Shown here one piece after another: positions 1 through 40,729 of a DNA stretch of 40,729 nucleotides; the first letter of the stretch is position 1, and each line of letters opens with the position of its first letter. This stretch comes from a bacterium. Its GTDB lineage: Bacteria > Bacillota > Clostridia > Lachnospirales > Lachnospiraceae. Location of the stretch: positions 1-40,729 of the forward strand of contig JAUNRX010000018.1 of NCBI GenBank assembly GCA_030539495.1. The letters run 5' to 3'. The notes below the pieces were generated by a model. It was not told the DNA's origin. It did no database searches and was given only the letters and a program-made list of their open reading frames with translations. Both the position numbers and the translations under genes were made by a program.

Positions 1-18
1 GAGTAAGAGTTTATTTGT

Positions 19-64
19 ATATAACAAAAAGGCTTTCTTCAAGAAGAAAGCCTTTTTGTTATAT
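19..64. terminator. Bidirectional intrinsic terminator
   Basis: A perfect 22-bp inverted repeat (arms 19-40 and 43-64) with a 2-base centre, so in RNA a few inner pairs would open to form the loop. The arms are A-rich and T-rich at their ends, so both strands give a stem followed by U residues. The right arm contains the stop codon of the minus-strand glycosyltransferase (59-61), so it should terminate that gene and any plus-strand transcript entering from the left. Confidence 0.85.
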
Positions 65-811
65 TTTTAAGTATTTAAGTCCGGCTTGTGCAAGTTGGCT
101 TGACATGTACATAAATGACTTTACTGGGTTTGTCCCTAAGTAACGATGCACTTTATATGTCATTTTTGCTGATTTAAATTTATTACGACTTTTTCCGTTC
201 GTACTAAGTCGATATTTTAAAAGTGGTTCATTGATGCCATAAGCAATTTTATATTTCTGTAGGACTTTTAACCACATCAGGTAATCTTCATGACTATCGT
301 CATGTTCCATATAAAATTCTCTTGCGACAGCAGTCTCCATTAGAACAGAGCTACAGTTGATGATATTATGTTTTACTAATGCTTCATAGCTGATTTCCTC
401 ATGGACAGGAATAATATTTCCTGTTGGATGGCCATTATCATCAAAAATCTCTCTTGCGGTATAGGTTAATACGCAATGTTTTTCTTGAATTAATTCCACT
501 TGTTTTTTTAGTTTATCAGCCGTCCACCAATCATCAGTATCTAAAAATGCAATATAGGTTCCTTTTGCCAAAGCAATGCCTTTGTTTCTGGATGCGGCAA
601 CACCGATATTACGTTCATTTTGAATGATTGTAATGGCGTCATTGTCTTTATATTGATTAAGAAGAGCAACGGTATTATCATTTGCACCATCAATGATGAT
701 GATAAGCTCATAGGTAATATCAGTCTGTGAAAGCACGGAATCAATTGCTCGTTCGATATACTTTTCGGCATTATAAGCTGGCATGATTACGGATACTAAC
801 GGTGTATTCAT
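59..811 (-). CDS. Family 2 glycosyltransferase (GT-A fold)
   Basis: A 250-residue glycosyltransferase that probably moves a sugar from a nucleotide donor onto a cell-surface polysaccharide or protein. The N-terminus VSVIMPAYNAEKYI is the classic GT2 first strand and helix. The ELIIIIDGANDNT segment and the metal-binding DTDD at about residues 92-95 complete the GT-A donor site. The C-terminal third matches small GT2 enzymes of capsule and teichoic-type loci. No membrane segment is evident, so it is probably cytosolic or peripheral. It is transcribed away from the sugar-phosphate transferase at 1137, which would start a lipid-linked glycan, so the two may serve the same surface polymer. Donor and acceptor cannot be read from sequence. 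Confidence 0.9.
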   Translation of the reverse strand: MNTPLVSVIMPAYNAEKYIERAIDSVLSQTDITYELIIIIDGANDNTVALLNQYKDNDAITIIQNERNIGVAASRNKGIALAKGTYIAFLDTDDWWTADKLKKQVELIQEKHCVLTYTAREIFDDNGHPTGNIIPVHEEISYEALVKHNIINCSSVLMETAVAREFYMEHDDSHEDYLMWLKVLQKYKIAYGINEPLLKYRLSTNGKSRNKFKSAKMTYKVHRYLGTNPVKSFMYMSSQLAQAGLKYLKI

Positions 812-1038
812 ATGTGTTTGCCCCCCATTTATATCAAAATAAAATTGATTTTTAATGTTATTTGAAATCTCTTATTAGTGTATCTGTATCTTAGCATAAA
901 TCGTTTTTTATGTAAATGGTAAGTGGTTTCAAAATATGGATGAACACAGAAATGTCATAGATTTGCTGTAAAATAGACACAGAAGGTGAAAGACGGATTG
1001 AACTTCATTTGTTGCATATACTAAAAAAAAGATTATAA

Positions 1039-1067
1039 TTGTCATTTTATGTTGGTAGTGCTATAAT
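1039..1067 (+). promoter_or_regulatory. Sigma-70 type promoter of the sugar transferase gene
   Basis: TTGTCA (1039-1044), a 17-base spacer and a perfect TATAAT (1062-1067). Transcription would start near 1074, leaving about 60 bases of leader before the ATG at 1137. The rest of the 325-base gap between the divergent genes (812-1136) is AT-rich and shows no gene. Confidence 0.75.
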
Positions 1068-1136
1068 AACTAAGGCCTACTAAGATGGCATTTATTTCAA
1101 GAACCACATTATGAAAAAAGTAAAGTAGGGAGTCAA

Positions 1137-2501
1137 ATGAATCAAAGAGAAAAATTTAAAAGATTAATACATTTTTTTGCAAGCAGTGTAATGGTTGCAA
1201 CAGAAGTTGCGTTATTTGCATACATTTGGTACACAAGATACAGTCTTCCTATCGGTAATGCATACTCGTTATGGCGCAGAGGACATTGGGCTGTAATCGG
1301 TATCTATGCATTGATTATTTTATTGTTAACAAAGACATTTGGCGGTTTTAGCATCGGCTACTTACGTAACCTGGATGTAGTATTGTCAAACGTATTGTCT
1401 ATTATTATAAGTAATATCGTAGCATATCTATTGGTTGTATTGGTAACTCATGAGTATATGACGGCGATGCCACTTGTAAAGTTAACGATTTTGGACTTTA
1501 TATTAATTATTGGATGGACGTTTTTAGTAAGAGCGATCATGCAGAAACTATATCCGCCAAGGCAAATGATCGTTGTATATGGAAAGTACTCACCGAGAGA
1601 TTTAATTAGTAAAATTAATACACGAAAAGATAAATATAATATTTGTGCAAGCATCAATATTTCAGCAGGAATTGAACGAATTAAGGAAGAAGTAACAAAT
1701 TATGAAGCAGTTGTTATCTGCGATGTTCCTTCTCAAGTCCGTAATGTCATTCTTAAGTACTGTTTTGATAATTCCATTCGTACGTATGTTACACCTAAGA
1801 TTTCGGATATCATGATTCGAGGCGGAGACAGCATCCACCTATTTGATACACCATTAATCTTATCCCGTAACCATGGATTATCCATTGAAGATCAGTTTGG
1901 AAAACGTATTATGGATATTGTGTTCTCCTTAATCGCATTGATCATCTTCTCACCATTTATGTTATTAAGCGCCCTTTTAATCAAATGTTATGATGGAGGT
2001 CCAGTCTTTTATCATCAAGATCGTTTAACGATTGATGGAAAGGTATTTCGAATTATTAAATTCAGAAGTATGTGTGTGGACTCTGAAAAACAGGGAGCAA
2101 GATTGGCGAAGAAGAATGATGATCGTATCACACCAATCGGGCGTTTCCTAAGAAACATCCACTTTGATGAAATTCCACAGTTATTCAATATTCTAAAAGG
2201 CGAAATGTCTTTCGTAGGTCCTAGACCAGAACGTCCTGAAATCGCAGAAGAATATATGAATGAAATTCCGGAATTCAATTATCGTCTTAAGGTAAAAGCT
2301 GGTTTAACTGGATATGCGCAAGTATATGGAAAGTACAGCACAACACCATATGACAAGTTGAAATTAGATATGACTTATATTATGAACTACACCATCTGGT
2401 TAGACATGAAGCTATTAATTATGACCTTTAAAATTATCTTCCAAAAGGAAGTTGCTGAAGGTGTGGATAATAATCAGAAGACAGCTAGTAAAAAGAAATA
2501 G
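1137..2501 (+). CDS. Polyprenyl-phosphate sugar-1-phosphate transferase (WcaJ/RfbP type)
   Basis: A 454-residue membrane enzyme of the polyprenol-phosphate hexose-1-phosphate transferase family. It places the first sugar phosphate on undecaprenyl phosphate to begin an exopolysaccharide or capsule repeat. The N-terminal half has about four hydrophobic segments followed by a soluble region of the CoA-binding-like type (about residues 145-240). The C-terminal catalytic domain follows a membrane re-entrant segment near 265-290. It carries the family signatures FRIIKFRSM, GRFLRN, DEIPQLFNILKGEMSFVGPR and KAGLTGYAQVYG. Length is normal for the long, five-segment subgroup. An AGGGAG ribosome site lies just before the ATG. 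The terminator at 2524 makes this a single-gene unit. Confidence 0.93.
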   Translation: MNQREKFKRLIHFFASSVMVATEVALFAYIWYTRYSLPIGNAYSLWRRGHWAVIGIYALIILLLTKTFGGFSIGYLRNLDVVLSNVLSIIISNIVAYLLVVLVTHEYMTAMPLVKLTILDFILIIGWTFLVRAIMQKLYPPRQMIVVYGKYSPRDLISKINTRKDKYNICASINISAGIERIKEEVTNYEAVVICDVPSQVRNVILKYCFDNSIRTYVTPKISDIMIRGGDSIHLFDTPLILSRNHGLSIEDQFGKRIMDIVFSLIALIIFSPFMLLSALLIKCYDGGPVFYHQDRLTIDGKVFRIIKFRSMCVDSEKQGARLAKKNDDRITPIGRFLRNIHFDEIPQLFNILKGEMSFVGPRPERPEIAEEYMNEIPEFNYRLKVKAGLTGYAQVYGKYSTTPYDKLKLDMTYIMNYTIWLDMKLLIMTFKIIFQKEVAEGVDNNQKTASKKK

Positions 2502-2523
2502 AATACAATTATTAAATAAATAT

Positions 2524-2560
2524 AAAAAGCGCGTTCGATCACGGTCGGAGGCGCTTTTTT
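2524..2560 (+). terminator. Intrinsic terminator after the sugar transferase gene
   Basis: Arms AAAAAGCGC (2524-2532) and GCGCTTTTT (2551-2559) enclose a loop of 18 bases and end in six T residues, 22 bases past the stop codon. Confidence 0.8.
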
Positions 2561-2661
2561 AGTGGAAGAAAGCTACTATGTCAACGACACTTTTTAAGTT
2601 GCATTATATTGGGGAAATTGATAAAATATTGTTTGTATTACATAGATTAAGGAGAAATCGA

Positions 2662-4632
2662 ATGAGAAAAATTAAGAAGCGATGTTGTTCGTTCATACTT
2701 GGAGTAGCAATTGCAACTTCCATGTTTCAAGGAACAGTTTATGCAGCAAAGGACTCAAGTAGTGGAACGACGCCGTCGAATATTCCAATAAATGAGGTTC
2801 AAGGAAAGGTAGACTCCTATATGGAAAGCTACATAGGAGATAGTGTTTCAGGAGCAATTGTAGTTGCCGTAAAGGATAACAAAGTAGTATTAGAAAAGGC
2901 GTATGGTGACAGCAATCTGGAAAATGAGACGCCAATCAGCCTTACGGATACGACATTTGAGTTAGGTTCATTAACAAAGATGTACACATACACTGCAGTC
3001 ATGCAGCAGGTAGAGGCAGGAACGATTGATCTTCAGGCCGATATCTTCACTTATTTACCAGAAGATTTCATAAGCAAATTAAAAGAGAAATTGATTTCCG
3101 ACAAACCAATTACGGTAATGGAGTTAATCAATAATACCGCAGGGTTTGAGGAAACAGGGTTTGATATCGCGGTATCGGATACAAAATCATTGGACCTCAC
3201 ATTAAAGGATGCGCTTCTTACAACAATGCCAGCACAGATTTACGATCCAGGTGAGGTGATGACAGGTTCCTCTTATTGTTCCGCGCTTGCAGGCTATATC
3301 ATAGAATGTGTAACGGGAATGGAATTCTCCACCTATGTACAAAACAATGTATTTGAAAAGGCAGGAATGACATCCACGACGATGCTTGCAAATACAAAAA
3401 ATGTACCTGCAATTGATGGGAAGAAAGCAGTTCCCTATGGGCTTGGAGATGGTGGTGAGTTTAGACAGGTAGATTACATGTATTCCAACTTATATCCATC
3501 TGGTGCAGGAGTAACCAATGGAGATGATTTTGCCAAGTTCCTTCAATCCTATGTTTCCACAAAAGAGGAAAAGAATGCATTACTAAAGCAGGACACTATC
3601 AAAAAAATGTTTGAAAAGACCTATTCCATTAATGAGAATGCAAGAGGACAGGGCATCGGATTTTATGAATATCCATCGGATCAGATAACAGCGTATTACC
3701 ACGAAGGAACAAGCAATGGCTATTCCAGTATGATGACAATTATGCCGGAAGAAGAGTTCGGAGTAGGTGTGCTATGTAATTCTTCAGTTTCCACAGAATT
3801 TATGTATGGATTAATGAATTTACTGCTTGTTAATCCAGAGGAAAAGCAAACATCCGGACAGCAAGAATCATTAACGACACCATCCCTAGATGACTTTACA
3901 AACCTCTCCTTTACAGGATCGAAGCGAGCATATAACAATGTGTTACAGTTTGTTGGATACTTTGGAAATTGTAGCAGTTTCACAAAGGGTGATGATAATA
4001 CCATCGTTTTAGATAATAACAAATACAAGCAAGTGAAGCCTTATGTATTTGAATATGCAGGAACAACAAATGCCGAAACATCTAATATATTGACAGATAC
4101 AGTCGCAAAAAATATATATTTTGGGCATAATGAGAAAGGTGAGGTTACAAAATGGAGTTATGGTTGTACTGGAGCAGGTGAATTTGTTGCGGATAGCAGC
4201 ACAAGTGCACAATCCAATCTAACCTTGTCTATCCTAGTAATCATGCTTGCAGGCTTATTATGTGCGATTATGTTTTCTACGAACTTGGTCATAACTGCGA
4301 TCGACTTGATCCACAAAAAGCCAATTTTAAATACACCAAGAGGTGCGTTCCGTATCTCTACATTTCTGTTTGTAGGACTTGTGTTAAATTCAGTAACTCA
4401 GATTACTGAGTTGTTAGAGACAACACTGTTGTCCTCTAAGGATTTTTACTGGAATACCATGGGTAACTATGGATTAAGCATTGCAATCATTCTTTCGTTA
4501 GGATACTTCATGTATTGCTATGCCAAAGAAAAGCCAAAGGCAATTAAGCTTGTTCTTTATGGAATGGTATATGCATTTATGTCGTTATACATTTATTTAT
4601 TATTTATTTGGAAATTCTTTAGTTTCGCATAA
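2662..4632 (+). CDS. Secreted, membrane-anchored beta-lactamase-fold serine hydrolase
   Basis: A 656-residue penicillin-binding-protein/class C beta-lactamase family member, probably an esterase or peptidase acting outside the cell. The ATG at 2662 is chosen over an in-frame ATG at 2578 because AAGGAG (2649-2654) sits 7 bases before it and the protein then opens with a clean signal peptide (RKIKKRCC, a hydrophobic stretch, then VYAA). The active-site SLTK motif has Ser103 and Lys106. The second motif reads YCS, where YxN is usual, and the third is HEGTSNG. The last 120 or so residues contain four hydrophobic helices, anchoring the enzyme so that the catalytic domain faces outward. The substrate cannot be stated; several such proteins in Firmicutes act on cell-wall peptides or D-amino-acid esters. 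Confidence 0.87.
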   Translation: MRKIKKRCCSFILGVAIATSMFQGTVYAAKDSSSGTTPSNIPINEVQGKVDSYMESYIGDSVSGAIVVAVKDNKVVLEKAYGDSNLENETPISLTDTTFELGSLTKMYTYTAVMQQVEAGTIDLQADIFTYLPEDFISKLKEKLISDKPITVMELINNTAGFEETGFDIAVSDTKSLDLTLKDALLTTMPAQIYDPGEVMTGSSYCSALAGYIIECVTGMEFSTYVQNNVFEKAGMTSTTMLANTKNVPAIDGKKAVPYGLGDGGEFRQVDYMYSNLYPSGAGVTNGDDFAKFLQSYVSTKEEKNALLKQDTIKKMFEKTYSINENARGQGIGFYEYPSDQITAYYHEGTSNGYSSMMTIMPEEEFGVGVLCNSSVSTEFMYGLMNLLLVNPEEKQTSGQQESLTTPSLDDFTNLSFTGSKRAYNNVLQFVGYFGNCSSFTKGDDNTIVLDNNKYKQVKPYVFEYAGTTNAETSNILTDTVAKNIYFGHNEKGEVTKWSYGCTGAGEFVADSSTSAQSNLTLSILVIMLAGLLCAIMFSTNLVITAIDLIHKKPILNTPRGAFRISTFLFVGLVLNSVTQITELLETTLLSSKDFYWNTMGNYGLSIAIILSLGYFMYCYAKEKPKAIKLVLYGMVYAFMSLYIYLLFIWKFFSFA

Positions 4633-4731
4633 AAAAAGCATGTATAAATTTGTACAAAAGATGATATTCTATAACATGATTTAAAATCATTCAAATGTTG
4701 CTAGAATTACGGCTTAAATTGATTACAGTTG

Positions 4732-4760
4732 TTGACAACACTTACCGCGTAGGATATAAT
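4732..4760 (+). promoter_or_regulatory. Consensus sigma-70 type promoter of greA
   Basis: TTGACA (4732-4737), exactly 17 bases, then TATAAT (4755-4760): a full consensus match. The leader to the ATG at 4881 is about 115 bases. The gap 4633-4880 contains no gene. Confidence 0.88.
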
Positions 4761-4880
4761 ACTTAGAATGTATATGTAGATACGTAGTGTCATATAATGC
4801 ACTAAAATTACCGCAAGATGACTATTTAATAAGACATAGGCGGCATGAAAAAAACCATATAAGTTGGAGGTTGGGTTTAG

Positions 4881-5363
4881 ATGGCAGATAAGAAGAACAT
4901 ACTAACATATAAAGGACTTATTAAGTTAGAAGAAGAGTTACATGAACTTAAAGTTAACACAAGAAAAGAAGTAGCTCAAAAGATTAAAGAAGCTAGAGAG
5001 CAAGGGGATTTATCTGAAAATGCTGAATACGATGCAGCAAAAGATGAACAAAGAGATATCGAACTTAGAATCGAAGAAATCGAAAAAATCCTTAAAAATG
5101 CTGAAGTAGTTGATGAAGATGATGTAGATATCAATACAATCAACATTGGTTGCAGCGTTAAAATCTATGATATTGAATTTGATGAAGAATTAGAATATAA
5201 AATCGTTGGTTCTACTGAAGCAAACAGCTTACAAGGTAAGATTTCCAATGAATCTCCAGTAGGTCAAGCATTACTTGGAGCAAAAGTTGGTCAAACAGTA
5301 GATGTTGAAACTCAAGCAGGTATTATCCAATACAGAGTTCTTGAAATCCAACGTTCTAACTAA
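4881..5363 (+). CDS. greA: Transcription elongation factor GreA
   Basis: A 160-residue GreA, the normal length. It enters the secondary channel of RNA polymerase and stimulates cleavage of backtracked transcripts. The N-terminal antiparallel coiled coil carries the diagnostic loop EAREQGDLSENAEYDAAKD (about residues 38-56), whose acidic tip residues promote cleavage. The C-terminal FKBP-like domain ends with GAKVGQTVDVETQAGIIQYRVLEI. The gene has its own consensus promoter and is followed by a perfect hairpin, then lysS. The greA-lysS order is common in Clostridia. Confidence 0.97.
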   Translation: MADKKNILTYKGLIKLEEELHELKVNTRKEVAQKIKEAREQGDLSENAEYDAAKDEQRDIELRIEEIEKILKNAEVVDEDDVDINTINIGCSVKIYDIEFDEELEYKIVGSTEANSLQGKISNESPVGQALLGAKVGQTVDVETQAGIIQYRVLEIQRSN

Positions 5364-5383
5364 AACTAATAGAAGTAACTAAG

Positions 5384-5420
5384 TATAGCTGATTTTGCAA
5401 GACAAAATCAGCTATATTAT
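5384..5420 (+). terminator. Hairpin after greA, probable terminator
   Basis: A perfect 14-bp stem (5384-5397 with 5403-5416) and a 5-base loop lie 20 bases past the greA stop. The following bases are ATTAT rather than a long T run, so termination may be partial and allow some read-through into lysS. Confidence 0.65.
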
Positions 5421-5525
5421 CGAGATAAAATTCCTAAAATTTGGAAATACTAATGATTAGGAAATGAAAATATGATATGTAAGCCTGTAGATAAGCAGGA
5501 TACATAAACGAAGGAGAGATTTGAA

Positions 5526-7469
5526 GTGGCTGAAAATAAGAACCATAATAACCAAGAACAAGATCTTAATCAATTACTCAAAGTAAGACGTGAAAAATTA
5601 GCGGACTTACAAGCTAATGGAAAAGATCCATTCCAAATTACAAAATGTGATGTAACTTGTCATACAGCTGATATCAAAGAAAACTATGCTGATTACGAAG
5701 GTAAAACAGTAACAATCGCTGGACGTATGATGTCCAAACGTGTTATGGGTAAAGCTAGTTTCTGTAATGTTGCTGATCGTGATGGCAATATGCAAAGTTA
5801 TGTAGCAAGAGACTGCATCGGAGAAGAAGAATACAAAGATTTTAAGAAAATGGATATCGGTGATATCGTTGCAATTACTGGTGAAGTATTTACAACAAAA
5901 ACTGGTGAATACTCTATTCACGCATCCAAAGTAGAATTATTATCTAAGAGTCTTCAAATCTTACCTGAAAAATATCATGGTTTAAAAGATACAGACATGC
6001 GTTACAGACAACGTTACGTTGACTTAATCGTTAACCCAGAAGTTAAGGATACATTCATTAAGAGATCTGCGATCCTTCGTGAAATCCGTAACTACTTAGA
6101 TGGACAAGACTTCATGGAAGTTGAAACTCCAGTATTAGTAGGAAATGCTGGTGGAGCAGAAGCACGTCCTTTCTTAACTCACCACAATGCATTAGATCAA
6201 GACTTAAAACTTCGTATTTCTCTTGAATTATACCTTAAGAGATTAATCGTTGGTGGATTAGAAAGAGTATACGAAATCGGTCGTGTATTCCGTAACGAAG
6301 GCTTAAGCGTTCGTCACAATCCTGAATTCACATTATTAGAATTATACCAAGCATACACAGATTACAACGGTATGATGGATCTTACTGAAGACTTATACAA
6401 ACACGTTTGTACAAAAGTTTTAGGAACAACTAAGATCAGCTATGCTGGTGTTGAAATCGACTTCTCTCAACCATTTGAACGTATTACAATGGTAGATGCA
6501 GTTAAAAAATATGCTGGTGTTGATTTTGATGCAATTACAACTGATGAAGAAGCAAAAGCTCTTGCAAAAGAACATCATGTAGAATTTGAAGAAAGACACT
6601 CTAAAGGTGAAATCTTAGCATTATTCTTCGAAGAATTCTGTGAAGAAAAATTACTTCAACCTACATTTGTAATGGATCATCCAATCGAGATCTCTCCATT
6701 AACAAAGAAAAAACCAGAAAATCCTGCTTACACAGAACGTTTCGAATTATTCATTTATGGTAGAGAAATGGCTAACGCTTACTCTGAATTAAATGATCCA
6801 ATCGATCAAAAAGAACGTTTCTTAGCTCAAGAAGAACAATTTGCAAACGGTAATGACGAAGCTCAACACTGTGATGATGACTTCATCAATGCATTAGAAT
6901 ATGGTATGCCACCAACAGGCGGTATTGGTATCGGTATCGACCGTATGGTTATGCTACTTACTGATTCAGCTGCAATCCGTGACGTATTATTATTCCCAAC
7001 GATGAAAAGCATCGGTGGAAATTCTTCCTCTGCAGCAGCTAAGACAGCAACAGAAGATGTTGCAAAAAGTGCTCCAGTAGTAGAAGAAAAAATTGATTTC
7101 TCCAACGTAAAGGTAGAACCTTTATTCGAAGAAATGATTGATTTCGATACTTTCTGCAAGTCTGATTTTAGAGCAGTTAAGGTAAAAGATTGTGTAGCAG
7201 TTCCTAAGAGCAAGAAGTTATTACAATTCACTCTTGATGATGGAACAGGCACAGACCGTACGATTCTAAGCGGTATTCATGAATTCTATGAACCAGAAGA
7301 ATTAATCGGAAAGACTTGCATCGCGATCGTAAACTTACCACCACGTCCAATGATGGGAATTGAATCCTGCGGTATGTTAATCTCTGCTGTTCACGAAGTG
7401 GAAGGCAAAGAAGTATTAAACTTATTACAGGTTGATAAGCACATTGCGCCAGGTGCTAAACTTTGCTAA
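5526..7469 (+). CDS. lysS: Lysyl-tRNA synthetase, class II, with C-terminal tRNA-binding domain
   Basis: A 647-residue class II LysRS that charges tRNA-Lys. The GTG start at 5526 is preceded by an AAGGAG-type ribosome site. Residues about 60-150 form the anticodon-binding OB fold. The catalytic domain follows, with motif 2 around [18 protein letters not shown] and motif 3 in [15 protein letters not shown]. Standard LysRS is near 500 residues. The extra part, from about 535, begins with [14 protein letters not shown] and continues through [18 protein letters not shown], which is the EMAPII/MetRS-like tRNA-binding fold joined through an acidic Ala/Ser-rich linker. This fusion is known in some clostridia, so it is not damage. 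The gene marks the left chromosomal flank of the inserted element. Confidence 0.96.
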
Positions 7470-7511
7470 TTGCTTGATTTTCGATTACTATTATTAATGG
7501 AATTATACAAG

Positions 7512-7560
7512 TTGACAACAAATTGACAACAAATTCGCATCGAATAGCGAATAATAATAA
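7512..7560 (+). repeat. Left-end TTGACAAC pair and AT-rich repeat, candidate attachment region
   Basis: TTGACAAC occurs at 7512-7519 and 7523-7530, each followed by AAA. AATAATAATAA follows at 7550-7560. Matching elements, TTGACAAT and TTGACAAC plus AATAATAATAA, lie just after the integrase (35035-35094). Arm-type binding sites for the integrase are one reading. TTGACA is also a -35 hexamer and the 11-base repeat is simple sequence, so this is weak evidence. The gap 7470-7607 holds nothing else recognised. Confidence 0.35.
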
Positions 7561-7607
7561 CTCATACTGAATTGTCACTGAAAATTAAATGATTTAATAA
7601 TCCTTAG

Positions 7608-7648
7608 AGGATCACTTTTAAAAGAAATTTTAAAGGTGGTCCTTTTTT
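7608..7648 (+). terminator. Intrinsic terminator for lysS
   Basis: Arms starting AGGATCAC (7608) and ending GGTGGTCCT (7643) pair over about 15 bases with a few G-T or mismatched positions, followed by a T run at 7643-7648. The insertion sequence begins two bases after this T run. Confidence 0.7.
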
Positions 7649-7650
7649 GG

Positions 7651-7712
7651 GCTCTATGTCAAGTGTTGGGGTGCGAGGTACCATGCACCCGCACCAACAC
7701 TGACATTAGAGC
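7651..7712. repeat. Subterminal palindrome at the left IS end
   Basis: An imperfect 62-base palindrome centred on GGTACC (7677-7682). The outer arms begin GCTCTATGTC and end GACATTAGAGC, and the inner arms pair GTGTTGGGGTGCG with GCACCAACAC. It includes the whole left terminal repeat, so the left end can fold on itself as well as pair with the right end. Confidence 0.7.
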
Positions 7713-7760
7713 TACTTTTATGTTCAAACAATAAATGTATGTTTTTGGGCATGACAAATA

Positions 7761-7778
7761 AACCTTCCAGTGCCAGTC
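7761..7778 (+). repeat. Inner inverted repeat, left copy
   Basis: AACCTTCCAGTGCCAGTC. Its reverse complement appears with one difference at 8996-9013, so the pair brackets the transposase gene inside the terminal repeats. Confidence 0.75.
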
Positions 7779-7786
7779 AAAAATAG

Positions 7787-8965
7787 TTATCTTGTACAGA
7801 GTAAAATTCTTGTTCTAAACCTTTCAAAGTTTCGAATTCCATAAGAAATTCTTTTTAACACTTTAATTTTGTTATTGAAATCTTCTGTTGGTCCGTTTGT
7901 TAAGCCATATTTAAAGGCATTCAGTATCTCTTTTGACCAACGCCTATAAGTCTTTGCACATTTCTCAAACTCTGGAATATTAGAGTTTTCAGCCAGCTTG
8001 ATCCAGGAATAGAAATCTTCTCGTTGTCGTGTGTATTTTGTGTCCTGGCATATATCATAGAACTGTTCTTTTAAACGATGAGCAAGTCTTGAATCATCGT
8101 TGTATTCAAGCATTAAATCACATGCTTTCTTGCTTTCATCTTTTAGCTTTTGATACCTAGTAAGAATTAGTTTATGACTTCGTTTGTAGTATTTTTGAAG
8201 TGGGGCTGGCATTGTCTTTTGCAGTCTTTTGCGTACATTCTCTATCGCCCAAGTAACTTGTCGAATGAAGTGGTACTTGTCTACAATAACAGTCGCATTA
8301 GGAAAATAGGAATGAGCAAGGTCAACATAAGGTTGATACATATCGCATAAGAAAAACTTAACTCGATATCGTTCATCTCTTGGTATCTCTCTAAAGTACG
8401 AGGAGAGATGGGCAGTTGTTCGATCAGGTAAGATGTCTAAAACGGATTTTTGCTTTGGGTTTACAAGAATACATTGATATTTTCCTGTATCTGCATTGCC
8501 TTTAAATTCATCAATTGATATGCTGTCTTTCAGCTTTGGACAGTGATAGTCAATAGTATCTAAAATACGTTGTACAGTTGCAGGTGAAACATTAGAACGT
8601 GCAGCAACGGCTTTGATGCTATCAACAGAGCGCAACATATCAGCGATCTTGCAGGTAAGTCTCTTGGTTCTTTGCTGATAACGAGCCAAGAAGCTATATT
8701 TCTCTAAAAAGCGTTTATTACATGAAGTACAGAGATAGCGACGCTTTCGTAATACGAGATAAGTGTCCTTAAGCTGAAAAGGAAGATCATGAATAGTTTG
8801 AGTTCGATAATCATGAATACGTTTAGTTTCAGTTCCACAGTTTGGACAAATCTGATAAGTAGGCTTCGTTTCAATATGTATTTTTACATTCGAATCTGAG
8901 TGAGATATCTTTTTTATAAAAATATCTTCAATATCTAATAAAACTTTGCTATAATTAGGTTGCAT
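7787..8965 (-). CDS. ISL3-family transposase
   Basis: A 392-residue DDE transposase that moves the element at 7650-9078. The N-terminal zinc-binding region has CPNCGTETKRIHDY and a second pair, CTSCNKRF. A helix-turn-helix follows (SIKAVAARSNVSPATVQRIL). The RNase H-fold catalytic region includes ISIDEFKG, CDMYQPYVDLAHSYFPNA, VDKYHFIRQV and, near the end, GLTNGPTEDFNNKIKVLKR, which fits the ISL3 pattern with the final catalytic Glu. AGGAGG lies 6 to 8 bases before the ATG. Length is near the family norm (about 400-430), and the C-terminus ends normally, so it could be active. Confidence 0.93.
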   Translation of the reverse strand: MQPNYSKVLLDIEDIFIKKISHSDSNVKIHIETKPTYQICPNCGTETKRIHDYRTQTIHDLPFQLKDTYLVLRKRRYLCTSCNKRFLEKYSFLARYQQRTKRLTCKIADMLRSVDSIKAVAARSNVSPATVQRILDTIDYHCPKLKDSISIDEFKGNADTGKYQCILVNPKQKSVLDILPDRTTAHLSSYFREIPRDERYRVKFFLCDMYQPYVDLAHSYFPNATVIVDKYHFIRQVTWAIENVRKRLQKTMPAPLQKYYKRSHKLILTRYQKLKDESKKACDLMLEYNDDSRLAHRLKEQFYDICQDTKYTRQREDFYSWIKLAENSNIPEFEKCAKTYRRWSKEILNAFKYGLTNGPTEDFNNKIKVLKRISYGIRNFERFRTRILLCTR

Positions 8966-8995
8966 TTATTGCACCTCCTAGTGGTTGTTTTTGCA

Positions 8996-9060
8996 GACTG
9001 GCACTGGGAGGTTTTTTATTATTATAAAAAGAAAATGCCGGGGTGTCGATATGACACCCC
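8996..9060 (+). repeat. Inner inverted repeat (right copy) and right-end hairpin
   Basis: GACTGGCACTGGGAGGTT (8996-9013) is the inverted partner of 7761-7778. Next to it, GGGGTGTC (9040-9047) and GACACCCC (9053-9060) form a perfect 8-bp hairpin overlapping the right terminal repeat, which parallels the palindrome at the left end. Confidence 0.75.
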
Positions 9061-9101
9061 AACATTTATTGTAGAACCTTATTTTAATAAAAGGATAAAT
9101 A

Positions 9102-9162
9102 TTGTAATTTATTGGGAAACTGATATACTGTCTATAGGAAGCAAAGTGCTTTCTTTAGACAG
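9102..9162 (+). promoter_or_regulatory. Promoter and palindromic operator of the LexA-like gene
   Basis: TTGTAA (9102-9107), a 16-base spacer and TATACT (9124-9129) make a moderate promoter. A 35-base imperfect palindrome, outer arms CTGTCTA (9128-9134) and TAGACAG (9156-9162) with inner GGAAGCA/TGCTTTC, overlaps the -10 box and reaches the AGGAG ribosome site. This is a good place for autorepression by the downstream repressor. Confidence 0.55.
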
Positions 9163-9171
9163 GAGCGGCGT

Positions 9172-9774
9172 ATGAGATACAAATCAACTGAATTGATGAA
9201 CTCCATTAAGGAATTTGTGGAGAATTATTACATACAAAACCGCCACTCACCGTCCACAACGGAAATTGCAAATGAGGTAGGAATTGCCCGTGGCACCGCA
9301 TATAAATATTTGATTGCTATGGACGATGAAGGCATGATTCAATATGATGGCGAAAAAATCATTACGGACAAGACTTTAAAAACAGACATTGAATTAACAA
9401 ATGTAGTTATTTTAGGATCTATATCCTGCGGGGTTCCCGAGCTAGAAGAAGAGTATGCGGAAGGATTTGTTTCCCTCCCAGTTTCAATGTTTGGAAAAGG
9501 AACCTTCTATTTTCTGAGAGCTAATGGAGACTCCATGATTGATGCCGGTATAAATCATGGAGATTTAGTGTTGATCCGTAAACAGTCAGAAGCTAAAGAT
9601 GGCCAGATTGTTGTGGCACTTATTGAAAATGAAAACACCTTGAAACGATTTTATGTGGACAAAGAGAATCAGTGCATTAGACTTCATCCTGAGAATAAGA
9701 AGATGAAGGATATTATTGTATCAACCTGCAAAATTCAGGGAGTAGCGGTAAAAGTAATCAAGTCTTTGGAATAG
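9172..9774 (+). CDS. LexA/S24-type self-cleaving repressor
   Basis: A 200-residue LexA-like repressor. Residues 1-65 form a winged helix (SPSTTEIANEVGIARGTAYKYL as the recognition region). The C-terminal S24 peptidase domain has the nucleophile Ser121 in NGDSM and the general base Lys158 in TLKRF. The self-cleavage site is Cys86-Gly87 in place of the usual Ala-Gly. LexA-like proteins cleave themselves when stimulated by RecA on DNA damage, so genes under its control would be induced by damage. It could be an element-borne repressor or a second LexA. It lies at the left edge of the element in line with the cargo operon. An AGGAG site precedes the ATG. Confidence 0.85.
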   Translation: MRYKSTELMNSIKEFVENYYIQNRHSPSTTEIANEVGIARGTAYKYLIAMDDEGMIQYDGEKIITDKTLKTDIELTNVVILGSISCGVPELEEEYAEGFVSLPVSMFGKGTFYFLRANGDSMIDAGINHGDLVLIRKQSEAKDGQIVVALIENENTLKRFYVDKENQCIRLHPENKKMKDIIVSTCKIQGVAVKVIKSLE

Positions 9775-9920
9775 AATGTTTGATGCTCAAAAATTAGTTC
9801 TTACAGTTAGCATGACTTATCCATGCGACGGAACTTGGCTGTTAGAATCTCATCAACGGTTTTACTATCCCTGAATCCGAATGAGAATCATTTTAAAATA
9901 TTATTGTTTGGAGGAGTTCA

Positions 9921-10190
9921 TTGGTGAGCGAATTAACTAGAGAGAAGAAATATTGTGCATGTTGCCCTTGTTGCGGTAACCTTTTACAAAAGAGTGTAAT
10001 TGCAAATACAGAGATGAGATGTAGTAAATGTGGATTCGAACTGGTCATATTAGTTGAGAATGGAATTGTAACGGTATTTGAAACTAAAAGAGATTCACAA
10101 CAGACACGAGAGAAATTTAAGAAAAGAGCGGCAGCTTATAATAGAGAAATGACGTTAATGCAAGTAAAGGATAAAGTTACAGTTACTTAG
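9921..10190 (+). CDS. Small zinc-ribbon protein
   Basis: An 89-residue protein beginning at TTG 9921 or GTG 9924, with GGAGG at 9910-9914 serving either start. A Cys cluster (Cys12, 14, 15, 17, 18) and a CSKC pair (Cys34, Cys37) around residues 12-38 form a Com-like zinc ribbon. The rest is a basic, Gln/Arg-rich helix. Small ribbons of this kind are common in phages and integrative elements, where they may bind RNA or DNA. The exact role is unknown. Confidence 0.6.
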   Translation: MVSELTREKKYCACCPCCGNLLQKSVIANTEMRCSKCGFELVILVENGIVTVFETKRDSQQTREKFKKRAAAYNREMTLMQVKDKVTVT

Positions 10191-10397
10191 TAACAGTAAG
10201 AGTTTGTTTGGTATAAGTGTAAGACAATTGAATACATTGAGATTTTTGAATGAATCAACAAATTAAGCAGAAGCTCCTATACTATTAGGAAAACTGAGAA
10301 CTTTCAGAGTTGGCGTCAATTATCAAAAGTATTGTAAAGAGCTGAATTTAACAGAGGTTATGCGTAAAAATGAGATGACATAGCCAGAATTATTAGG

Positions 10398-10486
10398 AGC
10401 CTACAAAACGGAAACAACTTTATTATAGATAGAATAATCTATCTATAGTAAGTAATGTTGGCATACGTTTTGTAGGCTTTCTTTTT
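10398..10486 (+). terminator. Long nested hairpin with T tract
   Basis: A perfect 13-bp outer stem, AGCCTACAAAACG (10398-10410) with its complement at 10466-10478, ends in TTTCTTTTT. Inside it is a second perfect 9-bp hairpin (10424-10432 with 10439-10447, loop AATAAT). It acts at least as a terminator. The preceding gap (10191-10397) has only a short start-less open stretch ending at 10382, possibly gene debris. Confidence 0.65.
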
Positions 10487-10538
10487 GTTACTCTTTTATT
10501 AGTTGTATCCGTTTAGTGTTCCGGAAACGGAGAATGTG

Positions 10539-10859
10539 ATGAAAGAGATTAGGACAATGGGAAGTAGGATTCGAGAACAGAGAAAGAAAATGGGGATGAC
10601 GCAGGAAGAGCTGGCGGCCAAGTTGCTTACTAAGAAAGGGACCATATCGGCTTATGAGAATGATCGAATTGATATGAAGTGTAGTGTGGTGAAGGAGATT
10701 GCTAAAGCTTTGAAGTGTTCGACTTTATACTTACTTGAAGGTGAGAACATAGAATCACAAGGTGATGAATTCATACAGATATTTTGTAGTATAAAAAATG
10801 GAGGGATTAGACAAGTTGCTATAGACCAATTAAAAGTACTAACTAAATTAGAAACATAA
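10539..10859 (+). CDS. XRE-family helix-turn-helix regulator
   Basis: A 106-residue Cro/C1-type DNA-binding protein. The ATG at 10539 has GGAG (10529-10532) six bases upstream and is preferred to a TTG at 10503. The helix-turn-helix spans about residues 7-62: IREQRKKMGMTQEELAAKL, then KKGTISAYENDRIDM, and a closing helix KEIAKALKCSTLYLLEGE. The short C-terminal tail may mediate dimerisation. It is the last regulator before the cargo operon and may control the promoter at 10994. Confidence 0.85.
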   Translation: MKEIRTMGSRIREQRKKMGMTQEELAAKLLTKKGTISAYENDRIDMKCSVVKEIAKALKCSTLYLLEGENIESQGDEFIQIFCSIKNGGIRQVAIDQLKVLTKLET

Positions 10860-11270
10860 ATCACGAATGTAGTGTGCTAACCATCTGATGCAAAGTAGTG
10901 AAAGAGTTCAGAAAGGAGTTTATACTAATTATTTCAAGATCAAATAAAAATTCAAAATAATACCGTTAGTGGTAAAAAAATGACACATGTTCATTGATTT
11001 TGTTCAAACGATAGTTTATAATTCTTATAGATTTGATTCATAAAAAAAATATGTATAAAATACAAAAATATGCTATTTTATGAATTTCAGTTAGTTATAG
11101 TACTGAATAAAAAACGCTTTGTTATTATCCAATAGCAATTATATGCTACTTTTGTTTTAGAGGACAAAACGAATGGTTATATGAGAATTACAGTAGAAGC
11201 AAAAAAATGGGGAATAGAATAAAAAATATATTAAGTATTACAATGAATAACTGTTTTGGAGGTAACGCAG
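10860..11270 (+). promoter_or_regulatory. AT-rich control region upstream of the cargo operon
   Basis: About 410 bases without a gene. Besides the promoter at 10994-11022, an imperfect direct repeat appears at 11068-11079 and 11141-11153 (ATATGCTATTTT / ATATGCTACTTTT). The second copy overlaps a 16-base inverted repeat TAGCA-N6-TGCTA (11133-11148). These are candidate operators, not proven. Confidence 0.45.
10994..11022 (+). promoter_or_regulatory. Predicted promoter of the 12-gene operon
   Basis: TTGATT (10994-10999), 17 bases, and a perfect TATAAT (11017-11022). The leader to the first start codon at 11271 would be about 240 bases, unusually long, with room for post-initiation control. Confidence 0.6.
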
Positions 11271-12674
11271 GTGGTTACGTATACAACAAAGTTTTCTGTT
11301 AATCAGACTTTTGATAAAAATGAGTTTGTCAAAATGGTGATAAAATGGAATCAGGGAAGTAAGTTCGATAAAATTGAAAACTTATATTGGGATGAGAAAA
11401 AATATGAATGCGAATGGACTCAGGAGAATGTTACATTGAAATTTCAAGAAATCGAAAGAGAATCCATTATTGCATCCAGACTTATAAAGGAAGATGAACA
11501 TGGTGTTTGGTTTACAGATTTTGTGTTGAACGAAGAGAATTGTTCATTAGCCATATCTGTATCACTCGAAACAACAGAGTTTACAACAGATTTTTTTCCA
11601 ACATATTATCCACCATTTTTTGTGAAAATGGTGTTGTTTGCTAAATATTCAGGAAGTGATAATGGACTAGAAGTTCGTAATTATGAACATGATGTTAATG
11701 AATGCATGGCTTTTTATAAAGGAGTTATTGCCAAAACAATTTTACCCGAATTACCAGTAGTATTTGTTGCAAGAACAAACAAAGGAAGTAATCCATTAGA
11801 TGTAAATAAATTGGCATTTAGACTGCAAGGAGTAGCACATGTGATTTGTGAATCGGAAGAGGGAACTATACTTAGTGGATTTACGGATGTCTTAGATAGT
11901 TGTGAGGATAGAGCAGGTAAAATATTTATCGAATATCCAAGTCGCAATAAAAAAAGTAGAATACTGAATATTACAGGTTCAAGTAGAGATTCTGATTACT
12001 TAGAAGATCGTGTTGTTAATGATGTGTACAATTACATGAATGCTAGAATGAGAAAGGCAATTGATACTTGGGATGGTGTTACAACAGAAAAATTACATAT
12101 AATTAATAGAGATTTGTTGTCAGACCAAATAGAAATACAAGAAGAAAATCGTAATTTATATGATGTATTTGGACTACATCTTGAAAAGATGGAAGAGTCA
12201 AACATCAAATTAAGTAACGATGTTCAAAGATTGACTGCAGAGTTACAAGGGCTCCGAATGAAATATTCGGATAAGAATCAGACCCCCGTACTATACCTTG
12301 GAGAAGAAAGAAACTTATATGCTGGTGAAATTAAGGAAATAATACTTGAGATTATGTCTGAATACCAGAAAAACTGCAAACAAGGATCAAGAAGAAGCCA
12401 TATTATTTCTGACTTGATAGAAAGTAACGAGTTTAAGGGGATTCCAGAAAAAAGAAGAGAACAATTAAAAAGAGCATTAAAAGGGTACAAAACATTAAAT
12501 GGGTCTATGAAGAGTTTATTAGAAACCTTCGGATTCGAAATCAGTGATGATGGAAAACACTATAAGTGGACATATTATGGTGACCAGAGATATGTGGTTA
12601 CAGCAGCAAAAACAGCAAGTGATGGAAGAGCTGGAATGAATTTATCATCAATAATTGATAAATTAATAAATTAG
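11271..12674 (+). CDS. Operon gene 1: unknown protein with coiled coil and possible HicA-like tail
   Basis: A 467-residue protein not recognised as a whole. The start is GTG 11271, because GGAGGT (11258-11263) lies seven bases before it; the upstream TTG at 11256 overlaps that site. The N-terminal 160 or so residues look like a mixed beta domain with many aromatic residues. Next comes a probable alpha/beta region, then a short coiled coil near residues 300-340. The C-terminal 120 residues are helical and finish with GKHYKWTYYGDQRYVVTAAK followed by NLSSIIDKLIN. That pattern (G-x-H-x-K, beta strands, closing helix) is reminiscent of the HicA/dsRBD-like fold; this is only a visual resemblance. 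It begins the operon, 69 bases before the vWA gene. Confidence 0.75.
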   Translation: MVTYTTKFSVNQTFDKNEFVKMVIKWNQGSKFDKIENLYWDEKKYECEWTQENVTLKFQEIERESIIASRLIKEDEHGVWFTDFVLNEENCSLAISVSLETTEFTTDFFPTYYPPFFVKMVLFAKYSGSDNGLEVRNYEHDVNECMAFYKGVIAKTILPELPVVFVARTNKGSNPLDVNKLAFRLQGVAHVICESEEGTILSGFTDVLDSCEDRAGKIFIEYPSRNKKSRILNITGSSRDSDYLEDRVVNDVYNYMNARMRKAIDTWDGVTTEKLHIINRDLLSDQIEIQEENRNLYDVFGLHLEKMEESNIKLSNDVQRLTAELQGLRMKYSDKNQTPVLYLGEERNLYAGEIKEIILEIMSEYQKNCKQGSRRSHIISDLIESNEFKGIPEKRREQLKRALKGYKTLNGSMKSLLETFGFEISDDGKHYKWTYYGDQRYVVTAAKTASDGRAGMNLSSIIDKLIN

Positions 12675-12743
12675 TTTATTTATGAAATCATATGTCCAAG
12701 ATAAAAATATAAAAATGAAGTTTGATATGAGGAGGAAATTATT

Positions 12744-13442
12744 ATGGCATTTAATCCAAATAATTACAAAGCACCTGAGGCAAAGAAGTTACCAGTAATA
12801 CTATTATTAGATGTAAGTGGAAGTATGAGTGGAGCAAAAATTGATAGCTTATATGATGCAACTATTGATATGATTGAAACATTTGTGACTGCACAAGCAA
12901 AGGAACAGATTATTGATGTTGCTATTATTACTTTTGGAGATAAAGTTGAATTACATACAAGGTATACACATGTAAAAGATCTTCAAGCAAAGGGAATAAG
13001 TAAATTTAAGGCTTCAGGTATGACACCAATGGGAACTGCATTAAGAATGGCAAAAGATATGATTGATGATAAACAGGAAACACCTTCTAGAATCTATCGC
13101 CCTGCAGTTGTATTAGTTTCAGATGGTGCACCTAACGATGATTGGAAAGGTGCAATGAATAAATTTATTACAGATGGACGTTCTGCGAAATGTCAAAGAT
13201 TTGCTGTTGCAATTGGAAATGATGCTGATAGGGATGTGCTTGAAAAATTTACACAAGATCCAAATACAGTATTGTTCGCAGAAGATTCTAGAGACATCGC
13301 TGAACAGTTTAAAACTATTAGTATGTCAGTATCTACTAGGGCAACTAGCCAGAATCCAAACAGTGTTCCAACTCCGACCAATATACCGAAGTTCGATAAT
13401 AACACTGCTAATGATACAGATGACGATGATGATTTATATTAA
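12744..13442 (+). CDS. Operon gene 2: von Willebrand factor A domain protein
   Basis: A 232-residue soluble vWA protein with a full metal-ion-dependent adhesion site: DVSGSM near residue 23, the Thr in GMTPMGTAL, and the Asp in LVSDGAPND. The fold fills residues 15-200, similar to TerY/TerF-type intracellular vWA proteins that nucleate complexes through a metal ion. The last 30 residues are a Pro/Thr/Asn-rich linker ending in a run of Asp, probably a flexible acidic tail. GGAGG precedes the ATG, and the WXG100-like gene follows after 18 bases. Confidence 0.9.
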   Translation: MAFNPNNYKAPEAKKLPVILLLDVSGSMSGAKIDSLYDATIDMIETFVTAQAKEQIIDVAIITFGDKVELHTRYTHVKDLQAKGISKFKASGMTPMGTALRMAKDMIDDKQETPSRIYRPAVVLVSDGAPNDDWKGAMNKFITDGRSAKCQRFAVAIGNDADRDVLEKFTQDPNTVLFAEDSRDIAEQFKTISMSVSTRATSQNPNSVPTPTNIPKFDNNTANDTDDDDDLY

Positions 13443-13460
13443 TTATAATGGAGGAAAAAA

Positions 13461-13730
13461 ATGTCGCAAGCAATAGGGGATCCAGAGGAAATTAGAGCTT
13501 TTTCGAATAATTTGGAACATTATTTAAATACTGTTCAAGAAGAGACTGATAGATTGAATTCAGCATTTGAGCAATTAGGTGAGTCGTGGCAAGACCAGCA
13601 GAGAGCAAGTTTTGAAGAAACATTAAAGCAACTTTTGAATGCTTTACAAAATTTCAAGGAAAATGCTTCTGAACAAATACCACATCTACGTATAATGGCA
13701 GAGGATTTAAGCACATATTTAGGAAGGTAG
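13461..13730 (+). CDS. Operon gene 3: WXG100-like helical hairpin protein
   Basis: An 89-residue protein with the size and layout of WXG100 proteins: an N-terminal helix rich in Glu/Asn, a turn LGESWQDQQ with Trp43-Gln-Asp45 in the place of W-x-G, a conserved-type Phe51, and a long second helix ending near residue 86. Typical WXG100 proteins are exported by type VII secretion with the ATPase EssC/EccC. Here there is no EccB/D/E or EssA/B partner, the C-terminal secretion motif YxxxD/E is not evident, and the neighbours are cytosolic nuclease and motor proteins. An intracellular adaptor role is inferred. Confidence 0.75.
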   Translation: MSQAIGDPEEIRAFSNNLEHYLNTVQEETDRLNSAFEQLGESWQDQQRASFEETLKQLLNALQNFKENASEQIPHLRIMAEDLSTYLGR

Positions 13731-13739
13731 TGAAAGGTT

Positions 13740-14975
13740 ATGAAGGGAACTGCAAGCGTTTTTGATGTTCAAGCGATGTGCAATGCAGCTCAAGAGATTT
13801 ATCAAACGAAAAATACTACCTTTGATACGTGCAATGAAGGCCTGAATCAGGCACAACAATTATTGGATGAGACACAAACGGAAGAGCAAATCAGTAAAAC
13901 GATGCTTGATGTTGCAATAGGGGTTGAGATGGCGAAACATGCCATCGTGATAGAATTGGAGGCTAGACTTGCAGTGGCTTTGGCAGAGCTTGCTGCAGTT
14001 ACTCCAGACCCCATAGCAATGGCTGCTGTTGGTATGAAAATTGAGGAGATTGGATCTCAGTTAATTCCAGCCAGACAGGAATATGAAGAAGCCGTCAGAC
14101 ATCGTGAGGCACTGGAACACAGATATGAATTAGCGGTTAAGTGTGTAAATCTGGCCAAGGAACGAATGGACACTTTACAGATGAAGTTTGAAGCGGGTAA
14201 ACGCAGTATTGAAGGTATTACTGACAAGGGATGTGCAAGGCTTGATTTGGCATATCATGATTTAACACAGTATATCTCGCGGATTACTCCGGAAGCTAGA
14301 GAAGGGCTGAATCGATGGTTTAATGATAAACCTGAGAAAAATACACCGGTACGACCGAATGAAATACGTGATAAGTTAGATGTTAATGAGCCTATTACGG
14401 ATGCTATATTGGAGTATCTGTATGCTACAGATGCAGGGTTTCGAGCGAATGTTGATGGTTATTGTAATGAAATGAGAGCAGGGGACCAGGTAGGAGCAGA
14501 GTTAAAGATCAAGAAGCAAATGGTTGGAAGACTATGTGAAGAAATTGTGATCCGAGCATTTAAGCCAATTAGTACAACAATAAGTACACAGGCAAAAGAA
14601 TCGCTGCCAGACGGAAGATATACAAAAGTGGATATGATCGTATACGGCCTTACAAATCCTCTCGTATTAGGCAGAGGCGAAGGGATGGGCGCTAGAGAAC
14701 GCGGCAGTTTAGCGGTTGAAGTAAAATCTGGACACAGCTCGTATTTGTATCAGCAGTTAAGCCATTTACAAGATCAAGCATATGGACATAAGGGGTGTGA
14801 TGCCTCTTGTGTTATATGCACACGTGATATTCATGACTTATCGTTTGAGAAAGAAAATGAATTAAGAGAAAAATTAAGAGAAGCAGGTTCACCTATGATT
14901 GGAATGCTGCCAAGAAAAGACGATCTGGACAATCGATGCATTCATTTTGTGAAGGGGAAAATAAAAGATGTTTAG
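13740..14975 (+). CDS. Operon gene 4: coiled-coil protein with PD-(D/E)XK nuclease core
   Basis: A 411-residue protein. Residues 1-170 are alpha-helical and largely coiled coil, of the kind found as WXG/LXG-type partners. A linker follows. The C-terminal region 255-410 has the signs of a PD-(D/E)XK nuclease: a helix with CEEIVIRAF (about 265), Asp298 in KVDMIVYG, then Glu327-Val-Lys329 in LAVEVKSG on the next strand, and a Gln/His-rich helix YLYQQLSHLQDQAYG. This order (E, D, ExK) predicts a metal-dependent DNase or RNase. It lies between the WXG100-like gene (9 bases) and a small gene it overlaps by 8 bases, and is the most likely cutting subunit of the system. Confidence 0.75.
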   Translation: MKGTASVFDVQAMCNAAQEIYQTKNTTFDTCNEGLNQAQQLLDETQTEEQISKTMLDVAIGVEMAKHAIVIELEARLAVALAELAAVTPDPIAMAAVGMKIEEIGSQLIPARQEYEEAVRHREALEHRYELAVKCVNLAKERMDTLQMKFEAGKRSIEGITDKGCARLDLAYHDLTQYISRITPEAREGLNRWFNDKPEKNTPVRPNEIRDKLDVNEPITDAILEYLYATDAGFRANVDGYCNEMRAGDQVGAELKIKKQMVGRLCEEIVIRAFKPISTTISTQAKESLPDGRYTKVDMIVYGLTNPLVLGRGEGMGARERGSLAVEVKSGHSSYLYQQLSHLQDQAYGHKGCDASCVICTRDIHDLSFEKENELREKLREAGSPMIGMLPRKDDLDNRCIHFVKGKIKDV

Positions 14976-15174
14976 TGAAGCAAGAGGTCAATTAAACAAC
15001 AGTAAATCTACATTTTCGGAGAAGGCGAATGATTCTTTTGGTAATTCAATTGTGAAAGAGGTATATAAACCTTTCGAGAGTGATTTACAAATGATGGATA
15101 TTGTTTGGGATGAAGCAGAAGCTAGAAAAATGGAGATTATGGCGATTCTATTGGAATTGAGAACTATTTTATAA
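14968..15174 (+). CDS. Operon gene 5: small helical protein of unknown function
   Basis: A 68-residue protein overlapping the end of the nuclease gene by 8 bases, with AAGGGG upstream of its ATG. It is Ser/Asn-rich at the start, then a single amphipathic helix containing VWDEAEARKMEIMAILLELR. Size and position suggest a small partner, possibly pairing with the WXG100-like protein or the nuclease coiled coil. No family recognised. Confidence 0.65.
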   Translation: MFSEARGQLNNSKSTFSEKANDSFGNSIVKEVYKPFESDLQMMDIVWDEAEARKMEIMAILLELRTIL

Positions 15175-15187
15175 AAGAGGGTTATCT

Positions 15188-17833
15188 ATGCAGAAAAATC
15201 AAGAAACAATGGAAGGTTTGCTATATTGCTTAGATGATGCAATATCATCGAGAAATAGAAGATATGAAACATTAGATGCGCAGTATAAGAACGAGAATGG
15301 TCATATCTTGCAAAGCCAGTATGATGAATATTCAAGTCGAAAAAAATCTATAACGAATCGATTTAAGGAGGAAGCAATTGATTATCAAGAAAAGATAGAC
15401 AGACTATGCCAGAGGATAAGAAAATCACAACCATCCTTACTTGAACTTTCGGCATCTAATATTAATGTAAAGAATAGATTCCCAAGGAATATTGCTCTTG
15501 GAAAGTTACATGTAAGATACAACAATCTTGATTTTTATGTTCCGAAAACATTTTCTTTCCCTTTTGACCGTCCAATGTATATCTGTGATGATACTAAGGT
15601 AGTACTGCTTCATAAGGTGCTGCTTCGTCTTTTATTCACACTTCCCATCAATAAACAGGAATACTATGTTTTTGATCCAATCGGGTTAGGTAAAACAATC
15701 GGTAAGTTCAATTCGCTGTTTTCTAATGAACAACTATTCCCACAGAAAAAGATATTGTCTTCAACAATAGAGTTGAAAGCGGCGCTCAAGGATGTAACGA
15801 ACTACATATTAGATTTGCAGAGCAATGTTTTTAATATTGAGTCTGATTGTCAAGATTGGGATTCTTACAATAGACGGCTTTATTCTCAAAGGGAAATAAG
15901 GAAAATACTGACATATAAAGTATTCATTTTTACAGCAGTTCCAGATGGTATGGATCAGGAATGCTTTGATATGTTTCGAACATTGATTGCGCACGGAAAG
16001 CAATGCGGATTAATGATTCTGTTTTCCTTTAATGAAGCTATATTCAATCTTGAAGATAGCAGAATGAAAAAAATGGAGGTTGATTTAAAGGGCTGCATTG
16101 AACAGAGTATACAATTGCATCATGTTTTTGAAGAAGATGACATCAATAAAAACTATTCAAATTTAACAACGGAAAATATCGGTGAAAAATTTCCGGATGA
16201 CCATTCTCTCAGTATTTTGCTAAATGAGATAAAGAGTGTGGCTGACCAACAAAGTGGGCAAGGGATATCTTTTGATGAATTAATGGAACAGGGAAATCTG
16301 TTTCAGGGTAATTCAAAAGATGGATTAAGCATTCCAATCGGCTGCGGAGCATCCGGTAACAGTAAACTAGAACTTTTTGTGGGAGATTCAACCCCCCATT
16401 ATTTGATCGGAGGAACAACAGGTTCGGGTAAATCGAATTTATTACATAATTTGATTATTAGTGCATGTTGTAAATATAGCCCAAATGAATTGAGAGTATA
16501 TTTACTGGATTTTAAAGAAGGTGTTGAATTTAGCCAGTATGTGAATCCGAAGTTAAAACATGCAATGCTTGTCGCTACAGAAGCTGACACGGAATATGGG
16601 ATCACTGTATTAAAGCATCTGTTGGATGAAAAAGAAAGAAGATATGCGGCATTCAAAAATAGTGGCTGTAAGGATATTCAAGGGTATCGAAACAAAAACT
16701 CAACAGCACTTATGCCTAGAATCCTCGCAGTTATCGATGAATTCCAGGTCTTGTTTGGTAATACACAAAAAGACCAAACGATTGCTACATTGGAGATGAT
16801 CGCAAAACAAGGCCGTGCATGTGGAATACATTTAGTTTTAGCAACACAATCCTTAAAAGGAATCGATTTTTCAACTCTTGGACCACAATTTGGAGGCCGA
16901 ATTGCACTGAAATGCTCGGCGGAAGACTCTAAGATCCTATTAGGAGGAATTACCTCGAATAATGAAGAGGCATCTGGATTAAAAGTTCCATATGCAATAT
17001 TAAACACCACGCAGGGAAATGTTTCAGGTAATGTTAAATTTATGGTGCCAAAAGCAGAAGAATCCAAGATCTCTGAGAGTATCTGCTTGATCGAACAAAG
17101 ATGTGATGAACTTGGCATTGAAACAGAAACAAGGATATTCGAGGGGCAAAGTTTGCCGGGTAGACCGAAAACCGTGGTAAGAAGCAGCACAAGGAATATG
17201 CAGATATGTTTCGGTGAATTGATGGATTATACTGCAGAACCATTTTTGTTGAATCTAAGACCACGTGTGACCGATAATTTATTGTTATGCGGTCACGATG
17301 ATAATATGAAAAAAAGTATGTTAGATTCCATTATCCAATCTGCTATCCATAGTGAATTCTGCGAAGAGATCATCTATGTTGGTGATGATAGTGAGATGAT
17401 CGATGTAAGTGTGCGGAATGAAGTGATCTGCGTCTGGTCGATGAAAGATTTTTGTGAGAAGTACACAGAAAACATGTATGACAAAAAGAGGGTTTTGATC
17501 ATAGATAATTGTAACTTGACGAAGCAGATCGGATACGCACCAACGATGTATGGAACTCCAAAACCAGAAGCCGCATTTTTTAAAGACTATATTGATAATG
17601 CAAATGAAAATGGCAGCTTTATCATGGCTTTTTATGAAGGTAGTAATCGAATAAAGAATTGCGGTGTTCCGAAAGATGAATTCAACTATAGGATTGGATA
17701 TTCAGTGAATGTTGATGAGAAAAATTTCTTACTTGGTGCTGGATCACAATCGAATGCACCGGTGAACAAAAATCGAGCATTTTTAGTGGATAATTTGGAA
17801 TTGAAGGCGTGGTTTCGACCATATTTAGCTTAG
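15188..17833 (+). CDS. Operon gene 6: soluble FtsK/SpoIIIE-family ATPase
   Basis: An 881-residue motor ATPase. Residues 1-90 are coiled coil. A first, probably degenerate ATPase-like domain includes Asp163 and a GLGKT string (166-170). The working domain has Walker A GTTGSGKS (409-416), Walker B LAVIDEF (Asp517, Glu518) and ATQSLKGIDFSTLGPQFGGR, typical of FtsK/SpoIIIE. A third domain from about 690 has lost its P-loop (LLLCGHDDNMKKSML). The three-domain layout recalls EssC/EccC of type VII secretion, but there is no membrane segment or FHA domain. It could pump DNA or act on the WXG100-like protein. It lies 13 bases after gene 5 and 11 before the TerY-like gene. Confidence 0.9.
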   Translation: MQKNQETMEGLLYCLDDAISSRNRRYETLDAQYKNENGHILQSQYDEYSSRKKSITNRFKEEAIDYQEKIDRLCQRIRKSQPSLLELSASNINVKNRFPRNIALGKLHVRYNNLDFYVPKTFSFPFDRPMYICDDTKVVLLHKVLLRLLFTLPINKQEYYVFDPIGLGKTIGKFNSLFSNEQLFPQKKILSSTIELKAALKDVTNYILDLQSNVFNIESDCQDWDSYNRRLYSQREIRKILTYKVFIFTAVPDGMDQECFDMFRTLIAHGKQCGLMILFSFNEAIFNLEDSRMKKMEVDLKGCIEQSIQLHHVFEEDDINKNYSNLTTENIGEKFPDDHSLSILLNEIKSVADQQSGQGISFDELMEQGNLFQGNSKDGLSIPIGCGASGNSKLELFVGDSTPHYLIGGTTGSGKSNLLHNLIISACCKYSPNELRVYLLDFKEGVEFSQYVNPKLKHAMLVATEADTEYGITVLKHLLDEKERRYAAFKNSGCKDIQGYRNKNSTALMPRILAVIDEFQVLFGNTQKDQTIATLEMIAKQGRACGIHLVLATQSLKGIDFSTLGPQFGGRIALKCSAEDSKILLGGITSNNEEASGLKVPYAILNTTQGNVSGNVKFMVPKAEESKISESICLIEQRCDELGIETETRIFEGQSLPGRPKTVVRSSTRNMQICFGELMDYTAEPFLLNLRPRVTDNLLLCGHDDNMKKSMLDSIIQSAIHSEFCEEIIYVGDDSEMIDVSVRNEVICVWSMKDFCEKYTENMYDKKRVLIIDNCNLTKQIGYAPTMYGTPKPEAAFFKDYIDNANENGSFIMAFYEGSNRIKNCGVPKDEFNYRIGYSVNVDEKNFLLGAGSQSNAPVNKNRAFLVDNLELKAWFRPYLA

Positions 17834-17844
17834 GGGGTCATGAA

Positions 17845-18297
17845 ATGGAAAAGGTGATTAATATAATTGTAGATGCTTCCGGCAGTATGGCTGAGGATGA
17901 TAAAAATGCTGTTGTAAAATATATGCTGAATGGAATATGTAATGCAAGCAGAACTGACTATTTTGCCAATATAGGTTTTGATCTATTCCAGTGGGGGAAA
18001 GTAACAAAACGGATTGAGAATATGGAAAAGGCTAAGATAGAGTTTTCTGGAAAATCCAATGTGAATGGTTTAGAGATTCTGAATGATTTGCTTGGTGATC
18101 AGGAGTCGATTGTGCTGATCAGTGATGGAAATATGGAACCTGCTGAGAAACAAAAACTGAAATCAATGGGAAAGCGAATTATACCAATATATGTTGGGAT
18201 TGATGCAAATCGAAGCGTATTGCAAGAGGTGTCTACGAATAAAGTTGTATATTCCGTAATGGATTTTATGCAAGCATTATCTGATGCACTGATTTAA
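17845..18297 (+). CDS. Operon gene 7: TerY-like vWA protein
   Basis: A 150-residue minimal vWA protein. The ATG at 17845 is preferred over 17809 because it follows GGGGGT and avoids a long overlap with the ATPase gene. The metal site has DASGSM (Asp10, Ser12, Ser14) and the Asp of ISDGN, but the usual Thr loop reads GKSNVNG, so the Thr is replaced. Directly followed by phosphatase and kinase genes, it completes the vWA + PP2C + kinase TerY-P triad described by comparative genomics of Ter systems, where the vWA protein is thought to scaffold the signalling pair. Confidence 0.85.
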   Translation: MEKVINIIVDASGSMAEDDKNAVVKYMLNGICNASRTDYFANIGFDLFQWGKVTKRIENMEKAKIEFSGKSNVNGLEILNDLLGDQESIVLISDGNMEPAEKQKLKSMGKRIIPIYVGIDANRSVLQEVSTNKVVYSVMDFMQALSDALI

Positions 18298-18318
18298 TGA
18301 AAGATGTGAGGTGGCAAC

Positions 18319-19005
18319 ATGATAAATGGAGGCATAACGATCAAAGGAAGTTATCATGAGGTAAATCAGGATTGCTTTATCTGTGAGCCATATAAAGATG
18401 GCTATATTATGGTTGTGTCAGATGGTATGGGAAGTAAAAAAATGTCCCAGTATGGATCAAAATCCATATGTGAGTGTGTATATGATGTGATCAGTAATTT
18501 TAAGATGAATATCAATTTGTTGAGCTTTAAGGATGTTTTATGCTTTTGTCATGAAGAATGGAAGAAAAAATTAGCAGAATATGATATTACTCAATGCTAC
18601 GCAACTTTATTGGTTGTTATTGTAATGCATAAGAAAATCAAAGCTGCTCGTTTAGGAGATGGCTTTTTAGCTATATACACAGATGACAAAATATCATGTT
18701 TGTTCGATCAAAAAGAAAGCTACTTTGCAAATCAAACCGATTGTTTGCGAGAGACTTTTGATAGAGACAAAATAGAAACAGTTGAAGTTGAGTATGAAAC
18801 ATTTAAGGGAGCTGTATCTTGCACCGATGGAATTGAAATTAGGACAATGCAGGAAAGTGACTTAATCGGATTTACGAAGGACTTCATTGAAGAATATTCT
18901 GGTATGGAGAAGGAACAGATTATTGATGAGATAGGTGTTTGGTTAACAGACTGGCCGGGATGCGATGATAAAACATTAGCTTTTTTGATGGAAGGTGCGA
19001 AATAA
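18319..19005 (+). CDS. Operon gene 8: PP2C-type protein phosphatase
   Basis: A 228-residue PPM/PP2C serine/threonine phosphatase. Metal-binding and catalytic landmarks are the N-terminal NQDCF (Asp18), SDGMGS (Asp35), CTDGIE (Asp near 170) and GCDDKT near the C-terminus. Length is that of the compact bacterial form. It stops directly before the kinase ATG, so the two are almost certainly translated together, and it is expected to reverse that kinase's phosphorylation. Confidence 0.93.
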   Translation: MINGGITIKGSYHEVNQDCFICEPYKDGYIMVVSDGMGSKKMSQYGSKSICECVYDVISNFKMNINLLSFKDVLCFCHEEWKKKLAEYDITQCYATLLVVIVMHKKIKAARLGDGFLAIYTDDKISCLFDQKESYFANQTDCLRETFDRDKIETVEVEYETFKGAVSCTDGIEIRTMQESDLIGFTKDFIEEYSGMEKEQIIDEIGVWLTDWPGCDDKTLAFLMEGAK

Positions 19006-20409
19006 ATGTCTAAAGATGTATATGTAGATACTTACGGTAGAAGTCATGTTGCTTCAAAAGTATTAAGCAGCGGTGGACAGGGAATCGTTTACAGAACAGA
19101 AGAACCCAACACCTTATTAAAACTGGAGTGGGATCCACTCACACAAGAGATTAAAAAGGATACAACAAATAATACGAAATTTGATGAGATACGTATTTTG
19201 CCTTTACTAGAAAAAACAAATCTAACACTACCTCAGACCACATTAAGGGATGTTGCGGGATACACGATGAAATTGTTAGATGATATGAAGTCATTTGAAG
19301 AAGTTTTTTCAAGTGAAGGCAATGAATTCCCTGATAATCCATGGCTTGATGATTTCCGGGAATCTTGTCCTGATATAGAGAAGCAATTGAAGCAATATAT
19401 ATCGTCTGGAGGATTAAGAAAAAGGCTGAATGCTTATATGAAGTCGGCATGTGTTTTGGCAAAAATACATGCTAGTGGCTTGGTGTATTGTGATGTTTCA
19501 GATAAGAATATGTTTGTATCATCTGATTCAAATAAAGCAAATGTTTGGTTAATCGATTGCGATAATCTGGACTATATGAAGAATACAGCGAAAAATAGTG
19601 GATGGAGAACTCCTGGTTTTGGAGCACCTGAAGTATATCAAGGAAAAGGGAATACGATGTATTCGGATGTGTATTCGTTTGCGATCGCTTTATTTTGGAC
19701 ATTAACTACAAAACATCCGTTTATAGGTGCTGCAGTTGAGGATGCACTTAATGAGGAGGATTTTTTGGATGATCCGGAAGAAGATTTTGCATGCAGCAGA
19801 GATTTTGCATGGATCAGTGATCGTCAAGATGATAGTAATGATTCTGACATAGGATTACCGCATCGTATGTTTATTAGTGAAGCGTTGACAAATTACTTCC
19901 AGGTTACATTTAGTAAAGAAGGAAGAAAGAATAGACAGAAAAGAACAACAATGCCGGAATGGGCATATATTTTGGCAAAAGAATTGGATCATACCGTGAG
20001 ATGTGGCCACTGCCAGATGGATTACTACGGAAGCGATCATTCAACCTGTCCTTGGTGTGATTCAGAGAATCAATTGATACGAGTAAAATCCAAGAAAGTA
20101 ATTGATAATCATCATGTGAAACAATGGGATTTTGTTCATGAACAACAGAATGCATATGTCGATATTCCGTTAAGATTGTTGGAGGGCTTCTGCTGTGATC
20201 ATATGGATGAGAACGCATTTCGATTAAGATACGTGGGTGATGAAGTCGAAATTATTGATATGTCAAATCAATATGATTTCTCTGTTATTAGTGAAGGACA
20301 TGAGAAGCTAATCTATGGAAGTACAAAAATTGTTGCAAAGAATGGCTTAGTGATTCATGCAGTATGCAAGAAAAATAATCTTTGCATTTTACTAGAAATT
20401 GGGGTGTGA
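19006..20409 (+). CDS. Operon gene 9: TerY-P-type protein kinase with zinc ribbon
   Basis: A 467-residue Ser/Thr-type kinase. The glycine loop is SSGGQGIVYR (21-30), the ATP-binding Lys is Lys39 in LLKLEW, the catalytic loop is YCDVSDKN (Asp163, Asn168), and the metal-binding motif is DCDN (Asp184, instead of DFG), followed by FGAPEVYQG. The divergent HRD and DFG motifs are usual for this prokaryotic group. After the kinase, Cys333, Cys336, Cys348 and Cys351 form a zinc ribbon, and the last 90 residues form a beta-rich domain of unknown type. It abuts the phosphatase gene with no gap. Likely substrates are neighbouring subunits (inference). Confidence 0.92.
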   Translation: MSKDVYVDTYGRSHVASKVLSSGGQGIVYRTEEPNTLLKLEWDPLTQEIKKDTTNNTKFDEIRILPLLEKTNLTLPQTTLRDVAGYTMKLLDDMKSFEEVFSSEGNEFPDNPWLDDFRESCPDIEKQLKQYISSGGLRKRLNAYMKSACVLAKIHASGLVYCDVSDKNMFVSSDSNKANVWLIDCDNLDYMKNTAKNSGWRTPGFGAPEVYQGKGNTMYSDVYSFAIALFWTLTTKHPFIGAAVEDALNEEDFLDDPEEDFACSRDFAWISDRQDDSNDSDIGLPHRMFISEALTNYFQVTFSKEGRKNRQKRTTMPEWAYILAKELDHTVRCGHCQMDYYGSDHSTCPWCDSENQLIRVKSKKVIDNHHVKQWDFVHEQQNAYVDIPLRLLEGFCCDHMDENAFRLRYVGDEVEIIDMSNQYDFSVISEGHEKLIYGSTKIVAKNGLVIHAVCKKNNLCILLEIGV

Positions 20410-20411
20410 CG

Positions 20412-23400
20412 ATGATAATAAGCGATTTAGAAATGAATCAAGACAGTGTTTTTTTGGATGTTCAATGTAAAATGACAATCAAACAAAAAATAGTATCAAA
20501 AAATGGACGAATCGAAATGTTGGGAGAAAATCAATTTAAGTTCATAACGAAGGATAATGTGATTGATTTTAGTATTGCTGATAGAAATAATGCTAATTTG
20601 ATTATGGATTGTTTTAATCGTCACTTTTATTGTTTGGCAAATGTTACAGTATGTAATGAAGGCAAGGACGAAAACAAGGTATTCTTTTTGCATATTTGTT
20701 TCTTTTATAATTTACAACGATGGGGTAAGATCCCAGTTATTCTTGCTGATGAAATAAAGAAAAAAATTGAAAAAAAATATGTTAAGGGAAGAGAAACGAT
20801 TGAACAGGTATTAGAAGAAAACTTTAGACTGACAGATGGTGTTAGTGCGTATTTCTCCTATACAACAGGAAAGTATTATTTTGGTGATACTGAGGAAGGC
20901 GATACTGAGGCACAAGAGGCCAAAGTAACAAATGAAGCAACGGTTGAAAATGATGAAAATGGTATGCTGGCATATGATGCAACAGCATTTGTAAAAATAA
21001 AAGAAAAAGAGAAACAGAAAAAAGACGCATTCGTAATATATGGAAAAGATTTTAATCTTTATGCATCCATGCAAGGCGAAAAATTCGATGCAAAATTATA
21101 CGTTGAGAAGATTGCAAAGGAGAGACAAAATATTCCGATGATGCGAATTGCAGAAGGAACATTGGAGTTCTTTGATCATCATTCAATATTGTCAAAAAAG
21201 GTAAGAGATACCTTAGAAAGTACAAAAGGCTATCTTGATTTATGGAATCAATATGCCGAGCAAGAAGGAAGGATGCTATTAGAAAAAGTTCGAAACGTAG
21301 GATTAATCACGATTCATCGAGATGCCATGACAGTTGATGGTAATGGGATTCATATTCCATATTCAGGATTAGGCAAAGAGGCAGAGGAACTAGTCACCAA
21401 TGATTGTTTTCTCCTCTTTTCTGATGAGGTACCAGTATATCTGGAAGATCAGGAGATGACCTGGAGTGATTATCGTACTCTTTCAAAACAAGCTGATAAG
21501 GTTGGTTATTCGCTGAATAAAGGGGAACAGGTAAGAGTAAGTTTTAAGAAAAAAGGTGGACTTGTCTTAAACCCAGAAGACGGGGTGTTGCCAGACAAAA
21601 AATATGTATCTTTGTCGATCCTGGGTGATGAAAGACAGATCTCAAGAAGAGAGGAAGCGCGTCATAGAATCACTCTAGGTGAAGCTGCAAATCCAGCATT
21701 GGGATTGATCTTGGAGGGTCAGTTGACGGAAGAATTGGGTTCATACTCAAGACGTAAAAAGATTCTGCCATTATCAAGCTTCGTCAAAGAAAAAATATTC
21801 CAGCATGATCCGACAGAGACACAAAAGAAAGCGATAGATATCGCCTTAAATACACCAGATATTGCAATCATTCAGGGACCTCCCGGAACTGGTAAGACAA
21901 CAGTGATCACAGCCATTATTGAGCGATTGAATGAGATTTGTGATAAACGTGAGAAAGTGAATGGACAAGTATTGATCACAAGCTTTCAGCATGATGCCGT
22001 TAGAAATGTAATTGAACGATTACAAATCAATTCTCTTCCTACAATTAAATTCGGAAAACAGGAACGTGGGGGAGAAGAAGATGTCACGAGAGAGAGAATC
22101 ATTGAGGAATGGTGTGAAGAATACATTCAAAAGCTCAGTGAGAAAAATCCAGAATTAATGGAAACAGAGCAAAGAAATACGTTAAGCAGGCTTTTCAATA
22201 TATACTTAGCTTATCCGAGTGATAAAAATGCTTTGGAGTTCTTACAGTGTGCGAAAGAAGTCAATTCTGATGTAGAGCTGGATAAGAAGATCAGCAGACT
22301 TATTGAAATGAAAAGCATAAGTGAAAACGAAAATAATTCTTCCTTATTAACATTAATAAGAAGATTAAGAACTACCAAAGAAGGCTTTATGGATGATGGA
22401 GCAGATAATGCAGATTATTTGTTGCAAAACCTTGAAGATCTGGGAATCAATCAGGATATCCCGGCGAATAAGAAAGTGTTTGAAATCCTTGATGATGCTG
22501 CAATCTGTTATGGGAAAGAACCAGATGAGAAACTATTAAGTGATTTGAGGGAAATCAAAGTATATCTATTGGAGAAATGTATACCTAAGCCAGTATATAA
22601 AAAGGAAATGCCGGATCAGGATATAACAGATATTTATAAATTACTAAATCAAAGTGTTAAGAAGCATAAAGATGAAAAATCTGCGATCTTAGCTGGTTTA
22701 TTAAAAGAATTAAGAACGAACCGCTCGGAAGTCGAAAAGTCACTCGAACATTATTTATTTGTGTATTCAGCAACAACACAGCAGAGTGAAGGAAAAGAGA
22801 TAAAACAAGCAAAAGGAATCCGCCGTAATGAACATCCTGAGTACGAAACAGTCATTGTAGATGAAGCGGCTAGGGTTAGTCCCGCTGATTTAATGATTCC
22901 GTTGGCGCAGGCAAAAAAGAGGATCATCTTAGTGGGAGATCATAGACAGCTGCCTCATATATACGATGAAGAAGTATTTGAAAGTATGAAGGAAAATGGC
23001 GAGACTTTCGATATGAACAACATAAAAAAAAGTATGTTCGAATACTTACTTGATAAAGCAAAAGAATTAGAAAAAATAGATAATGTCCCAAGAACGATTG
23101 TTTTAGATGCACAATATCGAATGCATCCGATCCTGGGAGAGTTTGTTGACGAGGTGTTTTATAAACCACATGATGAACATTTTGCATCACCATTGCCGGC
23201 AAAAAACTACTCTCAATTTGTATCGAAAAAGCAGCTTCCTATGGAATGGCATCATTTCCCTGAAAAATATGGAATGGAGCGTAAAGAGGGAACAAGTAGG
23301 GTACGAGATTGTGAAGCAGATTTTATTGTAGATAAGATCTATGGGCTTTTCTATTCAGAAGAAGGTAGACATCTTTCATACGGTGTAATCACTTTCTATA

Positions 23401-23891
23401 GCGAACAAGTAAAAAGTATAAAGATAAAACTTAAAAGTAAGCTTGGAGAAGACGCCCAGAAAGTTAGAGTTGGAAGTGTTGATGCATTTCAGGGTATGGA
23501 GTTTGATGTAATCTTCTTATCCGTTGTTCGAAGTAATGGAAATGATCCAATGGTAAGATTAGACAAAGGCCAAAAACCACAAAAAATTGATTTCACAAAA
23601 TTAGAAATGGACACAAGTCTACTTGATAAAGAAGATGCGATCTATAAGGAATGGGAAGCATACAGAGATAAAGTTGGTATGCAGAATTATGGTTTCCTTA
23701 TTTCAGAAAATCGTTTATGTGTTTCGCTGAGCAGACAAAAGAGATTATTGATCATTGTTGGTAATGCAGATATGTTTGGTAAGGGAGAATGGGGAAGAAC
23801 TGCTAAGGTCTGTGTTCCTGGAATGAAACGACTATATGAACTCTGTCAAAGAGAGGATGTGATATACGATGGCCACTCCGAAAGTATTTAG
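20412..23891 (+). CDS. Operon gene 10: UPF1-like superfamily 1 helicase
   Basis: An 1159-residue SF1B helicase. The ATG at 20412 follows a GGGGTG ribosome site and starts two bases after the kinase stop, so the longer in-frame ATG at 20382 is not used here. Residues 1-460 form a large N-terminal region of unknown fold. The motor has motif I GPPGTGKT (489-496), motif II DEAA (817-820), motif III GDHRQLPH, motif IV region QYRMHP (from 901), motif V VDAFQGMEFDVIFLS and motif VI SLSRQK. A helical insertion of roughly 300 residues separates motifs Ia and II, as in UPF1/DNA2 relatives. It probably unwinds RNA or DNA 5' to 3'. Its end overlaps gene 11 by 23 bases. Confidence 0.93.
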   Translation: MIISDLEMNQDSVFLDVQCKMTIKQKIVSKNGRIEMLGENQFKFITKDNVIDFSIADRNNANLIMDCFNRHFYCLANVTVCNEGKDENKVFFLHICFFYNLQRWGKIPVILADEIKKKIEKKYVKGRETIEQVLEENFRLTDGVSAYFSYTTGKYYFGDTEEGDTEAQEAKVTNEATVENDENGMLAYDATAFVKIKEKEKQKKDAFVIYGKDFNLYASMQGEKFDAKLYVEKIAKERQNIPMMRIAEGTLEFFDHHSILSKKVRDTLESTKGYLDLWNQYAEQEGRMLLEKVRNVGLITIHRDAMTVDGNGIHIPYSGLGKEAEELVTNDCFLLFSDEVPVYLEDQEMTWSDYRTLSKQADKVGYSLNKGEQVRVSFKKKGGLVLNPEDGVLPDKKYVSLSILGDERQISRREEARHRITLGEAANPALGLILEGQLTEELGSYSRRKKILPLSSFVKEKIFQHDPTETQKKAIDIALNTPDIAIIQGPPGTGKTTVITAIIERLNEICDKREKVNGQVLITSFQHDAVRNVIERLQINSLPTIKFGKQERGGEEDVTRERIIEEWCEEYIQKLSEKNPELMETEQRNTLSRLFNIYLAYPSDKNALEFLQCAKEVNSDVELDKKISRLIEMKSISENENNSSLLTLIRRLRTTKEGFMDDGADNADYLLQNLEDLGINQDIPANKKVFEILDDAAICYGKEPDEKLLSDLREIKVYLLEKCIPKPVYKKEMPDQDITDIYKLLNQSVKKHKDEKSAILAGLLKELRTNRSEVEKSLEHYLFVYSATTQQSEGKEIKQAKGIRRNEHPEYETVIVDEAARVSPADLMIPLAQAKKRIILVGDHRQLPHIYDEEVFESMKENGETFDMNNIKKSMFEYLLDKAKELEKIDNVPRTIVLDAQYRMHPILGEFVDEVFYKPHDEHFASPLPAKNYSQFVSKKQLPMEWHHFPEKYGMERKEGTSRVRDCEADFIVDKIYGLFYSEEGRHLSYGVITFYSEQVKSIKIKLKSKLGEDAQKVRVGSVDAFQGMEFDVIFLSVVRSNGNDPMVRLDKGQKPQKIDFTKLEMDTSLLDKEDAIYKEWEAYRDKVGMQNYGFLISENRLCVSLSRQKRLLIIVGNADMFGKGEWGRTAKVCVPGMKRLYELCQREDVIYDGHSESI

Positions 23892-25956
23892 TCTTTTTAA
23901 GACAACAGCGTATGAAGAAACGTTTCCGAATGTTTCGACTTTGGGGAAAAAGGTTGATTTTTTTCTAGAGTGCAGCTCGTATGATGTGTTAATTCCTGTC
24001 AAAGTAAAGGGTGAAAGTAAACTTGATGTGTTTGAGGAAGCTGTATTGAAACTGATCGATTATAAGTCCTCAACAGCACGTGAAATGGCAGATATCTTAT
24101 GCTTAACACCGGATTTGATTAATTTCATTATGATTCGACTGCAGGAAATGGATTTATTGCAGGAAAATGGAAAGGATTTAACTGAAAATGGTAGGAAGTA
24201 TATTAAGATCGATCAGGGAAATATGGATGAACAAGATATAGAATATGCACAAGCAAAAGTATTTGTTCTGAATCAAACAGGTGAGATTTTACCTTACATT
24301 CAAAAGGGAGAGTTTATTACTGAGCCAGTGGAAGATATTCAGGGATCAAGGTTAACCGTTGAATATGGGACCATAGGAAATCCAATTCGAATCAGAGGAA
24401 AATTATTACGTCAGGATAGAGGAAGCAGAAAAAGAGGGATGCTTCAAAGTTCTGAAATAAGGAATGCATTCAAGCGATACAATCGAATCGTCAGAGAGAA
24501 TGTAAAATATGATGTTATTCAGTTTGCATCAGAATGGGCCATGGAAAACACGCCTTCGGATGATATTTGTTTTCATATGCAGGCAGTTGTTCAAAATGGA
24601 AATATAGATGAAATCCTGATCTCTGATGGTTTCGTGCTGAATATTGATTTCATCAATAACTATATAAAGAAAAATTATCCTGACTTTATCCTGACCGTAA
24701 AAGAGAGAGCAACCAGGAATATTGTTCAAGAGGGTAGTGAAGGTGAACAATCAGATCACAAAGTGGTACACAACTATAAATATCGTGAGTTAAGAAATTT
24801 AATGTCTAGAATCGCATCATCTTCTCAGTTATATACAATAAACGCTGGGGAGATAGAGAATTCTTTTAATCAAGATGAACAACAGATGCTCCAGGCAGAA
24901 CAAAAGAAGTTCTTATTAAACTGTTATTCAGCATTTGAATGGAGTTTGTTTTATTATGATTTGAAAAATCCAATCAACAGCCAGACGAGTGGCATTATTG
25001 AAAATCAAAGTGCATATCAAAATGCGAATACGATTCTGCAGATGGCCCTTAAACTGGGGGTATATCATCCTGAGAGATATGATGAACTGTTTTATACGTT
25101 AGATAGCAAAAGAATCAGGCGAATGTACAAAAATACTACTCCGGAGCTTCGAGTCGCATTAAGTATCGCTGTTATTACATCTGCGAATGATGAACAAAGT
25201 GCATTTCGACAATTATTTAGATCGCAGCCAGGGTTATTTCGAGTGTTAAGAAATCTCTTCCGAGAACATGGTGATCTATCCCATCAAACGTTGACATATG
25301 ACATTGATAAAGTTCGTAATAAAGAGATCTATGAGTTATTACTTGATTTTGTTAAGAATTTACAGCCAGATTACGTGGTTGATGGCAGCAATCAATTACA
25401 AAACAGCAGCGGTTCGATATCACAAGAACGGTTGAATGCAGAAGTAAGTCTGTCGAAGAAATTAGGAGCAATCTATTTTTATAATTTATTACCGCAATCT
25501 ATCAGGGATGAATGGATCTTAGTATCACCAGATAAGATCCGATATCCGGAAACAGCGGAGTTTTTTGATATCCTATATAGAATCATGCAAGACACATTGT
25601 TTTATTCGCTGAAGGATATCAGAAAAAATCCACAGTTAAAAATGGTGGACATTTTGTCAAAACTCAAAGGAAAAGGGATAAACTCAACATGTTTTAACAC
25701 CGTGAATGAAAAGTTTGTGAATCAGATCCTGATGAATGAAAATGCCACATTAGGTGCAAATGCGATGGTGTATTTGTACTATCAAAAAGATAATATGATT
25801 CAAGCTTTGATGGAAAATAACTTTGTTGAATTGATTGAACAATTGGTTCGGCTTAGAAAGCATGGAAATAATGTCACTTTAAGTGTTGATTCATGTACAC
25901 TTAGTAAAATAAGGGATAACATGCTGACAATTGCAAAAATAATAGGGGGAAACTAA
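23869..25956 (+). CDS. Operon gene 11: winged-helix protein of unknown function
   Basis: A 695-residue protein overlapping the helicase gene by 23 bases. Residues about 60-120 look like a winged helix: STAREMADILCLTPDLINFIMIRLQEMDLL, then a wing and LTENGRKYI. The remaining 570 residues are mixed, with a helical C-terminal half, and no nuclease, ATPase or phosphodiesterase motif found by eye (in particular no HxKxxxxD of phospholipase D). Translational coupling to the helicase and GTPase genes suggests a fixed subunit, perhaps a nucleic-acid-binding adaptor. Confidence 0.8.
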   Translation: MATPKVFSLFKTTAYEETFPNVSTLGKKVDFFLECSSYDVLIPVKVKGESKLDVFEEAVLKLIDYKSSTAREMADILCLTPDLINFIMIRLQEMDLLQENGKDLTENGRKYIKIDQGNMDEQDIEYAQAKVFVLNQTGEILPYIQKGEFITEPVEDIQGSRLTVEYGTIGNPIRIRGKLLRQDRGSRKRGMLQSSEIRNAFKRYNRIVRENVKYDVIQFASEWAMENTPSDDICFHMQAVVQNGNIDEILISDGFVLNIDFINNYIKKNYPDFILTVKERATRNIVQEGSEGEQSDHKVVHNYKYRELRNLMSRIASSSQLYTINAGEIENSFNQDEQQMLQAEQKKFLLNCYSAFEWSLFYYDLKNPINSQTSGIIENQSAYQNANTILQMALKLGVYHPERYDELFYTLDSKRIRRMYKNTTPELRVALSIAVITSANDEQSAFRQLFRSQPGLFRVLRNLFREHGDLSHQTLTYDIDKVRNKEIYELLLDFVKNLQPDYVVDGSNQLQNSSGSISQERLNAEVSLSKKLGAIYFYNLLPQSIRDEWILVSPDKIRYPETAEFFDILYRIMQDTLFYSLKDIRKNPQLKMVDILSKLKGKGINSTCFNTVNEKFVNQILMNENATLGANAMVYLYYQKDNMIQALMENNFVELIEQLVRLRKHGNNVTLSVDSCTLSKIRDNMLTIAKIIGGN

Positions 25957-28557
25957 ATGTATTCAGAAGTGAAGCAGGAATTTAGCGAAATTACTGAGAG
26001 AGAAACAGTTGCAGATCATACGGAGAGTAATCATGATGAGATGAGTAATGCATCGCAGGAAGTATTCGACATTGAAGCGATGAGAAAATCATTGGAGGCG
26101 AAAGCTGAAGAATTTTCCAGATGGCAAAAGGAATTGGCAGAGAAAGAATGTAGTTTGGCAGCGGAGTCTGTAAGGATTCAACAAGAAAGAGTAAAACTAG
26201 AGGAGAGAGAAAAGAGTGCAGAGGATGCGTTAAAACTGAAAATAGATGCGGAATATCTCGAGGCTAGAGCAAAACTTTCGGATGAGCAGACGAAAAGTAG
26301 AGAAGCTTTTGTTGCTGAATTGGAAAGTAAACGAGGTGATTTCGAAAGAAATCGTCAAAGAGCAATCAGTGAATTAAATAAGGAATTAGAAACTACAAGA
26401 GAAAATGCAAAAAAAGAGTTAGATACGATAAGAAGAAATCAAGAAGCAGAGTTAAGAAAGAATCGTGAAGAGAGCCAAAAAGAAATACTGAGACAGAGAG
26501 ATGAGCAGAAGGAAGCACTGAAAGCAGAAAAAGGGAAAGCACTTTTGCAATTACAAACAGAAATTTCTGAAAGAACGGCAGAACTAGCAAGAAGTGAGAA
26601 GGCTTTGTCAAGTGAACAAGCGCGTATTAAAGCTGAGAATGAAAGAGTAGATGAACTTGAAAGAAATATAGCGAATCGGGAAGAAAATCTGCTTGATCAA
26701 CAAAGAACTCTTGAAAGAGAAAAGCGTAGATTACAAAGAGAAAAGTCTAGGATCGAGGAAGCAAACGATAATCTTACAGATGTTGTAAATCAGAAAATTG
26801 ATGATACGATCAAGAATTTGAATCAAATGATTGAAACGAAAAATCATGAGCTTGAAAACTTAAGAGAACAGATGGCTGCAACTGTAAGAGAGATTGAACT
26901 TGTGAAGAGTTTCCGAGAAGCCTATGGTGAAGATCCACAAGTTTTAATTCAGTCATTAAAACAGTTAGAAGAAAGCAATAAAAAGCTTAGAGATAAATTA
27001 TCCAATTCATCCGATAAGACAGAGTTAGATAATATAGCTGCAGCATATAGAGAGTCTAAGGCAGAAGTGGAAAGATTATTGGAAGAGAATCGTCATTTGA
27101 GTGATTCTCAAGGCAGATTCGCAACTCTTGAAGCTCAGTTTAGAACTTTGGATAGTGAACATAAATCTTTACAGGCTACATGTGAGTCTCTTGAAAATCA
27201 ATTGGTGGCTAAGAATCAGGAGTTAGTTAGATTATCTGCTCCGGAGGGAAGAGTTGCTGATAGAGATGCAAGAATTGCTGCAATTATGATGGGCGCTTTG
27301 GATGATAAAAAAGATCTTGTTGGCGCAGGTGATGGATATGACAGCAGATATCATAAAAAAGATGAGATAGATTGGCTGCAAGGTGTTTGGAGCAAATGCG
27401 AAAAATATGGAATACGGTTTAATAAACGAATCTTATATGCTTTTCATACAGCATTGAAAATAAATGAATGGTCTACGATCACAGTGTTAGCTGGTGTTAG
27501 TGGAACAGGAAAATCGGAACTTCCACGTTTGTATTCTGAGTTCGGTGGATTGAATTTCTGCTCAGTAGCTGTACAACCTAATTGGGACAGCCAGGAATCA
27601 ATGCTTGGATTCTTTAATTCCATTGATAATCAGTTTGAACCAGAAGAGTTGTTAAAGTTTTTAGTCCAGTGTACTACGGATCCAAGATATAGCGACTATA
27701 TGAGTATTGTTTTGTTAGATGAGATGAATTTAGCTCACGTAGAACACTATTTTGCAGAGTTTTTAAGTAAATTAGAATCCAGAAGAGGTCTTTCAAAGAA
27801 ATATTTACCTGAAATCGAAGTTAAGCTAGGTGCAGGGGTAAAACCTTATGGTTTGAAGCTATTAAGAACATTGCTGTGGACTGGTACAATGAATCAGGAT
27901 GAAACAACAAAATCACTTTCAGACAAAGTATTGGATCGAGGAATTGTAGTTAATTTCCCAAGACCGAAAAAATTACAAAGTAGATCGCAGATGGGTCTTA
28001 TCACAGACTATATTGGGAATGACAGACCAAAACTTCATAAGGATACCTGGGAATCCTGGACGTGCCATGAAATAGAGTTTTCCGAAGAACAAATGAAGGA
28101 AATCGATAAGTATAAGGATATTGTTGAAAAGATCAATAATATATTAGAGGATGTTGGCAGAGCTCTGGGACATAGAGTATGGCAATCAATCGAGTACTAT
28201 ATCGTTAATTATCCAACCGTCAGACAAGCTATGAATTATCAGCCAAAACAGAATGAAAAGGGTAAGGTGATCTGGGTGCCTACAAACAGTGAACTTACTG
28301 GAGAATTACGAGAAGCAATGAGAACTGCATTCGAAGATCAGATTGTACAGAAGATCATGCCTAAGTTAAGAGGTATTGAAACTCGTGACAAGCGTGGAAA
28401 GAGCAGTTTGGATGCAATCGAAGATTTATTGGTTAATCATGATTTCTCAAGTTTACAAGAAGATTTCCGTATTGCTCGAGAGCAGGGATATGGCCAGTTT
28501 ATTTGGAACAGTGCAAAATATCTTGACGATAAGGAAGAAAAGGAATCTGAGGAATAA
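25957..28557 (+). CDS. Operon gene 12: coiled-coil McrB-like AAA+ GTPase
   Basis: An 866-residue protein starting on the base after the previous stop. Residues about 35-430 are an almost unbroken charged coiled coil rich in Glu, Arg and Lys. The AAA+ domain then has Walker A GVSGTGKS (513-520), Walker B LLDEMN (Asp588, Glu589) and the sensor TMNQDETTKSLSDKVLDR (from 644), corresponding to the McrB MNTAD signature with Glu649 in the final position. The McrB family hydrolyses GTP and works with an McrC/DUF2357 partner, here the next gene. No N-terminal modified-base reader is present; the coiled coil takes its place, as in CoCoNuT-type systems. Confidence 0.92.
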   Translation: MYSEVKQEFSEITERETVADHTESNHDEMSNASQEVFDIEAMRKSLEAKAEEFSRWQKELAEKECSLAAESVRIQQERVKLEEREKSAEDALKLKIDAEYLEARAKLSDEQTKSREAFVAELESKRGDFERNRQRAISELNKELETTRENAKKELDTIRRNQEAELRKNREESQKEILRQRDEQKEALKAEKGKALLQLQTEISERTAELARSEKALSSEQARIKAENERVDELERNIANREENLLDQQRTLEREKRRLQREKSRIEEANDNLTDVVNQKIDDTIKNLNQMIETKNHELENLREQMAATVREIELVKSFREAYGEDPQVLIQSLKQLEESNKKLRDKLSNSSDKTELDNIAAAYRESKAEVERLLEENRHLSDSQGRFATLEAQFRTLDSEHKSLQATCESLENQLVAKNQELVRLSAPEGRVADRDARIAAIMMGALDDKKDLVGAGDGYDSRYHKKDEIDWLQGVWSKCEKYGIRFNKRILYAFHTALKINEWSTITVLAGVSGTGKSELPRLYSEFGGLNFCSVAVQPNWDSQESMLGFFNSIDNQFEPEELLKFLVQCTTDPRYSDYMSIVLLDEMNLAHVEHYFAEFLSKLESRRGLSKKYLPEIEVKLGAGVKPYGLKLLRTLLWTGTMNQDETTKSLSDKVLDRGIVVNFPRPKKLQSRSQMGLITDYIGNDRPKLHKDTWESWTCHEIEFSEEQMKEIDKYKDIVEKINNILEDVGRALGHRVWQSIEYYIVNYPTVRQAMNYQPKQNEKGKVIWVPTNSELTGELREAMRTAFEDQIVQKIMPKLRGIETRDKRGKSSLDAIEDLLVNHDFSSLQEDFRIAREQGYGQFIWNSAKYLDDKEEKESEE

Positions 28558-28565
28558 AAGAAGAG

Positions 28566-28595
28566 CTGCATAATAAATTAATGTTCATTATGCAG
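28566..28595 (+). promoter_or_regulatory. Intergenic hairpin between the GTPase and DUF2357 genes
   Basis: CTGCATAAT (28566-28574) and ATTATGCAG (28587-28595) form a perfect 9-bp stem with a 12-base loop, followed by ACTTTATT. It fills most of the 63-base gap. It could be an RNA processing or partial termination site that sets the relative amount of the last protein. Confidence 0.5.
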
Positions 28596-28620
28596 ACTTT
28601 ATTCCGAAAGGGTGTAGGTT

Positions 28621-31600
28621 ATGAATCACATTGATAATTACGAACAGTTTTGTAAAGCCTTTGACAGCGATGAAGAAGAACTAAAAAAGGAAGCAAAATT
28701 ATTATTGTTTATCCAAAACTGGATTATCAGAATCTTAGATTATATGGAAGAAGATACATTAGATTATAGCCTCAAGAAACTGATAGTACAGAATTCGGAT
28801 AAGATGGCAAATAGGAACAGCATGAAGGATGCACTTTCTAATATTGTGGATGGTTCAGATAATGCGTTTCGACATCTAGCGGATAGTATGAGAGAAAAGA
28901 TTATCCGTGAAAATGTACAAATGCCGGTTTATAAAGTCAGAGAAGTAAATAGTTATGGTTTGAATTGGCTTAGCCGGCAATCTGGAAAAACGATCAGACA
29001 AAAAGTATCCTCTGCAGGAAATTCAATCATGGCTGTTCAGCGTAGAATGAGTTTTGATACGGCAGAGAATCGTTTGTTTATTGCGTTTGTAAAAGAAATG
29101 TATGAACAGTTGATCACGAAATTAGAGTATGTACCGGATCATATGATAAGAAGTGAAGAGGAAGAACTTCGTGACGAATTATCAAGTTTCTTGCGCAGAC
29201 AGGATATAAAAGAAGTGAGAAGATGGGAGAATCTTCCGCCGAATAATACACTATTGTCTGATTCCAATTATAAGAAAATATGGAATGCATGGAATGAAAT
29301 GAAAAAGATCGATGAGCGGATCAGTAATAACTCAAATTTGTTGGGCGATCGCTTGGCTGCCATCTTCTATGTTGAATTATTAGTATATTTAAGAGATTCG
29401 TTGATCTTTCCTCAAGAACCTGTTGAAATTGATTACGATGAATATAAGGTTTATACATGTGATAAAGTAATTCATTGTCTGGATAAATCAGGGAATGTGA
29501 TTGATATATATAAAGAGAATAACTGTGTTTATGCGATATCAGGTTCAAACAGAGTAAAATCAGAGTTTTGTAGTAGAAAATTATTTATTTATGTAAATGA
29601 TGAAGTAGTAAATGAATATGAAGTATCTCAGGAATCATTTTTTAGCTATATTAAATTAGTAGCTGCTAAGTTAGGTGTAAGTTCATTAATGAATCAAGGC
29701 AAGCCGGTAAGAAAAGAAGAAAAAAAATTCAAGAATGTAATCATTGATCTATTTTCATTACATCCCGGATATATTGGAGATGAGAATGAGTATGATAAGC
29801 TATCCGAACGAATTCTGCAGCAAAAGTATGTAGGTTTGGATATTGATGGTGATGAAAGAAATTATTATATACCATGTGATAATACGAATGCCATTAAAAT
29901 GATCCCGGGGATAACAGAAACATATACAATTCCGTTTGCAGTTGATAATGGATCCATGGATCAAATGAAACGTTTGATGCATATGATGGACAATTACATC
30001 GTAACGGATTCATTTACTTATGTATTTCCGGATGCTTATAATGAATTACAGCTAAGCATGGTTCATAAAGCGGCAAGGATGGTTTACCACAAAGTAAGGA
30101 ACATTCCGGTAAGTATCGGGGTGGCTTTTAACTACCAGACAACAGAGAATTATCAATGCAAATTTGAGCCTGGAGATTTTCTATTAGTTGTTAATCTTAT
30201 AGATGATGAAATTACGTTTACCTTGGTGGCCGGAGAACATGATGATGCGATAGAGAACGATGTGAATGAATACAAGGGCATAGGCTGGGAGAGACATCCG
30301 ACATCAACAACGATATTGAAGGATGCAATCGAGGATAATATCATCGATCGTCTCACCAAAATGGGATGTGCAATGTCTGACAAGATGTATAAACTATTGG
30401 CACTGGATGGACTACGTGATGAAACAGACAAGTTAAGTGTGTATTGGGGGAATGAGTGGTTTCAGATTACGGAAGAAACGAAATCTACTGTTGAAAAATT
30501 CAAGCTAAATATCACAGACGCTGTTTCGGAATTTATCACAAGGAATCGATCCGTTGTTAAAGGCTCGCAAGTACACATTATCTCTGTTGTTGAAAACCTG
30601 ATCTATAAAGGTTCGTTACCATTCACTTACATGAGTAAGAAGGATGTATTAGAAGGATGTAAAAATCTGCAGATCCTGGAACAGAGAAGCGAAAGCCCTT
30701 TGTGGCATGATCATCTTCCGGCGTTAGCAATTAAGCTGATGTATGGTAAGTTTGATTTAATAAAAAATGCTAGAGTTGAACCTTGTTTTGAAGAAAAGCA
30801 GAGCATATCTATTAATGGATCCTTTACTTTGCCTAAGAATTGCAAGGAGTATCATTTTAATCTTGTCCAGGATGAAAATGCTAGAAAAATGCAATATGAG
30901 GCTGTTATTAAACATCCTGTATTTCCTCTAGCGCAGGATGTAGAGTGCAATTTGATCATGACGTATCAATACGGCGCGGAAGATCCTTATGAGTTGATTT
31001 TTGTACCAAAAGATCCTAAGGCTGCAAAATTCTCTGAAGCAAAGGTTCATTGGTTCAGGTTAGAAAAGTATGGAATTGAGGATTTGAAGGCACCAGATTT
31101 CCCAAGTAAAATACATTGGGATGATCTAAAACATTATCCGGGACGAAAAGGTGACTTAATAAACGTAGTTGAGGTTTTAGAAGATGAATTTAAATTATTA
31201 AATGAGGGCTATTACACTTTTGACGTATCAAATACGCTTATGAGAAAAGGCAAAGATGATAATTGGCTTGGGGAGTTTCCGTTTCAAAAGGATGGAGAGG
31301 ATATTAAAGTATCTTGGTCACAAAGAGATTGGGATAAAGAATCAGTGCCTCCTGATCCTATTTCCAAAATATCATTTTGGCTTGTTCCAAATGTATATGA
31401 AAATGAAAAGAAAAGTGGAAAACGATATTATATTCATGATCTTATCGCAGCAAGAACAAGAGATAATTTATGGTTTATGAATAGAAATGGTGGCTACCAG
31501 TGTATTGTAAATATGATTTACGAGGGAGTGGAATCCACCGTATCTTTAATCGACCAAAAATTTGATATGCCAGAAAAATTCCATTTGGGTATCAATAATG

Positions 31601-32559
31601 TTTCTTTTGAAGTGTGGAAAATGCCAAACGGAAACTTGCAGGCATTCAATATTCACAATGAAGATGGAGAAGATGCTCCGAAGCGCTTTAAAGCAATAAA
31701 TATATGTGAGGGTGGTGCGACACCTGTTCCACCAAGATTTTTTATCAATGCGTATTATGGTAAATGGACTCGTACATTGTTTGCTAATAATAGATCTTTG
31801 TCAGAGCAAGAATGCCCTAGAGAATTTCAAATTAGCTTTGCAAAATCTGTTAGTAATTGGGTGAATTTATTTTATCAGTATAGAAAAGCGGATGATAAGA
31901 AAGCACTATTTGCTTTACTTTCTTTAGTTGCGATGGATATAGGAAAAGGGTATTATGATATGGCCTATGATTTATTGGAGATGTATAGATATGGAGAAAT
32001 AGATATTCCTTATGAAATTGGATGTGCTTTTTGTGATCTGTCAAATAGTATGCAGCGGGAATTACTTGAAGCAACTCTTGTAGAAGTAAAAGAAGACTAT
32101 GAGGCAATTTGTATTTTAGCAAAAGCAATCTGGCATAATGAGCAATTTGTTTATAATGTTGATATAGATTTACTTTTAAACGTATATTTCCCAAAGGCTG
32201 TGGATTATATTGGTAATGCGTTGAGTCGAACTCGAGGCGAAAGAATACTAAGAGAAGATTTAGAAAATGTTAAGTATTGCTTAGAATTTATTCTTGGAAT
32301 TATGAGACTGCGAAATCTAAATGACGAGATGATTACAAATAAATACTTATCGCTTAATAATTCAAAGATGCAGAAATTGTATAAATATCTTGAGATGATG
32401 GCTGATAACAATACAAAGATTTACTCTTTTCTAAAATTAGAGATAACTTCAAAAGGTATATATGAGAAGGTATGTGATTTATTATATGTGTTGTTAGTTT
32501 ATGTTACGGGATATAATACAGAAGGAGAAATACGAATTTCACTTAATATTGACGACTAA
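28621..32559 (+). CDS. Operon gene 13: DUF2357-like protein with degenerate Hsp70-like domain
   Basis: A 1312-residue protein in the McrC/DUF2357 position. Residues about 1-300 match DUF2357 features: a helical N-terminus, RMSFDTAENRLFIAF (Asp146) and PPNNTLLSDSNYKKIWNAW. No PD-(D/E)XK core was found. Instead residues about 415-712 follow the Hsp70 nucleotide-binding domain: VFPDAYNELQ (468-477) and the helix after it align with the Hsp70 segment after VPAYFND. GDFLLVVNLIDDEITF (518-533) sits where DLGGGTFD would be, and PLWHDHLPALAIKL matches the NPDEAVALGAA end. The phosphate-binding glycines are lost, so ATP hydrolysis is doubtful. The remainder is beta-rich, then helical. It is the last gene before the terminator. 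(With the unknown gene at 11271 as number 1, there are 13 reading frames if the tiny 68-residue gene is counted, 12 without it.). Confidence 0.8.
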   Translation: MNHIDNYEQFCKAFDSDEEELKKEAKLLLFIQNWIIRILDYMEEDTLDYSLKKLIVQNSDKMANRNSMKDALSNIVDGSDNAFRHLADSMREKIIRENVQMPVYKVREVNSYGLNWLSRQSGKTIRQKVSSAGNSIMAVQRRMSFDTAENRLFIAFVKEMYEQLITKLEYVPDHMIRSEEEELRDELSSFLRRQDIKEVRRWENLPPNNTLLSDSNYKKIWNAWNEMKKIDERISNNSNLLGDRLAAIFYVELLVYLRDSLIFPQEPVEIDYDEYKVYTCDKVIHCLDKSGNVIDIYKENNCVYAISGSNRVKSEFCSRKLFIYVNDEVVNEYEVSQESFFSYIKLVAAKLGVSSLMNQGKPVRKEEKKFKNVIIDLFSLHPGYIGDENEYDKLSERILQQKYVGLDIDGDERNYYIPCDNTNAIKMIPGITETYTIPFAVDNGSMDQMKRLMHMMDNYIVTDSFTYVFPDAYNELQLSMVHKAARMVYHKVRNIPVSIGVAFNYQTTENYQCKFEPGDFLLVVNLIDDEITFTLVAGEHDDAIENDVNEYKGIGWERHPTSTTILKDAIEDNIIDRLTKMGCAMSDKMYKLLALDGLRDETDKLSVYWGNEWFQITEETKSTVEKFKLNITDAVSEFITRNRSVVKGSQVHIISVVENLIYKGSLPFTYMSKKDVLEGCKNLQILEQRSESPLWHDHLPALAIKLMYGKFDLIKNARVEPCFEEKQSISINGSFTLPKNCKEYHFNLVQDENARKMQYEAVIKHPVFPLAQDVECNLIMTYQYGAEDPYELIFVPKDPKAAKFSEAKVHWFRLEKYGIEDLKAPDFPSKIHWDDLKHYPGRKGDLINVVEVLEDEFKLLNEGYYTFDVSNTLMRKGKDDNWLGEFPFQKDGEDIKVSWSQRDWDKESVPPDPISKISFWLVPNVYENEKKSGKRYYIHDLIAARTRDNLWFMNRNGGYQCIVNMIYEGVESTVSLIDQKFDMPEKFHLGINNVSFEVWKMPNGNLQAFNIHNEDGEDAPKRFKAINICEGGATPVPPRFFINAYYGKWTRTLFANNRSLSEQECPREFQISFAKSVSNWVNLFYQYRKADDKKALFALLSLVAMDIGKGYYDMAYDLLEMYRYGEIDIPYEIGCAFCDLSNSMQRELLEATLVEVKEDYEAICILAKAIWHNEQFVYNVDIDLLLNVYFPKAVDYIGNALSRTRGERILREDLENVKYCLEFILGIMRLRNLNDEMITNKYLSLNNSKMQKLYKYLEMMADNNTKIYSFLKLEITSKGIYEKVCDLLYVLLVYVTGYNTEGEIRISLNIDD

Positions 32560-32628
32560 TGATAAATATCAGTTAGAAAGATATCTTTTATCCTGCCCTA
32601 TATGATATTTAATTATGTCTACGATTTG

Positions 32629-32658
32629 AGGTCAGCATGTAAACGTGCTGACCTTTTT
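32629..32658 (+). terminator. Terminator of the cargo operon
   Basis: AGGTCAGCA (32629-32637) pairs perfectly with TGCTGACCT (32646-32654) around an 8-base loop, followed by five T residues. It ends the 21-kb operon. Confidence 0.9.
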
Positions 32659-32663
32659 GCATG

Positions 32664-32686
32664 AAAGTCTACTCCCACTAGACTTT
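32664..32686. terminator. Second hairpin after the operon
   Basis: AAAGTCTA (32664-32671) and TAGACTTT (32679-32686), a perfect 8-bp stem with a 7-base loop and a short T run. Together with the previous hairpin it isolates the operon from the integrase region. The gap up to 32805 holds nothing else recognised. Confidence 0.6.
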
Positions 32687-32808
32687 TGTCTATCCTTTGG
32701 GAAACGACATCCGAACGATAATGAATTACAATGAAGCATGTAAACAAGTTACGAAGCAACCGGTTAGCTTTGGAACCATCAAATATTTCAGTAGGTTGGA
32801 GGTAAATG

Positions 32809-33387
32809 ATGAGATCCGATGTGAATTTAGTAATTAACTACAGAAGCTGTAATGCGAAGGAAAGAATCAATATGATTTATATGAATTATCCCACATTTGA
32901 AGATATTATCAAAGGATATCGTCAGGGATTAATTTATGAAATAACAGCACAAAAATCATATAACAGAAAAAGTAATAGAGGGGATCTTGGAGTACGGGTT
33001 CAGGCATCAGGTATTCATAGTGACATAACTGCTGATCAGGCAATTGAAAATGTGTTAATAGGGGATGCGCTTGATACTGGCAATCTTTCTGAAGATTTTT
33101 ATATAGGAACAGATGATAGAAATGAACTGGCAAAAAAGGTGCAAATATACTGGATGATGCAAAATGAATATGCACTATTTACTGCTCAGCTTAAAACAAT
33201 GAACTTAGAAGACGCTTTAATTATTAGACCTTATATCATTAAAGAAAAATCCATAGGGGAGCTAGCGGAGGACTTACATATTGAACCAGAATCAGTTCGG
33301 AAAAAGGTATATCGAATTAAAAAAAATTGGTGGCATAGATACAGCCGTACTTCAGGGAAAATTTATAAAAGTGGGGGGATTAAGTAG
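32809..33387 (+). CDS. Sigma-factor-like/HTH regulator of the integration module
   Basis: A protein of about 192 residues. Two ATGs occur in tandem (32806 and 32809); the second has the better 6-base distance from GGAGG (32798-32802). The C-terminal 50 residues form a sigma region 4-like helix-turn-helix: ALIIRPYIIKEKSIGELAEDLHIEPESVRKKVYRIKK. The N-terminal part is not recognised. Such proteins sit just before xis and int in Tn916-like elements, where they control excision genes. It runs into the excisionase-like gene, whose ATG is directly after its stop codon. Confidence 0.75.
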   Translation: MRSDVNLVINYRSCNAKERINMIYMNYPTFEDIIKGYRQGLIYEITAQKSYNRKSNRGDLGVRVQASGIHSDITADQAIENVLIGDALDTGNLSEDFYIGTDDRNELAKKVQIYWMMQNEYALFTAQLKTMNLEDALIIRPYIIKEKSIGELAEDLHIEPESVRKKVYRIKKNWWHRYSRTSGKIYKSGGIK

Positions 33388-33597
33388 ATGGGAAGTCGAA
33401 GAGAGGAATTAGAGAATACAAACTGTGTGGCAAAGAAGTTTGTTCGATATAAGGAAGGTGCAGACAAATACAGTATCGGATTAACTAAGTTTCAAGAACT
33501 TGCAAAAGAAGCACATGCAATCTAAAAGATTGATAAAATTGTTCTAGTCAATTGTGATATATTTGAACGTTTTTTAGAAACATTTCATGAGTTCTAA
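33388..33597 (+). pseudogene. Excisionase-like gene interrupted by an in-frame stop
   Basis: The ATG at 33388 opens a frame reading KKFVRYKEGADKYSIGLTKF, then QELAKEAHAI, then TAA at 33523-33525 (codon 46). The same frame continues KIDKIVLVNCDIFERFLETF and ends at TAA 33595-33597. Together the two parts give a 69-codon gene that looks like the small excisionase/DNA-binding proteins (DUF6462-like) found next to tyrosine integrases in Lachnospiraceae elements, where a Tyr codon (TAT or TAC) is usual at this point. A single base change to TAA explains the break. The 45-residue product would lack the wing and C-terminal helix. Confidence 0.7.
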
Positions 33598-33774
33598 AGG
33601 AACCTATTTACAGGAGAAACTTGTTCATCGGAAGAATGGGACTAGATTATAAATATCTCTTGATATTTTATTTGGAAAGTGGAATAATATGGGTGTAATG
33701 AAATGTGCCTTACTCGCTTCGGATAATGTCAAAGGGGTAAAGTCAGAGTCCCTTCTTTATATATAGGAGGAAAT

Positions 33775-35016
33775 ATGGCACAGTCAAGAAAAGATTTTAG
33801 AGGCAGAGCTCTTCGAAAAGGAGAGGTTCAAAGAGCATCAGATCAACGATATATGTATACCTACACGGATCCATTAGGAAGACGAAAATGCCTATATGCC
33901 AATGATCTGGTCACACTAAGAGAAAAAGAAAAACAGTTGATGAAGGATCAGCTTGATGGACTTGACCTATATGCGAAAGGAAGAGCAACCATTAATGATA
34001 CCTTTGATCGTTATATGGCAACTAAATATGATTTACGAGAGTCAACAAGAAGTGGATATCTATATAATTACAATCATTATGTAAGAGAAGAGTTCGGTAG
34101 AAAGAAGATTTTAGATATTAAATATTCGGATATCTTACAATTTTACTATTATCTATTGAACGAACTGGATATTACACTAGGTACATTAGATTCGGTACAC
34201 TCATTACTACATCCCACATTTCAGCTTGCAGTTCGAGATGACATTATTAGAAAAAATCCAACTGATGGTGTTATGAGAGAGATAGCTAAGAAGGCAGGGA
34301 AGAATAGAGGTGTAAGACATTCCTTAACAGTCGACCAGCAGAGAGCATTTATGGGCTATATTGCAAATCATCCGGTATATTATCACTGGTGGCCATTGTT
34401 TACGGTATTACTAGGGAATGGCTGTAGAATTGGTGAATGTTTAGGCTTGCGGTGGAATGAAGATTTGGATTTTGAAAATAATGTGATTAGCATTAATCAT
34501 AGCATTGTATATTATCCAATCGGGAATTCAAGAAAATCAGAAATGAGAATATCAAAACCTAAAACGGAAGCAGGTATTCGTACCATTCCGATGCTAGATG
34601 TAGTACGAGATGCATTTGAAATGGAAAAGGAAGCCCAACAGGAAACCGGATTTAATAAACAAGAAATCGAAGGTATGTCTGGATTTGTCTTTTGCAATCG
34701 TTTTGGTAATGTGCCAACACCACAAACGGTCAATCATACGATTAAAAGAATTTGTAATAGTTACAATGCAGAAGAAGTTCTAAATGCAAAGAAAGAAAAG
34801 AGAGAGCCAATTATACTCCCAAGCTTCTCTTGCCATCATTTAAGACATACTTTTGCAACAAGACTCTGTGAAGCGGAATCTAATCTAAAAGTAATTCAGT
34901 CTGTCATGGGGCATAGAAGTATAGAAACTACAATGGATGTATATGCGGAAGCAACAAATCGCAAGAAACAAGAATCATTTGAAAATTTAGCAGCAAAACT
35001 GGATAACATCTTTTAA
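33775..35016 (+). CDS. Tyrosine recombinase (phage/ICE-type integrase)
   Basis: A 413-residue site-specific recombinase. Residues 1-60 form the arm-binding-type N-terminal domain (YTYTDPLGRRKCLYANDL, as in the Tn916 Int AP2-like domain), 60-165 the SAM-like core-binding domain and 190-400 the catalytic domain. Catalytic residues seen are Arg218 in NGCRIGE, Lys in SKPKTEAGIRTIPM, His354/Arg357 in HHLRHTFAT, His380 in GHRS and the nucleophile Tyr390 in MDVYAEA. All are present, so it should be active. AGGAGG lies before the ATG. The gap 33598-33774 before it has no recognised gene. It marks the right end of the element. Confidence 0.95.
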   Translation: MAQSRKDFRGRALRKGEVQRASDQRYMYTYTDPLGRRKCLYANDLVTLREKEKQLMKDQLDGLDLYAKGRATINDTFDRYMATKYDLRESTRSGYLYNYNHYVREEFGRKKILDIKYSDILQFYYYLLNELDITLGTLDSVHSLLHPTFQLAVRDDIIRKNPTDGVMREIAKKAGKNRGVRHSLTVDQQRAFMGYIANHPVYYHWWPLFTVLLGNGCRIGECLGLRWNEDLDFENNVISINHSIVYYPIGNSRKSEMRISKPKTEAGIRTIPMLDVVRDAFEMEKEAQQETGFNKQEIEGMSGFVFCNRFGNVPTPQTVNHTIKRICNSYNAEEVLNAKKEKREPIILPSFSCHHLRHTFATRLCEAESNLKVIQSVMGHRSIETTMDVYAEATNRKKQESFENLAAKLDNIF

Positions 35017-35034
35017 AGTGGACTCGATTGGAAG

Positions 35035-35094
35035 TTGACAATAAAGATGAGTTATGACAGCAATTTGACAACGAAATTTTTTTAATAATAATAA
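35035..35094 (+). repeat. Right-end TTGACAA repeats and AT-rich repeat, candidate attachment region
   Basis: TTGACAAT (35035-35042), TTGACAAC (35065-35072) and AATAATAATAA (35084-35094) lie within 80 bases of the integrase stop, in the same orientation and order as at the left end (7512-7560). Integrase arm sites flanking a crossover point are the inferred meaning; the core itself is not identified. Confidence 0.35.
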
Positions 35095-35231
35095 ATAACG
35101 GGGAATAACGAAGTAGATGAATTTCCCCAAAAAGTGAATAGCAAATTAATCTGGTGAATAATGAAGAAAACTTATCTATAATCCCTACAATGAAGTCTTT
35201 AAATAAAGATAACGAACAATAAATCCATTTA

Positions 35232-35264
35232 GATAGCCGCGTGTCGCTCTGATACGCGGCTATC
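35232..35264. terminator. GC-rich hairpin downstream of the integrase
   Basis: A perfect 11-bp stem, GATAGCCGCGT (35232-35242) with ACGCGGCTATC (35254-35264), and an 11-base loop. It has no strong T run, so it may be a terminator or a processing site. Confidence 0.55.
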
Positions 35265-35290
35265 ATTAATTACTATCATTTCTCGTAACA

Positions 35291-35558
35291 TGTAAAAATT
35301 AAATTAAATCTATAGTTACCCGTAAAATAAGGCTATTTTCTTCGCTTATCAGGCTTTATTACGTGTAAAAATCCTTATTATTCTCAATTTACCTGTATAT
35401 TTTATTCAAAGTCCTAGACTATTAGTGTAAGAAAGCATAAAATAGCATGTAAAAAATCAAATTTTCTTAAATTTCCCTGCTTTTATCAATTAAAATCCCT
35501 CTATCATTCTAATTTTCTGCCTGTAAAACAAGTAGATTTTCTCAATTTACCCGTAATC
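35291..35558 (+). repeat. Four degenerate 37-base repeats in an AT-rich gap
   Basis: Copies at 35291-35327, 35364-35400, 35448-35484 and 35522-35558 each begin TGTAAAA and end near AATTTACCYGTA (the third reads AATTTCCCTG). Starts are 73, 84 and 74 bases apart, with AT-rich spacers of 36-47 bases. The motif GTAAA...TTTAC inside each is a short inverted repeat. They fill the gap before the gene at 35590. Function unknown. Confidence 0.65.
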
Positions 35559-35589
35559 TAATAAAATCGAATAAAAGAAAGGTGATCCT

Positions 35590-36408
35590 ATGGATGAACT
35601 ACAAATCTTATTACTAAGGAGAATTCAAGAATTAACTACGATTATTAAAGCCGCAAAGGAGTGTATGGAAAGCTCGCCAGAAGGCTCCTTACTTATCTCA
35701 GGAAGTCATGCTAAAGTTCAGTACTATCAGAGAACGAAGGCAACGGATACCCATGGTACGTACATAAAAAAATCAGAAGTGCAGCTAATTCACCAGCTAG
35801 CCCAAAAAGATTATGCAAAGAAGATATATGGGAAGGCGATTAAAGAACGGGAAGAACTAACAAGATGTATGACAAAATATGATCCGGAAGCATTGTTCGG
35901 TGTATATAATAACCTACTAGCCTCCAGAAAGGAGCTAGTAGACCCCTATATTCTTTCGCAGGACGACTACATAACGGCATGGAAAGAAAGAAAGCAAAAG
36001 GAAAAAGCGAGATATGGTAAGAATGAGTTGTTGCTTTTACCAGAGGAGGAGGCAATTTTTACGGAGCAAGGGGAAAGGGTAAGATCCAAATCGGAAAAGA
36101 TATTAGCAGATAAACTTTATATGATGCATATTCCATATATTTATGAATGCCCTTTATATGCTGCAGGATATGGTTACCTTAAACCTGATTTTACAGTATT
36201 AAATTACAGGACAAGACAAGAATACATCTGGGAGCATCTTGGAATGATGGACAACAAGGAGTATTTGGAAAAAGCAATCAAGAAGATAGAGACATATGGA
36301 AGAAATCAAATATATTCAGGCAGACAGCTTATTCTTACTTATGAGACGGAACATCATCCATTGAATATAAGATTTGTGGAGGGACTCATTAAGGAGTATT
36401 TGTTATAA
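35590..36408 (+). CDS. Predicted PD-(D/E)XK-fold protein, function unknown
   Basis: A 272-residue protein. Residues 1-150 are mostly helical and charged. The C-terminal part has RSKSEKILADKLYMMHIPYIYECPL, then YLKPDFTVLNYRTRQEYIWEHLGMMDNKEY: a Glu on a helix, PDFTV and E-x-LG, which is the pattern of TnsA/DUF559-like endonuclease folds (E, D, ExG rather than ExK). GGTG precedes the ATG. Similar stand-alone proteins occur widely in Lachnospiraceae genomes. A nuclease activity is possible but not shown. It lies just outside the putative right end of the element. Confidence 0.75.
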   Translation: MDELQILLLRRIQELTTIIKAAKECMESSPEGSLLISGSHAKVQYYQRTKATDTHGTYIKKSEVQLIHQLAQKDYAKKIYGKAIKEREELTRCMTKYDPEALFGVYNNLLASRKELVDPYILSQDDYITAWKERKQKEKARYGKNELLLLPEEEAIFTEQGERVRSKSEKILADKLYMMHIPYIYECPLYAAGYGYLKPDFTVLNYRTRQEYIWEHLGMMDNKEYLEKAIKKIETYGRNQIYSGRQLILTYETEHHPLNIRFVEGLIKEYLL

Positions 36409-36470
36409 CCATTAAAAGAAACTAATATAAATGAAAAGGTAGAAAAAGTTAAGATTTCGACAGATATAGT

Positions 36471-36499
36471 TTGATGAACAAACTAATAAATGGTATAAT
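36471..36499 (+). promoter_or_regulatory. Promoter of the GH3 gene
   Basis: TTGATG (36471-36476), 17 bases, TATAAT (36494-36499), about 45 bases before the ATG at 36545. Confidence 0.7.
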
Positions 36500-36544
36500 T
36501 TTACATATAATAATGGGTGCAAAATAAGACGAAAGGGGATAGGT

Positions 36545-38692
36545 ATGACAAGGAAAGAAGCAAGAAAGAAAGCTCATGAATTGGTCAGTAAGATGACAGT
36601 GGAGGAGAAGGCTTCACAGATGAAATTTGATGCTCCCTCGATTAAGCGTCTTAATATTCCAACATACAACTGGTGGAATGAGTCATTGCATGGCGTTGCA
36701 AGGGCTGGAGTGGCAACAGTATTTCCACAAGCAATTGGTCTGGCAGCAACATATGATAAAGATATGATGAAAGAGATTGGTGAGGCTATAGCAGACGAAG
36801 GACGGGCAAAGTATAATGCCTCGGTAGCAGAGGATGACCGAGATATTTATAAAGGACTAACCTTTTGGGCGCCAAATGTAAATATCTTTCGTGATCCAAG
36901 ATGGGGAAGAGGACATGAGACCTACGGAGAGGATCCTTATCTGACTTCAAGGATGGGTGTCAGTTATGTAAATGGCTTACAAGGAGGCGGTGAGACAATG
37001 AAGGCTGCCGCCTGTGCTAAACATTTTGCAGTACATAGTGGTCCGGAAGGGCTTCGACATGAGTTCGATGCAGTGGTTTCAAAAAAAGACTTATATGAGA
37101 CCTATCTACCTGCTTTTGAAGCATTGGTAAAAGAGGCAAAAGTAGAGGCGGTTATGGGTGCCTATAATAGGGTAAATGGCGAACCGTGTTGCGGAAGTAA
37201 AACTTTATTAAAGGATATTCTTTGTGACCAATGGGGATTTGAAGGCCATGTGGTATCCGATTGTTGGGCAATCCAGGATTTTCACCAGCATCATAAAGTG
37301 ACGACAGGACCAAAAGAGTCTGTAAAAATGGCATTAGATGCAGGATGTGACTTAAATTGTGGCTGTACCTATGCTTATATCATGGCAGCGCTTCAGGCAG
37401 GAATTATCTCAGAGGATCAAATTACTGAGTCTTGTGAGCGATTATTTACAACAAGGTATCTGCTCGGAATTATGGAAGGAAGCGAGTATGACACGATTCC
37501 TTATGAAGTAGTAGAGAGTAAAGAGCATGTGGAACTGGCATTGGAAGCAGCAAGAAAAAGTGCAGTGCTTTTAAAAAATGATGGAATTCTTCCGTTGAAT
37601 CGGAAGAAGTTAAAGACCATAGGAGTAGTCGGGCCAAATGCCGACAGCAGGCTTGCATTGGTAGGAAACTATCATGGAACATCATCCAGATATATTACCG
37701 TACTGGAAGGCATTCAAGAAGAGGCAGGAGAAGACATTCGAGTGCTGTACTCTGAAGGATGTCATTTATATAATGATAAGGTCGAAGGACTTGCTTGGAA
37801 ACAAGACCGTATTTCAGAAGCGGTGACAGTGGCAAAACACAGTGATGTAACCATTGCAGTACTTGGACTAGATGAGACTTTGGAGGGAGAGGAACAGGAT
37901 CAAGGAAACGCCTATGCGAGTGGGGATAAAGATGGCTTATCTCTTCCAAAGAGTCAAGAACAGCTGCTTAAGGCATTAATCCAGACCGGAAAACCGATTA
38001 TTGTTGTATTAATGGCCGGAAGCGCAATTGATTTAAGGTATGCAGATAATCAAGCCGCAGCAATTCTTAATGTATGGTATCCAGGAGCAAGAGGAGGAAA
38101 AGCAGTTGCTGACTTATTGTTTGGAAAGCTTTCACCAAGTGGAAAGCTTCCGATCACCTTCTATCAATCAACAGAGGAGCTCCCTGCATTTACAGATTAC
38201 TCCATGAAGGGAAGGACATATCGGTATTTAGAACAGCTTCCTCTATATCCTTTTGGGTATGGACTGACCTATGGAAATGTTGAAGTTATAGAGGCTTCTC
38301 TGCTATATAAGAAAGACAGAGAAGGTGATCTATTGATAGAGGTAAAGGCAGTTAATAAGGGCACTTATGATACAGATGAAGTACTTCAGGTATATATTAA
38401 GGATGAGGAGTCTAAATATGCTGTAAGAAATACAAGTCTTTGTGCTTTTCATAGGATGTCAATAAAGGCCGGAGAGACAATATCAGTACAAATACCAATA
38501 AGAAATAGGGCAATGACCATAGTAGATGAGGAAGGAAAGCGTTATATCAATAGCACTAGATTTACTCTATTTGTAGGTACCTCCCAACCAGATGAAAGAA
38601 GCTTTAAGTTAACAGGAAAGAAGTCGCTTCAAATAGGGATTCAGTTAGAGGGCAAAAAGACAGAAGCATCTATCCTTTCAAACTATAAGTAA
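36545..38692 (+). CDS. Glycoside hydrolase family 3 (beta-glucosidase/beta-xylosidase)
   Basis: A 715-residue GH3 enzyme, which removes terminal beta-linked glucose or xylose with retention. It lacks a signal peptide, so it is cytosolic and probably acts on imported oligosaccharides. The TIM-barrel domain includes WWNESLHGVAR, FWAPNVNIFRDPRWGRGHET and the nucleophile Asp239 in VVSDCWA. The alpha/beta sandwich follows (KSAVLLKNDGILPL), with WYPGARGGKAVADLLFG, and the C-terminal fibronectin III-like domain covers about 600-700. The DPRWGRGHETYGEDPYL and DLNCG features are nearer to the beta-xylosidase side of the family, but the substrate is not certain. A clear promoter lies upstream. Confidence 0.93.
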   Translation: MTRKEARKKAHELVSKMTVEEKASQMKFDAPSIKRLNIPTYNWWNESLHGVARAGVATVFPQAIGLAATYDKDMMKEIGEAIADEGRAKYNASVAEDDRDIYKGLTFWAPNVNIFRDPRWGRGHETYGEDPYLTSRMGVSYVNGLQGGGETMKAAACAKHFAVHSGPEGLRHEFDAVVSKKDLYETYLPAFEALVKEAKVEAVMGAYNRVNGEPCCGSKTLLKDILCDQWGFEGHVVSDCWAIQDFHQHHKVTTGPKESVKMALDAGCDLNCGCTYAYIMAALQAGIISEDQITESCERLFTTRYLLGIMEGSEYDTIPYEVVESKEHVELALEAARKSAVLLKNDGILPLNRKKLKTIGVVGPNADSRLALVGNYHGTSSRYITVLEGIQEEAGEDIRVLYSEGCHLYNDKVEGLAWKQDRISEAVTVAKHSDVTIAVLGLDETLEGEEQDQGNAYASGDKDGLSLPKSQEQLLKALIQTGKPIIVVLMAGSAIDLRYADNQAAAILNVWYPGARGGKAVADLLFGKLSPSGKLPITFYQSTEELPAFTDYSMKGRTYRYLEQLPLYPFGYGLTYGNVEVIEASLLYKKDREGDLLIEVKAVNKGTYDTDEVLQVYIKDEESKYAVRNTSLCAFHRMSIKAGETISVQIPIRNRAMTIVDEEGKRYINSTRFTLFVGTSQPDERSFKLTGKKSLQIGIQLEGKKTEASILSNYK

Positions 38693-38792
38693 TTCTACAT
38701 GATTTTATATAAAATAGCTTAAATACAACATTTCATTACATAAGATACTCTATTAAAATAAAAAGGGGTAAATAGTAAGGAGGAGAAAAAAC

Positions 38793-39407
38793 ATGGAAAT
38801 ACAACACTTGACAGATAAATCGTTTTCCCAGTATGGGAGAGTCATTGACGGATTTGATCTTGCAGATCTGATGAAGGGCATGGAGACGACACCACTTCCA
38901 GACGATGTAATCTATGTTCCATCCGAAGCTGAATTAGAGGAGCTTCCAGTAGCCAAAGAGTTTAAAAACCGTTTATACGGAGGACTTCCAATTCAGATTG
39001 GATATTGCAATGGAAATAACCATAAGCTGAATGCGGTAGAATACCACAGATCATCTGAGGTAAATGTAGCAGTAAGCGATATGATTTTGTTATTAGGAAG
39101 ACAGCAGGATATTACACAAAATTTTACCTATGACACATCTAAAATCGAAGCATTTTTAGTACCGGCAGGGACTGCAATCGAAGTATATGCAACGACACTT
39201 CATTACGCACCATGCAATGCGAATGACACAGGATTTCGCTGCGTAGTAGTCCTTCCAAAAGAGACAAATGAAGAGATTACTTTTTCTTTAAAGAAAGAGG
39301 GAGAAGACAAATTAATGACTGCCAAAAATAAGTGGCTGATTGCCCATAAAGAGGCAGCAATAGAAGGCGCATTTAATGGACTGATTGGTGAAAATATCAG
39401 TTTATAA
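38793..39407 (+). CDS. DUF4867-type cupin-like protein linked to sugar isomerase
   Basis: A 204-residue protein, probably a cupin-type beta barrel: MEIQHLTDKSFSQYGRVIDGFD at the N-terminus, YHRSSEVNVAVSDMILLLGRQQDI in the middle, AFLVPAGTAIEVYATTLHYAPC in the likely barrel. It resembles the DUF4867 family found beside L-fucose isomerase genes. GGAGG lies shortly before the ATG, and the isomerase-type gene follows after 21 bases, so the two form an operon. The function is unknown; a role in sugar or aldose handling is inferred from this linkage. Confidence 0.75.
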   Translation: MEIQHLTDKSFSQYGRVIDGFDLADLMKGMETTPLPDDVIYVPSEAELEELPVAKEFKNRLYGGLPIQIGYCNGNNHKLNAVEYHRSSEVNVAVSDMILLLGRQQDITQNFTYDTSKIEAFLVPAGTAIEVYATTLHYAPCNANDTGFRCVVVLPKETNEEITFSLKKEGEDKLMTAKNKWLIAHKEAAIEGAFNGLIGENISL

Positions 39408-39428
39408 ATAGAAAGAGAGGAAATAAGA

Positions 39429-40729
39429 ATGAGTAATATGCCAGAATTAAAAATCGGTGTTGTTGCAGTCAGCAGAGACTGTTTTCCAGAAAGCTTATCT
39501 GTAAATAGAAGAAAGGCATTGGTAGAAGCTTATCAAACAAAATACGGAAAAGATACCGTATATGAATGTCCGGTTTGTATCGTAGAAAGCGAAATCCATA
39601 TGGTACAGGCTCTTGAAGATATTAAACAAGCAGGATGTAATGCTTTAGTCGTATACCTTGGAAACTTCGGACCTGAAATTGCAGAAACATTACTTGCAAA
39701 ACACTTTGACGGACCAAAGATGTTTGTTGCAGCTGCAGAAGAAACAGGAGACAGCCTTCTTGATGGCCGTGGAGATGCTTACTGTGGTATGTTAAATGCA
39801 AGCTATAATTTAAAGCTTCGTAACATCAAAGCGTATATCCCAGAATATCCAGTAGGAACTGCAGAAGAATGTGCAGATATGATTCATGACTTTGAACCAA
39901 TCGCTCGTGCAGTCATCGCCCTAAATGACTTAAAGATCATCAGCTTTGGCCCACGTCCATTAAACTTCTTAGCATGTAATGCACCAATTAAACAATTATA
40001 CAACCTTGGCATTGAAATTGAGGAAAACTCCGAACTTGATTTATTTGAAGCATTCAATAAACATGAAGGCGACGAAAGAATTCCAGAGGTAGTAAAAGAC
40101 ATGGAAGCAGAACTTGGCGCTGGCAATAAGAAACCAGAAGTACTTGCTAAGCTTGCTCAATATGAATTAACATTAAAAGACTGGATCAAAGATCATAAAG
40201 GATATCGTAAATATGTTGCAATCGCAGGCAAGTGCTGGCCAGCATTCCAGACTCAGTTTGGTTTCGTACCATGTTACGTAAACAGCCGTCTGACAGCTCA
40301 AGGCATCCCAGTATCCTGTGAAGTTGATATCTATGGAGCACTAAGCGAATTCATCGGAGCTGTTGTAAGTGAAGATGCAGTAACCTTATTAGACATTAAC
40401 AACTCTGTTCCAGCAGATATGTATGAGCAGGATATTAAAGATAAGTTTGCATATACTCAGCAAGATACTTTCATGGGCTTCCACTGCGGTAATACTGCAT
40501 CATCCAAACTTTCCTTCTGCGAAATGAGAAACCAAAAAATCATGGCAAGATCTCTTCCAGTAGAAGTAACAAACGGAACCTTAGAAGGAGATATCGTTCC
40601 TGGAGACATTACCTTCTTCCGTTTACAAAGTACGGCAGATGCTAAATTACGTGCTTACATCGCACATGGTGAAGTGCTTCCAGTAGCAACAAAATCCTTT
40701 GGTTCCATCGGTATCTTTGCAATTCCAGA
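39429..40729 (+). CDS. L-fucose/L-arabinose isomerase-family protein, cut by the window end
   Basis: An open frame from ATG 39429 (AGAGAGGA just upstream) runs off the window with 433 codons and no stop. The protein starts MSNMPELKIGVVAVSRDCFP. It contains the features of the FucI/AraA-like fold: ALVVYLGNFGPE, FVAAAEETG, ISFGPRPLNFLACN, IAGKCWPAFQTQFGFVPC, then DINNSVP and FHCGNT with candidate metal-binding acidic and His residues. Members convert aldoses to ketoses in fucose or arabinose use. The exact sugar cannot be decided here. The C-terminus is missing only because of the window limit. Confidence 0.85.
   Translation, partial: MSNMPELKIGVVAVSRDCFPESLSVNRRKALVEAYQTKYGKDTVYECPVCIVESEIHMVQALEDIKQAGCNALVVYLGNFGPEIAETLLAKHFDGPKMFVAAAEETGDSLLDGRGDAYCGMLNASYNLKLRNIKAYIPEYPVGTAEECADMIHDFEPIARAVIALNDLKIISFGPRPLNFLACNAPIKQLYNLGIEIEENSELDLFEAFNKHEGDERIPEVVKDMEAELGAGNKKPEVLAKLAQYELTLKDWIKDHKGYRKYVAIAGKCWPAFQTQFGFVPCYVNSRLTAQGIPVSCEVDIYGALSEFIGAVVSEDAVTLLDINNSVPADMYEQDIKDKFAYTQQDTFMGFHCGNTASSKLSFCEMRNQKIMARSLPVEVTNGTLEGDIVPGDITFFRLQSTADAKLRAYIAHGEVLPVATKSFGSIGIFAIP

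What the first reader, a model, noticed from the sequence alone, without database searches (positions are those of the whole stretch)
11271..32559. A 21-kb operon combining a TerY-P triad, a WXG100/FtsK/nuclease module and an McrB-like/DUF2357/UPF1-helicase module
Thirteen reading frames on one strand have gaps of 0-70 bases or small overlaps, one upstream promoter and one strong terminator. Seen directly: kinase, phosphatase, two vWA proteins, FtsK-type ATPase, SF1 helicase, McrB-like GTPase, a PD-(D/E)XK core and a WXG100-like protein. From the literature: TerY-P triads were predicted to link to DNA processing, and coiled-coil McrB/DUF2357/UPF1 sets belong to CoCoNuT-type systems, for which TerY-P neighbours have been noted as I recall. 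Inferred: a phosphorylation-gated immune machine in which the WXG100/FtsK/nuclease part is an effector. I know of no experimental description of this full set.
Basis: partly seen in the sequence, partly recalled or inferred. Interest (0 to 1): 0.93.

Follow-up and report, generated by a model that had tools for sequence, protein, structure and literature searches.

The report
Extended CoCoNuT phage-defence operon variant
A bacterial gene set of a kind already predicted from genomes to fight viruses, in a variant whose first gene belongs to an unnamed protein family that turns up in two different branches of this kind of system.

Summary
In detail: 13 co-directional frames (11271-32559), junctions of -23 to +69 bases, closed by a strong terminator. 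It is not chance adjacency, and the set is already in print: it matches the "compound Type III-A CoCoNuT with 5' extension" (EssC/WXG100 class) of Bell et al. 2024 (PMC11090510); a similar gene list stands in a 2016 Helicobacter paper (PMC4978471). A Caballeronia plasmid and an E. coli chromosome keep the same order. Differences here: no CARF-nuclease gene, no 113-125-aa partner beside the nuclease, and a 467-aa first gene ("gene 1") that matches no Pfam or NCBIfam family above cut-off. Of 47 gene-1 relatives from one pattern scan of genome contigs, the four nearest lie in CoCoNuT loci and form one clade with the window copy (100/100), while their CoCoNuT cores fall in two lineages. Gene 1 sits 5' in one architecture and 3' in the other: it looks like a recurring CoCoNuT accessory. 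Secretion of the WXG100/nuclease part, thought likely in print, is not favoured in this host: no EssB/YukC, no second WXG100, no clear membrane segment. The mechanism (RNA-targeting core, phosphorylation gate, intracellular nuclease-loading ATPase) is inference. New variant of a known kind.

The parts
11271..12674 (+). gene 1, 467 aa, GTG start; unnamed family; C-terminal ~75 aa weakly HicA-like (dsRBD-type fold candidate)
   Evidence: No Pfam/NCBIfam family above cut-off; Rootletin 0.011 and PADLOC HEC-07 0.0095 only; 47 relatives; clade with CoCoNuT-linked copies; HicA profile 42.8% vs at most 3.6% in 100 column shuffles
12744..13442 (+). vWA1 (TerY-like), full MIDAS DxSxS...T...D
   Evidence: PF00092 6.7e-18; alignment
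13461..13730 (+). WXG100 protein, 89 aa
   Evidence: PF06013 9.8e-9; only WXG100 match in the genome
13740..14975 (+). coiled coil + D-ExK (PD-(D/E)xK-like) nuclease, E327/K329
   Evidence: motif and alignment with L028, L024, L079; no Pfam nuclease hit
14968..15174 (+). 68-aa protein, candidate WXG100-like partner without the motif
   Evidence: similar small proteins in the same slot of L024, L025, L079, likeness by inspection
15188..17833 (+). FtsK/EssC-like ATPase, single P-loop (K415), no clear transmembrane segment
   Evidence: PF01580 5.9e-31; TIGR03924 EccCa 1e-31, below its full-length cut-off; PDB 4nh0 8.1e-31, EccC5 1.3e-20
17845..18297 (+). vWA2, shorter, lacks the middle MIDAS Thr
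   Evidence: VWA_2 1.4e-3, below cut-off
18319..19005 (+). PP2C phosphatase of the TerY-P triad
   Evidence: PF13672 2.5e-23
19006..20409 (+). Ser/Thr kinase with C-terminal zinc ribbon (CGHC...CPWC)
   Evidence: PF00069 2.8e-10; motifs
20412..23891 (+). CnuH, UPF1-like SF1 helicase
   Evidence: AAA_12 1e-36, AAA_11 9.2e-29; MkoA 1.4e-84
23869..25956 (+). CnuE; C-terminal RxH motif kept, first HEPN motif Rx6H instead of Rx4H
   Evidence: alignment with six relatives; MkoB 1.2e-10
25957..28557 (+). CnuB, long coiled coil + McrB-like GTPase with NxD motif (MNQDE)
   Evidence: PDC-M26A 4.6e-33
28562..28600 (+). hairpin between CnuB and CnuCD, possible attenuator or processing site
   Evidence: fold z -4.2
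28621..32559 (+). CnuCD, DUF2357 (McrC N-terminal domain) with long C-terminal part, no nuclease family detected
   Evidence: PF09823 3.1e-8
32628..32660 (+). intrinsic terminator

Best explanation
A compound Type III-A CoCoNuT operon (TerY-P triad + CnuH/CnuE/CnuB/CnuCD core + EssC/WXG100/D-ExK extension), in a variant that lacks the CARF-nuclease and carries gene 1 instead. Shown by sequence: identity of the set, its order in distant genomes, and the link of one gene-1 clade to two CoCoNuT lineages. Inferred: it is an intracellular antiviral machine. CnuB/CnuCD and CnuH bind aberrant or viral RNA-translation complexes and drive the CnuE HEPN RNase; kinase, phosphatase and the two vWA proteins set its on/off state; the soluble EssC-like hexamer, with the WXG100 and 68-aa helical proteins as adaptors, holds and releases the D-ExK nuclease inside the cell; gene 1, with a possible HicA-like RNA-binding end, is a recognition or adaptor subunit feeding the core. 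I put the identification at about 0.95 and the detailed mechanism at about 0.35; the confidence below is for the whole statement read broadly (defence, intracellular, gene 1 a functional component).
For: Core features: NxD GTPase motif, coiled coil, DUF2357 and SF1 helicase, RxH motif, TerY-P triad, two vWA genes flanking an EssC-like ATPase with one P-loop, as described in PMC11090510. Same order in L024 and L079. Gene 1: 4 of 47 genome contigs relatives are in CoCoNuT loci and they are the four nearest; with the window copy one clade, 100/100, one label change, 0 of 500 shuffles as low. CoCoNuT cores split: window with L024/L079/L080/L081 (95/94), L029-L031 apart (99/96), AU p 0.029 against one clade of gene-1 bearers. 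Intracellular: no YukC/EssB match in the 91%-complete genome while the control rings in B. subtilis, the window's WXG100 is the only match, highest 19-residue hydropathy 1.72 in the nuclease's N-terminal helical part and 1.62 in CnuCD.
Against: No experiment. Its CoCoNuT-linked clade is 5 copies, all in Clostridia; no gene-1 relative was found in four proteobacterial Type III-A loci (L024, L079, L080, L081). The CnuB tree has 10 rows, one of them (L079) only partly filled, and the AU p is modest and the group was chosen after seeing the gene-1 tree. The first HEPN motif is displaced, so CnuE may be partly inactive. Hsp70, SPB, RTL and OB domains, on which the RNA-targeting idea rests, were not detected by sequence. 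Membrane segments were judged by a simple hydropathy window. The draft genome could hide a T7SS gene, and T7SS variants without EssB exist (PMC11217815, passages).
Confidence: 0.6

Rival explanations
1. The EssC/WXG100/nuclease part is a defensive or antibacterial secretion device, as proposed in print for these loci; the nuclease is a secreted toxin and the CoCoNuT only a neighbour under shared control.
For: EccC/EssC relationship, WXG100. In a Helicobacter plasmid the same slot holds a WHH/colicin-DNase nuclease followed by a SUKH (SMI1/KNR4) protein, a pairing I recall from toxin-immunity cassettes. Bell et al. [quoted passage not shown]
Against: No EssB/YukC and no other WXG100 match in the genome; no clear membrane segment in the 13 proteins; same cassette in Gram-negative hosts L024 and L079; no immunity-like gene beside the window's nuclease.
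Confidence: 0.2
2. Gene 1 is only a passenger of the mobile element, not part of the system.
For: 43 of 47 relatives show no CoCoNuT gene on the DNA held, 18 of these with at least 8.6 kb on both sides, and they sit beside varied genes, e.g. a Piwi protein. Gene 1 has the longest junction (69 bases). Proteobacterial Type III-A loci lack it.
Against: One CoCoNuT-linked clade in two core lineages, at opposite ends of the operon, the 3' copies following CnuCD and a MYG1-like gene in the same direction.
Confidence: 0.2
3. The FtsK-like hexamer pumps DNA, not protein, towards the D-ExK nuclease (HerA/FtsK capture type of defence).
For: FtsK/SpoIIIE family, PADLOC SspH 9.2e-31, PDB DNA translocases among the matches; such capture systems are discussed for HerA/FtsK (PMC12839542, passages).
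Against: Best NCBIfam matches are the protein-secretion EccC/EssC ATPases, EccC5 and YukB are among the top PDB matches, and the WXG100 partner is typical of those.
Confidence: 0.2

Closest known systems
Compound Type III-A CoCoNuT, EssC/WXG100 5' extension (Bell et al. 2024, PMC11090510)
   Same: TerY-P triad, duplicated vWA, EssC-like ATPase, WXG100, coiled-coil D-ExK nuclease, CnuH-CnuE-CnuB-CnuCD in one operon
   Different: No CARF-nuclease, no DNA-mimic-like partner, gene 1 at the 5' end, first HEPN motif displaced, no cold-shock domain detected in CnuCD at E 0.05
Caballeronia sp. SBC2 plasmid (L024) and E. coli ET734 (L079) loci
   Same: Same order vWA, WXG100, nuclease, small genes, FtsK, vWA2, PP2C, kinase, CnuH, CnuE, CnuB, CnuCD
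   Different: Carry a Card1-like CARF gene and a 113- or 125-aa gene after the nuclease; no gene-1 relative (tblastn). In L079 the CnuB match runs over two frames
Catenibacillus/MC2017/Acetobacterium CoCoNuT loci (L029, L030, L031; L086 upstream of L029)
   Same: CoCoNuT core, gene 1 of the same clade; TerY-P triad (looked at in L086 only)
   Different: No EssC extension in the Catenibacillus stretch read, gene 1 at the 3' end behind a MYG1-like gene, core of another lineage
Mokosh (MkoA/MkoB)
   Same: CnuH and CnuE match MkoA 1.4e-84 and MkoB 1.2e-10
   Different: Mokosh as I recall it has no McrB/DUF2357, no TerY-P and no WXG100/FtsK
T7SSc of Gram-positive bacteria (PMC11217815, passages)
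   Same: EccC-type ATPase, WXG100, vWA, kinase and PPM phosphatase together
   Different: Membrane-bound ATPase and kinase; no CoCoNuT core in the passages seen

Membership tests
CoCoNuT | NxD instead of NxxD in the McrB-like GTPase | tested here: met
   MNQDE, N at residue 646
CoCoNuT | Long coiled coil fused to the GTPase | tested here: met
   coiled-coil/SMC matches over residues ~170-430
CoCoNuT | DUF2357 partner, McrC nuclease lost or inactive | tested here: met
   PF09823; no nuclease family hit; absence by Pfam only
CoCoNuT Type II/III | UPF1-like SF1 helicase CnuH followed by CnuE | tested here: met
CoCoNuT Type III-A | CnuE with two HEPN domains, RxxxxH and RxH | tested here: inconclusive
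   RxH in 7 of 7 rows; RxxxxH in 6 of 7, the window has Rx6H (by inspection); HEPN fold not tested
CoCoNuT Type III-A | Hsp70-like and HEAT parts in CnuCD | tested here: inconclusive
   no Hsp70 in a profile search of the PDB; fold prediction unavailable
CoCoNuT Type III-A | Cold-shock domain(s) in CnuCD (most members) | tested here: inconclusive
   none in the window at E 0.05; PF00313 in L024 and L080, not in L081 or L029; the 7-row profile gives YB-1 at E 0.13
CoCoNuT Type III-A | SPB, RTL and OB domains in CnuH | not testable with these tools
   seen in print only on predicted structures; prediction switched off
CoCoNuT Type III-A | GTPase groups with known III-A members | tested here: met
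EssC 5' extension | Two vWA genes around an EssC-like ATPase, only the central P-loop intact | tested here: met
EssC 5' extension | Internal vWA shorter and without the middle MIDAS Thr | tested here: met
   (window and L028)
EssC 5' extension | Two WXG100-fold proteins, one with and one without the motif | tested here: inconclusive
   one with the motif; the 68-aa protein is a candidate for the other, fold not tested
EssC 5' extension | CARF-D-ExK gene in the operon | tested here: not met
   no gene between FtsK and vWA2 and no CARF match in the 13 proteins
EssC 5' extension | Protein like HU-binding DNA mimics after the nuclease | tested here: not met
   only the 68-aa frame lies there; L024 and L079 have 113- and 125-aa genes, which I take for it
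T7SSb secretion system | EssB/YukC and membrane-anchored EssC | tested here: not met
HicA (gene 1 C-terminus) | Sequence family match | tested here: inconclusive
   Pfam HicA in 1 of 30 rows at 0.018; hhalign 42.8% (79-column piece) and 32.4% (132-column piece); at most 3.6% in 100 column shuffles of the shorter piece

The most novel reading that the evidence does not exclude
Gene 1 founds a new family of RNA-recognising adaptor or sensor proteins that plug into unrelated defence machines (CoCoNuT, Argonaute, restriction enzymes) and that here replaces the CARF cyclic-nucleotide input, while the WXG100/EssC pair has been turned from secretion into an intracellular device that stores and fires a nuclease.
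Probability: 0.25. Interest if true: 0.78.

Novelty: new variant of a known kind. Interest (0 to 1): 0.5.

Why it matters
In my searches of open PMC papers I saw no bench test of a Type I-III CoCoNuT; only Druantia I/II, classed as Type IV CoCoNuT in PMC12458937 (passages), are established defence systems. This variant gives three direct questions: whether gene 1 is a required subunit (two natural architectures to compare), whether a WXG100/EssC pair can work inside a cell without a secretion system, and whether TerY-P phosphorylation switches the machine. If gene 1 replaces the CARF input, it would point to a signal other than cyclic nucleotides.

Tried and rejected
Chance adjacency in a defence island: rejected by conserved order in L028, L024, L079.

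Categorically new system: rejected; the set is described in PMC11090510 and largely listed in PMC4978471.

Frequency of the set: CnuE alone rang in 1 of 150 genomes of the family and 1 of 391 of the class, the FtsK N-terminal model in 1 of 299 of the phylum, the CnuB GTPase part in 2 of 381 at E 1e-30; in each the window's own genome is one of the hits. In 369 genomes of the class of G825 (Marichromatium) the only match was a piece with four stops inside, E 6.4e-5, taken as noise. These are lower bounds: G067 carries a CnuE that the single-sequence search did not report, although by its handle range that call drew on the same 150 genomes. Gene 1 rang in 8 of 150 genomes of the family, own included, and in 9 plasmid records, none covering 80% of it. 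The FtsK model found no relative in viral contigs; gene 1 found two distant relatives there (28 and 26%), not followed. The gene-1 scan of genome contigs used one C-terminal pattern, so 47 is not exhaustive.

att sites: no direct repeats that look like attachment sites were seen among the 20 families shown of 27. Rfam: nothing at gathering scores. Gene 1 in the PDB: Hsp70 pieces of about 30 residues and coiled coils, E 0.0068 or worse. Nuclease alignment in the PDB: five coiled-coil-type matches only. CnuB in the PDB: coiled-coil-type matches, no McrB. The many weak Pfam matches of WXG100 to helical families were ignored as composition.

Gene-1 tree: 30 rows, the window and 29 of 47 loci; 18 loci (L038, L046, L048, L051, L052, L053, L055-L058, L060, L063, L064, L066, L069, L072-L074) were left out as fragments, near-copies or not needed; none shows CoCoNuT genes. 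The first CnuB tree held a very long row (L083), which was dropped. The CnuH tree did not resolve the window's place.
Full report
What is there. The window is a whole contig (C140, 40,729 bases) of a 3.96-Mb draft genome, 257 contigs, 91% complete. Thirteen + strand frames run from 11271 to 32559 with junctions of -23 to +69 bases. A terminator hairpin follows. Promoter matches are at chance level, so the single promoter is not established, and a hairpin between CnuB and CnuCD could divide the transcript.

What the genes are. Pfam and NCBIfam name vWA1, WXG100, an FtsK/EccC-type ATPase, PP2C, a kinase, an SF1 helicase and DUF2357; vWA2 and the McrB-like AAA domain match only below the curated cut-offs. 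The GTPase carries the shortened NxD motif (MNQDE), the published mark of the branch that holds the CoCoNuTs. vWA1 has the full MIDAS motif and vWA2 lacks the middle Thr, the FtsK protein has one P-loop, and the nuclease has a D-ExK core. These are features given for the EssC class of compound Type III-A CoCoNuTs in PMC11090510, of which I read sections 7, 9, 10 and the first part of 11, plus passages.

Same set elsewhere. A Caballeronia plasmid (L024) and E. coli ET734 (L079) show vWA, WXG100, nuclease, two small genes, FtsK, CARF (Card1-like), vWA2, PP2C, kinase, CnuH, CnuE, CnuB, DUF2357; in L079 the gene at the vWA2 place is annotated only as hypothetical (aligned) and the CnuB match runs over two frames. 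Two further plasmids show layouts like the other published ones: AAA ATPase with CARF (L080), and two adjacent vWA-type genes with an ATP-binding protein gene at the 3' end (L081). tblastn finds no gene-1 relative in L024, L079, L080 or L081. So the window is a member of a described kind, with departures: no CARF gene, no 113-125-aa gene after the nuclease (present in L024 and L079), gene 1 at the 5' end, no cold-shock domain found in CnuCD at E 0.05 while L024 and L080 have one and L081 and L029 do not, and a first HEPN motif of Rx6H where six of six relatives have Rx4H.

Gene 1. No Pfam or NCBIfam family is matched above cut-off; over 30 members only scattered weak matches, mostly coiled-coil families, appear. 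A pattern scan of genome contigs gave 47 loci. tblastn with the window's proteins found CnuB, CnuH or CnuCD in 4 of 47 (L028-L031), which are also the four nearest relatives (75, 49, 48, 48% identity); the other 43 show none. Of those 43, 18 hold at least 8.6 kb on both sides; the rest are shorter on one or both sides, so absence is weaker there. In the tree of 30 rows the five CoCoNuT-linked copies form one clade, 100/100. L028 has the window's order from gene 1 to the start of CnuH, where the contig ends. L029-L031 have CnuE-CnuB-CnuCD-MYG1-like-gene 1, with a small coiled-coil-like frame before gene 1 in L030 and L031; the Catenibacillus locus, L086, also shows vWA-PP2C-kinase upstream of CnuH. 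In the CnuB tree the window groups with proteobacterial Type III-A loci and L029-L031 lie apart; holding the gene-1 bearers together is disfavoured at p 0.029. The same gene-1 clade therefore accompanies two CoCoNuT lineages, at opposite ends of the operon. Transfer between them, or old presence with losses, would both explain this. The C-terminal ~75 residues give 42.8% to a HicA profile (32.4% with a longer piece) against at most 3.6% in 100 column shuffles: suggestive of an RNA-binding dsRBD-type domain, not proof.

Inside or outside the cell. Bell et al. [quoted passage not shown] In this genome there is no YukC/EssB match, although the control rings in B. subtilis, and the window's WXG100 is the only match. 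None of the 13 proteins has a clear membrane segment by a simple hydropathy window. With Gram-negative carriers of the same cassette, I favour action inside the cell. The Helicobacter plasmid L025, which has WXG100 and FtsK but no CoCoNuT core in the stretch fetched, carries in the nuclease slot a WHH/colicin-DNase domain followed by a SUKH protein, a pairing I recall from toxin-immunity cassettes; the 2016 H. pylori paper names an LHH nuclease in the related cluster. So the slot may hold exchangeable nucleases that need restraint. The window's nuclease has no such neighbour, which is unexplained.

How it may work. Shown: gene content, motifs, conservation. Inferred from the families: an RNA-directed GTPase/helicase/HEPN core, a kinase-phosphatase-vWA switch, and an EssC-like hexamer that stores or releases a DNA nuclease; gene 1 as adaptor or sensor in place of the CARF input. 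I saw no bench test of this set or of a Type I-III CoCoNuT (open PMC papers, mostly search listings). Druantia I/II, called Type IV CoCoNuT in PMC12458937, and TerY-P-like modules with an OB-fold kinase (cited) are tested relatives.

Verdict. Observation confirmed; the system is known from prediction; this is a new variant with a new recurring component. Papers: PMC11090510 sections and passages; PMC4978471, PMC11217815, PMC12458937 and PMC12839542 passages only; others search listings only. The typing of L080, L081, L084 and L085 rests on gene order compared with the text, not on the authors' supplementary tables, which could not be read.

Noticed in passing
L029:9172-9984, L030:8649-9485, L031:8640-9467: A MYG1-like gene (PF03690 2.1e-42 in L029; L030 and L031 by inspection) starts within a few bases of the end of CnuCD in three CoCoNuT loci; MYG1 does not occur in the main text of the CoCoNuT paper.
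   Followed up: partly
L049:10260-12494: A gene-1 relative lies directly upstream of a 744-aa protein with a Piwi domain (PF02171 1.1e-21).
   Followed up: partly
L033-L036: Streptococcal gene-1 relatives lie downstream of a ~1460-aa gene in the same direction, with one or two genes between; in L033 the large gene carries Eco57I methylase and ResIII domains.
   Followed up: partly
L025:9677-11085: In a Helicobacter plasmid the nuclease slot of the WXG100/FtsK cassette holds a WHH/colicin-DNase domain followed by a SUKH protein.
   Followed up: partly
L026 and L027: Nine plasmid records (8 Klebsiella, 1 Citrobacter) carry distant, partial gene-1 relatives; L026 is a 5.9-kb ColRNAI-type plasmid.
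   Followed up: no
window 32806-35016: A sigma-like gene and a tyrosine integrase (names by inspection; Pfam gave nothing for the first) follow the operon; relatives of the sigma-like gene and of the upstream HTH gene also lie near the CoCoNuT of L030, hinting at a related mobile element.
   Followed up: partly
window 35590-36408: A 272-aa frame with a relative (38.6%) in L017/L039, one contig held twice, near another gene-1 copy.
   Followed up: no
window 5526-7469: Lysyl-tRNA synthetase-like frame with an extra C-terminal tRNA-binding-like domain (by inspection).
   Followed up: no
L011 and L012: Catenibacillus scindens holds two gene-1 family members, one beside the CoCoNuT and a distant one (26-27%) on another contig.
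   Followed up: no
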